NCBI GenBank assembly: GCA_017478625.1 | Contig: JAFVDF010000001.1 | Location: 62,001 to 126,000 of the forward strand | From: Alloprevotella sp. | GTDB lineage: Bacteria > Bacteroidota > Bacteroidia > Bacteroidales > Bacteroidaceae | DNA length: 64,000 bases | Direction: 5' to 3' | Part shown: piece by piece, positions 1-64,000 of the stretch | Numbering within the stretch: position 1 is the first letter of the stretch | Layout of the letters: each line of letters begins with the position of its first letter | Program-made: the position numbers and the translations under genes | Notes under the pieces: model-generated | Seen by the model: only the letters and a program-made list of their open reading frames with translations | Database searches by the model: none | What the model was told of the DNA's origin: nothing

Positions 1-1134
1 GCGCTCAAGGTATATGCGAGCATTCTTATAGTATGGTACAACTTGCTCGTTCCATATTTTATCGTACTTGGCCTTTATTGCTGGCGTAGTGCCGTAAGGC
101 AGTTTTATTTCGTTAGAATTAACCTTGTTGGCTACATCATTGATGTAGTTGTAAGCGAGCTTGAGGTTTGCGTCCAAATCATCAGGATTGATTTCCAAAG
201 CCTTTTTGTAGTCAGCTTCTGCATTGGCATAATCAATCGGTGCTAAGTTGGAATTAACATATCCGCGTACATAGTATGGAGTTGCATCATTGGGATATTT
301 GTTTATAAAGTTTGTAGCCACTGACAGTGCAGTCTCCTTGTCTTTATGGAGTAGTTCGTAGAGTAAGTTCTGCGTAACATCAGCGTTTCCTCCCTTTACA
401 ATGAAATCTTCCAATACATCAAAGTAGGCAACTGAATCATTTTTCTCGGCATTGGCTTGTAGCATCATCCAGTACAAGTCGGTCTGTCCTTTGGGATACT
501 TCTCCATTGCCACTTTTGCATTAGCCAATACTCCATCCCAATCTTTCAGCTGGTAGCTGAGCAGGGCTATGTTGAAAAGAGCTTGGTTATAGTTTTCTTT
601 TCCTTCCCCTTCGTAGAAGCCCTGAGTTTCTTCCGGACTGAAAACGGGGTGCTTGGGCAACTCATAATACTTCTTAAAGTATTCCAGTGATTTCTGGTTC
701 TCACCCATCATACTTGCGAACTGAGCCGCATAGTTGTAAAAGTCCATCATCTGGGTGATGTTGAGTTTGTTCATAGTCAAAAATTCACCCTTCTTACCTT
801 TTTTATCTGCTGCAAAGTCTGCCTCATTACTCTTCGTGATGGCTTCAATTGCTTTGTCTAAGCCCGTGCAGTATAGCAAGGTGTCAAAAGGCTCTCCTTG
901 GGCGGCTTTTGCCAACTCCGGCTGGAAGATGTTTATATAGCACTGACCAATCTGACGATAGATCTCTGCAAATTTTGTGGTCTTAGGATTTTCCAAAGCA
1001 GGCTCCAGATAGCCTAAAGCCTTATCCCACTTGCCCATTAGTTCAGCCTCTTTGGCTTTTAAGAGCGCACTGTTCTGAGCGGTCATAGAAGTGGCCGAGA
1101 GAATGAAAAGTGCTGACAGAAGAATTTTTTTCAT
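1..1134 (-). CDS. Exported tetratricopeptide-repeat protein, C-terminus cut by window edge
   Basis: The minus strand is open from an ATG at 1134 to the window edge with no stop, giving 378 codons of a longer protein. It begins with a signal peptide (MKKILL followed by a hydrophobic stretch ending near SMTAQ), so it is exported. The rest is helical with TPR-like units, for example around WDKALGYLEPAL and DYANAEADYKKALEINPDD, typical of Bacteroidota periplasmic TPR proteins. TPRs are protein-interaction scaffolds; no catalytic motif is visible. It starts 12 bp after the gyrA stop on the same strand, so it is probably co-transcribed with gyrA. The specific function is unknown. Confidence 0.85.
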   Translation of the reverse strand, partial: MKKILLSALFILSATSMTAQNSALLKAKEAELMGKWDKALGYLEPALENPKTTKFAEIYRQIGQCYINIFQPELAKAAQGEPFDTLLYCTGLDKAIEAITKSNEADFAADKKGKKGEFLTMNKLNITQMMDFYNYAAQFASMMGENQKSLEYFKKYYELPKHPVFSPEETQGFYEGEGKENYNQALFNIALLSYQLKDWDGVLANAKVAMEKYPKGQTDLYWMMLQANAEKNDSVAYFDVLEDFIVKGGNADVTQNLLYELLHKDKETALSVATNFINKYPNDATPYYVRGYVNSNLAPIDYANAEADYKKALEINPDDLDANLKLAYNYINDVANKVNSNEIKLPYGTTPAIKAKYDKIWNEQVVPYYKNARIYLER

Positions 1135-1146
1135 AGTCGTATGGTT

Positions 1147-3669
1147 TTAAGATTGGATAATATTTTCTGAGTTTTCTGTTGGCTGGTCTTGTTCGACGGT
1201 TGTTTCTGCAGGTTCCTCGTCATCATTGCTGGATGGAACCTTGCATACACTACTTATGACATCATTTCGCTTCGAAAGATTAATCAAGGTTACTCCTTGA
1301 GTGGCTCTACCCATTACGCGAACCTCGGAGGTTTTCAGTCGAATAGTGATACCACTCTTGTTGATAATCATAAGGTCGTCGTCATCCGTCACGCATTTAA
1401 TGGCATTTACAGGACCTGTCTTTTCCGTTATCTGGAGCGTCTTTACACCCTTACCTCCGCGATTGGTAATGCGGTAGTCTTCTACGGCACTCTTCTTGCC
1501 GAAGCCTTTCTGACTGACAACCATAATGGTTTCACGCTCCGGATCGTTGACGCAAACCATGCCTACAACCGCATCATCGTCGTTGTCGAGAGTTATACCA
1601 CGTACTCCCGTCGCACCACGACCCATATCGCGTACAGCACTTTCGTGGAAGCGGATAGCACGGCCACCGCGATTGGCTATGATTAGTTCGTTGTTGCCAT
1701 TGGTAAGGACAGCGCTCACTACTCTATCTTCCGGACGGATGTTTATGGCTATAATACCATTGGCCCTCGGTCTGGAATAGAGAGACAAGGATGTTTTCTT
1801 TACAATACCCCTTTGCGTGCAGAATACGATATAATGCGAATTGCAGAATTCAGCATCGTTCAGTTTCTTTACATAAAGGCAGGCATTGATGGCATCGTCG
1901 TTTTCTATATTCAACATATTCTGAATGGCGCGACCCTTGGCATTCTTATTGCCTTCAGGCAGTTCGTAGGCTTTCAGCCAGTAGCAACGACCTTTTGCCG
2001 TAAAGAACAGCATGGTATCGTGCATCATAGCAGGATATATGTACTCAATAAAATCGGTCTCGCGTGTATTTCCGCCCTTACTTCCTACTCCGCCACGTGC
2101 CTGGGCGCGGAATTCGGCCAGAGAAGTCCGTTTAATGTAACCAAGGTGGCTAATGGTAATAACGATTTCATCGTTCGCATAGAAATCTTCAGGATTAAAT
2201 TCTTCTGCAGAAAGTTTGATTTCAGTGCGACGTGCATCGCTATACTTTTCTTTGACTTCAATAAGCTCATCTTTCATAATCTGCTTGCACAGATTGTCAT
2301 CAGAAAGGATTTGGTTAAAGTAGGCAATGCGTTGTTCTACCTCGTCGTATTCACTGCGTAGCTTATCTTGTTGAATATTGGTAAGTTGAGCCAGTCGCAT
2401 ATCTACGATAGCCTTGGCCTGCAAGTCGTCCAGATTAAAGCGCGTTATAAGTGCTTCGATGGCAGCCTGAGGTGTTTTGCTGGCGCGAATCAGGTGTACT
2501 ACTTCATCTATATTATCAGAAGCAATGATAAGTCCCTCTAAAATGTGTGCACGTTCCTGCGCCTTGCGGAGATCGTAGCGTGTCCGGCGGATTACGACGT
2601 CATGGCGATGTTCTACAAATGCCTGGATGCAATCGCGAAGCGTCAATACCTTTGGGCGTCCGTGAACCAGCCCCACGCAATTGACTGCAAAACTGCTTTG
2701 CAGGGCCGTCATTTTGAAGAGCTTGTTCAATACGACGTTTGCATTGGCGTCACGCTTCACATCAATGACAATGCGCAAACCTTCGCGGTCGGATTCATCG
2801 TTGATGTTGGCAATTCCCTCGATTTTCTTCTCCGTTACAAGATCGGCAATATACTTGATGAGCTCAGCCTTATTGACACCGTATGGAATCTCATTTACCA
2901 CGATAACATCGTGTTCGGCTGCATTTTCTATCTCGGTTTTTGCACGAACTATAATACGGCCACGGCCTGTTTCATAGGCACTGCGTACACCCTGCATACC
3001 CATGATATAGCCTCCCGTGGGGAAATCGGGTGCTTTGATATATTGCATCAATCCGTCTGTGTCGATGTCTGGATTGTCAATATATGCTACGGTACCGTCA
3101 ATCACTTCGCCCAAGTTGTGGGTCGGCACATTGGTAGCCATACCTACGGCGATACCGCTTGCACCATTGACTAAGAAGTTGGGAATACGGGACGGAAGAA
3201 TGGTAGGCTCTTTGTGGCGATCATCAAAGTTATTGACCATGTCCACAGTCTCCTTGTCGATATCCTGCAACATCAGTTCGCCAAGAATAGACATACGCGC
3301 CTCGGTATAACGCATGGCCGCAGGAGAGTCGCCGTCCATCGAACCAAAGTTTCCCTGCCCGTCAACGAGTGGATACCTAAGGTTCCAGTCTTGTGCCATA
3401 CGCACCAGACCTCCGTAAATACTGCTGTCGCCATGTGGGTGGTACTTACCCATCACTTCGCCCACTACAGTCGCACTCTTGCGGTAGGCCTTGTCGTGCG
3501 TAAGGCTCATATTCATCATTCCGAAGAGAATACGGCGCTGTACGGGCTTGAAGCCATCGCGCACATCAGGCAACGCGCGCGACACAATAACTGACATCGA
3601 ATAGTCGATATAGGAAGTTTTCATCTCCTTCTCTATATCCACTTTTATAATACGATCTTGATCAATCAT
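1147..3669 (-). CDS. gyrA: DNA gyrase subunit A
   Basis: 840 aa, full length for GyrA. GyrA forms the A2B2 gyrase that cuts, passes and reseals DNA to introduce negative supercoils in the cytoplasm. The N-terminal topoisomerase IV/gyrase A domain carries the active-site tyrosine at Tyr121 (AAMRYTEARMS) and the quinolone-determining loop HPHGDSSIYG at about 77-86. The C-terminal half has the repeated beta-pinwheel blades with the GyrA-box-like motif QARGGVGSKGG near 530, which argues for gyrase over ParC. The acidic tail after 810 is common in GyrA. The position equivalent to E. coli Asp87 is Gly86. The 527-bp gap upstream carries repeat copy 1; a TPR gene follows immediately downstream. Confidence 0.97.
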   Translation of the reverse strand: MIDQDRIIKVDIEKEMKTSYIDYSMSVIVSRALPDVRDGFKPVQRRILFGMMNMSLTHDKAYRKSATVVGEVMGKYHPHGDSSIYGGLVRMAQDWNLRYPLVDGQGNFGSMDGDSPAAMRYTEARMSILGELMLQDIDKETVDMVNNFDDRHKEPTILPSRIPNFLVNGASGIAVGMATNVPTHNLGEVIDGTVAYIDNPDIDTDGLMQYIKAPDFPTGGYIMGMQGVRSAYETGRGRIIVRAKTEIENAAEHDVIVVNEIPYGVNKAELIKYIADLVTEKKIEGIANINDESDREGLRIVIDVKRDANANVVLNKLFKMTALQSSFAVNCVGLVHGRPKVLTLRDCIQAFVEHRHDVVIRRTRYDLRKAQERAHILEGLIIASDNIDEVVHLIRASKTPQAAIEALITRFNLDDLQAKAIVDMRLAQLTNIQQDKLRSEYDEVEQRIAYFNQILSDDNLCKQIMKDELIEVKEKYSDARRTEIKLSAEEFNPEDFYANDEIVITISHLGYIKRTSLAEFRAQARGGVGSKGGNTRETDFIEYIYPAMMHDTMLFFTAKGRCYWLKAYELPEGNKNAKGRAIQNMLNIENDDAINACLYVKKLNDAEFCNSHYIVFCTQRGIVKKTSLSLYSRPRANGIIAINIRPEDRVVSAVLTNGNNELIIANRGGRAIRFHESAVRDMGRGATGVRGITLDNDDDAVVGMVCVNDPERETIMVVSQKGFGKKSAVEDYRITNRGGKGVKTLQITEKTGPVNAIKCVTDDDDLMIINKSGITIRLKTSEVRVMGRATQGVTLINLSKRNDVISSVCKVPSSNDDEEPAETTVEQDQPTENSENIIQS

Positions 3670-4002
3670 TATATTTATAAAATTTGAGTGAATGTTTTAT
3701 TGGTTTTATCTAACATACAAAATTACAAATTTCATAATGAAATTTCATAACGAAACAGGTCAAAATTTGCTTCCCATAATGCGACTTTTAGATATGGTAA
3801 TCAAAAATAAGGCTATTTTAAGCCGATTTTTCGCTTTCTCGGATGAAAATCGGAGTTTATCGGACGAGCGGGCCCGTTGTTATATGGAGCAATTTTGTTC
3901 GCTTCGGAAAAGAGGGGCTTTCCCTATGTAATATATATAATAAAACAGACGCTGTGGAATGCAAAATAATATAGATTATACCCAACCCGTTCCGCTTGGG
4001 CA
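3670..4002. other. Gene-free region upstream of gyrA
   Basis: I see no credible gene here. It should hold the gyrA promoter: the minus-strand box TAATTTTG (complement of 3718-3725) fits the Bacteroidota -7 element, but I do not find a well-placed TTTG -33 element. Two inverted repeats are visible: 3823-3830 with 3846-3853 (8-bp arms, 15-nt loop) and CCCAA/TTGGG at about 3980-3999. Neither has a T-tract. Short open frames in the region have no protein-like composition. Confidence 0.5.
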
Positions 4003-4087
4003 GTTCATAGTGTGAAATGTACGTTTCACAGTGTGAAATTCGAATTTCACACTGTGAACTCTGAACTTGCAATATCCCCTTTTCAAA
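4003..4087 (+). repeat. Triple-palindrome intergenic element, copy 1
   Basis: Three 13-bp palindromic units start at 4004 (TTCATAGTGTGAA), 4025 (TTCACAGTGTGAA) and 4046 (TTCACACTGTGAA), exactly 21 bp apart. Units 2 and 3 with their spacer form a perfect 34-bp palindrome at 4025-4058, with centre TTCGAA. The tail at unit 3 + 25 reads AATATCC, a variant of the ATTATGG seen in other copies, and is followed by CTTTTCAAA. The element lies 334 bp upstream of gyrA and just past the glucokinase terminator, so it is the only copy not between divergent genes. Confidence 0.9.
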
Positions 4088-4140
4088 TGGCCCTATGCGT
4101 TCTACGTATGCCAGCCACTTCCAGACAGATATCATAATCA

Positions 4141-4172
4141 AAAAGAGAAGCCTCCTTATGGGGCTTCTCTCT
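4141..4172 (-). terminator. Rho-independent terminator of the galactose operon
   Basis: Stem AGAGAAGCC (4145-4153) pairs with GGCTTCTCT (4163-4171). Read on the minus strand it is followed by a run of five T (complement of 4141-4145). It lies about 25 bp after the stop of the glucokinase gene and closes the galM-to-glucokinase operon. Confidence 0.85.
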
Positions 4173-4196
4173 GTCATAATCTGGTCAATGGATGTC

Positions 4197-5165
4197 CTAT
4201 TCCCAACCAAGGGCAGATGCACCCAATACAGCAGCTTCACTGCCATCGAGAGCAGACACAAGTAACTTGGCTTTGCCCTTGAACGTGAACAGGCTGTTTT
4301 CGTCAAAGGCTTTCTGTATTGGATCCATAATCCAGTGTCCGGCTTTAGTCAGACCACCGAAGAATATAAATGCTTCGGGAGCGCTGAATAGTGCAAAGTT
4401 GGCGCAAGCGGCTCCAAGAATCCGACCGGTATAGTCGAAGATATCTTTTGCAACCTGTTCGCCAGCTTCTGCCGCTTTGAATACATCAAAACTCGTAATC
4501 TTCTCGGGGTCAAGTTCGCGAAGTTGGCTGGGCGCATTAGTCCGTGCGAGAAGCAGACGAGCCGTACGAGCCACGCCAGTAGCAGAACAATAGGTTTCCA
4601 GGCAACCTTTGCGTCCGCAACCACAGTCACGAGCATCAGCACTACGATCGACGATGGCGTGTCCGAGTTCGCCCGCAAAGCCATCACTGCCGTAAACGAC
4701 GTTACCGTCCACTACGATGCCAGAACCCACGCCTGTTCCCAGAGTAATCATTACGAAGTTTCTCATACCACGCGCTGCGCCATAAGTCATTTCGCCCAAA
4801 GCGGCGGCATTAGCATCGTTGGTTACACGGGCTGGAATACCGAGAGCATCACTGAAGAGTTGAGCGATGGGCACATTGCCTTTCCACAACAGATTAGGGG
4901 CATATTCGATATTGCCGGAATAGAAATTGCCATTAGGCGCACCGATACCCATTCCTTTGATTACGTCAATACCACCCACTTCGTCTATAGCAGGACGGAG
5001 GGCTTCTACGCCTGCTTTCACATAGTCGTTGATATCGGGATAGGCACGTGTGCTGATAGCAGTCTTATATTCTACTTGACCGCGCTGATTTACAAGTCCA
5101 AATACGGAGTTGGTTCCTCCCATATCAAGACCGATAGCATATTTTTTTTCGTTTTCGATAGTCAT
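4197..5165 (-). CDS. glk: ROK-family glucokinase
   Basis: 322 aa, usual length for ROK sugar kinases. It phosphorylates glucose (or a related hexose) with ATP in the cytoplasm. The N-terminal phosphate-binding motif GLDMGGTNSVFG is at about 13-24, the ROK signature and acidic catalytic site follow in the middle, and the zinc-binding cluster CGCGRKGCLE is near 181-190. The ATG at 5165 gives an intact N-terminus just before the motif. It is the last gene of the galM-transporter-galK-glk operon, 48 bp after galK, which suggests it handles glucose released with galactose, for example from lactose or galactosides. Substrate specificity cannot be read with certainty from sequence; N-acetylhexosamine kinases are close relatives. 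Confidence 0.88.
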   Translation of the reverse strand: MTIENEKKYAIGLDMGGTNSVFGLVNQRGQVEYKTAISTRAYPDINDYVKAGVEALRPAIDEVGGIDVIKGMGIGAPNGNFYSGNIEYAPNLLWKGNVPIAQLFSDALGIPARVTNDANAAALGEMTYGAARGMRNFVMITLGTGVGSGIVVDGNVVYGSDGFAGELGHAIVDRSADARDCGCGRKGCLETYCSATGVARTARLLLARTNAPSQLRELDPEKITSFDVFKAAEAGEQVAKDIFDYTGRILGAACANFALFSAPEAFIFFGGLTKAGHWIMDPIQKAFDENSLFTFKGKAKLLVSALDGSEAAVLGASALGWE

Positions 5166-5213
5166 AATATTTGATTTTTGGGATGAAAAGGTTAAGTCAG
5201 TTGAATGATTTAT

Positions 5214-6374
5214 TTAACTGAGTTTTCTTGCGCCCGGGCCAATTACAACGTCTATGATGATGGGGTCTTTACCATACTTGGCCTTGAACTTCTCGGTCAC
5301 CACTTTCTTGAAGTTGTCTACGAGTTCGTCTGCTATGAGGTTAATGGTACAACCTCCAAAGCCACCGCCCATAATACGGCTACCCGTCACACCTTCTTCT
5401 TTGGCAATGTTGTTTAGGAAGTCCAATTCCTCACAACTAACCTCATATTCTTCAGACAGGCCATGATGAGTTTCATACATCTTCTGTCCTACGGCTTCAT
5501 AGTCGCCAGCTTCAAGTGCATCACATACTTGTAATACACGATCCACTTCTCCAATGACATAGTGCGCCCGCTTGTAGTCTTCGGCAGATACTCCGTCTTT
5601 GACTTCTTCCAGCATTTCATAGTTGGCATCACGGAGACTTTCAACTTCCGGATGGCGATTCTTGATAACTTCAGCCACATGCTCACAGGACAGACGGCGT
5701 TCATTATAGGGCGAGCCTACCAATTCGTGTTTTACACAGCTGTTTACGAGCACTAACTTATAGCCTTCAGGATTCCAAGGGAAGTAGGCGATTTCTCCAG
5801 AGCGACAATCCATACGCATAAGATGGCCGGCTTTTCCCAGACAGGAGATAGCCTGATCCATAATACCGCAGTTTACGCCTATGTACTTATGCTCTGTCCG
5901 CTGACCTACTTTGGCAAGATCCATGCGCTCTATTTTATTTTCACCGAAGAGGTCATTCAAGGCGAAGGCATAGACACTTTCGAGTGCGGCTGAAGAGGAC
6001 ATTCCTGCTCCAAGGGGAACATCACCTGCAAATGCCGTGTTGAAACCTTCTACAGGAACTCCTAAGGCCATCATCTCACGGCATACTCCAAATATATAGC
6101 GCGCCCAAGTCGTCTTAGGACCTTGTTCGTCGTCAAGAGAAAACTGTACGCGATCTTTAAGATCTATTGAGTATGCATCTACCTTACGTGTTCCATTGGG
6201 GCGGACTTCTGCTATCATTCCCTGCTCTACTGCACCAGGAAATACAAACCCATTATTATAGTCGGTATGTTCTCCAATCAGATTGATACGTCCGGGGGCA
6301 GCATATAGCTGTCCGGGTTCTCCACCGAAATGTTTAATGAATCGAGTGCTTACGTCTTCAACTGTTAGTTTCAT
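5214..6374 (-). CDS. galK: Galactokinase
   Basis: 386 aa, the normal GalK size. It converts galactose and ATP to galactose-1-phosphate, the entry of the Leloir pathway. All three GHMP kinase motifs are present: the galactokinase signature GRINLIGEHTDYNNG near 28-42, the ATP-binding motif PLGAGMSSSAALE near 120-132, and GGGFGGCTINL near 340-350. It sits between the sugar MFS gene (33 bp upstream) and glucokinase in one operon. No galT or galE is in the window, so the pathway must be completed elsewhere. Confidence 0.96.
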   Translation of the reverse strand: MKLTVEDVSTRFIKHFGGEPGQLYAAPGRINLIGEHTDYNNGFVFPGAVEQGMIAEVRPNGTRKVDAYSIDLKDRVQFSLDDEQGPKTTWARYIFGVCREMMALGVPVEGFNTAFAGDVPLGAGMSSSAALESVYAFALNDLFGENKIERMDLAKVGQRTEHKYIGVNCGIMDQAISCLGKAGHLMRMDCRSGEIAYFPWNPEGYKLVLVNSCVKHELVGSPYNERRLSCEHVAEVIKNRHPEVESLRDANYEMLEEVKDGVSAEDYKRAHYVIGEVDRVLQVCDALEAGDYEAVGQKMYETHHGLSEEYEVSCEELDFLNNIAKEEGVTGSRIMGGGFGGCTINLIADELVDNFKKVVTEKFKAKYGKDPIIIDVVIGPGARKLS

Positions 6375-6407
6375 ATTGAATGCTTTTAGTGATGAGTATT
6401 AGTCTTT

Positions 6408-7682
6408 TTATTCTGCTTTGGAAACGCGACTTCCTATAAGGGCGTAGAAAAGAATGTAGGCGGCACAAGCCACAACAACCCAGTAACTGGTAAGGTAATC
6501 GGTTATGTCTGCCAGCCAGCCTTGTAAAGCTACCATTACTGCGCAACCAAATACCATGGTCATAAAGATACCACTGGCAATGGCTGTGTACTTGCCAAGT
6601 CCCTCTACTGCCATATTAAATATACCGCCCCACATTACACTTGTGCACAGGCCGACGAGTATAAAGGCAAAGATTCCGATGGGTACCTCGGTCCAAATGA
6701 CAGATAAGTTAGCCCAGTCAATACCAGGAACGCTTACAGTCACGTCTTGAGGTGCGAACATTCCGAAAAGGACTAAGATAAGAGCCACAGAGGCTACAAC
6801 GGTAATCTGTGTGCGACTACTAACTTTCGCTCCAATACTGCCTCCGACAAATCGGCCTACAAGCATCAACAACCAGTATACAGCCACGATTAGTCCGACG
6901 ATACTTGCCGACATAGAACCACCTTGTTCGCTTGTAAGGTATTGTAGAATATAAGTGGGAGTTCCTACTTCCAATCCCATATATAGGAAGATGGCTACTA
7001 CACCAAGTACGAAGTGGCGATATTGCATAGCTCCCTTTATCAACGAAAGGTCAACCGGAGCTTGTTCGGGCTCCTCAATCTTTGTGAAGAGTATAACAAT
7101 AAATGCTATAACAAAGATGGCTAGGGCTATCATAAGTGCAGGGGTTGCATCGGCAATCTTGGCTTTTGCGGCATCGCCAATAAGAGCACCCATAATAATG
7201 TAAACAGCTACAGCGGCAGCGCTGTTAAATACTCCACCAATCTGAATGAGCTGATTGCCTTTGTTACCACCTCCACCGAGTAGGTTAAGCATCGGATTAA
7301 CTACCGTATTGAGAATACACATAGTGAAACCGCAAATAAATGCACCAACCAGATATACCCCAAATACGACTCCTAGATTATTTCCGTTATCTAATTGACC
7401 ACTGAACCATTGAATTAATATACCAACGGCTCCGATGAAAAGACCGATGAGGGCCGTTTTCTTATAGCCATACTTAGAAATAAGCATACCAGCAGGAATA
7501 CCCATTACCAGATAGGCGATAAAATTGCCGTAGTTACCAATTTGCGCCAATACATTGGAGATGTCACCTTGGTTCTTGATGATAGTTGCCATTGGTGAGC
7601 ACAAATTTGTTACGAAAGCAATCATAGCGAAGAGCGCAATCATAACGATGATGGCTCCCCATTGTTTTTTTTGTTGACTCAT
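6408..7682 (-). CDS. MFS sugar transporter, glucose/galactose type
   Basis: 424 aa, about twelve hydrophobic membrane segments in two six-helix halves, typical of the FucP/GluP branch of the major facilitator superfamily. The loop between helices 2 and 3 carries the SKYGYKK variant of the MFS D-R/K motif near 69-75. It lies between galM and galK in the same operon, so import of galactose and/or glucose across the inner membrane by proton symport is the likely role; that substrate assignment is inference from context and family. The start at 7682 gives a short cytoplasmic MSQQKKQW leader before helix 1. Confidence 0.88.
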   Translation of the reverse strand: MSQQKKQWGAIIVMIALFAMIAFVTNLCSPMATIIKNQGDISNVLAQIGNYGNFIAYLVMGIPAGMLISKYGYKKTALIGLFIGAVGILIQWFSGQLDNGNNLGVVFGVYLVGAFICGFTMCILNTVVNPMLNLLGGGGNKGNQLIQIGGVFNSAAAVAVYIIMGALIGDAAKAKIADATPALMIALAIFVIAFIVILFTKIEEPEQAPVDLSLIKGAMQYRHFVLGVVAIFLYMGLEVGTPTYILQYLTSEQGGSMSASIVGLIVAVYWLLMLVGRFVGGSIGAKVSSRTQITVVASVALILVLFGMFAPQDVTVSVPGIDWANLSVIWTEVPIGIFAFILVGLCTSVMWGGIFNMAVEGLGKYTAIASGIFMTMVFGCAVMVALQGWLADITDYLTSYWVVVACAAYILFYALIGSRVSKAE

Positions 7683-7724
7683 AATATGATGATTTAATGT
7701 TTAATATCCAGCGAATAAATGCAA

Positions 7725-8804
7725 TTATTCTACTCCAAATTTATATATGGTTTTCTGGGAATATACCTCTCCCGGTTTCAGCACCACACTGGGAAAATAA
7801 GGATGGTTCGGACTATCTGGGAAATGCTGGGCTTCAAAGCAAAGGGCACTACGGCGTGGGAATGTCGCCCCATGCTGGCCTTTGTAGCCATCAGCCCAGT
7901 TGTCGCTATAAAATTGGAGCCCAGGTTCAGTAGTATAGACTTCCATAGTTCTTCCACTCTTGGGCTCTACAATACGAGCGGCAAATGAGAGCTCCCCTGG
8001 CTCACGCTTGTTGAGTACATAGCAGTGATCATAACCTGCCCCATTCTTTATTTGTTCATTATCGGCATCTATGCGTTCACCAACGGCGCGTGGCTCTCTA
8101 AAGTCGAAGGGGGTGCCAGCTACTTTAAGTATTTCGCCGGTTGGAATACTGGTTTCATCAATGGGAATATAGAAGTCAGCATTTATCTGACACAATACAT
8201 CCATTGCACTGGGCGTTGGATTTGCAATACCTGCAAGAGAGAAAAATCCGTGGCTCGTCATATTCACTATGGTACGTTTATTGGTTCGTCCCTTATAGTC
8301 GATGACGAGTTCGTCGTCTTCAGTCAGCGTGTACATTACTACCATTTCCAATTCTCCGGGGAAACCCTCTTGATAGTATGCAGAAACGTATCGGAGAATC
8401 AGCGTGTTTTTATTAATTTGTTCGGCCTCCCAAACTCTGGCATGGAAGCCTGTCGGTCCGCCATGGAGATGGTTTGGCCCATTATTAATGGCCAGTTTAT
8501 ATTCTTTACCGTTCAGGACGAAAGAACCTTTGGCGATACGATTTCCATATCGGCCGACAAGCGTAGAAAGGAAGGGCTCTGGGCTAGAAATACAGTCGTC
8601 AATATTATCATGGCCCTGTATGACATTAGCATAATTCCCATCTCTGTCAGGAACCATTATAGAAACAATAGAGCCGCCATAATTCGTTATAGCGACTTCC
8701 ATTCCGTTATCATTAGTAAGGAAATAGAGGTTTACATCTTTTCCCTGAATCTTTTTCTGAAAGTTTTTGGCACACAAGCCACTCTTATTTGCTTGTTCTT
8801 CCAT
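7725..8804 (-). CDS. galM: Aldose 1-epimerase (galactose mutarotase)
   Basis: 359 aa. It interconverts alpha and beta anomers of galactose or glucose so that galactokinase receives its substrate. Recognisable GalM landmarks are GRYGNRIAKGSF near 87-98, the catalytic histidines in NHLHGG near 115-120 and NMTSHGFFSLAG near 188-199, and the C-terminal base region TTEPGLQFYSDNW near 305-317. There is no signal peptide, so it is cytoplasmic. It is the first gene of the operon, 42 bp ahead of the transporter, and the operon promoter lies directly upstream. Confidence 0.94.
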   Translation of the reverse strand: MEEQANKSGLCAKNFQKKIQGKDVNLYFLTNDNGMEVAITNYGGSIVSIMVPDRDGNYANVIQGHDNIDDCISSPEPFLSTLVGRYGNRIAKGSFVLNGKEYKLAINNGPNHLHGGPTGFHARVWEAEQINKNTLILRYVSAYYQEGFPGELEMVVMYTLTEDDELVIDYKGRTNKRTIVNMTSHGFFSLAGIANPTPSAMDVLCQINADFYIPIDETSIPTGEILKVAGTPFDFREPRAVGERIDADNEQIKNGAGYDHCYVLNKREPGELSFAARIVEPKSGRTMEVYTTEPGLQFYSDNWADGYKGQHGATFPRRSALCFEAQHFPDSPNHPYFPSVVLKPGEVYSQKTIYKFGVE

Positions 8805-8858
8805 GGTTTGATTTTATATGAATATATAAGGATTTAATTCTAATATCAAAAGAGCATA

Positions 8859-8892
8859 CAAATATAAGATTTTATCTCGGCTGTGTAGCAAA
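8859..8892 (-). promoter_or_regulatory. Promoter of the galM operon
   Basis: On the minus strand the box TATATTTG (complement of 8859-8866) matches the Bacteroidota -7 consensus TAnnTTTG, and TTTG (complement of 8889-8892) lies 22 bp upstream as the -33 element. Transcription would start near 8850, about 45 nt before galM. Confidence 0.7.
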
Positions 8893-8904
8893 TTTCAGCG
8901 AAAA

Positions 8905-9139
8905 TTTTAATGATTTGTTTATTTCTTACTTTTATTTCCGGCCACAAGTCATCTTGCAATTTACATGTGAGTTTCATCAACAAAGTGATACATCTAATAT
9001 TGAATAAACTATGCGATTGTAATTAAATGGGAGTATTAAAACGATTTGTTTAATTTTCTGATAGTTTAATTATACAGAGCAATAGGCAGAATCCCTACCC
9101 GTGTATCTCCCATACGAATGTTAAATCGATTCGTTTATT
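8905..9139. promoter_or_regulatory. Three related AT-rich motifs upstream of the galactose operon promoter
   Basis: The gap between galM and the next gene (8805-9285) has no credible ORF. It contains three similar sequences: TTAATGATTTGTTTATT (8907-8923), TAAAACGATTTGTTTAAT (9037-9054) and TAAATCGATTCGTTTATT (9122-9139), sharing GATTYGTTTAWT. They could be binding sites of a sugar-responsive regulator upstream of the promoter, or chance in AT-rich DNA. No regulator gene is adjacent. Confidence 0.35.
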
Positions 9140-9285
9140 GTGGCGATTTTGTGAAAAAATATTGCTAAAATGTTCTGTGCGGATTTTCTTACAGGAAGCA
9201 ATAACGATGAGAACCCAATAGAAAACGATATATTAGTCCATAATTATGTGACACATATATAGATGAGGCCAATGTTCCACAGGGA

Positions 9286-9981
9286 TTATTCTTTAAGTAT
9301 TTTCTTTCCTTCAAAAATATAAACGCCAGGAGAAAGTTGCTTGAAATCATACCCACAGAATCGGCCAAACAAATCAAAAATAGGATTTGGTCGCCGTTGG
9401 ACAAAAACAGGCCGTACTGCGGTTGAGAAATCTCCGTCTAATTTGTAAAGAGAAACGACTTTTGCACCAGACTTATAACAGCGAAAATCGTTGGAACTTG
9501 TGATAAATTTGATGGGATAATTTTTATAATTCTCGCAAGAGAGTTCCGTGTTTATTTCCGTGACAAAATCAACATTCCAATGGCTTGTTGAATTTTTTGT
9601 GGGGCGCGATAGATAGACGTTGGTGCTCTGTACTACAAAATATTCATCAGATGGTAATTTGATATAATTGTGCCCGTCCTCTACACACCATCGAAATACC
9701 AGAGGAGATTCATCTGTGTCTGCAATAATTACCTTTTCTTCAGCAACATGGACGGGTATGGCTCTTCCATACGTCTCATCTTTATATCCAAAAGCAAAAT
9801 CAGACGCACCATCTTCATCCCGGACGATTATAAAGTGTGTTCCGTCTATTAGTTCTTCTGCAGACTTTATCTTTGTATAGGTCTGTGCTGAAATATAATT
9901 GTTCAAGAGTAAAACACAACAAAAGAAGACTGCAACTCTCTGCCACAAATCTGCCCTATATAGATGTCTAATCCCTACCAT
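9286..9981 (-). CDS. Small secreted protein with T9SS-like C-terminal tail
   Basis: 231 aa from the ATG at 9981; an upstream TTG at 10005 is possible but less likely. The N-terminus has a signal peptide (hydrophobic core VAVFFCCVLLL, ending near YISAQ). The body is beta-rich, with NDFRCYKSGAKVVSLYK resembling short repeats in Bacteroidales surface proteins. The last 35 residues, with IFDLFGRFCGYDF, then LSPGVYIFEGKKILKE, match the Prevotella-type C-terminal domain used for type IX secretion and surface attachment. It starts 25 bp after the tamB stop and may share its transcript. I recognise no enzyme domain; the function is unknown. Confidence 0.75.
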   Translation of the reverse strand: MVGIRHLYRADLWQRVAVFFCCVLLLNNYISAQTYTKIKSAEELIDGTHFIIVRDEDGASDFAFGYKDETYGRAIPVHVAEEKVIIADTDESPLVFRWCVEDGHNYIKLPSDEYFVVQSTNVYLSRPTKNSTSHWNVDFVTEINTELSCENYKNYPIKFITSSNDFRCYKSGAKVVSLYKLDGDFSTAVRPVFVQRRPNPIFDLFGRFCGYDFKQLSPGVYIFEGKKILKE

Positions 9982-10006
9982 AGATTCATAAAAAAGCACA
10001 GTCAAA

Positions 10007-13000
10007 CTATTTTATCGAAGCATCTTTCTTTTGTTTTACCCGCTTCTTCTTTCTCTTGAATAAATCTTTGAATTTGCTGAAATCTCTGTTGAAAGCAACC
10101 CCTACCCCTTGGGTTGTCAGTGAAGACTTCGTGAAATATCTGTCGTTAGTTTTGCTGTAGGCTTTTAATCTTATCTCGCCACGGGGTGTCAGTAGATATT
10201 GCACATCAAAGTCGCCCACAAAATTATTTGTATTGTAGGTGTTATCCCGATAGCCTATGTTACCATCAATGAGTAGCCTGTTATTAAATAATCGGCCGGA
10301 TATAAGGGCTTCAGCCTCCATTGAACGAGTTCCTAAACTACCTGTAGCCAAATTTGTGCCTATAGTCCAATTGGAAACGCCCATAATATTTTGTAGCGCG
10401 CTATTTAACTGTCCGCTTAACATATTGGAAAGCAACGATTTTGTAGCGACAGAGGCTTGCGACTCTTTGTAATTCTGCGCTATCTGGTCCGCATCTTGCG
10501 CATAGAATCTTCCAACTGCCAGCAAATAGGCCACCTGCTTCTGCAAGTCCTCTTTCGTGGAGATTACGCTTCTGAAAAGATCGGCCTCGTCACTATTGAC
10601 ATTCGGAAATTCTATGTCGAATGAGACGTCCGGGCTCTGAACTTGTCCTTGCAAGTTTAAGAGACAATTTACCTTTGTCGTAGAGGTAGAAAGATCGTTG
10701 CCAAGATTTAAATCACGTAAGGACGCAGAATTTACCGTATATACAGCCTGCATATTCAAGTCACCTTCCATTGGATTCCCGCTAAAAGTGATTCGACTTC
10801 CCTCTTTAAAATTAAATTCCTTTCGGATAATGTTCTGAATCTGCATTCTGTATTGCCCATCCGATAAGGCATATGTGCCATACATCCTAAAATCGCCCTT
10901 ATTGTAGAAATCAGCACGTATACTACCCTGTCCTCTTGTCGTAATAACATCTCCCGTTTTTTCGTCCATTACGATCTGCATCTTGGCATTCTCGTTGGCT
11001 TCTATATTCATATTAAGGCGTATGTCACTGCGGTCTAGTTGGGTATTAATGGACAGTTCTGATGGTTTCATCCCATTATCTAATACCTTAATTGAGTCTT
11101 GTTGTAATTCGCCAAAATGGATGAATGGAGCTACAGACATATCTCCGGGAGAGGACATAAGATATACGAATTGAGTTCCAGGTTCAGTCTGCATATTTAT
11201 ATCACATTCAAAATTGCCAGGATAGCCAGATAAGTGTGCTTGTCCTGTGCCGTAAGCTGTGGCATAAAAGGTCCAATCGGGTCGCTCGGGCTGATCGTAT
11301 ATGAGCAGGTTGTCTATATCTGCTATCATATCGTATCGAATGTTTTTAAGATGGTTGTGGTGTAAAACACCCGTCACTTCTCCGCTTCCTTGCCTGCCAT
11401 CGTTTACAGCCAGATTATTGAAGTGAATTTCTCCCTCACTAAAAGAGACAAGTCCATCTGATACATTATACTGAGTACCTATTACCGGAATGGTAAGGCT
11501 GGCCGAAACTCTTTCTTCTCCCTCCAAATCGAGTTGTTTAAGGGGGCCGTAAAGCCGACAGTGCCCCGACCCTCTTCCTTTAAAATCATCAAAAATGACT
11601 CCGACAAATTTTTGCAGAAAAGCCAGATTTGTTTGCTCGCCAACGATATCCAGATTGATGTCTTTGCGTTGTAGATTGACATATCCGTCAACCTTCGTGC
11701 TTGTATGGGCAAACTCTTTATCGGTATTATGAATGGTTCCGTCTAAATCTATTTGCTTGGAAGAAAAGTCAAATCCTCCAATCAAATCAAGTTGTCCCAT
11801 TTCTGCATTGTTCAGTAATAATGGACTGACAGAAACGTTAGCGGTTACCTTATCTCCATTCTCAGAGCGCATAAATTTAGCCACGCCAGATACGGGACCA
11901 GCAAAATCTACAGCGTCAAAGTTTACCAAATCCATTACATACTCCAAGTTGATGTTACTAAGTTCTGCAGTGATAACATCGTCTTTATCTTTAGAAAGAT
12001 TCCCATCTACTTTGAGCCATTGATTATCGCTCATAAGAGAGAATCCGTTGACTTGTAAATTTCCATACTCAAAATCAAGAGAACTGGCATTTGAATGCCA
12101 CAATTTGTTACCCAAATAGAACTGCGAGGGTATAACATTTACAAAGAACTTCTTTCCTTCTTGTTCGAAAGTGGCTTGAGTATGTAGCGTTCCTCCAATG
12201 TGTTCGTCATCTTGCCCTTTCCAGGAGATAGTTGTACTTAGGATTTCGTTTACAGCTTTAGTGTCTATTTCCCAATTAACGAGTTGGGAGCCAAACCACT
12301 TATCACCTTGGATTAAACAGGCTAGTTTCTGAGGTCTGTCCTCTACATATATTCGTAAATCCTGTATCTGCTGCTTGCCATAACTGATGTCTTGGGAGGA
12401 AAGAGAAAGGAATGAATTTACGCCATTGGGATTTAGTTGGCCATCAATATATAATGGTTTTGTTAATGTGACCGGCTGATTAAATAAAACTCTAAAAATA
12501 TGGGTTGGAAGCACTTTTCCACGCACACTCCATTGGTCGAGATTCGTAAGATTTGTCTTTGGAGTATTTACTAAATTGGGTAGTGCTTTGTGTACGATCT
12601 GTTGACCTGCGGCAAGGATCTTTTTGATGGAAGGGTTTCCTTGTAGAGAAATTTCTGCAAAGTCTGTGCTTATTGTAAGCCCATCCTGATTGATATTTGC
12701 GATAAAATCTGCAATATGTGCCGTGGTGTCTGGTGTTTGGATTGCAAAATTTTTCAAGTGGACTGTTGCATCGGTACTATTGCTAACAAGAGTTTTTATC
12801 TCAATATTTCCGGCACCTGTTATTGCTTTATCTTTCATCAATTCGCCAACAGGATAAGCCGATAAGTCTATATGGTCAATATCAAACTCTATGTGAGTGT
12901 TGGATAGATGTTTTCCATCAAAATTGCCTCTTATATTACTCGTTAATTGCGTATTTTTATCTTCAACAGTGATATGTGCAATACTTTGGCCATATTTATT

Positions 13001-14422
13001 CCATTCCGTGTTTACTTTAACCTTTTCTACTTCAAAGTCTTTGAACACCACTTTGGGAATATCAACTTGGCCACCAAAAGAAGTGAACGATTGATCATTC
13101 TTATTGACTGATAATGTTGTAGCCAATGTAATCGATTTAGGTACAGATGGATTCTGTAAGATCTCGGACAAAAGCACCTCCTTCATCTGTATATCTGTCT
13201 TCAGCTGCTTGCCATCAAATTTTCCGCTGGCATCTATCCTTCCCTTCTCCGTTTGTGTGTCTAGATTGAACAGCCAATTTTTTAAAGCCGTTTGGGTAAT
13301 AGTTCCATTTAGGTTTACAGCTCCTAAATTGGATAATACTTTAGTAATATTGAGCGGTATAATTGTTTCGGGAACAGAAGATATAAATCCAGAGGCCAAA
13401 TGAATTTTATCAACGTCTAAATGTAAAATGTCTTGACCATTATTCTTCCAATTGTATTGACCCGTTGATAACAGAATAAAATCGTTGTCAAAAGAATTAG
13501 AGCGGACACTTGCCTTTATTTGTTGGTCTTTTAATTCATAGGAAGTTTGCAACTGAAAGTCTTGATCCCATTTTTTCAACTGTGGGATAAGGAAACCCAG
13601 GTCGGACATACGCACACTGACCTCATCCAATTCCCCTTTTGCGTGAAGGGATGGTATAAACGATTCCTTAGAAGAAGCATCGAAAGAAAGTGATACCTTT
13701 TTCTGCTTGAATAGAGAATGAGGCAATTTTAGGATAATATCCTGTATTTCTGCCCCATGCTGGTTCGCTTCAATCCTACAGGTCAGTTTCTCTAGTTTCA
13801 ACCCGGACTGTTCTTCTAGATGCAGGTCGCGAACGCGTAAAATGAGGCGTTTGTCCGAAATCTCCTTCAAACTAATGTTGGCTGTAATGTCGCTACATTT
13901 TAGATGGTTCGGGTCAAGTTTTTCTGTATTTCTCTGTTTGGAATAGTCATCGTAACTTACATTCACGCGCCTCAGAATGATGGAATTGATGCGTAGATTG
14001 AGCGCTTTCTTTTCCTTATTGTCAGATTTGAACGCATCTATTACAAATTGGTAGTTTGGCTCATTCTCTCCCTCCTTTTTATATAATAATACCTCAGCAT
14101 CAAGAAGAGATATGGTACGCAACGAAAGTTGTTCGCTTAGCAAGGAGCGCCATTCAATCTTTGCTGTTAGTTGGTTGGCTTTTAATAAAATTTCGTTGTC
14201 CTTATCTTTTATCGTAATATCGTGTACAATGAGCCGATTTAAGAAATCTACACCAATCTTATCTATTTTGACCTCTGTACCCAATTTGTTTTCTAAGAAA
14301 TGTTCAGCCACATTTCCCAGCCATCTTTGGGTAAAATCAAAATTCAGCAGAGCCATTAAACCAAGGTGGAGGCCTATGAGTAGTCCCACGCACCATTTGA
14401 TTATTTTGGCATATTTTTTCAA
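10007..14422 (-). CDS. tamB: TamB/DUF490-family translocation and assembly module protein
   Basis: 1471 aa, the large size typical of Bacteroidota TamB. A single N-terminal membrane anchor at about 8-28 (CVGLLIGLHLGLMALL) places the rest in the periplasm. The long middle is repetitive beta-strand (AsmA-like beta-groove/taco fold) and the C-terminal DUF490 domain covers about 1000-1440. Family members bridge inner and outer membranes and support outer-membrane protein insertion or lipid transport. No BamA/TamA-type partner is in the window. The basic tail KDLFKRKKKRVKQKKD follows the domain. It lies 38 bp after udk on the same strand. Confidence 0.88.
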   Translation of the reverse strand: MKKYAKIIKWCVGLLIGLHLGLMALLNFDFTQRWLGNVAEHFLENKLGTEVKIDKIGVDFLNRLIVHDITIKDKDNEILLKANQLTAKIEWRSLLSEQLSLRTISLLDAEVLLYKKEGENEPNYQFVIDAFKSDNKEKKALNLRINSIILRRVNVSYDDYSKQRNTEKLDPNHLKCSDITANISLKEISDKRLILRVRDLHLEEQSGLKLEKLTCRIEANQHGAEIQDIILKLPHSLFKQKKVSLSFDASSKESFIPSLHAKGELDEVSVRMSDLGFLIPQLKKWDQDFQLQTSYELKDQQIKASVRSNSFDNDFILLSTGQYNWKNNGQDILHLDVDKIHLASGFISSVPETIIPLNITKVLSNLGAVNLNGTITQTALKNWLFNLDTQTEKGRIDASGKFDGKQLKTDIQMKEVLLSEILQNPSVPKSITLATTLSVNKNDQSFTSFGGQVDIPKVVFKDFEVEKVKVNTEWNKYGQSIAHITVEDKNTQLTSNIRGNFDGKHLSNTHIEFDIDHIDLSAYPVGELMKDKAITGAGNIEIKTLVSNSTDATVHLKNFAIQTPDTTAHIADFIANINQDGLTISTDFAEISLQGNPSIKKILAAGQQIVHKALPNLVNTPKTNLTNLDQWSVRGKVLPTHIFRVLFNQPVTLTKPLYIDGQLNPNGVNSFLSLSSQDISYGKQQIQDLRIYVEDRPQKLACLIQGDKWFGSQLVNWEIDTKAVNEILSTTISWKGQDDEHIGGTLHTQATFEQEGKKFFVNVIPSQFYLGNKLWHSNASSLDFEYGNLQVNGFSLMSDNQWLKVDGNLSKDKDDVITAELSNINLEYVMDLVNFDAVDFAGPVSGVAKFMRSENGDKVTANVSVSPLLLNNAEMGQLDLIGGFDFSSKQIDLDGTIHNTDKEFAHTSTKVDGYVNLQRKDINLDIVGEQTNLAFLQKFVGVIFDDFKGRGSGHCRLYGPLKQLDLEGEERVSASLTIPVIGTQYNVSDGLVSFSEGEIHFNNLAVNDGRQGSGEVTGVLHHNHLKNIRYDMIADIDNLLIYDQPERPDWTFYATAYGTGQAHLSGYPGNFECDINMQTEPGTQFVYLMSSPGDMSVAPFIHFGELQQDSIKVLDNGMKPSELSINTQLDRSDIRLNMNIEANENAKMQIVMDEKTGDVITTRGQGSIRADFYNKGDFRMYGTYALSDGQYRMQIQNIIRKEFNFKEGSRITFSGNPMEGDLNMQAVYTVNSASLRDLNLGNDLSTSTTKVNCLLNLQGQVQSPDVSFDIEFPNVNSDEADLFRSVISTKEDLQKQVAYLLAVGRFYAQDADQIAQNYKESQASVATKSLLSNMLSGQLNSALQNIMGVSNWTIGTNLATGSLGTRSMEAEALISGRLFNNRLLIDGNIGYRDNTYNTNNFVGDFDVQYLLTPRGEIRLKAYSKTNDRYFTKSSLTTQGVGVAFNRDFSKFKDLFKRKKKRVKQKKDASIK

Positions 14423-14459
14423 TCTGCAAGCCCGTTGAATAGTTAGACAGAAAACGATT

Positions 14460-15086
14460 TTATGTCGTTTGTTGCTTTCTTAAAATCTTCTCAATATATA
14501 CCCTGAGAATGTTGATGGCTCTGGTATTGGACCCTCCTTGAGGTATAATAATATCTGCATATTCTTTGGTGGGCTCAATAAACTCTTTGTGCATAGGCTT
14601 CAGCACTTTCCGATATCTTTCCATAACATTTTGGGCGGTGCGTCCACGTTCTACAATGTCTCGCTCTATTACCCTGATTAGGCGCTCATCAGAATCGGCA
14701 TCAACATATACCCGCAGGTCCATTAAATCACGCAATTTTTTACGGTATAAAGCCATGATTCCTTCTACAATAATGACGTCAGAAGGTTCAACGTGGATCG
14801 TTTCTGGCAGGCGGTCACAAATTGGTACGCTATATGTGGGCTGTTCAATGGCTTCTCCGTTGCGTAGAGCCGCGATATGTTCTTCCAGCAGATCCCAATC
14901 GAAGGCATCTGGATGGTCATAATTCATTTTGCGCAGTTCTTCAAGAGGTATCCCGAGCGGTGCTTTCTTATAATAAGAATCTTGAGGAATAATCGAAACT
15001 TGTCCACCGTGTATGTGTTCAGCAATTTTGCGTACAACGGTTGACTTACCCGACCCCGTTCCTCCTGCGATGCCAATGATTATCAT
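14460..15086 (-). CDS. udk: Uridine kinase
   Basis: 208 aa, normal length. It phosphorylates uridine and cytidine to UMP and CMP in pyrimidine salvage. The P-loop GIAGGTGSGKSTVV is at about 5-18, the substrate region DSYYKKAPLG at about 37-46 and YDHPDAFDWDLL near 55-66, and the lid with VERGRT near 145-150, all characteristic of the Udk family. It lies between batE (upstream, 38 bp) and tamB (downstream). Confidence 0.95.
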   Translation of the reverse strand: MIIIGIAGGTGSGKSTVVRKIAEHIHGGQVSIIPQDSYYKKAPLGIPLEELRKMNYDHPDAFDWDLLEEHIAALRNGEAIEQPTYSVPICDRLPETIHVEPSDVIIVEGIMALYRKKLRDLMDLRVYVDADSDERLIRVIERDIVERGRTAQNVMERYRKVLKPMHKEFIEPTKEYADIIIPQGGSNTRAINILRVYIEKILRKQQTT

Positions 15087-15124
15087 ATAATAAGGTGAGT
15101 TTATAGGTTATTATAAAGTTGAGA

Positions 15125-15898
15125 TTATATTATTTCTAGGGCGTCAGCTGTAATCCAACCAGCCGATTCGTCTGGCAGTGTAATGAAAAGCCAACCTTCT
15201 TTTTTGTTATTTACGTTTACGATGGTTCCCTCGTGTATCTCGGAAAGAGATTTTGCACTATTGTCCGGGCTGGAATATAGAGTTTCTTGTTCAACTATAA
15301 TTACTCCTTGTTTGATGCGATTATAGTCGTGCCATTGCCAATAAGCCAAAGCATTTACAACAACGAAGAAAATGATTGACACCATGAATATTGTGAAAAA
15401 AAACTTTCTTCGGGCTACGGACTTGTTCCTTATAAAAATGTAGAAAAATAAACTGGCGAGTACGGCTAATAATAAGCCCAATCTCCCCCATTGATTTGTG
15501 GATAACTTATCACGTAATTTTTGAAGCCAGTCTATAAAAAAGAAATTGGAGCGAGTATCATAAGAATCAATCGCCTTGCTCTTACATAACGCAAGATTGA
15601 AGCGTACGTCAGCCGAAGTAGGATTTCGGCGAATAGCACGCTCGTAGTTCAAGATGGCCTTACCTAATTGTTTCTGCCGATAATAGGAGTTGCCAAGATT
15701 ATAGTAGGCTACAAACGATGGATTAGTATCTATGACATCTTCATATTCCTTGGTGGCTTCCAGATAGTTTCCCTGCTCATACAAACTATCAGCCCGTTGT
15801 AAAGAGGCTGTTTTACCCGATACTTTCAGCAAGGGAAAAGTTGCTAGTAGTATGCAACTGAAAAAGTATATATAGAAGCGATTTTTTATAGATATCAT
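15125..15898 (-). CDS. batE: BatE-like TPR and SH3 membrane protein
   Basis: 257 aa. An N-terminal signal/anchor (about 8-27) is followed by TPR units (YEQGNYLEATKEYEDV and KQLGKAILNYERAIRRNP, about 39-95), two membrane segments (about 137-155 and 166-187), and a C-terminal bacterial SH3 domain (about 195-257, ending GWITADALEII). This is the Bacteroidota BatE layout. Bat proteins were first linked to aerotolerance in Bacteroides fragilis, but their biochemistry is unresolved. Its ATG overlaps the batD stop by 4 bp, so the two are translationally coupled. Confidence 0.85.
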   Translation of the reverse strand: MISIKNRFYIYFFSCILLATFPLLKVSGKTASLQRADSLYEQGNYLEATKEYEDVIDTNPSFVAYYNLGNSYYRQKQLGKAILNYERAIRRNPTSADVRFNLALCKSKAIDSYDTRSNFFFIDWLQKLRDKLSTNQWGRLGLLLAVLASLFFYIFIRNKSVARRKFFFTIFMVSIIFFVVVNALAYWQWHDYNRIKQGVIIVEQETLYSSPDNSAKSLSEIHEGTIVNVNNKKEGWLFITLPDESAGWITADALEII

Positions 15899-17712
15899 AA
15901 CGTCTTGTCAATGGCTCTGATTGATTGGCGCACGTCGGCAATCAATTGGTTTAAAGTGGCAGAATCAATATTAGAATAACGTAGCATCTCTATTTCCGTG
16001 AGTTGTTCGGTCAGAGTAACCACATCTGCATCGCTATTATTCTTTTGGGCTAAGATCTTACCCACATTTTCAGTGGTTACCTGTTGAGAAGGCAGTGACA
16101 AAGCATCGGATAAATAGGCAATAACGGCTTGATGCAATTTTTCTTTGGATTGTTGGATGTCACCATTATTCCATAGCCGCTCTGCATTATCTAATTCACT
16201 CTCTACAACTTTCAGGCGTTTGTTAGTCCATTTATTTAGAAGATTTCTACTATTGTTTTTCCAATAAACTAATAGGTTGATAAGGATTACAGCCAGTAAA
16301 GGAAGTGCAAATAGTAGAAGCCAATAAACGGGTTGCTTCCAATAGGGAGTGGAATAATCTCGTTCGTCTGTATTATTAGAATGGATAATCGACCTGATAT
16401 CTTTGTTTCTTAATGCTAGTTCGCCATTTATTTCCTTGTCCGACTTTTTCCCTTGTTCCACTTGTACCTTGATTTCCTCTGTACTATGTGTGACATAAGT
16501 CCCTTTTGCATTATCGAAATAGTTTAAGTGGACGGGAGGAATAGAGTATTCTCCTTTATTGCGCGGTACAAATGTGTAGTCAAAGAATACAGAACCCGTC
16601 ATACCCGCGGAAGATATTTTTGTACTGTCCGTGGTTTTTACGTCAAAAGTTTCGAAGTCTTTTGGGAAGTCTATATGGGGGGCGGTGATGAGATTCAGAT
16701 TTCCTGTACCACTGATAGTTAACCGATAGGTTGCAATCTCATTTGATTTGATTTTTGACTGCAATAACTTGCCCGAAATATTAAATTGTCCTACGCCTCC
16801 GGTATAATTGTCTGGACGTGGCTCTGGCAATGCATTTACCTGTATGGTAAGAGCCGGAGTCGTACGTTGCACTTTTTTACCCACTAATCCGCCTCCATTA
16901 AAGAATGAGTCAAAAGCGTCCATTCCTCCCAGTTGCTGGACAACCGCACATTCAAATGTCATCGGAGGTATGGTAAGGCTCCCGGATTTCTGTGGGAAAA
17001 CGACATACTCCATTATTACACCGGTCTTGTAATTCTCATTGCCCACTCGTTCCAGATTCTGCTCTATGGCATGAATACTGACTTCGTGTGAAACGAGGTC
17101 CTTAAAGTCTGGCTTCTTAGTGAGCATGACATTTTGCAAGCCAACACCGAGGCGTGAATATACTTTGTAAGTCAGGCGAACAGCTTCTTCCTCATACACA
17201 GTTGTCTTACTGGGCAACACCTTTATAAAGAGATCGCGCTCTGTTACTGGAGTTCCAGCAGTCTGTACGGAATTATTTTCTTTAGTCGTTGCACCTTGTG
17301 AGGGAGTATTAGAATTAGCGGAAGACGTATTGTCAACAACAATATTGACGGACTTTGATTTTAATGTCTTACTCCCGACCTTTATGCTTGCCGGGCCTAT
17401 TGAAAAATTTCCAACTCTTACAGGGGCAAACAAATAGGTAAAAGTTATAGAGGTCTCAGATCTTGACTGACCATTGATAATTTCTGTGTAAGAAGAATAT
17501 GACTTATTGGGTCCTGATAGAACTTTGAAGTTGCTTGAGGCGGGAAGGGAAATCTGTGCATCATCCACATTTTTCACTACATATTGTACCCTGAAATAGG
17601 GTTCACCTTTTCCCACGGTCGAAGGGGCATGTACTTCAACGCTTTGAGCATACAGCCCTGCAAAACTATAAAAGAGAACAATGGAAAGTATATGGCGTAA
17701 GAAAAGTCCCAT
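15895..17712 (-). CDS. batD: BatD-like protein (oxygen tolerance family)
   Basis: 605 aa. A signal peptide (to about residue 22, ending GLYAQ) precedes a large periplasmic beta-sandwich region with the BatD hallmarks PSTVGKGEPYFRVQYVVKN and a repeat of immunoglobulin-like modules. A membrane helix lies at about 460-485 and a helical cytoplasmic domain follows. In other Bacteroidota it sits in moxR-batA-batB-batC-batD-batE. Here the gene before it is DAHP synthase/chorismate mutase, 93 bp upstream, so batA-C must be elsewhere or absent. It overlaps batE by 4 bp. Confidence 0.88.
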   Translation of the reverse strand: MGLFLRHILSIVLFYSFAGLYAQSVEVHAPSTVGKGEPYFRVQYVVKNVDDAQISLPASSNFKVLSGPNKSYSSYTEIINGQSRSETSITFTYLFAPVRVGNFSIGPASIKVGSKTLKSKSVNIVVDNTSSANSNTPSQGATTKENNSVQTAGTPVTERDLFIKVLPSKTTVYEEEAVRLTYKVYSRLGVGLQNVMLTKKPDFKDLVSHEVSIHAIEQNLERVGNENYKTGVIMEYVVFPQKSGSLTIPPMTFECAVVQQLGGMDAFDSFFNGGGLVGKKVQRTTPALTIQVNALPEPRPDNYTGGVGQFNISGKLLQSKIKSNEIATYRLTISGTGNLNLITAPHIDFPKDFETFDVKTTDSTKISSAGMTGSVFFDYTFVPRNKGEYSIPPVHLNYFDNAKGTYVTHSTEEIKVQVEQGKKSDKEINGELALRNKDIRSIIHSNNTDERDYSTPYWKQPVYWLLLFALPLLAVILINLLVYWKNNSRNLLNKWTNKRLKVVESELDNAERLWNNGDIQQSKEKLHQAVIAYLSDALSLPSQQVTTENVGKILAQKNNSDADVVTLTEQLTEIEMLRYSNIDSATLNQLIADVRQSIRAIDKTL

Positions 17713-17805
17713 TTGCTTGCATCTAGATAGGGAGAATAATCCTATATAAATGTAAAAATAGAACGCTTCCTGCGGAAAGCCAAGTTTTCAAGTATGTAAT
17801 TTTGT

Positions 17806-18867
17806 TTAATGTCCCTCTTTGAGAATTTCAATCTGCTGTCGCACACTCTCTGCATGGATGTTTTCAAAGAGCTGTTTCGCAAATTCTTTTGAAAGTCCAC
17901 AGCGCTCGGCCCAGAGTGTATAATGCTGAAGGACATCTCCGTATCTGTCGTTTTGGAATACGGTTATATTTTCTGTCTTCTTATATTGTCCGATCTGGCG
18001 ACTTAATTGCATTCTCTCCGCCAACATGGAAAGTAACGTCTCGTCTAATTCGTCTATCTTGTGCCGTAATACCTCCAATTCATTCGGCTGTATTTGCGAT
18101 TGACGCACTACCAGTTTTGATAAGATTTTAGCCAACTGCTGTGGGCGTAGCTGTTGAGAGGAGTCGGACAGTGCCTGATCTGGATGGATATGTGCTTCTA
18201 TCATCAGACCATCATACCCTAAATTCAGGGCTTGTTGTGAGAGTTCGCCTATTAGGTTCTTATTTCCGCCCATATGTGAGGGGTCGCAAAGTAATGGCAG
18301 GCTTGGATACCGTCGGCGCATCTCCAGGGGGATTTGCCAAAAGGGCGAGTTGCGATAAACCTCATTACGATAAGTGGAAAAGCCTCTGTGAATTAGTCCT
18401 AAATGGCTCAAATCTGCCCGCAGCATTCGTTCTACGGAACCACACCACAGATCTATTTCTGGACTGATGGGGTTTTTCAACCAAACAGGACGAGATTCTC
18501 CTTTTAACGCATCCGCCAGGGCTTGCACCGCAAAGGGGTCTGACGCGGTTCGGGCGCCTATCCAAAAGACATCAATATCGTATTTTTGTGCCAGTTCTAC
18601 ATGCTTGGGGGTTGCCACCTCTGTGGCCACTTTTAAACCATATTCTCTGCGTACACGGTTCAGCCATTTCAGACCGATTTCCCCTACCCCTTCGAAAGTG
18701 TTAGGATTGGTGCGTGGTTTCCAAATACCCGCACGAAAGATTTTTACTGAAGTCTGAGCCAAGAAGCCAGCCGTTTCCAACAGCTGCTGTTCAGATTCTG
18801 CAGCACATGGACCTGCAATTATTAAGGGGGAAGTTTCAAGCTGGATGTTGGAGGATTTGGTCGGCAT
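17806..18867 (-). CDS. Bifunctional 3-deoxy-7-phosphoheptulonate synthase / chorismate mutase
   Basis: 353 aa from the ATG at 18867, chosen because it begins 1 bp after the mrcA stop; the longer frame to 18903 would overlap mrcA. The N-terminal domain (about 10-255) is a DAHP synthase of the type I-beta/KDSA fold with LIIAGPCAAES, GLKVATEVATPKH and LCDPSHMGGNK. The C-terminal 90 residues are an AroQ-type chorismate mutase (VLRHKIDELDETLLSMLAERM). It makes DAHP, the first shikimate-pathway intermediate, and converts chorismate to prephenate; the fused mutase often mediates feedback control by aromatic products. Coupling to mrcA looks like operon packing rather than shared function. Confidence 0.93.
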   Translation of the reverse strand: MPTKSSNIQLETSPLIIAGPCAAESEQQLLETAGFLAQTSVKIFRAGIWKPRTNPNTFEGVGEIGLKWLNRVRREYGLKVATEVATPKHVELAQKYDIDVFWIGARTASDPFAVQALADALKGESRPVWLKNPISPEIDLWCGSVERMLRADLSHLGLIHRGFSTYRNEVYRNSPFWQIPLEMRRRYPSLPLLCDPSHMGGNKNLIGELSQQALNLGYDGLMIEAHIHPDQALSDSSQQLRPQQLAKILSKLVVRQSQIQPNELEVLRHKIDELDETLLSMLAERMQLSRQIGQYKKTENITVFQNDRYGDVLQHYTLWAERCGLSKEFAKQLFENIHAESVRQQIEILKEGH

Positions 18868-18868
18868 A

Positions 18869-21331
18869 TCAGTCAAAGAGGTTGTCCTCTGTATGGTTTT
18901 CACTTTGTTGCAAATCAGTCGTCTTATCTCCTTCCATAAGGTTGTCGGCCGATGAAACTAGCAAACTGTTATCTTCTGTCAAGGAGTCCGAATCGGACTT
19001 AGTAGTTGGGATGTAGTAGGTACTGTTGTACAGCTCGGGACGAATAGGTTCAGAGGGTTCTGGATAGACTTTTGCGTATTTTGCTTGGAGTTTGGGGTCT
19101 GCAAGTGCTTTCTGATAGAAAAGCCCCACGATAGGAAGTGCAGTTTTACTGCCTTGTCCGAGCGCACCTGTACGGAAGTGTACGCAGCGGTCTTCGGCCC
19201 CTACCCAAGCGCCAGCCACTAACTGAGGAGTTACACAGACATACCAAGCATCAGAATGATTGTTTGAAGTCCCAGTCTTACCTCCGGCATCTATTTTCTT
19301 ACTCCAGTAGAGGTTACCGAGGTAGTGTTGCATAGATTGCGAGGTGCCACCGGCATCGCGTATGCCTGCTTCCAGCATCTTCTGCATATAAAATGCTGAC
19401 CGCTTAGAGATGGCCCGGTGTTTCTCGGGCTTGGCCTCATAAATCACTTTTCCGTTGGCATCTTCAATCCTCGTAACGAGTACGGGCTCTACATATTCCC
19501 CGTCATTGGCAATGGTAGAATAGGCTCCCACTAATTCTTCTAATTGCATGTCGCTTGAACCCAACGCAAGTGAAGGTGTGGGGTCAAGATGGGAAGTTAC
19601 CCCCATTTTCTGGGCTAGTTTGACAATATTGTCAATGCCCACCTCCTGGCCCACTTTAACGGCCACTGAGTTGATACTTTGCGCAAATGCGGAACGCAGA
19701 GGGAGATCTGCCCCGGAGAAAAAGCCGTTTGCGTTCGTAGGACGCCATATTACATTTTCATTCTTGCTCTTGTCGAAAACTTCCATCTGTACATACGAAT
19801 CGCGCCTCCTGTCCGAAGGGGTCATTCCCTGTTCCATTGCCGCTGCATATACGAAGAGCTTGAATGTAGAACCAGGTTGTCGGCTCGCTGTAACCTTGTC
19901 ATATTGCCAGGTCTTATAATCAATATCACCTACCCAGGCCTTTATCTCCCCAGAATTAGGTTCCATGGCTACAAATCCGGCGTGCATAAGGGCTGCCATA
20001 TAGCGCAACGAATCTGTGGTGGACATATCGCGCTCTTGGATACCATCGTAAGTAAACAGCTTTACCCGGTGCGGTTTATTCAAGTAAAAAGCAACGGAAT
20101 CGGGAGAATCTGCAAATCGAGCCTGTAGGTTTTTGTAAGCACTGGTACGTTGTAATTTTTTCTCAATGAAGTCGGGTATGATTCTTCCTTGTTCATCTCT
20201 CCACGGATCTTGGCCCCGCCAGTGACTATCAAAATTGCGTTGCACAGTGCGCATTTGTTCTACGAGTGCTTCTTCGGCCATTTTTTGCATACGCATATCA
20301 AGCGTGGTAAAAATCTTAAGGCCATCGGTGTAAGGATTTAGTTTGGGACATTTTTCAGCCAGATAATCTGCTACTGCATCGCGGAAATAGAGTGCTTGTC
20401 CGTCGCGCACGGATTCTACTCGGAAGTTCAGGCTGAGCGGAAGTTTTTTCAGGCTGTCAGCCTGAGCTCTCGTGAGACTTCCATAAGCGTGCATGTTTTC
20501 TAAAACCACATTCCGTCGTCCCCTACTGGCCTCCGGATTCAGTGCAGGATTGTATGCAGTAGTAGCCTTGAGCATTCCCACCAAAACTGCGGACTGTTCG
20601 GCCGTCAGCTTATCAGGTGTGGTGTTAAAATAAGTCTTTGCTGCAGTCTTAATACCAAATGCGTTAGAACCAAAATCAACTGTATTGACATACATACGCA
20701 AAATGTCTTCTTTCGAGTTGAAAAGTTCTAGTTCTACAGCAATAATCATCTCCTTGCTTTTTAGAATCAGCATATGCAGTCCTGGAATTTTACCAAGCAA
20801 GCCAGTTCCGTACTCGCTACGCATCTTGAACATATTTTTCACAAGTTGCTGCGTAATGGTAGATGCGCCGCGTGCTCGCCCTTTAGCCGCATCTTTGGCT
20901 GCAGAAAAGAGCCCCGGAATATCTATGCCGTGATGACTGTAGAAACGTTCGTCTTCTGTGGAGATAAGTGCTTCGTAGAATATGGGACTGACCTCGTCAT
21001 AGTTTACGGGAGAGCGATTTTCGTTGAAAAACTTACCTATCAGCTGGCCGTCAGCACTGTATATTTCGCTTGCAGCGGGAGTTTTCGGATGCATAATATC
21101 CTGCAAGGACGGAGAACGGCCAAACAGCCAAAATAGATTCACCGATACAGCAAACACATAAAGCAGTATGAATACAAATAGCGTAAGCAGACACATCCAG
21201 GTGCGCTTCCACCACCCTCCTTGCTTGAAGTGACGAATATATGCTTTCCCATTGCGTTTTAGAAAACGGCCTGTCTTCGTCAGAGCTTTCTGCAAATGAT
21301 CAAGTGCTGTCAGTAGCAGGTTTTTCATCAT
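18869..21331 (-). CDS. mrcA: Bifunctional penicillin-binding protein 1A
   Basis: 820 aa, class A PBP that polymerises and cross-links peptidoglycan at the inner membrane's outer face. A cytoplasmic basic segment precedes one membrane helix at about 45-70. The GT51 glycosyltransferase domain has catalytic STEDERFYSHHG (Glu126) and GASTITQQLVKNMF near 155-168. The transpeptidase has SxxK as GSTFK near 490, SIN further on, and KTG as GGKTGTSNNHSDAW near 700. The C-terminal 60 residues are acidic and Ser/Asp rich with low complexity. The upstream 575-bp gap holds repeat copy 2 and a structured RNA candidate; a minus-strand -7 box TAAATTTG (complement of 21352-21359) is a likely promoter. Confidence 0.95.
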   Translation of the reverse strand: MMKNLLLTALDHLQKALTKTGRFLKRNGKAYIRHFKQGGWWKRTWMCLLTLFVFILLYVFAVSVNLFWLFGRSPSLQDIMHPKTPAASEIYSADGQLIGKFFNENRSPVNYDEVSPIFYEALISTEDERFYSHHGIDIPGLFSAAKDAAKGRARGASTITQQLVKNMFKMRSEYGTGLLGKIPGLHMLILKSKEMIIAVELELFNSKEDILRMYVNTVDFGSNAFGIKTAAKTYFNTTPDKLTAEQSAVLVGMLKATTAYNPALNPEASRGRRNVVLENMHAYGSLTRAQADSLKKLPLSLNFRVESVRDGQALYFRDAVADYLAEKCPKLNPYTDGLKIFTTLDMRMQKMAEEALVEQMRTVQRNFDSHWRGQDPWRDEQGRIIPDFIEKKLQRTSAYKNLQARFADSPDSVAFYLNKPHRVKLFTYDGIQERDMSTTDSLRYMAALMHAGFVAMEPNSGEIKAWVGDIDYKTWQYDKVTASRQPGSTFKLFVYAAAMEQGMTPSDRRRDSYVQMEVFDKSKNENVIWRPTNANGFFSGADLPLRSAFAQSINSVAVKVGQEVGIDNIVKLAQKMGVTSHLDPTPSLALGSSDMQLEELVGAYSTIANDGEYVEPVLVTRIEDANGKVIYEAKPEKHRAISKRSAFYMQKMLEAGIRDAGGTSQSMQHYLGNLYWSKKIDAGGKTGTSNNHSDAWYVCVTPQLVAGAWVGAEDRCVHFRTGALGQGSKTALPIVGLFYQKALADPKLQAKYAKVYPEPSEPIRPELYNSTYYIPTTKSDSDSLTEDNSLLVSSADNLMEGDKTTDLQQSENHTEDNLFD

Positions 21332-21447
21332 TCTTTTTATTTATATCTCTGCAAATTTAATAGGTCGGAGCCATAAGGCGAAACAAAAGTCTGTCCTTTG
21401 CGCCACTTTCTCCCTCTAATCTTTTAAGATAATAATGCAAACGTCAA

Positions 21448-21532
21448 GTTCACAGCATGAAATTCAAATTTCACAGTGTGAAACGCATATTTCACACTAT
21501 GAAATAAAAAATGGGATTATGGAATTTTCAAA
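21448..21532 (+). repeat. Triple-palindrome intergenic element, copy 2
   Basis: Units at 21449 (TTCACAGCATGAA), 21470 (TTCACAGTGTGAA) and 21491 (TTCACACTATGAA), again 21 bp apart. The tail ATTATGG at 21516 is 25 bp after the start of unit 3, followed by AATTTTCAAA. The two spacers are in reverse order and complement compared with the other copies: ATTCAAAT lies between units 1 and 2, and ACGCATAT (reverse complement of copy 5's ATATGCGT) lies between units 2 and 3. The 55-bp triad is thus flipped relative to the tail. It lies 117 bp upstream of mrcA and 33 bp before the -7 box of the RNA candidate. Confidence 0.88.
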
Positions 21533-21564
21533 CCGAATAATTTTACTGTCCCACAGGAATACCT

Positions 21565-21572
21565 TACTTTTG
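21565..21572 (+). promoter_or_regulatory. -7 element of the structured RNA transcript
   Basis: TACTTTTG matches TAnnTTTG exactly. The -33 position, 20 bp upstream, reads TTTT (21541-21544), not TTTG. Transcription would begin near 21580, a few bases before the first hairpin of the RNA candidate. Confidence 0.6.
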
Positions 21573-21579
21573 CGTTAGT

Positions 21580-21848
21580 CTGAAGAGTCCAAGTGACGGA
21601 TAGGACTACATATTGGTTAAATAAGGACGTTTCTTGACGTCATCTTCTATCATCAAACCTCGCAAGTTTAGAACCCAAGAAGATACGGCAAACGAGCGTC
21701 CCACGTTGATGTATGTACGCACAAGTGCCTTGTACGCTTGTGTCCTATAATACATCCCCGGCGTGGGCTTCTCGTTGCAAATCCTTGGGTAAGGCTTCGC
21801 GAGGGCCAGATGATGGGATTGGCAAACGGAATGATGGCCCACGTCTTT
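21580..21848 (+). ncRNA. Rod-shaped structured RNA, candidate 6S-like / Bacteroidales RNA
   Basis: After a small 5' hairpin (21586-21590 with 21603-21607), a nested series of helices forms one long rod: 21623-21630 with 21841-21848, 21649-21654 with 21809-21814, 21658-21663 with 21799-21804, 21673-21679 with 21784-21790, 21692-21696 with 21771-21775, 21700-21705 with 21762-21767, 21708-21714 with 21750-21756, and 21720-21725 with 21737-21742. A closing stem, one large asymmetric bubble (about 18 nt against 26 nt) and a long terminal arm resemble 6S RNA, which sequesters RNA polymerase. The Bacteroidales-1 motif is another possible match. I see no clear terminator, so it could instead be a long 5' leader of the gene at 21907. 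Overlapping short ORFs on both strands are not protein-like. The structure is well supported; the identity is inference. Confidence 0.6.
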
Positions 21849-21906
21849 CAGATTATTACATAACAGCTGACCTCAGGGTACAGGGTGGCGCAAAATTATT
21901 TGAAAA

Positions 21907-22593
21907 ATGAAAAGATTATTCTTCTTTTCCATGTTGTTGCTTGTGGCCCTTTGTGCTACAGCGAAAAAAATCAAAGTATCAGTTAGTCCTGCCACGGCCA
22001 AGATTTATGTGGATGGATCTTATTATGGCGAAGGACAAGCGCTACTGAACATTCCTAAAAAAGAAGGCTTTGTTGTCGTCAGAGTTGAGGATAACGGCTA
22101 CGTTCCCATAGAGACACGCATTTTTTCAACGGATACGCGCTCGGCTATCTCTTTCAAATTGAGAGAGGATCCCTCTGTTGAGGCTACCACCGAGTATGGA
22201 AACGCAAATAAGTATTTTACGGTGCGTGTAAACAAGGATTTGTACAAAGTAGATGACAAGGGAAAGGTGGATGCCGAATTAGCTTGGAAAATGATACATG
22301 CTATTATTCTGAATTATTTTGACGAGATACAGACCAGCGACATGGCATCTGGCTATGTACAGACTGCTTGGGTTTACAAAACGTTCCCAGAAGCAGAAAA
22401 AGCCATCCGTACTCGCGTGTCAGTCAGAGAGACCTCCTTGGGTGGAGACCTGTCCTTCCAGATAAAAATAAGTTCACAGGAATCGTCAATGCGTGGCCGA
22501 AGAAATGCGGACAACTTCAAGGATTCTAATCGCATACTGAAGGATGTGGCTCCTATTATTTCAGAATTCCAAAGTCGCCTTGGTAAACTATAA
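21907..22593 (+). CDS. Secreted PEGA-like domain protein
   Basis: 228 aa. A signal peptide (MKRLFFFSMLLLVALCATA) is followed by a short basic stretch and a PEGA-like beta module at about 23-85: KVSVSPATAKIYVDGSYYGEG, then a hydrophobic VVVRVEDNGYVPIETRIF. PEGA modules are found in surface-layer and envelope proteins and probably mediate binding to carbohydrate or protein. The C-terminal half, about 95-228, is mixed alpha/beta with a conserved-looking WKMIHAIILNYFDEIQ helix and no motif I recognise. It is 9 bp ahead of the next secreted protein, so the two form an operon. It lies about 60 bp after the structured RNA. Confidence 0.75.
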   Translation: MKRLFFFSMLLLVALCATAKKIKVSVSPATAKIYVDGSYYGEGQALLNIPKKEGFVVVRVEDNGYVPIETRIFSTDTRSAISFKLREDPSVEATTEYGNANKYFTVRVNKDLYKVDDKGKVDAELAWKMIHAIILNYFDEIQTSDMASGYVQTAWVYKTFPEAEKAIRTRVSVRETSLGGDLSFQIKISSQESSMRGRRNADNFKDSNRILKDVAPIISEFQSRLGKL

Positions 22594-22602
22594 GATAAGG
22601 AT

Positions 22603-23178
22603 ATGAGAAGTATTTTAGTGGCTCTGCTGAGTCTGTTCGTCCTTTCTGCCCACGCGCAAATGATAGAAGATTTTGAGGAAAGCACTTGGGAATGGAACGA
22701 GTATGCTTCCAAGAAACAAGAGGCTATTATCAAGGATGGTAAGATGCATGTAATGAGCAAGACCGAAGAGCCTGTCATCGTGTTCTGTTATGCGCCACTT
22801 GATATTCAGGATGCTTTCGTCTTGCAATGCGATGTGTTCGTGAAAAAGATTGATGACGAAAAAGAATTTGGTATTGTACTCGACTACCAAGACGATGAAA
22901 ATTATCTGGCCTTTATGGTAAAAGAAGGACTGGCCCGTTTTGAACAATGGAAAGAAGGGCGGCTGGTCGGAAACTTTAATGCAACCATAAAACTCAAGGA
23001 ACAAAAGAACACGACGGTAGCATTGCGCATAGACGCAGAACCCGAGAGGCTGAAATTTTCAGTAAATGGCATGAAAGCGTTAGAGAGACGTTTTCTCACA
23101 CTACACTCCAATGGTATAGGATTTAAGGTCGGAGGAAAGCAAAGCGTGGACTTTGACAATCTTTCCATTGATCAATAA
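22603..23178 (+). CDS. Secreted concanavalin/LamG-like beta-sandwich protein
   Basis: 191 aa with a signal peptide (MRSILVALLSLFVLSAHA, then Q). The mature part begins MIEDFEESTWEWNEY and ends DFDNLSIDQ, the usual pattern of the 3-keto-disaccharide hydrolase/DUF1080 or LamG-type jelly-roll fold in Bacteroidota. Internal strands such as FVLQCDVFVKKIDDEKEFGIVLDY and FSVNGMK fit that fold. These domains bind or cleave glycans; no catalytic residue set can be named here. Transcribed with the PEGA-like gene; a strong terminator follows. Confidence 0.7.
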   Translation: MRSILVALLSLFVLSAHAQMIEDFEESTWEWNEYASKKQEAIIKDGKMHVMSKTEEPVIVFCYAPLDIQDAFVLQCDVFVKKIDDEKEFGIVLDYQDDENYLAFMVKEGLARFEQWKEGRLVGNFNATIKLKEQKNTTVALRIDAEPERLKFSVNGMKALERRFLTLHSNGIGFKVGGKQSVDFDNLSIDQ

Positions 23179-23223
23179 GCAGACAGATGGTTAAGGCCAG
23201 TTGATAGCCCAGACACATTTACG

Positions 23224-23263
23224 GAAAAAGGGACCCCAAACGAATGCGGGTCCCTTTTACTTT
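23224..23263 (+). terminator. Bidirectional terminator between convergent genes
   Basis: AAAAGGGACCC (23226-23236) pairs perfectly with GGGTCCCTTTT (23248-23258) around an 11-nt loop. T-runs follow on both strands. It serves the secreted-protein operon on the plus strand and trmD on the minus strand. Confidence 0.9.
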
Positions 23264-23280
23264 TCTGTAGATGGCTTGCT

Positions 23281-23958
23281 TTATTTCTCAAGTAGGTCGG
23301 GACGAAGTCTTTGCGTACGTTCAAAGGCTTGTTGTTGCTCCCATTCAGCTATAAGTCGGTCGTTTCCGCTGAGGAGCACATCCGGTACGAGCCACCCCTT
23401 ATAGTCGCGTGGTCTAGTATATACAGGGGCAGACAGCAGATGGTCTTGAAACGAATCACTCAGCGCACTTTCCGCATCTCCGATAGCCCCTGGAAGCAAA
23501 CGCACTATGGCATCAGTAATCGCAGCAGCTGCAAGTTCTCCTCCAGTAAGGACATAATCCCCTATCGATATTTCGCGAGTTACCAGATGCTCTCTAATTC
23601 TGTAATCCACACCTTTATAGTGGCCACACAATATGATAATGTTTCCCTTCAATGATAGTTCGTTGGCCATAGGCTGGTCGAATTTCTGTCCGTCGGGCGA
23701 TGTGAAGATGATTTCATCGTAGTGTCGTTCGGCTGTAAGGGCGGAAATGCAGGCATCAATAGGCTGACACTGCATTACCATACCGGCAAAACCTCCGTAA
23801 GGATAGTCGTCAACGCGACGGTGCTTGTCTTCTGTATAATCCCTTAGGTCGTGGACCACAATCTCTACCAAACCTTTCTTTCGGGCCCTGGCTACGATGG
23901 AAAGGTTTATGAAATTGTCCAGCATCTCTGGCAAAACGGTGATGATGTCTATACGCAT
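23281..23958 (-). CDS. trmD: tRNA (guanine-N1-)-methyltransferase
   Basis: 225 aa from the ATG at 23958. The open frame runs to 24060, but the family begins with [13 protein letters not shown], so the internal ATG is right. TrmD uses S-adenosylmethionine to methylate G37 next to the anticodon, preventing frameshifts. It has the SPOUT knot signature: [13 protein letters not shown] near 56-68, [15 protein letters not shown] near 107-121 and [14 protein letters not shown] near 130-143. It is a single gene, separate from rpsP and rplS. A minus-strand -7 box TACTTTTG (complement of 24011-24018) lies 53 bp upstream. Confidence 0.95.
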
Positions 23959-24025
23959 AATGAAGCGGATTATGGCGTCAGCAGACGCAACTCGGAAATT
24001 TTTCTGTGTGCAAAAGTAAGAATAA

Positions 24026-26206
<2,181 letters not shown>

Positions 26207-26233
26207 TAGCAATCTATAGACCGAAACGATAAT

Positions 26234-27139
26234 ATGAATCAACCCTATATTAATCCGTTCCGCGGATTCGGCGTTGCGCTGGTTACGCCTTTTAAGGAAA
26301 ACGGTGAAGTGGATTATGACGCGCTCCGACGACTTGTAGAAATGCAAGTGGAGAATGGTGTGGATTTTTTGTGTGTCCTTGGTACGACCGCAGAGACCCC
26401 TACCCTGAGCCGACAGGAAAGGCTTGCTATCAGACAGACCGTGGTTCTTGCCACAGACCACCGCATCCCCTTGCTCCTTGGAGCCGGTGGCAATAATACC
26501 CAAGCCATCTGTGATGAACTTGAATCCGACGATTTGGAGGGATTCCAGGGCGTTCTGATCGTTTGTCCCTTCTATAATAAACCCTCACAGGAGGGCCTTT
26601 TCCAGCACTTTATGGCGATAAGTCGTGCGAGCCACCTACCGATAGTTATCTATAACATTCCCGGTCGTACAGGCGTGAACTTAGACGAAAAGACGCTTTG
26701 CCGAATTGTGGAGAGCGCACCTAATGTGGTGGCCATTAAGGAGGCAGCGGGAAAGCTAGAGCAAATCGACCGATTTGTTAAGGCTACACCTCCACGCTTC
26801 GAAGTTCTTTGTGGAGACGACGCTCTTGCCTACGATGCTCTTAAAGATGGGGCCACGGGAGTTATTTCTGTTGTCGGAAATGCTTATCCGAAACTTTTTG
26901 GCGAAATGGTGCATCAGACGATAAAACGCAACTATATCGTAGCAGAACGGATCAATCAGCAACTCCAAGACTTCTATAAGTTGATGATGCTTGAGGGAAA
27001 TCCTGCGGGTATAAAGTGCTTGCTGAAGAAGTTAGGCCTATCTGAGAATAAATTGCGTCTTCCGCTTGTACCGGTAAGCCCTCTGACCAGTTCGCTTATC
27101 GACTTGGCGGCCCACACGCTGGATTCGGCTGATAAGTAA
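26234..27139 (+). CDS. dapA: 4-hydroxy-tetrahydrodipicolinate synthase
   Basis: 301 aa TIM-barrel aldolase that condenses pyruvate with aspartate semialdehyde in the lysine/diaminopimelate pathway, feeding peptidoglycan. Key motifs: GTTAETPTLSRQER near 49-62 (canonical GTTGES/ATL), the tyrosine of VIYNIPGRTGVNL near 137-149, and the Schiff-base lysine in VVAIKEAAGKL near 164-174. In the operon between ligA and uvrB. Confidence 0.95.
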   Translation: MNQPYINPFRGFGVALVTPFKENGEVDYDALRRLVEMQVENGVDFLCVLGTTAETPTLSRQERLAIRQTVVLATDHRIPLLLGAGGNNTQAICDELESDDLEGFQGVLIVCPFYNKPSQEGLFQHFMAISRASHLPIVIYNIPGRTGVNLDEKTLCRIVESAPNVVAIKEAAGKLEQIDRFVKATPPRFEVLCGDDALAYDALKDGATGVISVVGNAYPKLFGEMVHQTIKRNYIVAERINQQLQDFYKLMMLEGNPAGIKCLLKKLGLSENKLRLPLVPVSPLTSSLIDLAAHTLDSADK

Positions 27140-27153
27140 GACCTTCCGAAAGG

Positions 27154-29163
27154 ATGAATGAATATATCCTACATTCTGATTATTCTCCAACGGGAGACCA
27201 GCCTGAAGCCATTCGACAACTTACGGAGGGTGTCAAATTGGGCAATCCGGCACAGGTATTGCTGGGCGTAACGGGTTCCGGGAAGACTTTTACCATCGCA
27301 AATGTTATTCGGAATGTGGGAAAGCCCACGCTTGTGCTCAGCCATAATAAGACGCTGGCTGCGCAGCTTTATACGGAGCTGAAAAATTTCTTTCCAGAGA
27401 ATGCGGTAGAGTATTATGTCTCCTACTACGATTATTACCAGCCCGAAGCCTATATTGCTTCTACGGATACCTATATAGAAAAGGACTTAGCCATCAATGA
27501 AGAAATAGACCGGCTCCGACTTTCGGCCACCTCTGCCCTGCTTTCCGGCCGAAACGATGTGGTTGTCGTTTCATCTGTCAGTTGTATTTATGGAATGGGT
27601 AATCCGGCTGCTTTCTACGATAATATCATTGAATTACAAGTCGGCAAAGCCTATCCTCTCAATAAACTGCTACTCCAACTCAATGATTCGCAATATGTAC
27701 GCAACGATGTAGCCCCTCAGTCGGGTAATTATCGTGTTAAGGGGGATACGGTGGATGTATTTCTTGCCTATTCTACCCGTGCGTTGCGTATTTCTTTTTG
27801 GGGAGAGGAGATAGATTCAATCCAAGAGATAGACCCGATTGATGCACAGGTCTTAGGAACCTACTCGGTTTATAAGGTATATCCCGCCAATCTCTTTCTG
27901 ACAACCAAGGACAAGCAGGAAATAGCCATCCGCCATATTCAGGACGATTTGGTAGAACAGGTTAATTATTTCAAAGAAATAGGAAAAGAACTGGAAGCAA
28001 AGCGCCTTGAGGAAAGAGTAAGTTACGATATCGAAATGATACGTGAGTTGGGCCATTGTAGTGGTATTGAAAATTACAGCAGGTACTTTGACGGACGCGA
28101 GCCTGGTACTCGACCCTATTGTTTGCTGGACTTTTTCCCTGACGACTTCCTTGTAGTGATTGATGAAAGCCATGTGACGGTTCCGCAGATCCGTGCAATG
28201 CGCGAAGGCGATAGGAGTAGAAAGGAATCGCTGGTAAATTATGGTTTCAGACTCCCCGCCGCGCTGGATAACCGACCATTGAGTTTTGAAGAATTTCAGT
28301 CCTTGGCACGACAAGTAATATATGTCAGTGCGACACCTGCCGACTATGAGCTTGCGGAAGCCGAGGGCGTGGTTGTAGATCAGGTCATTCGGCCCACAGG
28401 ACTATTGGATCCGTTCATTCAAGTACGCCCCAACGATTCGCCAGTAGATGACTTGTTAGAAGAAATACGCAAATGTGTCGAATCCCAAGAGCGTGTACTC
28501 GTTACAACCTTGACCAAACGAATGGCAGAGGAACTTTGCGAATATCTATTATCGCTTGGAATCAAAGCAAGTTACATTCACAGTGAAGTAGATACCTTGG
28601 AGCGTGTCCAAATAATGGATGATTTGAGGCGGGGCATCTACGACGTCCTTATAGGCGTTAATTTGCTTAGGGAAGGCTTGGATTTGCCAGAAGTCGCTTT
28701 GGTTGCTATCCTGGATGCCGACAAGGAAGGATTTCTAAGGAACACTCGCAGTCTAACCCAGACTGCCGGACGTGCAGCACGTAATGTAAATGGGCGCGTT
28801 ATTATGTATGCAGACAAAATAACGCAGTCAATGGCTCAGACCATAAGTGAGACGGAGCGCAGAAGGGCCAAACAGATTGCTTACAACGAAAAAAATCACA
28901 TTACACCTACACAAATTTGGAAAGAAATCAGTCAGAACGAACTGTCAAGGGCACAAAAACACACAGAAAACAGTTATACGATTACGCCTCAAGTCGCTAT
29001 GGGCACACAGGTGGCTGAGGCTCGCGTAGAGTATAATGGAAAACTCTCAAAGGAAGAGCGAGTCGAACAGTTGAAGCGTATGATGAAACAAGCCGCTAAG
29101 GAGATGGATTTCGTGACGGCTGCACAGATTCGAGACGAGATGCTTGCGTTAGAGAAAGCCTGA
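27154..29163 (+). CDS. uvrB: Excinuclease ABC subunit B
   Basis: 669 aa, normal size. UvrB is the damage-verifying helicase-like component of nucleotide excision repair, working with UvrA and UvrC. Walker A is GVTGSGKTFT near 39-48, the beta-hairpin is YYDYYQPEAYIASTDTY near 93-109, Walker B/DESH is VIDESHVT near 336-343, and helicase motifs V-VI are GVNLLREGLDLPEV and QTAGRAARN. The C-terminal UVR motif (MKQAAKEMDFVTAAQIRDEM) binds UvrC. Last gene of the ligA-dapA-uvrB operon, 14 bp after dapA; both repair genes in one operon fits shared function. Confidence 0.97.
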   Translation: MNEYILHSDYSPTGDQPEAIRQLTEGVKLGNPAQVLLGVTGSGKTFTIANVIRNVGKPTLVLSHNKTLAAQLYTELKNFFPENAVEYYVSYYDYYQPEAYIASTDTYIEKDLAINEEIDRLRLSATSALLSGRNDVVVVSSVSCIYGMGNPAAFYDNIIELQVGKAYPLNKLLLQLNDSQYVRNDVAPQSGNYRVKGDTVDVFLAYSTRALRISFWGEEIDSIQEIDPIDAQVLGTYSVYKVYPANLFLTTKDKQEIAIRHIQDDLVEQVNYFKEIGKELEAKRLEERVSYDIEMIRELGHCSGIENYSRYFDGREPGTRPYCLLDFFPDDFLVVIDESHVTVPQIRAMREGDRSRKESLVNYGFRLPAALDNRPLSFEEFQSLARQVIYVSATPADYELAEAEGVVVDQVIRPTGLLDPFIQVRPNDSPVDDLLEEIRKCVESQERVLVTTLTKRMAEELCEYLLSLGIKASYIHSEVDTLERVQIMDDLRRGIYDVLIGVNLLREGLDLPEVALVAILDADKEGFLRNTRSLTQTAGRAARNVNGRVIMYADKITQSMAQTISETERRRAKQIAYNEKNHITPTQIWKEISQNELSRAQKHTENSYTITPQVAMGTQVAEARVEYNGKLSKEERVEQLKRMMKQAAKEMDFVTAAQIRDEMLALEKA

Positions 29164-29205
29164 CTTCTTCTCTTTTTATATATTGAGACAAACTCGCTTC
29201 ACAGG

Positions 29206-29229
29206 GAAACGATTTTGTCGTTTCGTTTT
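29206..29229 (+). terminator. Putative terminator after uvrB
   Basis: GAAACGA (29206-29212) pairs with TCGTTTC (29218-29224) over a TTTTG loop, followed by GTTTTATT. The stem is short and low in GC, so it may be leaky. The loop also supplies the -33 TTTG of the next promoter. Confidence 0.55.
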
Positions 29230-29244
29230 ATTAGCCTATTTTCG
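29214..29244 (+). promoter_or_regulatory. Promoter of the carboxyltransferase gene, overlapping the terminator
   Basis: TTTG at 29214-29217 lies in the terminator loop and TATTTTCG at 29237-29244 is 19 bp downstream (one mismatch to TAnnTTTG). The start would be near 29252, leaving a leader of about 40 nt. Confidence 0.5.
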
Positions 29245-29290
29245 CAACCTAAATGAAAATTTCATAAGCTAATATACCAACACAATAATT

Positions 29291-31060
29291 ATGGCAAAAC
29301 GCAAGATAGCCTTTAGTTTGGTTTATCGTGACATGTTTCAAAGTTACGGTAAGTTTCAGCCACGCAAAGACCAGTTGGAGCGCATTGCGCCCGTGATAAT
29401 AAAAATGGGGTGCTTTGCACGCGTTGAAACGAACGGTGGTGCATTTGAGCAGGTTAATCTGCTCTACGGAGAGAACCCTAACGATGCCGTGCGCGCTTTT
29501 ACAAAACCGTTTAACGAGGCAGGAATTAAAACACACATGCTTGATCGTGGGCTGAATGCCCTTCGCATGTTCCCCTGTGCGGATGATTTGAGAAAATTGC
29601 AATATCGTGTCAAAAAGGCGCAGGGCGTGGACATAACAAGAATATTCTGTGGCTTGAACGATACAAGGAACATAATTCCCTCTATCAAGTGGGCGTTGGA
29701 AGCCGGCATGATTCCTCAGGCTACCCTCTGTATCACAAACTCTCCCATCCATACTGCAGAATATTACAGCAATATCGCGGATGAACTCATCTCGGCCGGA
29801 GCTCCTGAAATCTGCCTGAAAGATATGGCCGGAATAGGCCAACCTGCACTTTTGGGCCAACTGACGGCTATGATAAAGCAGAAACACCCTGACATCATTA
29901 TCCAGTATCACAGCCACTCAGGCCCGGGGCTTAATATGGCGAGTATTCTGGAAGTATGCAAGGCTGGCGCTGACGTAATTGATGTGGCCATTGAACCATT
30001 GTCTTGGGGTAAGGGCCATGCCGACCTGCTAAGCGTTCAGAGTATGCTTAAAAATTATGGATTCGACGTTCCCGAAATTGACATGCATGCTTATATGGAA
30101 ACACGCAAACTTACTCAGGAATTTATTGATGATTTTCTCGGTTATTTCATCAATGAAACCAACCACTTGATGAGTTCTCTGCTTCTGGGTTGCGGACTTC
30201 CTGGCGGAATGATGGGTTCAATGATGGCAGATCTTAAAGGAGCGATGAATGCCATCAATACCAATCGTGAAAGAAAAGGCGAGCCTGCGCTGATGGAAGA
30301 TGAGTTGCTGATTCGTTTGTTCGATGAAGTAGGCTACGTCTGGCCCAGAGTGGGCTACCCTCCCCTTGTAACGCCGTTCAGCCAGTATGTAAAAAATATT
30401 GCGCTTATGAATCTGCTCACAGAGTCTATGGGAAAGCCTCGCTTCTCCATGATGGACGAAAATATGTGGGGTATGATTCTTGGAAAGAGTGGCAAATTGC
30501 CTGGTCCGATAGCCCCGGAACTCGAGGCGCTTGCGAAAGAGCAAAATCGCGAGTTCTATACAGATGATCCACGTATCCTCTACCCTGACTGCTTAGACAA
30601 ATTCCGCAAAGAGATGGAGGAAAATGGCTGGGAAACGGGTCCCGACGATGAGGAACTCTATGAGTTTGCCATGCACGAGGTACAATATCGTCAATACAAG
30701 AATGGAAATGCCAAAAAGCAATTTCTAGCCGATTTACAGGCGGCTAAAGACAAAGCTGGAGCCAAAGGAATAAGTGTGGAAGAGGCTCTGGCCCTCAAGC
30801 ACGCTAAGGCAGATGCATTGGTAGCCCCAGAAGCAGGCATCGTGCTTTGGGAAATCAATGGTGAAGCCGAATGTGTGAAAAGCATAGAGCCGTTTATCGG
30901 CAAGACGTATAAAGAAGGCGATTTCTTCTGCTATATAGAAAACAAATATGGGCAGATTAAAGAAATTCCTGCAGCCTTGGGGGGTAAACTTGTTGAGATT
31001 AATGCCAAACAAGGTACTCATGTGCAGAAAGGCGACATTATAGCCTACATTGAAAGATAA
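29291..31060 (+). CDS. Pyruvate/oxaloacetate carboxyltransferase-like protein with degenerate biotinyl domain
   Basis: 589 aa, similar in size to OadA and pyruvate carboxylase subunit B. The N-terminal 440 residues form the carboxyltransferase TIM barrel: RDMFQSYG replaces RDxHQS, FCGLNDTRN replaces FDxxND, and KDMAGIG and HSHSGPG (metal-binding HxH) are present. The C-terminal 75 residues have a biotinyl/lipoyl-like barrel (VAPEAGIVLWEINGE...), but the site where EAMKM is expected reads IENKYGQIKEI (about 549-559), so the biotin-carrying lysine motif is missing. It may use a separate biotin carrier or have another activity. Monocistronic, with its own terminator. Confidence 0.75.
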   Translation: MAKRKIAFSLVYRDMFQSYGKFQPRKDQLERIAPVIIKMGCFARVETNGGAFEQVNLLYGENPNDAVRAFTKPFNEAGIKTHMLDRGLNALRMFPCADDLRKLQYRVKKAQGVDITRIFCGLNDTRNIIPSIKWALEAGMIPQATLCITNSPIHTAEYYSNIADELISAGAPEICLKDMAGIGQPALLGQLTAMIKQKHPDIIIQYHSHSGPGLNMASILEVCKAGADVIDVAIEPLSWGKGHADLLSVQSMLKNYGFDVPEIDMHAYMETRKLTQEFIDDFLGYFINETNHLMSSLLLGCGLPGGMMGSMMADLKGAMNAINTNRERKGEPALMEDELLIRLFDEVGYVWPRVGYPPLVTPFSQYVKNIALMNLLTESMGKPRFSMMDENMWGMILGKSGKLPGPIAPELEALAKEQNREFYTDDPRILYPDCLDKFRKEMEENGWETGPDDEELYEFAMHEVQYRQYKNGNAKKQFLADLQAAKDKAGAKGISVEEALALKHAKADALVAPEAGIVLWEINGEAECVKSIEPFIGKTYKEGDFFCYIENKYGQIKEIPAALGGKLVEINAKQGTHVQKGDIIAYIER

Positions 31061-31112
31061 GACCTGCGATGCAGTTCCATAAGGGAGCGCGCTTGCAACC
31101 TTATACAATGAA

Positions 31113-31153
31113 AACCGCCGACCATTTACAGAGAATGGCCGGCGGTTCTGTTT
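31113..31153 (+). terminator. Terminator after the carboxyltransferase gene
   Basis: AACCGCCG-A-CCATT (31113-31125) pairs with AATGGCCGGCGGTT (31134-31147), followed by CTGTTTTT. GC-rich and strong. The minus strand also has TTTT after the stem, so it may also serve the nitroreductase gene that ends at 31163. Confidence 0.85.
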
Positions 31154-31162
31154 TTCTGCTGT

Positions 31163-31762
31163 CTATTCGGCGGAATAGATATTATAGGTTATATTTTCTT
31201 CAAGCCATTTATCTTTTGGCGCCGGAGCTTCGGCTGGATAGCCAATTACTATAGCATTGAGCGGAACAAGCGTTGCGGGAAGATTCAGGATACTTTGATA
31301 TTTTTCACACAGCTCTCTTCCTGGGTATGCGCCCGTCCAAACTGCACCGAGGCCTAGGGCGTGGGCGGCTAACAGTATGTTTTCAGTAGCTGCAGAACAG
31401 TCCTGAATCCAGAACTCTTGAGCCGTTCCTCTAAGCGTCTTAGTAAAATCGCCACAAACTAATATGACAAGCGGAGCCTTCGTGGCACGTCCGCCCAATT
31501 GAGCCAGTAATTCCGGTTTATCTACGACTACAAAATGCCAAGGTTGCTTGTTTCGTGCTGTAGGTGCTGCCATACCGGCGCGCAGGAGCGTCTGCACAAT
31601 GCTCGGCTCTACTTTTCTGTCTTGAAACTGCCGGATACTGGTTCGTGTCATTATGGCATCTATCACCGGATTGGACTTTTCCTGACAGCAGTCGGTCCTA
31701 TCCTGTGCGACCATTATGGAGGCGGTGGCCATCAGGACTAAAACGGATAATACTCTTTTCAT
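31163..31762 (-). CDS. Nitroreductase-family protein with signal peptide
   Basis: 199 aa. The fold is that of FMN-dependent nitroreductases: TRTSIRQFQDRKV near 39-51 (R-S-x-R phosphate binding), AAPTARNKQPWHFVVV near 70-85, and GLGAVWTGAYPG near 137-148. These enzymes reduce nitro groups, quinones or flavins with NAD(P)H. Unusually, the protein begins with a convincing signal peptide (MKRVLSVLVLMATASIMVAQ), so it appears to be exported. It is 27 bp downstream of the nuclease gene on the same strand. Real substrate unknown. Confidence 0.85.
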   Translation of the reverse strand: MKRVLSVLVLMATASIMVAQDRTDCCQEKSNPVIDAIMTRTSIRQFQDRKVEPSIVQTLLRAGMAAPTARNKQPWHFVVVDKPELLAQLGGRATKAPLVILVCGDFTKTLRGTAQEFWIQDCSAATENILLAAHALGLGAVWTGAYPGRELCEKYQSILNLPATLVPLNAIVIGYPAEAPAPKDKWLEENITYNIYSAE

Positions 31763-31789
31763 AACTATTTATAATATAATTTGATAAAT

Positions 31790-32683
31790 TTATTTCTTAA
31801 AGTTTTGCCAAACCCACATAGACTTGTCAAATTGTGCCTCTATGCGGTTCTCTACAGAGTCTGGCAAAGCGGAGAAAAAGTCTATCCCCGTGATTTGTTC
31901 TACCTCATCTACGGATACAGCACAGCTTTCTTTGGGTTGCGAACTGCCATTGTTCTTGAAAATAAATCCTATGGCCTGAGGTTTTGGATCCGTGCGCATA
32001 ACCACTTTATAGAAGGCTTCAGGTACAACCACCTTGTGCTTGCCAATAGTCTTATGCTGACGAGCGTAAAGTACAGGGCCACAAACCACGTAAACTTCTC
32101 CGTATTTTCTGGCCCATACTCGTGTCTGCTGTTCCAACTCGTTCCAGTCGTTGGCATTAAGCCCGCGGTGTTGTGGACAAATATTGGAGAAAAGAAAAGT
32201 CTGTGCCAATGCTTTCTCATCCCATTTGTTGTCTCCGGCGGGACACATGTGTCCGCGATCATAACCGCTGTTCATGTAATCGTAAGTATCCACTCGTGCT
32301 CCTTGAGCCTCGGAGTCGGTGCGGAACTCCATGTCTTCGCGACTTGCATAACCACGTGAGTGGGCGGCCGTAAGTTTCCATGCCACGTAATTGGGTATTT
32401 TGTTGTCGGCATTATACGATACGGTATAACCTCGGCGTGTGAGAATCTGCGAGCGTACTCCTTCGGGCAGTTTCTGAATCAAAAGTGAGGACGGGGTATC
32501 GTTTTCTGCCGAAGCATCAGTCCCGTTTTCTTGCAGGATAGATAAAAGTGATTCTTGCTGTGTGGCTTCGTCGGATGTATTCTTTCCCCCAAAAAATACA
32601 TAGAGCTGACAGAGGCATAACACACCTAAAATACTCCATAATCCTTTCCGGGAAATAGGCAACTTGGGTTTATTGTTAGACAT
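31790..32683 (-). CDS. DNA/RNA non-specific endonuclease, exported or membrane anchored
   Basis: 297 aa. The NUC1/NucA family is recognised by the catalytic motif YDRGHMCPAGDNKW (Asp142, Arg143, Gly144, His145) and by FSNICPQHRGLNANDWNELE near 165-184, which contains the metal-binding Asn. It hydrolyses single- and double-stranded DNA and RNA with Mg or Mn. A hydrophobic segment at 14-32 acts as a signal anchor, followed by a Ser/Asp/Gln-rich linker. It presumably degrades external nucleic acid for nutrition or defence. First gene of a two-gene operon with the nitroreductase; repeat copy 3 is 81 bp upstream. Confidence 0.92.
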   Translation of the reverse strand: MSNNKPKLPISRKGLWSILGVLCLCQLYVFFGGKNTSDEATQQESLLSILQENGTDASAENDTPSSLLIQKLPEGVRSQILTRRGYTVSYNADNKIPNYVAWKLTAAHSRGYASREDMEFRTDSEAQGARVDTYDYMNSGYDRGHMCPAGDNKWDEKALAQTFLFSNICPQHRGLNANDWNELEQQTRVWARKYGEVYVVCGPVLYARQHKTIGKHKVVVPEAFYKVVMRTDPKPQAIGFIFKNNGSSQPKESCAVSVDEVEQITGIDFFSALPDSVENRIEAQFDKSMWVWQNFKK

Positions 32684-32763
32684 AATAGTGGTATTTCAAA
32701 TTAAATGGCTCCAATCTTTCCGCAAAGGTAAGAAAAGATTTTAAAAGCCTATTGCGCAGTCTG

Positions 32764-32848
32764 TTTCACAATGTGAAATATAGAGTTCACAGTGTGAAAT
32801 TTAAATTTCACACTGTGAAACGAAAAACGCCATTATACCATTATTTTA
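32764..32848 (+). repeat. Triple-palindrome intergenic element, copy 3
   Basis: Units at 32765 (TTCACAATGTGAA), 32786 (TTCACAGTGTGAA) and 32807 (TTCACACTGTGAA), 21 bp apart. Units 2-3 with the spacer are a perfect 34-bp palindrome at 32786-32819, with centre TTTAAA. The tail at +25 from unit 3 is ATTATAC (32832), preceded by GAAAAACGCC as in copy 4. It lies between the divergent nuclease (81 bp) and etfB genes, 57 bp before the etfB -33 element. Confidence 0.92.
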
Positions 32849-32904
32849 CGACATAATCTAATGGACGTATTATATAGGCCTACTCGCTGATAGGTCCGAA
32901 TAAT

Positions 32905-32935
32905 TTTGTCTTCTAATTATATTTCACTAAATTTG
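32905..32935 (+). promoter_or_regulatory. Promoter of the etfBA operon
   Basis: TTTG at 32905-32908 and TAAATTTG at 32928-32935, with 19 bp between them, are a full match to the Bacteroidota consensus. The start is near 32943, leaving a leader of about 86 nt that can fold. Confidence 0.85.
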
Positions 32936-32957
32936 GCACGATTTTCGCGCGCGCGTG

Positions 32958-33014
32958 AAGTGCTTATATCATTATTTGTCGCTCGCCAGCGAAAATCAGA
33001 CAAACGTGTCACTT
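32958..33014 (+). promoter_or_regulatory. Possible folded 5' leader of etfB
   Basis: Nested pairs are AAGTG (32958-32962) with CACTT (33010-33014), TTTGTC (32975-32980) with GACAAA (32999-33004), and GCT with AGC around CGCC (32981-32990). It ends 14 nt before the etfB ATG. It could influence translation or mRNA stability; it does not match a riboswitch class that I recognise. Confidence 0.35.
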
Positions 33015-33028
33015 AACAAAAATATGAT

Positions 33029-33898
33029 ATGAAACTAAAAATCATTGTGCTGGCCAAGCAGGTGCCTGATACTCGCAACGTGGGTAAGGATGCCATGACG
33101 CCCGAAGGAACAGTCAATCGCTCCGCCCTGCCTGCCATTTTCAATCCCGAAGATCTTAACGCGCTAGAGCAGGCGCTTCAACTCAAAGACCAGTTCCCTG
33201 GTTCGACTGTTCATATTCTGACGATGGGTCCCCCGCGTGCAACAGAAATTATCCGCGAGGGATTGTTCCGTGGGGCCGATGGCGGAGTGCTTTTGACCGA
33301 CCGCGCTTTTGCCGGAGCCGACACGTTGGCCACCAGCTACGCTCTGGCCACTGCCATTCGTAAGATAGGAATGCCAGACATCGTTATAGGCGGACGACAG
33401 GCTATTGATGGCGATACGGCGCAGGTTGGTCCGCAGGTAGCGCAGAAACTTGATCTGAACCAGGTTACCTACGTGACTAAAATCAATAGTATAGTGGATG
33501 GAAAGATCAATGTGACGCGCCATATCGACGGAGGTGCCGAGACAGTTGAGGCTCCGTTGCCCATACTGCTTACTGTGAATGGCGATGCTGAGCCATGTCG
33601 CCCGCGCAACGCTAAACTTCTGATGAAATACAAGCGTGCAACGGCGCCAATGGAACGTACGGAAAATATGCCGTATAAGGAGGAATTTGATAAAAAGCCC
33701 TACTTGACGGTGACACAATGGAGCGTGGCAGATATAGAAGGCGACTACAACCAATGCGGATTAGCGGGCTCGCCCACGAAAGTAAAGGCCGTGCAGAATA
33801 TCGTATTCAAAGCTAAAGAAAGTAAGCGCCTGTCGGCTGACGATGCCGAGGTGGAAGCCCTTATTCAGGAGCTTTTAGCCAGTCATACTATCGGATAA
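33029..33898 (+). CDS. etfB: Electron transfer flavoprotein beta subunit
   Basis: 289 aa. With EtfA it carries electrons between acyl-CoA dehydrogenases and the respiratory chain or, in bifurcating forms, ferredoxin. The adenine nucleotide-binding loop is clear: GRQAIDGDTAQVGPQVAQKL near 129-148. The N-terminus MKLKIIVLAKQVPDT is typical of the family. This longer type occurs in anaerobes, where ETFs can be bifurcating, but that cannot be decided from sequence alone. First gene of etfB-etfA-membrane protein-acyl-CoA dehydrogenase; etfA follows after 18 bp. Confidence 0.95.
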   Translation: MKLKIIVLAKQVPDTRNVGKDAMTPEGTVNRSALPAIFNPEDLNALEQALQLKDQFPGSTVHILTMGPPRATEIIREGLFRGADGGVLLTDRAFAGADTLATSYALATAIRKIGMPDIVIGGRQAIDGDTAQVGPQVAQKLDLNQVTYVTKINSIVDGKINVTRHIDGGAETVEAPLPILLTVNGDAEPCRPRNAKLLMKYKRATAPMERTENMPYKEEFDKKPYLTVTQWSVADIEGDYNQCGLAGSPTKVKAVQNIVFKAKESKRLSADDAEVEALIQELLASHTIG

Positions 33899-33916
33899 CC
33901 CTAAAGAATAAGGAAA

Positions 33917-34939
33917 ATGAACAACGTATTTGTTTACTGTGAAATAGATAACTTCCAAGTGGAAGAAGTGAGCTTTGAATTGCTCACGAAAGGGCGTAAA
34001 CTGGCCAACCGCTTAGGCGTGCAACTTGAAGCCATAGTTGCCGGAACGGACATCAAGGGAAAAGTAGAACAGCAGATACTCCCCTATGGTGTAGATATAC
34101 TCCATGTTTTTGATGCTCCGGGCCTTTTCCCCTACACCTCCAAGCCACACACTGATATCCTCGTGAACCTGTTCAAGAGAGAGAACCCACAAATTTGTCT
34201 GATGGGTGCAACGGTAATCGGAAGGGACTTGGGCCCCCGCGTCTCCTCCTCTCTGACGAGTGGCCTTACTGCAGATTGCACTGCGCTTGAGATAGGCGAC
34301 TATGAGGATAAGAAAAACCAAAAGACATACCGCGACCTGTTGTATCAGATACGTCCGGCATTTGGTGGCAATATCGTAGCCACAATTGTGAACCCGGACC
34401 ATCGTCCTCAGATGGCTACAGTTCGTAGTGGCGTTATGAAAGCTGAAATTTTAGACCCGCAATATGCCGGCCAGATTATATATGAAAAGGTTTCCGACTT
34501 TGTACCCGCTGAAGACTACGTTGTAAAAGTTGTCGCCAGGGAGGTAAAGAAAGCTAAAAATAACCTGAAAGGCGCTCCTATTATTGTAGCCGGAGGTTAC
34601 GGCGTCGGCTCGAAAGAGGGCTTTGACCTTCTGAGAAAATTGGCCGATGAACTTCACGGTGAAGTAGGCGCAAGCCGTGCCGCGGTAGATGCAGGTTTCT
34701 GCGAACACGACCAGCAGATAGGTCAGACCGGCGTAACCGTTAGGCCGAAAGTCTATTTTGCCTGTGGCATAAGTGGAGCCATTCAGCACGTGGCAGGAAT
34801 GAAAGAGAGCGGTATCGTAATCTCTATCAACACGGATCCGAATGCTCCTATCAACCAGATAGCCGACTATGTTATAACGGGAAGTGTAGAAGAGGTAGTA
34901 CCAAAACTCATCAAGTACTATAAGGAGAACAGCAAGTAA
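33917..34939 (+). CDS. etfA: Electron transfer flavoprotein alpha subunit
   Basis: 340 aa, normal size. The N-terminal ETF domain (about 1-190) is followed by the FAD-binding C-terminal domain: VAGGYGVGSKEGFDLLRKLAD near 222-242, GASRAAVDAGFCEHDQQIGQTG near 250-271, and SGAIQHVAGMKESGIVISINTDPNAPI near 288-314. This is the FAD signature of EtfA. It partners EtfB. The next gene, a 61-residue membrane protein, starts 1 bp after its stop. Confidence 0.96.
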   Translation: MNNVFVYCEIDNFQVEEVSFELLTKGRKLANRLGVQLEAIVAGTDIKGKVEQQILPYGVDILHVFDAPGLFPYTSKPHTDILVNLFKRENPQICLMGATVIGRDLGPRVSSSLTSGLTADCTALEIGDYEDKKNQKTYRDLLYQIRPAFGGNIVATIVNPDHRPQMATVRSGVMKAEILDPQYAGQIIYEKVSDFVPAEDYVVKVVAREVKKAKNNLKGAPIIVAGGYGVGSKEGFDLLRKLADELHGEVGASRAAVDAGFCEHDQQIGQTGVTVRPKVYFACGISGAIQHVAGMKESGIVISINTDPNAPINQIADYVITGSVEEVVPKLIKYYKENSK

Positions 34940-34940
34940 T

Positions 34941-35126
34941 ATGGGATTTTGGAAAGACGTAAAGGAAGAATGGACAACTCCTAAGAACTTGATTTGGAGT
35001 GCTATCTTGTTGGACTGTGCCATAATCTGGTTTGGGCGGACCAATGTGATGGTATTGATTTTGTCTATACTCTTGTTCGTTTACCTCTGTATAGCCTATT
35101 ATCTGATAAATAAAAAAGAAAATTAG
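34941..35126 (+). CDS. Small two-helix membrane protein inside the etf operon
   Basis: 61 aa. A short charged amphipathic start (MGFWKDVKEEWTTPKN) is followed by two membrane helices, about 18-33 and 37-55, then NKKEN. It has no recognised family. The tight fit, 1 bp after etfA and 6 bp before the acyl-CoA dehydrogenase, and plausible composition argue that it is a real gene. A role as a membrane anchor or adaptor for the soluble flavoproteins would suit the context, but this is inference. Confidence 0.75.
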   Translation: MGFWKDVKEEWTTPKNLIWSAILLDCAIIWFGRTNVMVLILSILLFVYLCIAYYLINKKEN

Positions 35127-35132
35127 AATATT

Positions 35133-36863
35133 ATGTCAAATTGTTATAGCGATCACCAAGAACTTAAGTTCGAGTTAAATCATCCTTTGATGCGCCGAGT
35201 TGTAGAACTCAAGGAGCGCTCATTTGCCGATAAGGACTTGTATGAAAATGCCCCTATCGACTTTGACGATACAATGGACAACTATGACCGCGTGCTTGAC
35301 ATCGTGGGCGAGATTACAGCAACAACTATAGCCGACAACGCAGAAGGTGTAGATTTAGAGGGACCTCATCACGAAGGCAACCGAGTTCGTTACGCTTCTG
35401 GTACTGAAAAGAATCTGAAGGCTATGGTTCAGGCTGGAATGAACGGCATGACGATGCCACGGCGTTATGGAGGACTGAATTTTGCCATTACTCCATACAC
35501 AATGTGTGCAGAAATCGTGGCAGCCAAAGATGCTGGCTTTGGAAACATTTGGAGTCTGCAAGATTGCATCGAGACTCTTTACGAATTTGGGGATGAAGAT
35601 CAGCGACAGCGTTATATTCCTCGTGTGTGCGACGGAGAAACCATGTCAATGGACCTTACAGAACCCGATGCCGGCTCTGATCTTCAGAGCGTAATGCTTC
35701 GCGCGACCTACTCCGAGGAAGATGGTTGCTGGCTTCTTAATGGCGTCAAGAGATTTATTACTAATGGAGACGCAGACATCCATCTGGTACTCGCACGCTC
35801 AGAAGAAGGCACGAAAGACGGCCGTGGACTTTCGATGTTTATCTATGATAAGCGTCAAGGCGGAGTTAATGTGCGCCGAATAGAGAATAAACTTGGCATA
35901 CACGGCTCTCCTACGTGCGAATTAGTCTATAAGAATGCCAAGGCTGAACTTTGTGGCAGTAGAAAACTCGGACTTATTAAGTACGTAATGGCTCTTATGA
36001 ACGGAGCCCGACTAGGTATTGCTGCTCAGAGTGTGGGTATTTCGCAGGCGGCTTATGACGAAGCACTGTCCTATGCTCGTGACCGCGAACAGTTTGGTAA
36101 GAAAATCATTTCCATGCCTGCTGTTTACGATATGTTGGCTCTGATGAAAGCAAAACTTGATGCGGGTCGCGCACTGCTTTATCAAACGAGCAGATATGTC
36201 GATATTTACAAAGCATTAGACGATATCGCACGTGAACGCAAACTTACTCCAGAAGAACGCGACGAGCAGAAGAAATTTGCCAAATTAGCCGATGCGCTGA
36301 CCCCACTGGCGAAAGGAATGAATTCAGAGTATTGCAATCAGAATACCTACGATGCTATTCAGATACATGGCGGTTCGGGCTTTATGCTTGACTATCCAAT
36401 CCAACGATACTACCGCGACGCGCGCATTACTTCCATATACGAGGGAACGACGCAACTGCAAGTGGTGGCTGCCATCAGGTATGTAACTAACGGAAGTTAC
36501 CTTGCGCAGGCTCGCGAATTTGAGTTGTCAGAAGTAAGCCCTGCATTAAAATCGCTGCAGGACCGTGCAAAGAAAATGGCCGATATGTTGGAGGAGGCCA
36601 CGCAAAAGGTTAAAGACGTGGCAAGTCAGGAGTTTCAGGATATTTGTGCCCGCCATCTCGTAGAAATAGCGGCCGATACGCTGATGCTACACCTCCTATT
36701 GTACAACGCTACGGTAAATCCGGAATTATTCGATAAGTCTGTGCGCGTATATGCTAATTTTGCCGAAGCAGAAGTGCTGAAGCATTACACATTCGTAATG
36801 TCGCTTACGCCAGAGCAATTAGAGTATTATCGTCAGGAAACGTCGGATGCAGTTGCAGAATAA
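35133..36863 (+). CDS. Acyl-CoA dehydrogenase
   Basis: 576 aa, longer than the usual 380-residue type because of a C-terminal helical extension (from about 440) seen in some anaerobe and long-chain enzymes. FAD-linked dehydrogenase landmarks are MDLTEPDAGSDLQSV near 172-186, DREQFGKKI near 315-323, and QIHGGSGFMLDYPIQRYYRDARITSIYEGTTQLQ near 409-442. The catalytic glutamate lies in the last stretch (YEGTT). It oxidises an acyl-CoA and passes electrons to EtfBA, encoded just upstream. The substrate chain length is unknown. Confidence 0.93.
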   Translation: MSNCYSDHQELKFELNHPLMRRVVELKERSFADKDLYENAPIDFDDTMDNYDRVLDIVGEITATTIADNAEGVDLEGPHHEGNRVRYASGTEKNLKAMVQAGMNGMTMPRRYGGLNFAITPYTMCAEIVAAKDAGFGNIWSLQDCIETLYEFGDEDQRQRYIPRVCDGETMSMDLTEPDAGSDLQSVMLRATYSEEDGCWLLNGVKRFITNGDADIHLVLARSEEGTKDGRGLSMFIYDKRQGGVNVRRIENKLGIHGSPTCELVYKNAKAELCGSRKLGLIKYVMALMNGARLGIAAQSVGISQAAYDEALSYARDREQFGKKIISMPAVYDMLALMKAKLDAGRALLYQTSRYVDIYKALDDIARERKLTPEERDEQKKFAKLADALTPLAKGMNSEYCNQNTYDAIQIHGGSGFMLDYPIQRYYRDARITSIYEGTTQLQVVAAIRYVTNGSYLAQAREFELSEVSPALKSLQDRAKKMADMLEEATQKVKDVASQEFQDICARHLVEIAADTLMLHLLLYNATVNPELFDKSVRVYANFAEAEVLKHYTFVMSLTPEQLEYYRQETSDAVAE

Positions 36864-36886
36864 TTGAATCTGCACGTAAATATATG

Positions 36887-36921
36887 GCGGAACACCCTAC
36901 CCTAAGGATGTTCCGCTTTTT
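36887..36921 (+). terminator. Terminator of the etf/acyl-CoA dehydrogenase operon
   Basis: GCGGAACA (36887-36894) pairs with TGTTCCGC (36909-36916), then TTTTT. It follows the acyl-CoA dehydrogenase stop by 23 bp. The minus strand lacks a T-run, so it does not clearly serve aroE. Confidence 0.88.
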
Positions 36922-36969
36922 CTTTATGGTTCGAGGGTACTATATAATATAAGAGTGCCATACAAGAGG

Positions 36970-37707
36970 CTACTGCCAAATTTCCCACGTAGCGTCGGCC
37001 TGGAGACGTAGCATATCCAACCCGTTCTTTATGGCACAACCATGAGCAAGCCCCTTACGAAGAAATTGTGTAAGCGATGGATTATACACAAGGTCATAAA
37101 GTGCATTCTTCTCAGTCAAAAGTTCATACGGGATAGGCGGACACAGGTCTATGTCTGGCCAAGTGCCCAATGGCGTAGTGTTGACAATCAGCGGATGGCT
37201 CTTAAGTAAAGATGTCGTTATGGCATCGTAGCCTAATATTCTTTCGCGTGCCGAGCGGCTTATGAGTTGCACCGGAAGGCCTATACTTGTGAGCGCGAAA
37301 CTAATGGCGTTGGCAGCCCCGCCCGTGCCCAGCACCAATGCCCCTGTTATATCTTTCGGCAACCACTGTAACAATGACCGCCTGAAACCTTCTGCATCCG
37401 TGTTGTAGCCATAAAGGTGAATGTTTGAGCCACTTTTTGATACGCGCACCACATTGACTGCTCCTATTTCTCTAACTTCTGCAGAAATCTCTGTAAGAAA
37501 AGGAAGAATAGCCCGCTTGTAGGGTATGGTTACATTAAAGCCGTCAAGATTTTGATTGAGAATGAGCTGGAAAAGTCCGTCTAATGAGTTCAACTCATAA
37601 TTTACATATTTTGCATCAATATGCTCTTTTTCAAAGCGATTATTGAAATAATCTGCAGAATATGAATATCCGAGGGTCTGACCGATTAATCCGAATTTCC
37701 GAGCCAT
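36970..37707 (-). CDS. aroE: Shikimate dehydrogenase
   Basis: 245 aa, slightly short for AroE but complete. It reduces 3-dehydroshikimate with NADPH. Substrate-binding motifs are LGYSYSADYFNNRF near 12-25 (variant of the SxS motif), NVTIPYKRAILPF near 59-71 with catalytic Lys65, and YNTDAEGFRRSL near 100-111 with the paired Asp. The cofactor motif VLGTGGAANAISFAL is near 123-137. Last gene of phoH-purC-ubiE-aroE, 10 bp after ubiE. Confidence 0.93.
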   Translation of the reverse strand: MARKFGLIGQTLGYSYSADYFNNRFEKEHIDAKYVNYELNSLDGLFQLILNQNLDGFNVTIPYKRAILPFLTEISAEVREIGAVNVVRVSKSGSNIHLYGYNTDAEGFRRSLLQWLPKDITGALVLGTGGAANAISFALTSIGLPVQLISRSARERILGYDAITTSLLKSHPLIVNTTPLGTWPDIDLCPPIPYELLTEKNALYDLVYNPSLTQFLRKGLAHGCAIKNGLDMLRLQADATWEIWQ

Positions 37708-37717
37708 AAACCAAGTG

Positions 37718-38461
37718 CTACTTACCAGCTGTGTAGAGTGTGCATAATCCGAAAGTGAAGCGCCTAAAGTTTACATCACGATAGCCTAATCCTTTCAACG
37801 TCTCAGACATGACTTCTCCTTGCGGAAATGCTTCCATTGTGGCGGGAAGATATTTGTATGCTTTCGCATCCTTAGATATGAGACGTCCCACCATAGGCAT
37901 ATAGATATGAGAATATATCCAAAAGAGCTGTCGCATAGGGAAATGTTTCGGTGCTGTCAGTTCAAGCATAACCAACCTACCGTTAGATTTTAAGACGCGA
38001 CGGATCTCTCGGAGCCCAAGTTCGAGATCTGCAAAATTCCGAGCCCCGTAAGCCACGGTTACTGCGTCGAAGCTCTCGTCTGCAAAGGATAATTGTCCGC
38101 AATCCTTCTGCAATAATGAAATTACTCCGTCCAATTTCTCTGCCGCAACTTTCTCCCGCCCTATTTCAAGCATCTTCTGACTGAGATCTATACCCACTAT
38201 CTTTGCAGGATTAAGCAACTGAGCCGACAAAATAGCAAAATCACCTGTGCCCGTAGCCACGTCAAGTATTTCCTTGGGCTGTAGATTCTCCAGACTAAGT
38301 ATTGCTTTTTTTCGCCAATTGCGATCTATTCCACAAGAGAGGAAATGATTGAGTAAATCATAGGAATGGGCAATATTATCGAACATTTGTTCGACCTGAG
38401 CCGTCTTTGACCCGGTTTCCTCGTAGGGTTTTATCGTTTCTTGGGCGTATTTTTCGCTCAT
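37718..38461 (-). CDS. ubiE: Demethylmenaquinone methyltransferase
   Basis: 247 aa. A SAM-dependent class I methyltransferase of the UbiE/MenG family, catalysing the last C-methylation of menaquinone. Motifs are [24 protein letters not shown] near 27-50, the SAM-binding [11 protein letters not shown] near 66-76, and [13 protein letters not shown] and [14 protein letters not shown] further on, ending with the FTFGLCTLY tail. As the lineage uses menaquinone, MenG activity is the expected one. It overlaps purC by 4 bp. Confidence 0.94.
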
Positions 38462-39408
38462 AGGGATTTGTTGAGGTATTGCTCAATGTTGTGCTCTATG
38501 CGGAGGGATAGATTTGAAGAATTATCCTTTACAAATTTCTCTCCTGTAATATGCTCAAACAGTTCAATATAGCGTTCGGAAATTTTCTCTACGATATCGG
38601 GTGTCATGTCGGGGATACGCTGGCCTTCCTTGCCTTGAAATCCGTTTTCCATAAGCCATTCGCGCACAAACTCCTTAGAAAGTTGCTTCTGTGGCAGACC
38701 TTCGGCCAGATTTCTATCGTAGGATTCTGCATAAAAATAGCGCGATGAGTCTGGAGTATGTATTTCGTCCATCAAGTAGATAATATCGTCCTTCAATCCA
38801 AACTCGTATTTTGTATCAACCAATATCAAACCGCGTTGTGCGGCAATTTCAGTGCCTCGTGCAAATAGTGCCAGAGCGTATTCCTCTAGTTTGGCATATT
38901 GTTCGGGCGTGGCAAGTCCACGCGCCAATATCTCCTCTTTTGATATGTCTGCATCGTGTTCGCCCAACTCGGCCTTTGTTGTCGGGGTGATAATGGGAGT
39001 TGGAAACTTCTCGTTTTCCCTCATCCCATCGGGCAGACTTACACCACAAATCTCCCTTACTCCGCTTTTATATGCCCGCCAGGCGCTCCCACACAAATAT
39101 CCGCGAACAATCATCTCTAATGGAAAACCTTTGCACAATACGCCACAGGTAACCATTGGGTCGGGCGATGAAAGTTTCCAATTAGGGCAAATGTCTGCAG
39201 TAGCATCTAAAAATTTTGCCGCAATCTGATTTAAGACCTGCCCCTTATAGGGTATGCCCATAGGAAGCACTACATCGAATGCGGAAATACGGTCAGTGGC
39301 AATCATAACGAGTTGTTCGTTGGCAATATTATATACATCGCGCACTTTTCCGTAGTAGCAACTGGTTTGACCTTTGAACTGAAAATTTGTACGAGTTAAA
39401 ACTGACAT
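38458..39408 (-). CDS. purC: Phosphoribosylaminoimidazole-succinocarboxamide synthase
   Basis: 316 aa. It joins aspartate to CAIR using ATP, step eight of purine synthesis. Family signatures include [31 protein letters not shown] near 18-48, [19 protein letters not shown] near 95-113, and [15 protein letters not shown] near 194-208. Preceded by phoH (38 bp) and overlapping ubiE by 4 bp; the order phoH-purC-ubiE-aroE occurs in other Bacteroidales. Confidence 0.95.
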
Positions 39409-39446
39409 AACATTATAGTGTTAAATGAAAAACTTTCGGGATGAAT

Positions 39447-40412
39447 CTATTCGGGCTTGGTTTCCGCATTTTTCCTAATATGTTCGGCCTGGTCATAGGC
39501 TTCAACGATACGTGTAACCAACTTGTGGCGCACTATGTCCGATTTATTCATCTCTATAAAGGCGATACCATCAATTCCCATAAGTGTCTGTTTTGCGTCT
39601 ATAAGTCCGGATTTTTGATTTGACGGTAAATCTATTTGGGTTAAATCCCCGGTTATGATCATTTTTGTATCGCGTCCCATCCTTGTAAGGAACATTTTAA
39701 TTTGCGCAGTACTGGTGTTTTGCGCTTCATCAAGAATTACGACGGCGTCATTAAGCGTCCGGCCACGCATAAAGGCTAATGGGGCGATTTGAATAACATT
39801 TGTATCAAGATATTCGCGCAATTTAATTGCTGGAATCATCTCTTGGAGCGCGTCATAAAGGGGCTGAAGATACGGATCTATCTTTTCCTTCATATCTCCT
39901 GGCAAAAATCCCAGTTTCTCCCCTGCCTCTACAGCGGGACGGCTCAAGATGATTTTTCGGATAGTGTGATCTTTCAGCGCCTTTACTGCAAGTGCTATCG
40001 CAGTATAGGTCTTGCCCGATCCGGCAGGCCCGGTGGCAAATACAAGGTCATTTTCAGCAAACGCCTTTACCAAGCGACGCTGATTCTCAGACCTGGCAAC
40101 AATTGGCTTGCCTCCGGTAGAATACACAATAAAGTTATTGTCCTGTGGCTTTATGAGAGATTTTCCCTGTACAATCTGGAGAACCTCTTTCTCCGTCAGG
40201 CTATTGAAATGAATACTGTGATTCTGTAGTTCCTCAAATATTTCTTCAAATTCACTTAGTGCTTCCTCGTCGCCTAATACTTTAAGTACATTGTCGCGAG
40301 CCACAAAGCGAAGTTTTGGATAAAGCGCTTTAAGCATTTTGAGGTTGGCATTTTTTACCCCCCAAAGAATTGCAGGATCTGCCTTATCTATTAGAAATAG
40401 TCGCTCTATCAT
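39447..40412 (-). CDS. phoH: PhoH-family ATPase
   Basis: 321 aa. The P-loop is GPAGSGKTYTAIALAVK near 132-148 and Walker B DEAQNTSTAQIKMFLTRMG near 226-244, with a KH-like or small N-terminal domain before them. PhoH-type proteins are RNA-linked helicase-like ATPases; in some species they act with YbeY in rRNA quality control. First gene of its operon. A minus-strand -7 box TACTTTTG (complement of 40451-40458) lies about 40 bp upstream. The name does not imply phosphate regulation here. Confidence 0.92.
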   Translation of the reverse strand: MIERLFLIDKADPAILWGVKNANLKMLKALYPKLRFVARDNVLKVLGDEEALSEFEEIFEELQNHSIHFNSLTEKEVLQIVQGKSLIKPQDNNFIVYSTGGKPIVARSENQRRLVKAFAENDLVFATGPAGSGKTYTAIALAVKALKDHTIRKIILSRPAVEAGEKLGFLPGDMKEKIDPYLQPLYDALQEMIPAIKLREYLDTNVIQIAPLAFMRGRTLNDAVVILDEAQNTSTAQIKMFLTRMGRDTKMIITGDLTQIDLPSNQKSGLIDAKQTLMGIDGIAFIEMNKSDIVRHKLVTRIVEAYDQAEHIRKNAETKPE

Positions 40413-40491
40413 TCAAATCGTCTAATTATCTATTTTTAAATCTTTATTAGCAAAAGTAACGAAAAAACTAAGCCATCTCAGCGTTTTTGCC

Positions 40492-40499
40492 TAATTTTG
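40492..40499 (+). promoter_or_regulatory. -7 element of the DUF5715-like gene
   Basis: TAATTTTG fits TAnnTTTG and would place the start near 40506, 26 nt before the ATG at 40532. I find no TTTG 19-21 bp upstream. Confidence 0.4.
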
Positions 40500-40531
40500 T
40501 TTATTAAAATAATCGAACCGGGCAATTACTT

Positions 40532-41371
40532 ATGACTTTCAGACACTCCAAGTGGCAATATTTTATTGCGCTTTGTTGTTTTGCGATATTTCTCTTTATT
40601 CTCCACGCACTGACTTCTGACATTTCTTTCTCCAATTATATTGTATATGGAGAGAAGGTGGTAGAACATCAGAAGCAACGGCTGGGCCTGTCGAAAAAAG
40701 GCTCGGACAGCATTATGCAACAGGCGGCACTTGTCGATGGTATATTTGCACACCATCGCTCCCCTATGGCGCTGACAGATGCAGACGGTAAACCTATACA
40801 CAATCGTATTGTAAGCGTTCCGAACTTCGGTACTTCGTTTCCAGACATCAATGATGTGCAGCTGGCCACAGCTAAAAAAATGGGGTTAGCCCATCGGGTA
40901 AAGGATCGCGCCGAAGCTGAGAGCCGAAAAGACGGACTTGTCTTTATAGGCGATAATCCATTTTATCGGGTAGAAAAGCTTAATCAGTCCATTCCCTATC
41001 TGACGCCTCGGGCGGCCAGACTTCTGGAAGAGATCGGCCGTGCTTTTATGGATTCCTGTATGGCTAAGGGCGTAGGGATGCATAAAATCGTTGTAACGTC
41101 CGTACTTCGTACGCAAGCCGACGTAGATAGACTGCGGCGCTATAATGCCAATGCCAGCGAGAACAGTTGCCATCTGTACGGAACTACCTTTGATATCGGA
41201 TATAATAAATACGACAGAATAAATGACCCCACCCAGAAGGAGAAACCTACTGAGTGGGGCGTAAAATTAAAGTCTATTTTAGCTGAAGTATTATCAGATC
41301 AGCGGACGCAAGGGACCTGTTATATCAAGTATGAGTACAAAAAGCCCTGCTTCCATATCACAGCCCGCTAG
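40532..41371 (+). CDS. DUF5715-like envelope protein with M15-type peptidase features
   Basis: 279 aa. One N-terminal hydrophobic segment (about 10-28) makes it a secreted or anchored periplasmic protein. The C-terminal region looks like a zinc D,D-peptidase of the M15/VanY kind: VTSVLRTQADVDRLRRYN near 191-208, SCHLYGTTFDIGYNKYD near 214-230 (His and Asp ligands of SxHxxGxAxD), and KKPCFHIT at the end with the third His. That would mean trimming of peptidoglycan peptides; this is inferred from the motifs. Its stop overlaps the convergent prs stop by 4 bp. Confidence 0.75.
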   Translation: MTFRHSKWQYFIALCCFAIFLFILHALTSDISFSNYIVYGEKVVEHQKQRLGLSKKGSDSIMQQAALVDGIFAHHRSPMALTDADGKPIHNRIVSVPNFGTSFPDINDVQLATAKKMGLAHRVKDRAEAESRKDGLVFIGDNPFYRVEKLNQSIPYLTPRAARLLEEIGRAFMDSCMAKGVGMHKIVVTSVLRTQADVDRLRRYNANASENSCHLYGTTFDIGYNKYDRINDPTQKEKPTEWGVKLKSILAEVLSDQRTQGTCYIKYEYKKPCFHITAR

Positions 41372-42339
41372 ATAAGGTATTGGCTGGATATGCTCTCGTT
41401 GTTTTCAATCCGGCAGATAGTCTCAGCAAAAACTTTTCCTACGCTAAGTTGGCGTACCTTAGGAGAATGGCCTCGATAAGGTATGCTGTCGGTAAATAGC
41501 ATCTCTGTAAGTGGAGACGCATCTACCCTTTCGTCTGCGGGCCCGGACATAATGCAGTGTGAAACCATTGCACGGACAGATTTCGCCCCATTATCCATCA
41601 TCAGCTTTGCCGCGTGAGTGATTGTCCCTGCCGTATCAACAATATCGTCCATCAAAACGACATCTAAGCCCTCTACGTTTCCGATTATACGCATATCTCC
41701 GACTACGTTGGCCCTACTTCTGGTCTTGTGGCATAATACGAGGGGAACATCCAAGTATTTGGCATAGGCACCAGCCCGTTTGGAGCCACCAATGTCGGGA
41801 GAAGCGATACAAAGAGTCTCTCGGTTTAATGTTTCCAAATATGGAAGGAATACGGTGGAAGCATAAAGATGATCAACCGGTATGTCAAAGAATCCCTGCT
41901 CTTGGTCTGCGTGCAAATCCATGGTTATAAGACGATCAATGCCTGCTACGCTCAGCATATCGGCCACTAGTTTGGCTCCGATACTTACTCGGGGACGATC
42001 TTTTCTGTCTTGGCGCGCCCAGCCGAAGTATGGTACGACTGCAATGATATTTCGGGCGCTTGCACGCTTGGCTGCATCAATCATAAGCAATAATTCCATC
42101 AGGTTGTCCGCCGATGGAAATGTGGACTGTACCAGATAAACATTTCTGCCACGTATGGTTTCAGCAAAACGCACCGCGAACTCTCCGTCGGCAAAATAAG
42201 TGACATCCAATTTTCCAAGAGGAGCGTCAAGCGCTTCACAGATCTTTTCGGACAGATAGCGGGTTTTTGTGCCAGAAAAGACCATAAAACTACGTGGCGT
42301 CTTATTAGACGGTTCCACAAGCGTACAATTTTCTAACAT
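41368..42339 (-). CDS. prs: Ribose-phosphate pyrophosphokinase
   Basis: 323 aa. It makes PRPP from ribose-5-phosphate and ATP, feeding nucleotide, histidine and tryptophan synthesis. Signatures: DGEFAVRFAETIRGRNVYLVQ near 51-71, YFGWARQDRKDRPRVSIGAKLVADM near 104-128, DLHADQEQGFF near 141-151 (metal binding), and the PRPP loop VVLMDDIVDTAGTITHAA near 226-243. A 229-bp gap precedes it, with no clear promoter found. Confidence 0.96.
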   Translation of the reverse strand: MLENCTLVEPSNKTPRSFMVFSGTKTRYLSEKICEALDAPLGKLDVTYFADGEFAVRFAETIRGRNVYLVQSTFPSADNLMELLLMIDAAKRASARNIIAVVPYFGWARQDRKDRPRVSIGAKLVADMLSVAGIDRLITMDLHADQEQGFFDIPVDHLYASTVFLPYLETLNRETLCIASPDIGGSKRAGAYAKYLDVPLVLCHKTRSRANVVGDMRIIGNVEGLDVVLMDDIVDTAGTITHAAKLMMDNGAKSVRAMVSHCIMSGPADERVDASPLTEMLFTDSIPYRGHSPKVRQLSVGKVFAETICRIENNESISSQYLI

Positions 42340-42568
42340 AACAAAGACTTTTGAAAGGATTAGTATAACAAAAATGCTGACCAGACGCAGATATTAACCC
42401 ATAGGAGGTCTCAATCTGTTGTCATTCAGCATCTTCATGTTTGCGGAATTATTGGTTAGACACATTGAACAATGATTTCAGTTCAGATGTTAAGCAAAGT
42501 TAATACTTTCATTATTCTACGCACACATCCAACGGATAATTTTTTTTGCCCGAGCCTGTTTTTTTTCT

Positions 42569-44647
42569 TTAATACCATTCGCCTGCATTGTCGTCAGCAT
42601 TGAAATCGGTATCTTCTTCGTGTTTTTTTGCAGGAGGCAGTTGTTTTAAGTTGCCTTTTTCGTCAAACAAGCCAAAGGTAGTATTCAGTACACGGAATTC
42701 TGTACGGCGGTTGAGTGCATTGGCCACCTCTTGCTGTGCGGGATAAAGTCGTTCGATAGTTTGCACATTCAGCGTGTCGCCCACATTTAGGAAGAGGTAT
42801 TGCTCGTGTAGCTTTTTAGAAACGACGACAGGTCGCGTTTTACCATAACCTACTGCAGTCAGTCGGTTTCTGTCGATGCCTTGATTGATTAGATAATTGA
42901 CCACGTTTTGTGCACGGGCTTGAGAGAGTCGCTGATTATAGGCGTCGCTTCCTCGATAGTCCGTGTGGGCGGCAAGTTCGATGGTTACATTGGGATTCTC
43001 CTGTAATAATTTTACAAGCCTATTGAGCGCGACGGTGCTACTGTCGGTGATGACAGCTTTGTCAAACTCGTAGTTGATTCCCCTTATGAGGACTGGCATG
43101 TTGATATTGGGAAGCGGAAACTGCAGTACATACTGCATCTCTATCTCCCTGCTTTCAGTCTGCAACTGGTTCAGAATGTTCAAAAAACCGTCACAAGCGG
43201 CCAGGAAGAGGTATCGCACGCCGGGCTCCAACGGTTCTTCAAAACTGCCGTCCGTACGTAGCCCGATTTTCTTATTGGTGCCGTCAGTGCCAACCATATA
43301 GACTTGTGCGGCAGGCAGTTCGTACCCATCCTGCTCATAGACCCATCCTTTGACAGATTGCAGGTATTCGGGATAAGAAAAGGAGAATATTTTATCCCAA
43401 CCCCGCCCTCCGGTGGCGCGAGAACTGGAAAAATAGCCTTGATTATGGAGTCCTTCAAAAGTCATACCGAAGTCGTCGCCATTAGAATTCATTGGGGCTG
43501 GAAGTGGCTCCACGGTCCAATTCAGACGCTCGCCCTGCTGTCGGGCCTTATAAAGGTCGAGTCCGCCAAGGTTGGGCAGTCTGTTATCAGAGGAGAAGTA
43601 CAAATCGCCATTAGGGCGAAACGTCGGAAAACACTCATTGCCTTTGGTGTTGATATCCGGCCCGAGATTTTCAAGGTTTGTAGGTGTACCTTTCTCTATG
43701 CGCACGCGCCACAGGTCCAGTCCGCCAAAGCCTCCGGGCATATCTGAGGTGAAATACAAATATTGTCCGTCGGGCGACAAGGCAGGATGTGCGTAACTGG
43801 ATAATGTATCGGCCGTAATCTTCAGGGGTTGTGCTTTTCCCCATTGGGCGTCCGTGCGTTTTGACATATATATTTCCGCCATACGAGGATAGCGTCCATC
43901 GGTTTTACAGACTGTAAAATACATTGTCTTACCTTCCTTGTCAAAACAACAAGCCCCTTCATCATCCTCCGTATTGAGCGATTCGTCGGCAGGCTCGGGT
44001 CTTTTCCATTGTCCGTTCTCGTCGCGCTTAGCATAGTAGATGTCGCCTGGCTTCATAGCAGTAATGCCCGAAATAGAGCCACCTTCTACCTGATTGCGCG
44101 TGGTGGAGAAATAGATTTGTTCGGCATCTGTGCCCAGCAGAGCCGGAGAATAGTCAGCGCGCGAGGAGTTAAAAAGAGCTACAGGCTTAACCGTATAGTA
44201 AGAACCGCTGTCTTTGAGTGTGGGAGCCATCTGCGCAGCCTTTAGTCCCTGCAAGGCATCCACGTCATCGGGATGTAGGTCAAGATAAGCCTGATAGGAC
44301 GTTACGGCACCGTTGTAATCTCCCTGTGAACAGAGCATGTCGCCGATACGAATATAGGTTACCGTATCCGTATATTTGTAGCGTTCTGCATTCTTATAAG
44401 CCGCCAGCGCGCGCGCCGTATTTCCGTAGCGACGATAGGCTTCGCCCATATTAAAGCATAGTTGTCCACGCTTCAGCCGGTTCTTTGTGGGGGTGCGTTG
44501 GTAGGCCTGACGATATAAGGCTGCCGCTTCGGCATATTCACCTATGCTCAGCGCATTTTCCGCCCTTCGCTCGGCGCGTTCAGCCGTGTCGCAGGCATGA
44601 AGCATTATACCTGCCAAAAGTACGATAAAGATATTCCGCCGTTTCAC
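42569..44647 (-). CDS. porE: PorE-like T9SS lipoprotein (TPR, beta-propeller, OmpA domain)
   Basis: 692 aa. A lipobox (IMLHAC, Cys19) marks it as an outer-membrane lipoprotein. The order is TPRs at about 25-140, a PD40/WD40-like propeller at about 150-420 (repeated blades such as ALSPDGQYLYFTSDMPGGFGGLDLW and TFRPNGDLYFSSDNRLPNLGGLDLY), a short beta module at about 430-510, and an OmpA-type peptidoglycan-binding domain at about 520-660 (INYEFDKAVI, TIELAAHTDYRGSDAYNQRLSQARAQNVVNYL). This domain order matches PorE, which anchors the type IX secretion ring to peptidoglycan. OmpA-family relatives outside T9SS share parts of it. Repeat copy 4 lies upstream. Confidence 0.8.
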   Translation of the reverse strand: MKRRNIFIVLLAGIMLHACDTAERAERRAENALSIGEYAEAAALYRQAYQRTPTKNRLKRGQLCFNMGEAYRRYGNTARALAAYKNAERYKYTDTVTYIRIGDMLCSQGDYNGAVTSYQAYLDLHPDDVDALQGLKAAQMAPTLKDSGSYYTVKPVALFNSSRADYSPALLGTDAEQIYFSTTRNQVEGGSISGITAMKPGDIYYAKRDENGQWKRPEPADESLNTEDDEGACCFDKEGKTMYFTVCKTDGRYPRMAEIYMSKRTDAQWGKAQPLKITADTLSSYAHPALSPDGQYLYFTSDMPGGFGGLDLWRVRIEKGTPTNLENLGPDINTKGNECFPTFRPNGDLYFSSDNRLPNLGGLDLYKARQQGERLNWTVEPLPAPMNSNGDDFGMTFEGLHNQGYFSSSRATGGRGWDKIFSFSYPEYLQSVKGWVYEQDGYELPAAQVYMVGTDGTNKKIGLRTDGSFEEPLEPGVRYLFLAACDGFLNILNQLQTESREIEMQYVLQFPLPNINMPVLIRGINYEFDKAVITDSSTVALNRLVKLLQENPNVTIELAAHTDYRGSDAYNQRLSQARAQNVVNYLINQGIDRNRLTAVGYGKTRPVVVSKKLHEQYLFLNVGDTLNVQTIERLYPAQQEVANALNRRTEFRVLNTTFGLFDEKGNLKQLPPAKKHEEDTDFNADDNAGEWY

Positions 44648-44766
44648 AAGGAAATAGATAAAGAGCCTTATTAGACTACAAAGTTAGATATTCCGATTTA
44701 ATTTTGAGATAATACCTTCTAAAAATCCCCTTATATAAAATATAAAGGCCATATTTCCGTGGCAGA

Positions 44767-44851
44767 TTTCACAGTGTGAAATGCGGAGTTCACACTGTGA
44801 AATTCAAATTTCACGCTGTGAACTGGAAAACGCCATTATGGAATTTCCAAA
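44767..44851 (+). repeat. Triple-palindrome intergenic element, copy 4
   Basis: Units at 44768 (TTCACAGTGTGAA), 44789 (TTCACACTGTGAA) and 44810 (TTCACGCTGTGAA), 21 bp apart. The tail ATTATGG at 44835 is again 25 bp after unit 3, preceded by GAAAACGCC and followed by AATTTCCAAA. It lies between divergent porE (120 bp) and nagA (204 bp from the start), and nothing else recognisable fills the 324-bp gap apart from promoter boxes: CAAAGTTA at 44679-44686 (minus-strand -7 for porE) and the nagA box. Confidence 0.9.
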
Positions 44852-44922
44852 TCAGAAGGAGATGTCAATAGATTTCGCTATAGAATCTGCCAATTCCATT
44901 TTACAATTCATCAATATTTTTA

Positions 44923-44930
44923 TATTTTTG
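44923..44930 (+). promoter_or_regulatory. -7 element of nagA
   Basis: TATTTTTG matches TAnnTTTG. The start would be near 44938, which rules out the upstream ATG-less frame at 44936 as the real start of nagA and supports the ATG at 44972. The -33 element is weak. Confidence 0.55.
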
Positions 44931-44971
44931 CTTGGTTGAAAAATTTATTGGTACTACTAAATAAGTTTGGC

Positions 44972-46126
44972 ATGAAACAAATCTACAACGGTAAAATTCT
45001 TACTCCTTCGGGTTGGCTGACTGATGGCTCCATTCTGGTAGATGGAAGCAGAATTGTAGAAGTAGTAAACACAAATTTGCCAATTGCAGAAGCAGAACGA
45101 ATTGACGCTAAGGGCGGAGCAATCGTTCCGGGGGGGATAGAACAACATTGCCACGGCGGAGGTGGCCGCGACTTTATGGAAGGGACTGAGGAAGCCTTTC
45201 GGGTAGCCATCAAGGCCCACATGCAGCATGGTACAACGGCCATATTCCCCACTCTCTCCTCTTCAACGATGCCTATGATATATGCAGCGGTGGAGACGGT
45301 AGAGAATTTGATGAAAGAGCCCGACACGCCGGTCCTTGGCCTGCACTTAGAGGGCCATTACCTTAATCCAGTCTTTGCTGGAGGCCAGATGCTGGAGAAT
45401 ATCAAGAATCCAGATCCTGAGGAATATATTCCCCTGCTCAACTCCACAGATGTAGTAAAGCGTTGGAGTACCGCGCCCGAACTTCCCGGTACTGAAGAAT
45501 TTGCCAAATACTGTCGTGAGCACGGAGTGCTTAATGCCATAGCCCATACGAAGGCAAATTATCACGAAGTTCTCCAAGGTTTCAAGTGGGGCTATACTCA
45601 TGCCAACCATCTCTTTAATGCGATGCGCGGATTCCATAAGAACAGAGAATTTAAGCACGAAGGAACAGTTGAATCGGTGCTGGACATCGAAGACATTACT
45701 GTAGAGATGATTGCTGACGGCATACATGTACCGCCCGTTATGCTCCACATGGTTTATGCCATCAAGGGTGTAGAGCGCACTACGCTTATTACAGACGCAC
45801 TCGCAGTAGCCGCAAGCCAAAGTACAACGGCTTTTGACCCGCGCGTCATAATAGAAGACGGTGTTTGCAAGCTCAAAGATCGTAGTGCCTTGGCCGGATC
45901 GATTGCCACAATGGACCGATTGGTTCGCACGGCCGTGCAACAGGCGCGCATCCCTCTCGAAGATGCGTGCAGGATGGTCAGCGAAACTCCTGCCAAGATT
46001 ATGAATGTGTACGACCGCAAGGGTTCTTTGCAGAAGAATAAGGATGCAGACATCTGTATCTATGACGACAAGCTAGAACTCCGTTATGTCATGGCAATGG
46101 GTAAGGTTGTAAAGAACGAACTGTAA
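44972..46126 (+). CDS. nagA: N-acetylglucosamine-6-phosphate deacetylase
   Basis: 384 aa from the ATG at 44972 (MKQIYNGKILTP). The frame is open to 44936, but that lies at or before the likely transcription start. It removes acetate from GlcNAc-6-phosphate in amino-sugar catabolism and cell-wall recycling. Amidohydrolase landmarks are VPGGIEQHCHGGGGRDFMEG near 51-70 with the H-x-H pair, LHLEGHYLNPVFAGGQ near 124-139 with the metal Glu, THANHLFNAMRGF near 209-221, and the catalytic Asp in ITDALAVAAS near 269-278. It is followed by a DUF5063 gene 16 bp later. Confidence 0.95.
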   Translation: MKQIYNGKILTPSGWLTDGSILVDGSRIVEVVNTNLPIAEAERIDAKGGAIVPGGIEQHCHGGGGRDFMEGTEEAFRVAIKAHMQHGTTAIFPTLSSSTMPMIYAAVETVENLMKEPDTPVLGLHLEGHYLNPVFAGGQMLENIKNPDPEEYIPLLNSTDVVKRWSTAPELPGTEEFAKYCREHGVLNAIAHTKANYHEVLQGFKWGYTHANHLFNAMRGFHKNREFKHEGTVESVLDIEDITVEMIADGIHVPPVMLHMVYAIKGVERTTLITDALAVAASQSTTAFDPRVIIEDGVCKLKDRSALAGSIATMDRLVRTAVQQARIPLEDACRMVSETPAKIMNVYDRKGSLQKNKDADICIYDDKLELRYVMAMGKVVKNEL

Positions 46127-46142
46127 TAAATCTACTCGTCAA

Positions 46143-46673
46143 ATGACCGAATCTATAGATACAGGCCTTCCTTATCCGAAATCCGTTATAGAATTTCTGA
46201 CTGTTTCAGCAGAATTCTGCAAGTTGATGGAGACTTGTGCGCAGACAGAAGCATCCGATTTTGCCAAGCAAGCCAGCATTCTGCTGACTATGCTGTATCT
46301 GAAAGTGCAGTTCATAAGCGAAGATTTCGATTCCGAGGGGTTTAACGAAGATTTCGTCACGGAAGAGGACTATAACTTTGTGCGACAGAATGTCAGCACG
46401 GTACTTGGGCCTGCGGACGATTATCTGACTACAAATGTGGAGGATTTTAAGTTTTCAGACCAGCCTGTTCTGCATACGGTCAGCGAAGATTTGGCGGATT
46501 TGTACCAAGTAATGCGTAACTTAATCGAGGTAGTTCGCAACGGGTACGAGGATGCTATTCGTGCCGCCCTATCGGACACACTGGAGCAATATCGCTATTT
46601 TTGGGGGCGCGTATTGCTCAATGCACTGACGGCCTTGCATCCCGTGGCCACACAGGAGGAATCATTCGACTAG
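46143..46673 (+). CDS. DUF5063-family protein
   Basis: 176 aa, all-helical, with no signal peptide, so cytoplasmic. The sequence matches the Bacteroidota DUF5063 pattern, with VIEFLTVSAEFCKLME near 15-30 and the acidic middle EDFDSEGFNEDFVTEEDYNFVRQNV. DUF5063 genes often precede an RNase D-like exonuclease, as here (stop 9 bp before it). Function unknown; the coupling hints at a role with that nuclease. No catalytic motif is visible. Confidence 0.8.
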   Translation: MTESIDTGLPYPKSVIEFLTVSAEFCKLMETCAQTEASDFAKQASILLTMLYLKVQFISEDFDSEGFNEDFVTEEDYNFVRQNVSTVLGPADDYLTTNVEDFKFSDQPVLHTVSEDLADLYQVMRNLIEVVRNGYEDAIRAALSDTLEQYRYFWGRVLLNALTALHPVATQEESFD

Positions 46674-46681
46674 AGGTTTGT

Positions 46682-47311
46682 ATGGAAAAATTGGCTGTTA
46701 GTACACCCAAAGAAAGTATTGGCGCACTGCCACGCTATCTGTACAAAGGTCCGGTCCACATAGTAAATACTCCTGAAGCCTGCCGAAAAGCAGTGGCCCA
46801 ATTAGAGAATGAATCCATTGTAGGTATTGATACGGAAACGCGCCCCATCTTTCGAAAAGGCCAAATGCGCAATGTGGCGCTCTTGCAGGTCGCATCGTCA
46901 AAAGAGTGCTTTCTGTTCCGCCTCAGCCAAATCGGCTTGACCGATGACATAATTCGACTTCTTGGCAACCCAAAGATTATAAAAGTTGGCCTGTCTCTAC
47001 GTGACGATTTGAATGGCCTGCACAAAATCTCCCCTTTTACGCCTCAAGGTTTCATAGACTTGCAGGACGAAGTGGGCCAGATGGGAATCAAGGACAAGAG
47101 CCTGCGCAAAATCTTTGCTAACTTTTTTAAGCAACGCATATCTAAGACGACTCAACTTTCTAATTGGGAAGCCAAGGAACTTACTCCCGCGCAAATAGAC
47201 TATGCTGCCACCGATGCATATGCTTGTCTGCTACTTCATCAAAAGATTCAAAAACTTATACTGCATAATGACTTCGAACTGATAGAAACGTCGGAGCAAT
47301 CTGCACAATAA
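46682..47311 (+). CDS. 3'-5' exonuclease of the RNase D/WRN-exonuclease type
   Basis: 209 aa from the ATG at 46682; the longer frame from 46601 overlaps the DUF5063 gene. The DEDDy nuclease signature is seen: VGIDTETRP near 45-53 (first Asp and Glu), IKVGLSLRDDLNGL near 100-113, and the C-terminal YAATDAYACLLLH near 179-191 with Tyr and Asp. It lacks the HRDC domains of full RNase D, so it is a stand-alone exonuclease domain. Substrate (RNA or DNA) unknown. Between DUF5063 and an RlmI-like methyltransferase, all closely spaced. Confidence 0.9.
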   Translation: MEKLAVSTPKESIGALPRYLYKGPVHIVNTPEACRKAVAQLENESIVGIDTETRPIFRKGQMRNVALLQVASSKECFLFRLSQIGLTDDIIRLLGNPKIIKVGLSLRDDLNGLHKISPFTPQGFIDLQDEVGQMGIKDKSLRKIFANFFKQRISKTTQLSNWEAKELTPAQIDYAATDAYACLLLHQKIQKLILHNDFELIETSEQSAQ

Positions 47312-47324
47312 TGCAACGCAAAAA

Positions 47325-48503
47325 ATGAAGGACATCATACTGAAAGCCAAAAAGGAGGAGAGTCTGCGCCGTTATCACCCGTGGGTGTTTTCGGGAGCTA
47401 TAGCACAACTGCCGGCAGAACTGGAAGAAGGCGAAGTAGTCAGAGTGCTGAGCCACGATGGAATCTGTCTGGGCGTAGGTCATTTTCAGATAGGCACTAT
47501 TACAGTCAGAATGTTGGCCTTTCACGATGAGCCAATAGATAATGCATTTTGGGAAAAACGTATTCGCGCAGCCTGGCAATTGCGTCGGAAACTCCTGCTC
47601 AATAATGCGCCCGACAATAATATATATCGGCTCATCCATGGCGAAGGAGATAGATTGCCGGGACTGGTAGTAGATGTGTACGGTCATACTGCCGTGCTTC
47701 AGGCGCACTCTGTAGGTATGCACCGCCAGCGTCGCGAAATAGCACAGGCTATAGTAACCGTTTTGCAGGGCGAGGTTCAGAATGTATATTATAAGTCTGA
47801 AACTACCCTGCCCTATAAAGCGAGTCTGGCGGATAAAGAAGGCTTCTTGATTGGTAATACAACCGATAATTTAGCCAAAGAAAACGGTTTGCTATTCCAT
47901 ATCGACTGGCTGAAAGGTCAGAAGACTGGATTTTTTGTAGACCAGCGCGACAACAGAAGCCTATTGGAGCACTATGCGCAAGGGAGACGTGTGCTGAACC
48001 TATTCTGCTATACGGGTGGATTCTCGGTCTATGCGCTCAGAGGTGGTGCGGAATATGTCTGCAGCATAGACAGCAGCGAGAAGGCAATAGACCTGACGTG
48101 TCGTAATATAGAGCAAAATTTTCCTAGCAGCGGTCGTCACGAGGCACACGCCGAAGATGCATTCCGGTTTCTCCAACAAAGTGAGTCGGAGTATGATTTA
48201 ATGGTCTTAGACCCTCCTGCCTTTGCCAAACACAAAGATGCATTACGAAACGCGGCTAAGGGATATATCCGATTGAATGCTGCGGCCTTTAGAAAAATCC
48301 GTCCCGGAGGTATAGTCTTTACTTTTTCTTGCTCACAGGCCGTTAGTAAGGAGCAATTTCGCCTTTTTGTCTTTACGGCGGCCCAGCAAAGTGGCCGACA
48401 TGTCCGTATTCTGCACCAATTGCCCCAACCTATCGACCACCCCATCAATATCTATCATCCAGAAGGAGAATACCTGAAGGGATTGGTATTATACGTTGAA
48501 TAG
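47325..48503 (+). CDS. RlmI-like 23S rRNA cytosine methyltransferase
   Basis: 392 aa. An N-terminal PUA-like domain (about 1-75, with RYHPWVFSGAIAQL near 16-29) is followed by a class I Rossmann methyltransferase domain: VLNLFCYTGGFSVYALRGGA near 223-242 (SAM loop), ICSIDSSEKA (read VCSIDSSEKA) near 245-254, and the catalytic motif LVLDPPAFAKHKDAL near 290-304, with the C-terminal CSQAVSKEQF. This matches RlmI, which forms m5C1962 in 23S rRNA. Likely the last gene of the nagA cluster. Confidence 0.92.
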   Translation: MKDIILKAKKEESLRRYHPWVFSGAIAQLPAELEEGEVVRVLSHDGICLGVGHFQIGTITVRMLAFHDEPIDNAFWEKRIRAAWQLRRKLLLNNAPDNNIYRLIHGEGDRLPGLVVDVYGHTAVLQAHSVGMHRQRREIAQAIVTVLQGEVQNVYYKSETTLPYKASLADKEGFLIGNTTDNLAKENGLLFHIDWLKGQKTGFFVDQRDNRSLLEHYAQGRRVLNLFCYTGGFSVYALRGGAEYVCSIDSSEKAIDLTCRNIEQNFPSSGRHEAHAEDAFRFLQQSESEYDLMVLDPPAFAKHKDALRNAAKGYIRLNAAAFRKIRPGGIVFTFSCSQAVSKEQFRLFVFTAAQQSGRHVRILHQLPQPIDHPINIYHPEGEYLKGLVLYVE

Positions 48504-48704
48504 GTTTCACGCAGATTTGCTCCTGTCGGACAGACTTGTAAAAAAATTAAGGCTTAATCTGACCATCTGATATATAGGAGTCAGTCTCCTCAAAAGGGCT
48601 GATGAAGAGTGGTCTGTCTGTATTTCAAGATTCCATATTCGCCTCGATCCAGATCCTTGATTAACCCAATCATCGGCTCTTCCGAGGATTTTTTTGGCTA
48701 AAGT

Positions 48705-48735
48705 TTTGCAAATACAGAATAATATTGTACTTTTG
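48705..48735 (+). promoter_or_regulatory. Promoter of the initiator tRNA gene
   Basis: TTTG at 48705-48708 and TACTTTTG at 48728-48735 are separated by 19 bp, an exact consensus match. The start near 48743 is a few bases before the mature tRNA. Confidence 0.85.
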
Positions 48736-48747
48736 CACCACAAACAT

Positions 48748-48823
48748 CGCGGAGTGGAGCAGTTGGTAGCTCGCCAGGCTCATAACCTGGAGGTCGTCGG
48801 TTCGAGTCCAACCTCCGCAACCA
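48748..48823 (+). tRNA. tRNA-fMet (anticodon CAT), CCA encoded
   Basis: 76 nt cloverleaf with 3' CCA encoded. The acceptor stem has the C1-A72 mismatch that marks initiator tRNAs. D-arm GAGC/GCTC; anticodon loop CTCATAA; anticodon stem CCAGG/CCTGG; T-loop TTCGAGT. Two departures from the usual: the anticodon stem has A:U at 29:41 so only two of the three initiator G:C pairs, and the T-stem GTCGG/CCAAC has a C-A mismatch at 51:63. It stands alone with its own promoter and terminator. Confidence 0.95.
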
Positions 48824-48825
48824 AT

Positions 48826-48855
48826 AAAGCCGTAACAAAATGTTACGGCTTTTTC
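48826..48855 (+). terminator. Terminator of the tRNA gene
   Basis: AAAGCCGTAACA (48826-48837) pairs with TGTTACGGCTTT (48841-48852) and is followed by TTC. The stem sits immediately behind the tRNA CCA. Confidence 0.88.
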
Positions 48856-48889
48856 AATTGATACCTCTCATGTATTGAAAGGCAAGTGC

Positions 48890-49093
48890 TTACTTCAGGA
48901 CAACAACGATATCCTTTTCTACTTCTTCAACATTGATTTTATCTTCGCGAAGAAGCCATCCGAGTCCCAGATAAAGCTCTTTCTCAGTTTTAAGTTTCGT
49001 TGCTTTCTTTAGTTCTTTTCCTGAAAGTTTTCCATTAGCGTCTAGCGCATTCCAAATCTTTCCGGCAATCAGACCGGCATTCTCTTGAAACAT
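48890..49093 (-). CDS. Winged-helix DUF2582-like small protein
   Basis: 67 aa from the ATG at 49093 (MFQENAGLIAG); the frame extends to 49126, but family members start at this methionine. The whole protein is one winged-helix domain: NAGLIAGKIWNALDANGKLSGKELKKATKLKTEKELYLGLGWLLRE then a beta-wing KINVEEVEKDIVVVLK. It is a small regulator-like fold in many Bacteroidota with no assigned target. Stands alone between the tRNA and the Na/Pi transporter gene. Confidence 0.8.
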   Translation of the reverse strand: MFQENAGLIAGKIWNALDANGKLSGKELKKATKLKTEKELYLGLGWLLREDKINVEEVEKDIVVVLK

Positions 49094-49240
49094 AGTATAA
49101 CTAAATTTTGAAATTGAACGATGCAAAATTATAGCGTTATATAGTTACAAGAAAACAGAACGGAGAAATCCGCAGACTAAAGGCTGATTTTTAGAAACCT
49201 TACTACTTTTTGCCAAGTCAGAAATACAAAATCAATCGAC

Positions 49241-50944
49241 TCAACGGTGTTTGCTACCCATGCGAGCCTCTACCACATTCATTACATAATCGCCCAGTTT
49301 CTCACATTCGTTGATTATGTCCATGTAAATAGTGCCTAGCGTGTAGTCATACTGGTGATTGTCAATATCATTGATGTTTTGGCTCTTAAGTTGGTCGCGG
49401 TAATTGTTTATCTCGTGCTCTATGTTGTAAGACTTATTGGTGTCAAAATCTGCCTTACGCCCGTTAAGCATTTGATTCATCAATGTAAGTGCTTCATCGT
49501 TCAACGTGAACATTTGAAGCAGATGTTGCAACTGTTCTTCGGTAAATGCTTCCTTACCTACCTTGCCTCGATTGATTGCACGAGCTAAGTTATAACAGCT
49601 ATCGCCAATACTTTCCAATTCCGATATCTCACGAAGCATCGCCCTTATCTTACCTTTAGATTCCGGGCTCAGATGTGCGTCGCTGATTTGGTTAAGATAG
49701 CGTCCAATCTGCAATTCCATATTGTCCGATATGCTTTCATATTTTTCAATACGCGAATACATCTTCGCAAAGGAGTCGTCTTTCAGGTCTATCAGTTCTC
49801 TGCAAAAACTGAACATACGTTGTACGCGTTTTGCAAAGTTGCGTATTTCCTTTTCTGCTTCCAACAAAGACAGTTCTGGGGTTTCTAAAAGTCCTCCACT
49901 AATAAATTGCAAACGAAATTCGTCCTCTTCTTCAGCTTTTGCTTTGATGACAGAACATACAAACTTTTCAATGAACGGAACGAACCAGATAAGTAAAAAT
50001 GTATTGGAGATATTGAACGCCGAGTGGAATGTAGCGAGTACAACCGATATTTTAGTAAGATTTTCCGCATATCCGGGGTCTCCGCTAGTTATGTCCAGGT
50101 CGAAGCCGACAATATGGCATACAAATTTTAGAAAGGGTTGTAGTACAACAAGTACCCACAGTACGCCGAGTACATTAATGCTCATGTGGGCAAAAGCCGC
50201 GCGTCGCGCTTGAGTATTAGCGGATAGAGCTACGATATTTGAGGTAATTGTCGTTCCAATATTTTCGCCGAGCACCAGCATTATGCCCTGATTGATTTCA
50301 AGCACTCCGGTAGAGCAGAGTATCATAGTTATGGCCATAATAGCCGCAGAAGATTGCACACAGAGCGTTAGAATCGTTCCCATCAATAAGAAGAAGAGCG
50401 AATTCCAAAAGGTTGGTGCGCTAAAGTGGGCAAAAAATGCACTAATGGCCTGACTTGTCTCTGGATTCTCCACGATGGAGAAGCCCGTTTCCTTAAGTGT
50501 TGTCAATCCTAAAAAGAGAAATGCTACGCCAAATAGGAAGTCTCCGATGAGACGACGCTTCTTCATATAGATTAGAAGAATGCCTATGAAGAATGCAATA
50601 TAGACGAAGTTGGCGATATCAAAGGAAAAGCCCAGTGACATAATCCAAGCGGTAACTGTAGTACCGATGTGGGCTCCCATAATAACGGAAATGGCTTGTA
50701 CAAGCGTCAAAAGTCCGGCATTGACAAAGGAAACGGTCATCAACGTAGTTGCGGTAGAAGATTGCACAGCAGCTGTGACAAACATACCCGTAAGCATTCC
50801 GGTGAAGCGATTATGCGTCATGGTGCCTAGAACGTGGCGTAGTTGGCTACCAGCCATCTTCTGCAAACTTTCACTCATGGATTTCATACCGAACATAAGC
50901 AGGGCGAGCGAACCCAAGAGTTTAAACAATACCCAAATAGTCAT
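49241..50944 (-). CDS. Na/Pi cotransporter-family protein with PhoU-like domain
   Basis: 567 aa. The N-terminal 330 residues hold about nine membrane helices with the duplicated NptA/PNaS-type segments (MFGMKSMSESLQKMAG near 18-33, QSSTATTLMTVSFVNAG near 61-77, VQSSAAIMAITMILCSTG near 197-214, LGENIGTTITSN near 227-238). The C-terminal 200 residues are a PhoU-like helical bundle. The family imports phosphate with sodium, but some members have other roles, so the substrate is not certain. No phosphate regulon genes are adjacent. Confidence 0.92.
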   Translation of the reverse strand: MTIWVLFKLLGSLALLMFGMKSMSESLQKMAGSQLRHVLGTMTHNRFTGMLTGMFVTAAVQSSTATTLMTVSFVNAGLLTLVQAISVIMGAHIGTTVTAWIMSLGFSFDIANFVYIAFFIGILLIYMKKRRLIGDFLFGVAFLFLGLTTLKETGFSIVENPETSQAISAFFAHFSAPTFWNSLFFLLMGTILTLCVQSSAAIMAITMILCSTGVLEINQGIMLVLGENIGTTITSNIVALSANTQARRAAFAHMSINVLGVLWVLVVLQPFLKFVCHIVGFDLDITSGDPGYAENLTKISVVLATFHSAFNISNTFLLIWFVPFIEKFVCSVIKAKAEEEDEFRLQFISGGLLETPELSLLEAEKEIRNFAKRVQRMFSFCRELIDLKDDSFAKMYSRIEKYESISDNMELQIGRYLNQISDAHLSPESKGKIRAMLREISELESIGDSCYNLARAINRGKVGKEAFTEEQLQHLLQMFTLNDEALTLMNQMLNGRKADFDTNKSYNIEHEINNYRDQLKSQNINDIDNHQYDYTLGTIYMDIINECEKLGDYVMNVVEARMGSKHR

Positions 50945-51167
50945 GGAGGTTTATTTTATAAGATTATAAGCGGATTGGTGAGAAGAATGGATTGATTGCA
51001 TAATGCAATTTTTTTCCAATTGCCTGCAAAAATAATAGAAATACTGAACTGGGAAAGGATTTCCCGTGCTTTTATTCGCATTGTATAAGTGACTTTTTGA
51101 AATTTCCGGCGCTATCGACGGGCAGTATGTCCGTATTTTTAAAGGAGTGCTTATTTTTGCAAAAAAA

Positions 51168-52445
51168 ATGCCAAATATGCTTTCAGTATCCCCTACTCTG
51201 TTCCGAAAAAATAATGCGTTATACATTTTGGCTTCGGCTGTGTTACTACTTCTCTATGGAATCTATCTGTGGAGACAGGCTATCTTCACACCGTGGGTAG
51301 GTGATGATATTGAATACCTATACGTTGCGTCGGGAAAATACTGGGATTTCAGTGCGCAACCTGTGCTGTCGTTTGACGATCTTATGCAGTCCCAATGGAA
51401 CCACTATTTTTCTATCAATGGCCGTACTCCGGTTCATGTCCTCATACAGGTAGTGAGCTGCTTCCTGGGGCTAAAATGTTTTGCCATTATGGAAGTTTTC
51501 GTGGGGATTGTCTTGTTGATGCTTATCATTAAGTATGCAGGAGGGAGTATAGGCAGTCCACGTCTTATCATAATATGCCTGTTTCTCTTGCTCCTTCCGT
51601 CAGCCATTAGTATAACCCCCGTGCTCCAGTTGAACTATGTCTGGGCCTACGCATTCGTGCTTTGCTTTCTGATGATATGGGAAGGTAGATGGAACATCCC
51701 TTTGCCACTTGGTTGTATCATGGCATTATTTGCGGGCTGGATGCAGGAGTCTGTCACCATAGGGTTGGCAGTAGGTTTCTTTGTTGAACTTTTATGGCGC
51801 AAAGAGAAACGAATGGCCCCGTGGCTTCTATTCCTTTGTTTCTCTCTCGGGTTGCTGTTTATCTGCCTTTCGCCAGCAGCTTGGCAGAGGGCGTCAGAGC
51901 AGACCATACCCCTATCTTCTACTTTAATAATGATGTGTAAATATTTGCGCGTCACAGGATTATTTTTGGTTATTCTGTCTGCGCAAATCTTTATGAAGCG
52001 GATTTCTGCAAAGGACTTTTTACGGAAAAACTGCGTGCTGCTTACCGCCATTCCCGTCCTATTGTTCTTTAATATTATTATAGGAGTTCAGACTGCCCGC
52101 CAGTTGCTCGGTGCAGAGTTCTGCTCTACCCTTTTGCTTATGCAGTTGGTGCGCAGTTCTATTCTTCCACACCTTAAGTATCGGGCTGTGTTTTTGTCTG
52201 TGCTTCTGGCAGGCTCGTTGTATATTATGGCCCAGAGGTGGCAGTTTGTAAATGAAACGCAGGAAGTATATACCTCTCTGTTAGATCGTGCGGCCCGAGC
52301 AGAGGAAGGAGCAACTTTAGTTGTAGATTATGAAATAGGTGGAAAACCCTGGCCGGATACCTATTTTCTCAGCACTATCGAAAAGAAGATTTATACAGAT
52401 AGTGGACGGACCGTACATTTTGAGATGGTAGAGCCTGCACACTAA
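51168..52445 (+). CDS. DUF6056-like multi-pass membrane protein
   Basis: About 425 aa from the ATG at 51168; a GTG at 51147 and an ATG at 51177 are alternatives, and a -7-like TATTTTTG at 51152-51159 makes the GTG unlikely. About ten hydrophobic helices. An early conserved-looking stretch TPWVGDDIEYLYVASGKYWD near 40-60 and the loop SQWNHYFSINGRTPVH resemble the GT-C-type glycosyltransferase layout, in which acidic residues follow the first helix. A membrane glycosyltransferase acting on a polyprenyl-linked sugar is possible but not shown. It converges with the permease gene, leaving 7 bp. Confidence 0.65.
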   Translation: MPNMLSVSPTLFRKNNALYILASAVLLLLYGIYLWRQAIFTPWVGDDIEYLYVASGKYWDFSAQPVLSFDDLMQSQWNHYFSINGRTPVHVLIQVVSCFLGLKCFAIMEVFVGIVLLMLIIKYAGGSIGSPRLIIICLFLLLLPSAISITPVLQLNYVWAYAFVLCFLMIWEGRWNIPLPLGCIMALFAGWMQESVTIGLAVGFFVELLWRKEKRMAPWLLFLCFSLGLLFICLSPAAWQRASEQTIPLSSTLIMMCKYLRVTGLFLVILSAQIFMKRISAKDFLRKNCVLLTAIPVLLFFNIIIGVQTARQLLGAEFCSTLLLMQLVRSSILPHLKYRAVFLSVLLAGSLYIMAQRWQFVNETQEVYTSLLDRAARAEEGATLVVDYEIGGKPWPDTYFLSTIEKKIYTDSGRTVHFEMVEPAH

Positions 52446-52452
52446 GGATGCC

Positions 52453-53715
52453 CTAATCAAATCGGATGGCTTTCGCAGGTTGTATGCGACTTACAAGTAG
52501 GCTTGGGACTATAAGGGCCAGCAATGTGATGATGAAAGTACCCAAGTTCAAGAGTAGTATAATCCACACGTTGATATCTACGGGCAAGACGCGCACATAA
52601 TAGGTGGAAGGATCCAGTTGCACTATTCCTGTGGCCGATTGAAGCCAGAGAAGACCACAACCCAGCAGGTTGCCGATAAGAAGGCCTTTTAAGACAATAA
52701 ATGCGGCATAATAAAGAAATGCGTGTCGTATGCGCGTATTTGTACTGCCTAAGGCTCTGAGCAATCCCACGTCACTTGTGCGCTCCAATATCAGTATCAA
52801 CAATCCTGCGCTCATACTGAAAATAGCCACCAAAGCCACTAACGCCAGAATGAGCCAGATGTTCATATCCAACAGCGACAGCCAACTGACCACCTGCATA
52901 GTACGGGGATTTTCCTGCAGGCTCAAAACCGCCAATTCCTCGTCGTTGTGGCCATACAAGAACGGCATAACCGCTTCGCGCAAGCCCGTTGTCCAGACAT
53001 TCAAGTCTTCTTTCTGATCAGAAAATATCTCCAACCCACTGACTTCCTCGTCCGTCCATCCGTTAAGCCTTTGCACCGTCTGCATTGGAACCAGGACTAT
53101 ATTTCTGTCATATTGCTTTACGTTGGTCTGATAAAGCGCGGCTATCGTAAAACGGCGCATCTTGACATTTTCCTCAAAGAAATAGGCGAAAACCCTATCT
53201 CCCACTTTCAGGTTCAAGGCATTAGCCTGAGTTTCGGATATGACAATTTTGTTTTGGCTGGCTGAATCGGCCATATTGGGTAATTCCCCACTCACAATAG
53301 CCGTTTGCAGATACGACGTGTCATATTCGGGCGACAAACCCTTTAAGAGCACGGCCTGAAAGTCGGCTTCCGTTTTCAAGACGCCCATTTTTTCGGCAAA
53401 ACGCTGTATGTGTTCCACTCCGTTGGCCCGGCAAACGGAAGCAGCCAATAAGGAGTCGGGCCGAACCGAATAGGCTTCAGGAGAAGAGAATGAGCGAATG
53501 TCCACCAACTCTGCGTGTGCGGAAAATCCTGATAGTTTTTTATTGATTTCTCCCTTAAATCCGCGCACGATACCTACGGAAATGAGCATAACAGCCAGTC
53601 CGAGTGCTATGCCCGCCGTAGCAATACGTACGGCGGGTACTGAAGCGCGTCGGCGACTGGTGTCTTTTCCTGAACCGCGATAGAAGTGTTTGGCTAAATA
53701 AAAGGGAAAATTCAC
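52453..53715 (-). CDS. LolC/E-like ABC transporter permease (FtsX family)
   Basis: 420 aa. One N-terminal helix (about 29-51, AGIALGLAVMLISVGIVRGFKGEI) is followed by a periplasmic MacB-like domain (about 55-265) and three C-terminal membrane helices (about 285-310, 330-360, 385-410) ending with the PAKAIRFD motif that contacts the ATPase. This is the lipoprotein-release permease layout, with one protein type for LolC/E in Bacteroidota. The ATP-binding LolD gene is not in the window. 19 bp downstream of the aminotransferase gene. Confidence 0.88.
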   Translation of the reverse strand: MNFPFYLAKHFYRGSGKDTSRRRASVPAVRIATAGIALGLAVMLISVGIVRGFKGEINKKLSGFSAHAELVDIRSFSSPEAYSVRPDSLLAASVCRANGVEHIQRFAEKMGVLKTEADFQAVLLKGLSPEYDTSYLQTAIVSGELPNMADSASQNKIVISETQANALNLKVGDRVFAYFFEENVKMRRFTIAALYQTNVKQYDRNIVLVPMQTVQRLNGWTDEEVSGLEIFSDQKEDLNVWTTGLREAVMPFLYGHNDEELAVLSLQENPRTMQVVSWLSLLDMNIWLILALVALVAIFSMSAGLLILILERTSDVGLLRALGSTNTRIRHAFLYYAAFIVLKGLLIGNLLGCGLLWLQSATGIVQLDPSTYYVRVLPVDINVWIILLLNLGTFIITLLALIVPSLLVSRIQPAKAIRFD

Positions 53716-53734
53716 GACAGAACAAGCTTTTCAG

Positions 53735-54940
53735 TTAGCGTGAGCCATTTAGTTGGTTGTAAGCCTCCAGTGCTTTGCGAAGCACTAATACGGCCTTCTC
53801 TAAGTCCTCTTTTTTGAGCACATAGGCCATTCGGACCTGATCGCGCCCCTCTCCCGGCGTAATATAGAAGCCAGAAGCCGGAGCCATCATTACGGTAGAA
53901 TTTTCGTAACGAAAGTCGGACAGACACCAAGCACAGAACTTTTCTGCATCATCTACCGGCAATTTTACCATTGTATAGAAGGCTCCCATCGGAATAGGCG
54001 CATATACACCTGGAATACGGTTCAACTGATCAATCAGATAGTTGCGCCGTTCCACATATTCCTCATAGCAAGCGCGTTGATATTCGGGTGGCGCATCCAG
54101 AGAGGCTTCTGCCACGATTTGTCCCAGCAATGGGGGGCTCAGACGGGCCTGACAGAATTTCATCACGGCTTCGCGCACCGCTTTGTTCTTTGTAACGAGA
54201 GCCCCGATACGTATTCCGCATTCACTGTAGCGTTTTGATACAGAATCTATCAGCACTACTTTGTCTTCTATTCCCTCCAGATGGAACGCGCTAATATACG
54301 GCGAGCCGGTATAAATGAACTCTCGATAGACTTCATCGGAGAAGAGAAAAAGATCATACTTCTGTACTAAGTCGCGAAGTTGGTTCATTTCGCGCCGCGT
54401 ATAGAGATAGCCTGTCGGATTATTCGGATTGCAAATCATAATGGCGCGTGTGCGCTCATTGATAAGTTTTTCAAATTCTTCTACCTTGGGTAGCGCAAAA
54501 CCTTCTTCTATGGTGGTCGTTATCGTACGGATGACAGCGCCCGCCAATATGGCAAATGATTTATAGTTGGCGTAACCGGGCTCGGGCATAATAATCTCGT
54601 CTCCCGGATTAAGACAAGCCAGAATAGCGAATAATACAGCCTCGCTGCCCCCCGAGGTTATGACGATGTCTTCGGGAGAAAGCGAAATATTGTATGTGGC
54701 ATAATATTGGGCAAGTCTGGTGCGGTAGGACAGAAAGCCCTCGCTCGGACTGTATTCAAGTGTGCTACGATTCACTTGCTTAAGCGCATCAAGTCCCTCC
54801 TTAGGTGTAGGCAAGTCAGGCTGGCCTATATTCAAATGATAGACCTTTACTCCTTGTGATTCGGCCAAGGTAGCAAGCGGAGCCAACTTTCGGATGGGCG
54901 AAAACGGCATTATTTTAGCGCGATCGGATATGGTGGTCAT
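53735..54940 (-). CDS. PLP-dependent class I aminotransferase
   Basis: 401 aa. Aspartate/aromatic aminotransferase fold type I: VYHLNIGQPDLPTPKE near 34-49, GGSEAVLFAILACLNPGDEIIMPEPGYANY near 97-126, NPNNPTGYLYTRREM near 175-189, DEVYREF near 206-212, and the PLP lysine in DSVSKRYSECGIRIG near 235-249. The amino donor and acceptor are not determined by these motifs; aspartate or aromatic amino acids are most likely. Repeat copy 5 is 132 bp upstream on the divergent side. Confidence 0.92.
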   Translation of the reverse strand: MTTISDRAKIMPFSPIRKLAPLATLAESQGVKVYHLNIGQPDLPTPKEGLDALKQVNRSTLEYSPSEGFLSYRTRLAQYYATYNISLSPEDIVITSGGSEAVLFAILACLNPGDEIIMPEPGYANYKSFAILAGAVIRTITTTIEEGFALPKVEEFEKLINERTRAIMICNPNNPTGYLYTRREMNQLRDLVQKYDLFLFSDEVYREFIYTGSPYISAFHLEGIEDKVVLIDSVSKRYSECGIRIGALVTKNKAVREAVMKFCQARLSPPLLGQIVAEASLDAPPEYQRACYEEYVERRNYLIDQLNRIPGVYAPIPMGAFYTMVKLPVDDAEKFCAWCLSDFRYENSTVMMAPASGFYITPGEGRDQVRMAYVLKKEDLEKAVLVLRKALEAYNQLNGSR

Positions 54941-55070
54941 ACTAAAAAAGGTTTCTTTCTTAAGCGAAAATAATCAAATCTTGCCATACGACGTTTGCGC
55001 AAAACGATTTAATCGGACTTATCTGTAAAAAAATGGCTCCTCTCTGTCGGTTTCATATTCGTACTTTGGA

Positions 55071-55155
55071 GTTCACGGTGTGAAATATGCGTTTCACAGT
55101 GTGAAATTCAAATTTCACACTGTGAACTGAAAAACCGGATTATGGTGCTTGCACA
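55071..55155 (+). repeat. Triple-palindrome intergenic element, copy 5
   Basis: Units at 55072 (TTCACGGTGTGAA), 55093 (TTCACAGTGTGAA) and 55114 (TTCACACTGTGAA), 21 bp apart. The tail ATTATGG at 55139 is 25 bp after unit 3, preceded by GAAAAACCGG. It lies between the divergent aminotransferase and HU-like gene; its end is 17 bp before the -7 box of the latter. The remaining 311-bp gap shows nothing else. Confidence 0.92.
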
Positions 55156-55179
55156 TTAGAGGGAGATGCGGTAACTTTG
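55148..55179 (+). promoter_or_regulatory. Promoter of the HU-like gene, partly inside the repeat tail
   Basis: TAACTTTG (55172-55179) matches the -7 consensus. CTTG at 55148-55151 is 20 bp upstream and gives a partial -33, lying within the repeat tail. The start near 55187 leaves a leader of about 65 nt before the ATG at 55252. Confidence 0.55.
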
Positions 55180-55251
55180 TAATAGGAAACGGGTACGGTG
55201 GTGCCTGCTTTCCGCAGAACTTATTGTTTAACATTTACAGAACTTATCTTT

Positions 55252-55884
55252 ATGTCAAAAAAGACTCGATTTTTCCTTCGGGAAATGCCTGCAGCCGTCG
55301 GTACGGGCAGGCGCATTTATCCACAACTTATTGGAAACGGCACATTGCAGACTGAAGATGTGGCACGCGAACTGGCTCATCGTACAACGCTTACTGAAGC
55401 CGACATACGCGCTACGCTTACCGGCCTGCGCGAACTGCTTGCAGAGCGATTGTCGGAAGGTACGCGCATCAAACTGGATGGAATCGGTACGTTTGTGGCT
55501 ACGCTCCGATTTTCCGAAAGAGGTATGGACCAATTAAACAAAGGAGAGGAACTGACCGGAGCCGATGTGGAGCTGAAAAGTATATGCTGTCGGCCTGATG
55601 TCTTATTGCTTCGCGACGTGGCAAAGGCTATGGAGCCCACACTCGTATCGGAAAATGTATTTGAAGAATCGGATACTTCGACAGATGCTGATGCCCGACT
55701 CGCCATTGCCTTATCTTTCATCCGGCAACATGGGGCCATTTATACCAACGAATATGCCACCCTTTCGCAACAGACTCACAGCACAGCGTGGCGCGAGTTG
55801 CAGCGGTTTGTCAGAGCCGGAAAACTGAAGAAAGCAGGGAGTGGCAGTCGCACGGCCTATTGGGTCGAAACGACAGCGGGTTGA
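55252..55884 (+). CDS. HU-like DNA-binding domain fused to a winged helix
   Basis: 210 aa from the ATG at 55252 (MSKKTRFFLREM); the frame runs to 55198, but the promoter and family pattern favour this start. The N-terminal 125 residues resemble the HU/IHF-type DNA-bending fold of Bacteroidota (VARELAHRTTLTEADIRATLTGLRELLAERLSEGTRIKLDGIGTFVATLR). The C-terminal 55 residues (TNEYATLSQQTHSTAWRELQRFVRAGKLKKAGSGSRTAYWV) are a clear winged helix like those ending Fic and AlbA-type regulators. Two DNA-binding modules in one chain suggest a chromatin protein or regulator. Adjacent to repeat copy 5. Its stop overlaps the convergent DUF1460 gene by 28 bp. Confidence 0.8.
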   Translation: MSKKTRFFLREMPAAVGTGRRIYPQLIGNGTLQTEDVARELAHRTTLTEADIRATLTGLRELLAERLSEGTRIKLDGIGTFVATLRFSERGMDQLNKGEELTGADVELKSICCRPDVLLLRDVAKAMEPTLVSENVFEESDTSTDADARLAIALSFIRQHGAIYTNEYATLSQQTHSTAWRELQRFVRAGKLKKAGSGSRTAYWVETTAG

Positions 55885-56765
55885 AGTCGAAAGACGGCAA
55901 TACCCGAAAACGAAGGATGCTTACGCAGATACTCGCGCAAAGGGAGAGGGTCGCTGATGACACGCTTGCGCAGGCTGGAGGCATGGAGCATGTGGAGTTT
56001 TCCATCCTTGCCCCACTGTGCAAATCCGAGATGGGCGTAATCAAGCCCGTCGCGTGAAGTCACTATTGCTATGATGTCGCCATCTTGGATAGTAGCGAGT
56101 TCCTTGCGTGATAGACCTGTTGCGACGGCGGGCAGATAGGGTCCGCCGTCACCATTATATGCTTTTTCCAAACTACGTATCTGACTTACGGCCAGCGTAT
56201 CGTTGGCGAGGAGCGGATAGGCCTGTGGATGGGTGCTCATATAATGGTTGTCGATACGAAGATGCGCTGTAAAATGTGCATTGTCTGCAACGCGGACGAT
56301 ATTATGCCGAAGCTCGTTATCACGCACCCACCACGCAAAATAATGGAGGCGCGACAAATATCCTTGGCGGTGGCCATCAAAGTAACGCAGATTCTGCAAG
56401 GTTGCCTTATAGTCGGCAAATGTAAAACGCTCTTGCCGGCGACACAGATAGAGGGCCGACACCGTTTCTACAAGCGTTGTGCAATCAAGTCCGCGCAGAT
56501 TGACGGTAAGTGGCTCGGAGGGCCCTTTCTCTAAAGTGTGGGCCACATAAGGTCGGCCCAAAAACTGGCGGGCATACCACAACGGGTTGGCAGAAGCCGG
56601 GGCTGAACGCAAAAGACGCTCCACTTCTACAGAATCCGCGGGTAAATAATCAGTTTCGGCCACACTCTGTCCTGAGCCCGCTATAGGGCAGAAAAACACA
56701 CTTATATATATAATGGAGTAGATAAGCGGACGGAAAGACAGGATTCGCATAGCCAAGGAGCGCAT
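55857..56765 (-). CDS. DUF1460-family periplasmic hydrolase (NlpC/P60-like)
   Basis: 302 aa from the ATG at 56765, chosen because it forms TAATG with the upstream stop; a second ATG at 56750 is possible. An N-terminal signal peptide (ILSFRPLIYSIIYISVFF, ending GSGQS) indicates export. DUF1460 members are N-acetylmuramoyl-L-alanine amidase-like enzymes with an NlpC/P60 fold. The catalytic cysteine is in RGLDCTTLVETVSALYL near 91-107, and DGDIIAIVTSRDGLDYAHLGFAQW near 223-246 contains the His. It presumably hydrolyses or recycles cell-wall muropeptides. Confidence 0.85.
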   Translation of the reverse strand: MRSLAMRILSFRPLIYSIIYISVFFCPIAGSGQSVAETDYLPADSVEVERLLRSAPASANPLWYARQFLGRPYVAHTLEKGPSEPLTVNLRGLDCTTLVETVSALYLCRRQERFTFADYKATLQNLRYFDGHRQGYLSRLHYFAWWVRDNELRHNIVRVADNAHFTAHLRIDNHYMSTHPQAYPLLANDTLAVSQIRSLEKAYNGDGGPYLPAVATGLSRKELATIQDGDIIAIVTSRDGLDYAHLGFAQWGKDGKLHMLHASSLRKRVISDPLPLREYLRKHPSFSGIAVFRLQPAVVSTQ

Positions 56766-57340
56766 TATTTGATACGAAAATGTAATACTTCCCTCTGGTC
56801 CACGAGGCCACGTATTTCGTCGTCGTACTGACAAGCGAAACCCTCGGAGCCACCTGTGAGCACAATGTCGCCTTGGCAGAGTTTGTGGCTACGGCTCAGC
56901 AGGCTGACAAGTTGCTCGGGTGAGCGGAGAAGATCTGAACTATCACAGGTCTGTACGGCCTTTCCATTGTGTTCTACTATCCAACGGAACGGTGTCAGTA
57001 CAGCATCGTCGGGTGTGGGTATCCAGTTTGCATGATTCACTACCCCATCGAATGAGACGGCTGGCGACCAAGGCAATCCTTTACTGCGAAATTGGTCCAA
57101 CATCCTCTCGTCGCGGAATACTATGGCCGGAGCAACTGCGTCAATATAGCGTGGAGAAAATTTCTCGGATATATTTTTTCCTAAACGGCCAATCCGGACA
57201 GCCAGCATAGGGAACGCCATCTGCTCGCCGTCAAAATCGGGCAGAAAATACGGTTGCCCTACTCTATTCAAGGCAGTATCGGGCAGAATGTAGTAGCCTG
57301 CATCAATTTTGTAATTATCTACAAAAACAAAGATCTTCAT
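56765..57340 (-). CDS. Fumarylacetoacetate hydrolase-like protein
   Basis: 191 aa, no signal peptide. FPMLAVRIGRLGKNISEKFSPRYIDAVAPAIVFRDERM near 43-80 and the middle SFDGVVNHANWIPTPD, then LSRSHKLCQGDIVLTGGSEG near 151-170, resemble the FAH/2-keto-4-pentenoate hydratase fold. Related small proteins occur in Bacteroidales. The metal-binding acidic residues are not clearly conserved to my eye, so activity is uncertain. 24 bp after sprA on the same strand and overlapping the DUF1460 start by 1 base. Confidence 0.55.
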   Translation of the reverse strand: MKIFVFVDNYKIDAGYYILPDTALNRVGQPYFLPDFDGEQMAFPMLAVRIGRLGKNISEKFSPRYIDAVAPAIVFRDERMLDQFRSKGLPWSPAVSFDGVVNHANWIPTPDDAVLTPFRWIVEHNGKAVQTCDSSDLLRSPEQLVSLLSRSHKLCQGDIVLTGGSEGFACQYDDEIRGLVDQREVLHFRIK

Positions 57341-57364
57341 GTGGCAATTGACAGAATGGACTTA

Positions 57365-60300
57365 TCAGCGGTTTAGCATAAAGCGGAAGCTCAGACCAAA
57401 GTCCTGCGTGGTGGTGGGATAAGAACTTGAAGTCAGCAGAGGTCTGGTCAGAAGGCGCTCATAATAGGCCGTAAGCGTAAGATAACGGCTCAGCGCATAA
57501 TCTGCGTTGAAGCTGACTTGCAGAGAATGGCTTCCGCTCGTAGCCTGCGTGAGCAGTGTCATTATATCACGATTCAGTGTGGCCTGATTACGAAGCGTAA
57601 AATCAAGACGCAGATTCAGAGTGTTAGCAAAGCCACGTGCGTTTGTAGAACTACTGCGTGAACTGGTTCGCTTATTGTCCTCATCGCTCCTAAAGACAGA
57701 TTTCTTCTTTTCACGGACTGTCGTCTTTGGCGCAAAGAGTTTCAAGTCGTTTATCTTATACCCTAACCCGATTACAAAGTCCTTTGAGCGCGTCTCATTA
57801 ATCTGCGTGTTGGTCATACTAAGGGTAACAACCCGACTCTTACGGTATTCCACTTTTGCACTTATGTCATTTTTCAGCGTCATACTCAACCCAATCAGCG
57901 GAGAGAAGCTTTCGTTGACAGACACGATATTAAAATTGTACATAGAGCCAGGAATGGGTACGCCGGTCTGTAGGTCGGGCAGGAAGCCTAATTCGCCGGA
58001 AAATTCGCGGAATGTGGTATAAGTATTGAAGGAACCTACGCTGTAAATACTCCGATAAGCGTGCGTAAGGGTAAAGCTTTTGAAAATACGCTTCATAGCG
58101 TTCAGCTTGGAAAGTCCGGCATAGGTCACATTCCAATTAGGCAATATCTTTTTCAGAGCAGGGAACAGACCGACACCTCCGCCGCTTGACGTATAAGCCT
58201 TGAGGAATGCGGGCACTAGTACGTCGGACGAATAGGTATCTATCGTTCCGTTTGCAGGGTCAAAGGTCTGTCCGGCCAAAGGCATACCCTGAGGATAGAC
58301 GGAGCCTATGTACTGGGCCTCCACCTCATTGCGGAATCTGGGTAGCGATGCTACGAATTTTTCAAAGGTCCGACTTCTGTATCCATTGTCCGGACTTCCG
58401 ATAGCCTCGAAGGCAGAGCCGAGCGAGATAGTGGTCTGCGTAAACGAACCCGAATAGGTTGTCGGCATACCCTCATACATATATTGAATACTGCGTGAGC
58501 GGTTGGAGTTGCGCGTGGCTGTAAGGTCTATCTTGAAGTCGCGGAAGGGCTCAAGGGTGGCTCTGATTTGCAAATCCTTATTTCTATTTGTCGTAGCCGG
58601 CGTTAGTATCGATTCGTCGATCAGCATCCAGTTGCGATTTACTGCCTTGCGTACATAACTGTCACCTACAAAACCGAACGCAAAGTCCAGTCCCGGTTCC
58701 AGACCGGAGCCATGTCCCTGTCCAAAGAAGTCGCCTATGTCAGGAAGGAAGCCAGGAAGCGAAATATTATAGCGGTCGGAATAAGTCATACTGACATTGC
58801 GCACCATCATAAGTCCGCGACTCACATATTGCGCAGCCTTGAACCATTTCATATCTTCCTTGCGCTGCTTGGCCGCAACGGTCAATTTAATCGTTGCCGT
58901 ATCTCGTGTGAGAACTTCTACCCTGTTTGCATCAAGCACCTTATAGTTGAGTTTCATCCGAGTACCATCTTTGCGTATGGCAACGACCTGTACGTTGCGA
59001 GAATGTTGCTGGTGAGAGACTATTACTGAGGTGTCAGGCTGTAGCGTGATCTCATTTTCAAATTTGGGCTTCGGCTGGGCCGAATTGTTCTTCCTCTTGG
59101 AGGATGAAGACCTTGCATTTGTGGCAAACTTCCTGTTGACATCTCGTAGGAAGGTCCAATGATTGTAAAGGGTCTCCATATTTAGCCGCGAGTTTATGGA
59201 AGATTCACGTCCGCCGGAGATCGTGTTCCCCATCTTTGTGCCGTCTTCCAATTCGGTACCGCGAGCCCACTGGTAGTTACTGCGGTAATTCAGATCTGCC
59301 GTCAGCCAGTCTAACGCAGGTATCAGATTGAGCGGTAACTTCCAGCTAAAGTCAAAAGACTGCTGATATGTCAGCGGAGAACCAAAGTGCAACAGGCTAC
59401 GGCGAACGGAGTCTTTCCACGCCGTATAATGGTCTGGGTAGAGATCCTTATTGACTGCAGTGTAAGGTTGCTCTATTTCCGCATTTGTACCTGACATAAA
59501 TGACGCGTGTATATTTTGTGTCAAATCCCAGCGTAATCCGAACGAGCGACTCCATATAAAATCTGAGCTCCAAGTTAAGGGAATGCTCTGATTCTGCAGG
59601 TTCTCCATGTCGCGTTCCTGCAGTTCATAATAATTTCTAGTAATATCTGAGTTGAACGTAATATTCTGTGGGGCGGGATTAAAGCCGAAACGCTTCAATA
59701 TGTCAAACCATTTTGTATTTGCCTTTATGAGTTTCTTGAATGGCTCTATGGTCTTGAATGTCGTGGTATAGTTATAATTGATATTCCACCTCCAATTTTG
59801 CTGTTTCTCCCATACTGTCGTCTCGCCCGTCGTATGTACGGAAGAATGCGCATATCCAAATGTGAAATTGGCGGGGTCGTACGGCATGGTATTACGGACT
59901 GTCCGAATGTTAAAACGGACTCCTGTAAGCGAAAGATTCTTGTTTACGACAACTCGATTAGCAATTGCCTTGAGAGAATCTTTCTCTTCTTTCGTTGCTA
60001 AGCCCGCAAGAGCATCTTCCATAGACATATCTGTATCCAGCGGGTTATACTGGGGCGATACCTTCTGCTTACTGTACGAATAGTAAAGCGGAGCATTCAA
60101 TTTGACTTTGTCAGGTAAAAATTTCCCTAGCTGGACATTTGTCGTGATATTGTATTCGAACAAGTCGTCGTCTCTTCTTTGCAAAACAGTCTCTTCTAAA
60201 CCGCCAAAACCCTTTGTTTCCAATCGGCCCGACACATCCACCGAACCAATATCCGAGACTTTTACATTCAAAGCAGCCTGAGCGGCCCAACCTCCATTAT

Positions 60301-63300
60301 TGGAAAACTCTTGCAGACGTAGTTCGTTGGCCCATACCTCTATGCTCTGAGTAGATCGCGAGTTGTTGCGGACACCTATCATTATCGTGCGCACATCCCC
60401 AAGCGTCGGGTTGCCCATCACGCTTATCTTATTGGCCGGTTTATCGGGGTCATATTCCGAATAGACTGTTCCATAGCTAGATTGGCCAAGTGATTTCTGC
60501 TTGTTGCGGTTTCGCTTAATCTTGGTCAATAATTCCAAATCAATATCCAACATATTGGCTTGGGGCCAAACTGCAAGGGCTCCGGAGGCGGAATTAGCAT
60601 ATTGACCTGCCGGAGTAACTACCAGAGGAATTTCATATTCGTAGTAGTTGGATTTGTAATCGGAGCCAATTCTTACAAAGAGAGAAACCTGTCCATCTTC
60701 GACCTCTGGCTCGCCAAGTACGGAGTTTGCGTGATTAAACATCTGCAAATGTTTATAACGACGCAGATCCAGCGCGGTATTCTTATACACTGCTTTGGCA
60801 TCTCCGCTCCCTAAATTTTTTACAGTAAGGGCTAGCGCCTGCTCATTATTCTCCAAGAGCTCACGTTGGCCCGGATCAATAACGCGACTGATACCTGGCG
60901 GGATTACATAATTGACAGGCGTCTTTTCATTATTCTCTTCAAAATTTACAGCGCTCGGCTCTAACGTTCCGGTAGAGGTTCCGCTCTGACTGCCATATTC
61001 AAGACTCTGATCGTAGGCTCGCCATTCTCCACGGACTAAGTTTAGCGTGCCAAAGCGTAATACAATGTTTTGATCAAAGCCCGTAAGGAACATACGCATA
61101 AAGCGGAGTGAACTATAGCCCGTTAGTCCGCCCACGTTTCTCTCGTAGTCTTCCACTGGAATACGGAACAAATACCAGGTTACTGGCTCGCTTGTTCCAT
61201 TCCGAAGGGGCGCTGTGGCTGTCCGACTATCCACTATATAATTTCGACCCACTACCATATCCTGCGGAGCAATGGATACGTGGTACTGATAATACTTTTC
61301 GTATTCATTAAGGGTGTAGTCCTGATTTATATCTTCGGCGTCGGGCGTGGTCTTATAGGCTGTAGAATAAGATTCCTGCGAACTTGTAGCATCCCGCGAG
61401 TTTCCATTGGGATTATTGATATATTTGTAGCGATCTAGGATGGATGTTTGTGCCGCATCATAGTCTGAGCCACGGAAATAATGGTACAAGTCGCCAGAAG
61501 GATTGGCTTCAAAACGAGCATAGGCTTCTGGAGTTACGCGAGTACGAATTTCATCCAGATAATTGCGGTATGCGGGGAAAGAACGCTCTTCTTCAGAAGA
61601 AAGTCCGTTTAATCCCACGTCTTGTCGCTCGCGACTGCCACTGGAAGTATTGAATGCATAAGTAATACTAGTCTGTGTGGGAACGCGACCCCATGTTGTT
61701 TCTGTGTATAAGGAGTTGTTGTCATCTACGGGTAATCCACTTTCGTAGAACTTCTTTCCGTCTTTCAATACATCCTCGCTGATTTCTCCCAGATTAAAGT
61801 AAAGATTTCCTTGCACGGACCTCCCCTCTCGCCGGGCCTTTATAAAGGGGTCCATGAGCCAGAATTCTATATATTCAATATTGGAAGCCTCAAAATCACT
61901 AGTCTGGAGACGTCGCATCATACCGCCCCAACGCGATGCGGGCGCAGGAAGATTTCCGTTACTCTCTAGTATCGGGTCCAAGTTATATGGGCCACGCTCA
62001 GCCGGGTAATATGCAAGATTTAAGATGCTTAGTGTGGAGCTCTCGGTCGTATTAATCTGTTTATTCGGGAATAGTTCTGTCTTATAAACCTCTCGCACGT
62101 CTGGATCGGATAATTGTTCCAAATCATTCTTTATGTGTCCTGGCGTAAGGTTCGAAGATCTGCGCGTAAAGAGCGGATCTATGTAATACCAAGATAATAG
62201 CGCCCGATTATAGCCATATCGCACATCATTAGAGTACGAGGACTCCGGGAAGGTGGAAGGCACACTTGACAGCATCCATTCTTTGGGATTGGAAATATCT
62301 ATATCGGAACTAGTCGTTTCAAAGTCATCCAGATAGGAAGCCTTACCCTGTGCGCCACGATTCTTACCGGCTATGAGTTGTGCATATTCGGCCGAGAAAT
62401 TTATACTTGAAGGCTCCGTGGCGTGAATAAGTGGAATTTTGTCCACAAGGTTTGTAAGCCACATATTCTCGGACTTGTAGGCTAAGTTCAGGCCCCAAAT
62501 GGTATTGTTGAGGGCTTCCTGTCCCATTGAGACCTTTGTAGTGAGCGGTTTCTCCCCCAAATGGAGCAACGTTCCACCTACTACAAAATTTTTAGATAAG
62601 TCGTACTGCCAATTCAAGCCAACAAGCGTCTTGCGCTGCATACCGTATTCCGTATTACTCTCGAGGCTTACGCTGATAGGAGTACCGGCATCCAGCAGAC
62701 TCTTATTGAGTATTTTTACCGTACCGCCATAGTAATCGACAGAATAATCGGATCCTTCGATAAGAGTAACTCCTCCTGCGGTTACAAGCACTGATCCGCG
62801 CGGAACATTCATCGCTCCGAGAGAAATCTCGTCCTCTCGGCTTGCTTTATATTGGCCCGTAATTATAAACTTATCCTTTTCCGCTATTTGTTTGGCTATC
62901 GTTTTCGTTGAATCGTACAATTCTTGGAAAACAAAGTTGTCTGCCACAGCGTCATTACCGATTACTTGCCTCAGATAAGAGCCGAAGGGTTCTACCGTAG
63001 TAAAATAAATTCTTCCATCGTCGGAGTTGATGGTATATCCTTCTATGAAGTCAAAGTAAGCATTGGGGTTGCGTTTATTATTATTGTCCAAGCGGTCAAG
63101 TCCGAGGAGTCGAATCAGATCTTGGTCCTTTAGATTGGCTACAGGGAGATAGTTGAGATAAACTCCCGTGGTGTCGCTGAGATATTTGATGTTTAGACGA
63201 AATTGTTCCTTCTGTACGCTGGAAGCTCCGAGAGAGTAAACATTTTTCATCATTAAATCCCAGTTAGGTTGCTTGGGCGTGCACGCCGTATTCTTTAACG

Positions 63301-64000
63301 CTTTGACGAAAAGCACCTCTGAAGCATCGTTCTTATCCGTTGAAAATTCTCCTACCTGGAACGTCTGCCCGCGATAGGTATATTCGTATGCAACTGCTAG
63401 GACCTGATCAGTCTGAAGCGTCGAACGAAGCGACACATACCCAAGTGCCGAATTAATGTGGTATTCGTTGGGAGAAAGCAAGCGGGCCGATTCCAGTTTT
63501 TCATAATCGGTTCCGCCCACAAGTCCTGCCCCGTCGAGCGTGGGAGTAACATTGGATATATTTCGAGCCTCAGACAGACTCGTATTAAGGGCTTCGTAGA
63601 GACTGTTAGCTGTGTTAGCCGGATTTTCTATACTGCCTTGTGTCCATTGCGTATTGGAAGTGTGTCGTTGCTCCCCCAGGTCGGCAAATGCAACTATGTT
63701 GCGTGTATCTGTAGTCTGCCCAGTTTTATTTGTAACCCAGATTTCAATTCGGTTGATTATGACGCCACTCATTATGTTAGGTAGTTGCGACATATTGGAG
63801 TCATATGTGTCCCGAAAGAAGTGAGCTAGGAAAAAATGGCGGTTTTCATCGTAGTCATCCGCGCTGAATTCGTAAGAACTCAACTGTATTCCTCCTCTGG
63901 AAGAAACGCTCTGTGTAGAACTTTTCTTCTGCGCCACGATGGTTTGAAGCTTTAATCGGCCGAATTGAAGGTCGGTTCGAATGCCAAATAAGGAGGAAGC
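57365..64000 (-). CDS. sprA: T9SS outer-membrane translocon protein SprA, 5' end outside window
   Basis: At least 2211 codons, still open at the window edge: reading upstream of a GTG at 63937 the frame continues ASSLFGIRTDLQFGRLKL, which is family sequence, so the gene begins beyond 64000. SprA forms the very large outer-membrane beta-barrel through which type IX substrates pass. Visible landmarks: ASYLDDFETTSSDIDISNPKEWMLSSVP near 560 from the GTG, WYYIDPLFTRRSS further on, KGRASLQ-like repeats absent, and a long tail of alternating beta-strands ending LTSSSYPTTTQDFGLSFRFMLNR with a terminal aromatic residue pattern, typical of barrels. With porE and a CTD protein in the same window, a working T9SS is likely. 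First visible gene of an operon with FAH-like and DUF1460 genes. Confidence 0.92.
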   Translation of the reverse strand, partial: ASSLFGIRTDLQFGRLKLQTIVAQKKSSTQSVSSRGGIQLSSYEFSADDYDENRHFFLAHFFRDTYDSNMSQLPNIMSGVIINRIEIWVTNKTGQTTDTRNIVAFADLGEQRHTSNTQWTQGSIENPANTANSLYEALNTSLSEARNISNVTPTLDGAGLVGGTDYEKLESARLLSPNEYHINSALGYVSLRSTLQTDQVLAVAYEYTYRGQTFQVGEFSTDKNDASEVLFVKALKNTACTPKQPNWDLMMKNVYSLGASSVQKEQFRLNIKYLSDTTGVYLNYLPVANLKDQDLIRLLGLDRLDNNNKRNPNAYFDFIEGYTINSDDGRIYFTTVEPFGSYLRQVIGNDAVADNFVFQELYDSTKTIAKQIAEKDKFIITGQYKASREDEISLGAMNVPRGSVLVTAGGVTLIEGSDYSVDYYGGTVKILNKSLLDAGTPISVSLESNTEYGMQRKTLVGLNWQYDLSKNFVVGGTLLHLGEKPLTTKVSMGQEALNNTIWGLNLAYKSENMWLTNLVDKIPLIHATEPSSINFSAEYAQLIAGKNRGAQGKASYLDDFETTSSDIDISNPKEWMLSSVPSTFPESSYSNDVRYGYNRALLSWYYIDPLFTRRSSNLTPGHIKNDLEQLSDPDVREVYKTELFPNKQINTTESSTLSILNLAYYPAERGPYNLDPILESNGNLPAPASRWGGMMRRLQTSDFEASNIEYIEFWLMDPFIKARREGRSVQGNLYFNLGEISEDVLKDGKKFYESGLPVDDNNSLYTETTWGRVPTQTSITYAFNTSSGSRERQDVGLNGLSSEEERSFPAYRNYLDEIRTRVTPEAYARFEANPSGDLYHYFRGSDYDAAQTSILDRYKYINNPNGNSRDATSSQESYSTAYKTTPDAEDINQDYTLNEYEKYYQYHVSIAPQDMVVGRNYIVDSRTATAPLRNGTSEPVTWYLFRIPVEDYERNVGGLTGYSSLRFMRMFLTGFDQNIVLRFGTLNLVRGEWRAYDQSLEYGSQSGTSTGTLEPSAVNFEENNEKTPVNYVIPPGISRVIDPGQRELLENNEQALALTVKNLGSGDAKAVYKNTALDLRRYKHLQMFNHANSVLGEPEVEDGQVSLFVRIGSDYKSNYYEYEIPLVVTPAGQYANSASGALAVWPQANMLDIDLELLTKIKRNRNKQKSLGQSSYGTVYSEYDPDKPANKISVMGNPTLGDVRTIMIGVRNNSRSTQSIEVWANELRLQEFSNNGGWAAQAALNVKVSDIGSVDVSGRLETKGFGGLEETVLQRRDDDLFEYNITTNVQLGKFLPDKVKLNAPLYYSYSKQKVSPQYNPLDTDMSMEDALAGLATKEEKDSLKAIANRVVVNKNLSLTGVRFNIRTVRNTMPYDPANFTFGYAHSSVHTTGETTVWEKQQNWRWNINYNYTTTFKTIEPFKKLIKANTKWFDILKRFGFNPAPQNITFNSDITRNYYELQERDMENLQNQSIPLTWSSDFIWSRSFGLRWDLTQNIHASFMSGTNAEIEQPYTAVNKDLYPDHYTAWKDSVRRSLLHFGSPLTYQQSFDFSWKLPLNLIPALDWLTADLNYRSNYQWARGTELEDGTKMGNTISGGRESSINSRLNMETLYNHWTFLRDVNRKFATNARSSSSKRKNNSAQPKPKFENEITLQPDTSVIVSHQQHSRNVQVVAIRKDGTRMKLNYKVLDANRVEVLTRDTATIKLTVAAKQRKEDMKWFKAAQYVSRGLMMVRNVSMTYSDRYNISLPGFLPDIGDFFGQGHGSGLEPGLDFAFGFVGDSYVRKAVNRNWMLIDESILTPATTNRNKDLQIRATLEPFRDFKIDLTATRNSNRSRSIQYMYEGMPTTYSGSFTQTTISLGSAFEAIGSPDNGYRSRTFEKFVASLPRFRNEVEAQYIGSVYPQGMPLAGQTFDPANGTIDTYSSDVLVPAFLKAYTSSGGGVGLFPALKKILPNWNVTYAGLSKLNAMKRIFKSFTLTHAYRSIYSVGSFNTYTTFREFSGELGFLPDLQTGVPIPGSMYNFNIVSVNESFSPLIGLSMTLKNDISAKVEYRKSRVVTLSMTNTQINETRSKDFVIGLGYKINDLKLFAPKTTVREKKKSVFRSDEDNKRTSSRSSSTNARGFANTLNLRLDFTLRNQATLNRDIMTLLTQATSGSHSLQVSFNADYALSRYLTLTAYYERLLTRPLLTSSSYPTTTQDFGLSFRFMLNR

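Follow-up and report, generated by a model that had tools for sequence, protein, structure and literature searches.

Phased arrays of palindromes that recur across the chromosome of an Alloprevotella species are very probably autoregulated docking strips for a sequence-specific protein in which an HU domain is fused to a winged-helix-like region (HU-wHTH), and probably organise the nucleoid. The window, a stretch of 64,000 nucleotides from contig JAFVDF010000001.1 (assembly GCA_017478625.1), holds five such arrays and the gene of the candidate protein. The arrays, their phase, the conservation of their positions with changed letters, their linkage to the gene, the covariation of one protein residue with the letters, and the multi-copy arrays predicted from the gene-side motif are all read directly from sequence.

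Each of the five copies has a core of three 13-bp units, TTCACA-N-TGTGAA, whose starts lie exactly 21 bp apart at the positions first reported for the window, with weaker units on both sides in the same phase. The element is dyad-symmetric over ~215 bp (the 21-bp phase reaches about ±107 bp), its conservation decays gradually outward with no sharp ends, and between copies within the genome the palindrome letters are kept and the linkers and flanks differ. A tail with ATTATGG or a near variant had been described for all copies; ATTATGG is exact at 21449, 44768 and 55072, but the sequence reads ATTATAC at 32765 and AATATCC at 4004. Rather than a tail in its own right, it is the following, weaker unit in the 21-bp register, and such a unit occurs on both sides. 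Copy 1 (three palindromes, core 4004–4058, extended about 3924–4138; no strand is assigned to the arrays) lies between gyrA (1147–3669, minus strand) and a ROK/glucokinase gene (4197–5165, minus). Copy 2 (21449–21503, extended about 21369–21583) separates a penicillin-binding protein gene of mrcA type (18869–21331, minus) from a PEGA-domain gene (21907–22593, plus), and copy 3 (32765–32819, extended about 32685–32899) a nuclease gene (31790–32683, minus) from an ETF gene, earlier called etfB (33029–33898, plus). Copy 4 (44768–44822, extended about 44688–44902) lies between an OmpA/PD40 gene (42569–44647, minus) and an amidohydrolase gene (44936–46126, plus), and copy 5, the putative autoregulatory array (55072–55126, extended about 54992–55206), between an aminotransferase gene (53735–54940, minus) and the HU-wHTH gene (55252–55884, plus). 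The layout described in the earlier note, four copies in divergent pairs and one upstream of gyrA, thus stands, whereas its ranking of these gaps as five of the six longest does not: a crude ORF caller places them 2, 4, 7, 8 and 9, and some longer gaps in that ranking may contain missed genes.

A pattern search of the whole genome assembly, which is 59% complete, found 40 copies with at most one mismatch each, and 0 with the reversed pattern. Based on crude ORF calls, 13 copies lie between convergent genes, 14 between tandem genes and 13 between divergent genes, so the tie to divergent promoters suggested by the window finds no support genome-wide and a purely divergent-promoter element is rejected. 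The copies are intergenic and at least 7.9 kb apart, and arrays are spaced more evenly than if they had been placed at random between genes (the G018 C1 cluster 262178, G018 being the nearest relative examined, was left out beforehand as spurious); randomly spaced copies and copies lying mainly inside genes, named at the outset as arguments against a phased protein-binding site, were both looked for and neither was seen. An unbiased scan of parts of contig C14 over periods of 10–40 gave 21 positions scoring at least 15 at 21 bp, at most 1 position at each other period, and 0 in shuffled sequence.

These placements bear on two other explanations. The arrays could be ordinary regulon operators, with HU-wHTH a global repressor or activator whose sites act only on adjacent promoters; in favour are the array that precedes the regulator's own gene, a classic autoregulation layout, and the 27 of 40 copies with at least one promoter side. 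We regard this as rather unlikely, given the 13 copies between convergent genes, an even spacing and minimum distance unexpected for promoters, and the functionally unrelated genes that flank the five window copies. That the arrays are RNA hairpins or bidirectional terminators, for which palindromes that might fold and the convergent placements could speak, is extremely improbable and was rejected: as many copies lie between divergent genes, the exact 21-bp phase has no evident RNA role, Rfam at the gathering threshold matched only a tRNA, and the letters covary with a protein residue (see below).

The candidate binder, which very probably binds the arrays, is the 210-aa HU-wHTH protein encoded directly downstream of copy 5 (its start was taken as the ATG at 55252; a longer ORF begins with GTG at 55198). 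The gene had been labelled HU-like, which holds for its N-terminal HU-HIG domain but omits the C-terminal winged-helix-like region. The window protein scores above both curated cut-offs for that domain (PF18291, 59.4 bits vs 26.2; TIGR01201 HU_rel, 75.6 vs 68.6), and HU-wHTH proteins from three other lineages passed PF18291 but fell below the TIGR01201 cut-off (50–55 bits). Matches of the winged-helix-like region are weak, namely HTH_DeoR at 13.1 bits vs a cut-off of 21 in one relative and the C-terminal region of the Fic protein 8cil at E=0.01. Pfam describes PF18291 as 'fused to wHTH, Ig, or Glycine-rich motif', the family also includes HU proteins lacking the wHTH, and the PF18291 and TIGR01201 entries as shown name no binding site. 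The name HU-HIG reportedly comes from a 2017 paper; in the accessible portions of the literature searched, neither the arrays nor any role of the HU-HIG protein family is described.

Linkage between gene and array extends well beyond the window. Among at least 97 loci in an array scan, 60 were taken as Bacteroidales arrays and 37 listed loci, judged by eye to be coding or simple tandem repeats, were excluded; eight of the 60 overlap a called ORF, and two of these eight (L099, L101), which are long, may be coding. The HU-wHTH gene directly adjoins an array in 5/5 lineages where clustered loci included the gene. Among genes chosen without regard to arrays, some of them closely related, 21 bp was the best of 17 lags upstream of 43/52 HU-wHTH genes: 29/32 in a first set (33 new genes minus L330, which had short upstream sequence; the partial match L319 was excluded) and 14/20 in a second set hand-picked across genera. 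The remaining 9/52 had another best lag, and 21 bp was best in only 1/32 and 1/20 coding, 0/30 downstream and 2/32 far-upstream controls. HU genes without the wHTH showed no comparable excess (3/19, none with z>3). An operator-like array thus precedes the regulator gene in most cases, and autoregulation of HU-wHTH through its own array seems quite likely.

A single residue tracks the array letters. Arg181 of the window protein (in STAWRELQ) lies in the presumed recognition helix, and YYCA half-sites accompany Arg at this position in 29/30 proteins, as opposed to 1/26 with another residue (Fisher 1e-13), in a set that includes closely related genes and with a CA-fraction threshold of 0.6 fixed after the fractions were seen. 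The input was 64 of 76 genes, 12 without a clear array or with short upstream sequence having been excluded, and 56 passed z>3. With one protein per 50%-identity cluster the counts were 13/14 vs 1/11 (p=3e-5), for genes added after the residue had been chosen they were 3/3 vs 0/10 (p=0.0035), and three named species agree with the rule. The residue was found by scanning alignment columns; no other residue correlated with the motif, nor did whole-domain similarity correlate with motif similarity (Mantel test, p=0.69). HU-wHTH paralogs within one genome, such as G339 or G281, have differently lettered arrays.

Array positions outlast their letters. In G018, whose coding DNA is about 25% diverged, 17/18 mapped positions are occupied by an array in 21-bp phase whose letters differ: type-B units at the spots of copy 1, between gyrA and glucokinase (TTNNATWATG), and copy 4 (TTGCATWATG), TTCARG-type units at those of copies 2 and 5, and YYCAAG-type units at that of copy 3. 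The HU-wHTH proteins of the two genomes are 48% identical, the fourth lowest value among 75 orthologs (median 77%). Relics of a spreading repeat, either MITE- or REP-like or with target immunity, and homogenised by recombination, would also be multi-copy with lineage-specific letters, and target immunity would give a minimum spacing of several kb. This origin is very improbable in light of the occupied positions in G018, the variable linkers and flanks around kept palindromes, the letters that track an amino acid in a separate protein, and the intervals inspected, in which no element ends were seen; a transposon relic, for which conservation fades too gradually, was rejected. Both halves of the earlier proposal, that the element is a phased multi-dimer site bound by a global regulator or a nucleoid protein and that it is not a transposon relic, are supported, in that letters change while position and phase are kept, and in that the letters track the recognition helix.

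That the sites belong to another DNA-binding protein, with HU-wHTH merely one of its targets, is improbable. Most G018 arrays are type B and have no known binder (no regulator was recognised among the genes flanking these arrays, whose protein starts were read), and in G281 the TTCATTGTTTGAA motif of that genome is missing upstream of all three full-length HU-wHTH genes seen there. Against this stand the lack of array excess at HU genes without the wHTH, the covariation with a wHTH residue, and the paralogs whose arrays differ in letters within one genome. Of the 15 genomes in a family sample that had TTCA two-unit matches, 5 have no HU-wHTH gene at E<=1e-35.

Under the docking-strip reading, one dimer would engage each 13-bp palindrome with both of its winged helices; Arg181 would recognise the YYCA half-site, and the HU domain would bend the DNA. 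Because of the 21-bp spacing, successive dimers would sit on the same helix face, two turns apart, and three to four strong sites could nucleate a complex, bent or wrapped, that spreads to the weaker sites on either side. The array at the gene would regulate HU-wHTH itself, and in some lineages the motif would be preserved in dozens of intergenic regions; there the complex probably contributes to nucleoid organisation and does not act on nearby promoters alone. As one protein would read all sites, a change of specificity would force them to change together, and site letters chromosome-wide would be replaced in concert as the recognition helix evolves. Joint replacement of the letters at dozens of conserved positions, with the geometry fixed, is an uncommon example of concerted turnover in nature. 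The reading would connect an HU family with no assigned function in the sources searched to sites across the genome, and it provides a legible protein-DNA code testable in cultured gut bacteria.

The chromosome role is more speculative, and we give it even chances. In G280, a near-complete chromosome and the one genome in which this was observed, the arrays avoid the terminus side (empty arc 42%, P=0.0005). Dispersed 13-bp palindromes are also the sites of the chromosome-organising protein MatP, although matS sites are single units and are confined to Ter, the opposite of the pattern in G280, and the protein family differs. Lrp/AsnC (FFRP) regulators bind 13-bp palindromes about two helical turns apart and wrap DNA on oligomers, which resembles the unit size and two-turn repeat here, but they too belong to a different family. 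SlmA sites are not known to be 21-bp-phased arrays, and SlmA is TetR-like and acts on FtsZ, whereas neither TetR nor ParB families occur among the Pfam matches of HU-wHTH up to E=1. To our knowledge, no chromosome-organising system of such a kind has been described in Bacteroidales. Tentatively, the arrays may represent an undescribed class in this order, an HU fusion nucleating phased complexes at fixed positions that lie roughly 10 kb apart and avoid the terminus, with letters replaced in concert. Were the nucleoid role true, this would be a candidate chromosome-organising, perhaps division-coordinating, system, the counterpart in Bacteroidales of Noc, SlmA or the boundaries of topological domains. 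SlmA of Escherichia coli has 24–52 sites (SBS) per nucleoid, within the two thirds nearest the origin (PMC3573117), and Noc, the nucleoid occlusion protein of Bacillus subtilis, has about 70 palindromic sites (NBS) chromosome-wide, none in the terminus, from which it nucleates and spreads (PMC4331003). Dispersed palindromes that avoid the terminus side are common to NBS and the G280 arrays, but Noc is a ParB homolog, not an HU fusion, and the arrays described here consist of three to four 21-bp-phased units whose letters turn over fast.

The gene-side motif predicted multi-copy arrays in all five genomes searched (28–63 two-unit matches, control 0 in each). G276, which has an HU-wHTH gene yet only two arrays in 400 kb, offers too few to replicate the terminus avoidance. 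Parabacteroides distasonis has one array, the gene's own, in 205 kb of a 375-kb record, and lag-22 clusters are also present in the sample from this species.

Re-inspection of the window bore out the five copies of the intergenic element (starting at 4004, 21449, 32765, 44768, and 55072), each with three 13-bp palindromic units of the form TTCACA-N-TGTGAA spaced exactly 21 bp apart. Across the whole assembly (1.257 Mb in 18 contigs, 59% complete), the three-unit pattern occurred 40 times at up to one mismatch, versus 0 matches for the reversed-pattern control. Alignment of the 40 copies revealed a larger, dyad-symmetric element centered on unit 2, with information high across the three units and both linkers, falling off gradually outward to approximately background past about ±110 bp. 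A conserved outer T (left) and A (right) recur at ±40, ±61, and ±82, and at ±35, ±56, and ±77, maintaining the 21-bp phase. The ATTATGG motif that the earlier note described as a tail is, in this alignment, not a separate tail but the first outer unit of the symmetric element, CCATAAT-like on the left and ATTATGG-like on the right. Stretches of this genome were also enriched in palindromes with a 14-bp period, in addition to the 21-bp one (22–30 clusters at 14 bp), and a hairpin-like inverted repeat (TTGCACTATGC..GCATAGTGCAA; contig C14, 35346–35379, or L022:547–580) directly adjoins one array.

Association with divergent genes, as claimed from the window, did not extend beyond it. Genome-wide, flanking genes were convergent, tandem, and divergent for 13, 14, and 13 copies, compared to a background of 24/52/24 for gaps of at least 150 bp in the same DNA (both by a crude ORF caller), and the window's divergent-gene bias is therefore local. 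Consecutive copies are at minimum 7.9 kb apart (random placement against a 7.8-kb limit, P = 5e-5). Between 25 and 155 kb of contig C14, 11 copies have a mean gap of 11.0 kb and a CV of 0.24, versus a mean CV of 0.84 for random choice among intergenic gaps (P = 0.0005). Density is lower on other contigs, such as C15 (6 copies in 403 kb).

A scan of 84,980 species genomes matched at least 97 loci; among the 97 matches listed, 60 read as multi-unit arrays in Bacteroidales MAGs, keeping the 13 + 8 geometry with differing letters. RUG10906 accounted for 34 loci among the matches listed, mostly of four units with half-sites TTCATG, TTCACG, or TTCAAA, and its genome held 133 three-unit matches (control 0), which would equal about 67 four-unit arrays. 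At up to one mismatch, the window's three-unit pattern was found in only 3 of 58 same-genus genomes, namely its own, G005, and G026 (a weak match), and 400 kb sampled from G004, a more distant member of the genus, showed no excess of 21-bp arrays.

In the nearest relative found, G018 (92% EtfB identity), arrays stand at nearly all of the positions compared, with other letters. With up to three mismatches allowed, a search for its TTCARGSCTTGRA units found 28 two-unit matches (control 0). Based on blastn synteny, 18 array positions of the window's genome with flanks aligning to the G018 DNA examined corresponded to 10 TTCARG-type arrays, 7 arrays of a second type (type B), and 1 spot (L001) where no array was found. 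Type B, the majority array type in G018, comprises about four to six ATTGCATWATGCAAT-like units plus 6 bp at 21-bp phase (e.g., L209:1686 and L202:2614, on G018 C1/C4), with a core similar to the weak outer units seen in the window elements; no type-B binder was found in G018. Across the whole of its contig C1 (352 kb), searched with five units, 21 bp was the sole strongly enriched period (33 clusters, followed by 9 at period 14). The 32 arrays on C1 have a mean gap of 10.1 kb (CV 0.41, minimum 5.0 kb), and 17 arrays at 100–300 kb of C4 have a mean gap of 11.3 kb (CV 0.28), an evenness reached in 0 of 20,000 draws of random intergenic choice (CV about 1).

ORF clustering over array-bearing loci identified two families that span five lineages. 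One consists of ABC-type ATPases; the other is an HU protein whose C-terminal region is winged-helix-like (HU-wHTH), and its gene directly adjoins an array in all five. The window gene (55252–55884, forward strand) lies just downstream of copy 5, and its product matches PF18291 and TIGR01201, both above cut-off. HU-wHTH is among the fastest-changing genes between this genome and G018 (47.8% identity against a median of 76.6%, ranking fourth from the bottom among 75 reciprocal best hits). Full-length genes (E ≤ 1e-35) were detected in at least 103 of 301 family genomes and, in an order-wide sample, in at least 6 of 393, in a census that may have missed some, as its first look scored at most 7–10 candidates per genome. 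For genes new to the analysis and chosen by protein score without regard to arrays, 400 bp upstream was scored at each lag from 14 to 30 bp for a set of four palindromic units resembling one another. The winning lag was 21 bp in 29 of 32 genes, versus 3/19 for HU genes without wHTH, 1/32 for coding, 0/30 for downstream, and 2/32 for far-upstream controls. A second set, hand-picked across genera before upstream DNA was seen, gave 14 of 20 (coding control 1/20), for a pooled 43 of 52, some being close relatives.

Half-site letters can be predicted from residue X of A-x-X-E-L, which falls in the presumed recognition helix and is Arg181 in the window protein. Among 76 HU-wHTH genes seen, 64 were tested and 56 passed z > 3. 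At a threshold chosen after the fractions were seen, CA occupied positions 3–4 in at least 0.6 of half-sites for 29 of 30 proteins with Arg versus 1 of 26 with other residues (Fisher 1e-13); with one protein per 50%-identity cluster, the counts were 13/14 versus 1/11 (p = 3e-5). The residue was picked by column scan in 42 genes, and in genes added after that choice the rule gave 3/3 versus 0/10 (p = 0.0035). Parabacteroides distasonis (Arg, ATCACGACGTGGT), Bacteroides finegoldii (Ile, ACGAAGGCTTTGT), and Phocaeicola massiliensis (Leu, TCAACGGCATCAA; weak, z = 2.2) fit the code. Counting against it, motif similarity was not correlated with similarity over the whole domain (Mantel p = 0.69).

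Five genomes with CCACA- or TCACA-type units at the HU-wHTH gene, previously with few (G107, G100) or no (G280, G268, G070) TTCA matches, were searched for the gene-derived motif. With up to two mismatches allowed, two-unit matches numbered 59, 63, 50, 28, and 35; each of the five controls gave 0. G280 carries 20 four-unit arrays on one 4.03-Mb contig, 42% of which, from 1.04 to 2.73 Mb, is free of arrays (P = 0.0005). GC skew over 20 sampled stretches places its origin at roughly 3.7–0.3 Mb and its terminus near 2.3 Mb, so that arrays in this one genome avoid the terminus side. Noc (PMC4331003) and SlmA (PMC3573117) sites share this terminus avoidance, a likeness drawn here from the one genome G280.

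In the likeliest mechanism, each palindrome is read by a dimer of the HU-wHTH protein, which bends the DNA and stacks on one helix face at two-turn spacing, with three to four strong sites as the nucleation point. The gene would be autoregulated, and in some lineages its sites are probably now chromosome-wide. Because positions are conserved, spacing is even, and arrays occur in every gene orientation, we infer, and favor over a plain regulon, a role in the nucleoid. Dispersed chromosomal sites that serve one dedicated protein have precedent in principle. None of the systems compared shows a 21-bp-phased array, putatively read by an HU fusion, in which letters are replaced in concert while positions stay conserved, and the literature searched contained no report of one.

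A global array set is not universal among HU-wHTH carriers. The gene was commoner in family-sample genomes with TTCA two-unit matches (10/15 versus 93/286, p = 0.010), and 5 of those 15 were without it. P. distasonis had one array in 205 kb, that of the HU-wHTH gene itself being the only one at lag 21; NZ_OY725779.1 of this species (L405, L409–L412) also showed up to five palindromic-repeat clusters at lag 22 and none at lags 17–20 or 23–26. In G276, 400 kb contained two arrays, one of them in other letters: a four-unit CCCACGWCGTGGA-like array at about 426448 of C1 (L392:6448), between ORFs that read as TolC-like and ComEC-like. It differs from the array at the G276 HU-wHTH gene, which suggests that a second protein may read it. 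In G281, the TTCATTGTTTGAA genome motif matched none of the three full-length HU-wHTH genes seen. This genome has two intact paralogs, each with an upstream array of differing letters, and a gene match with one internal TGA and no array upstream (C89:17083–17700; L268, L310). Two plasmid-labelled records, NZ_OY725932.1 (L407; B. finegoldii) and NZ_OY725779.1, carry genes such as recA, clpB, and rpoZ and resemble pieces of a chromosome.
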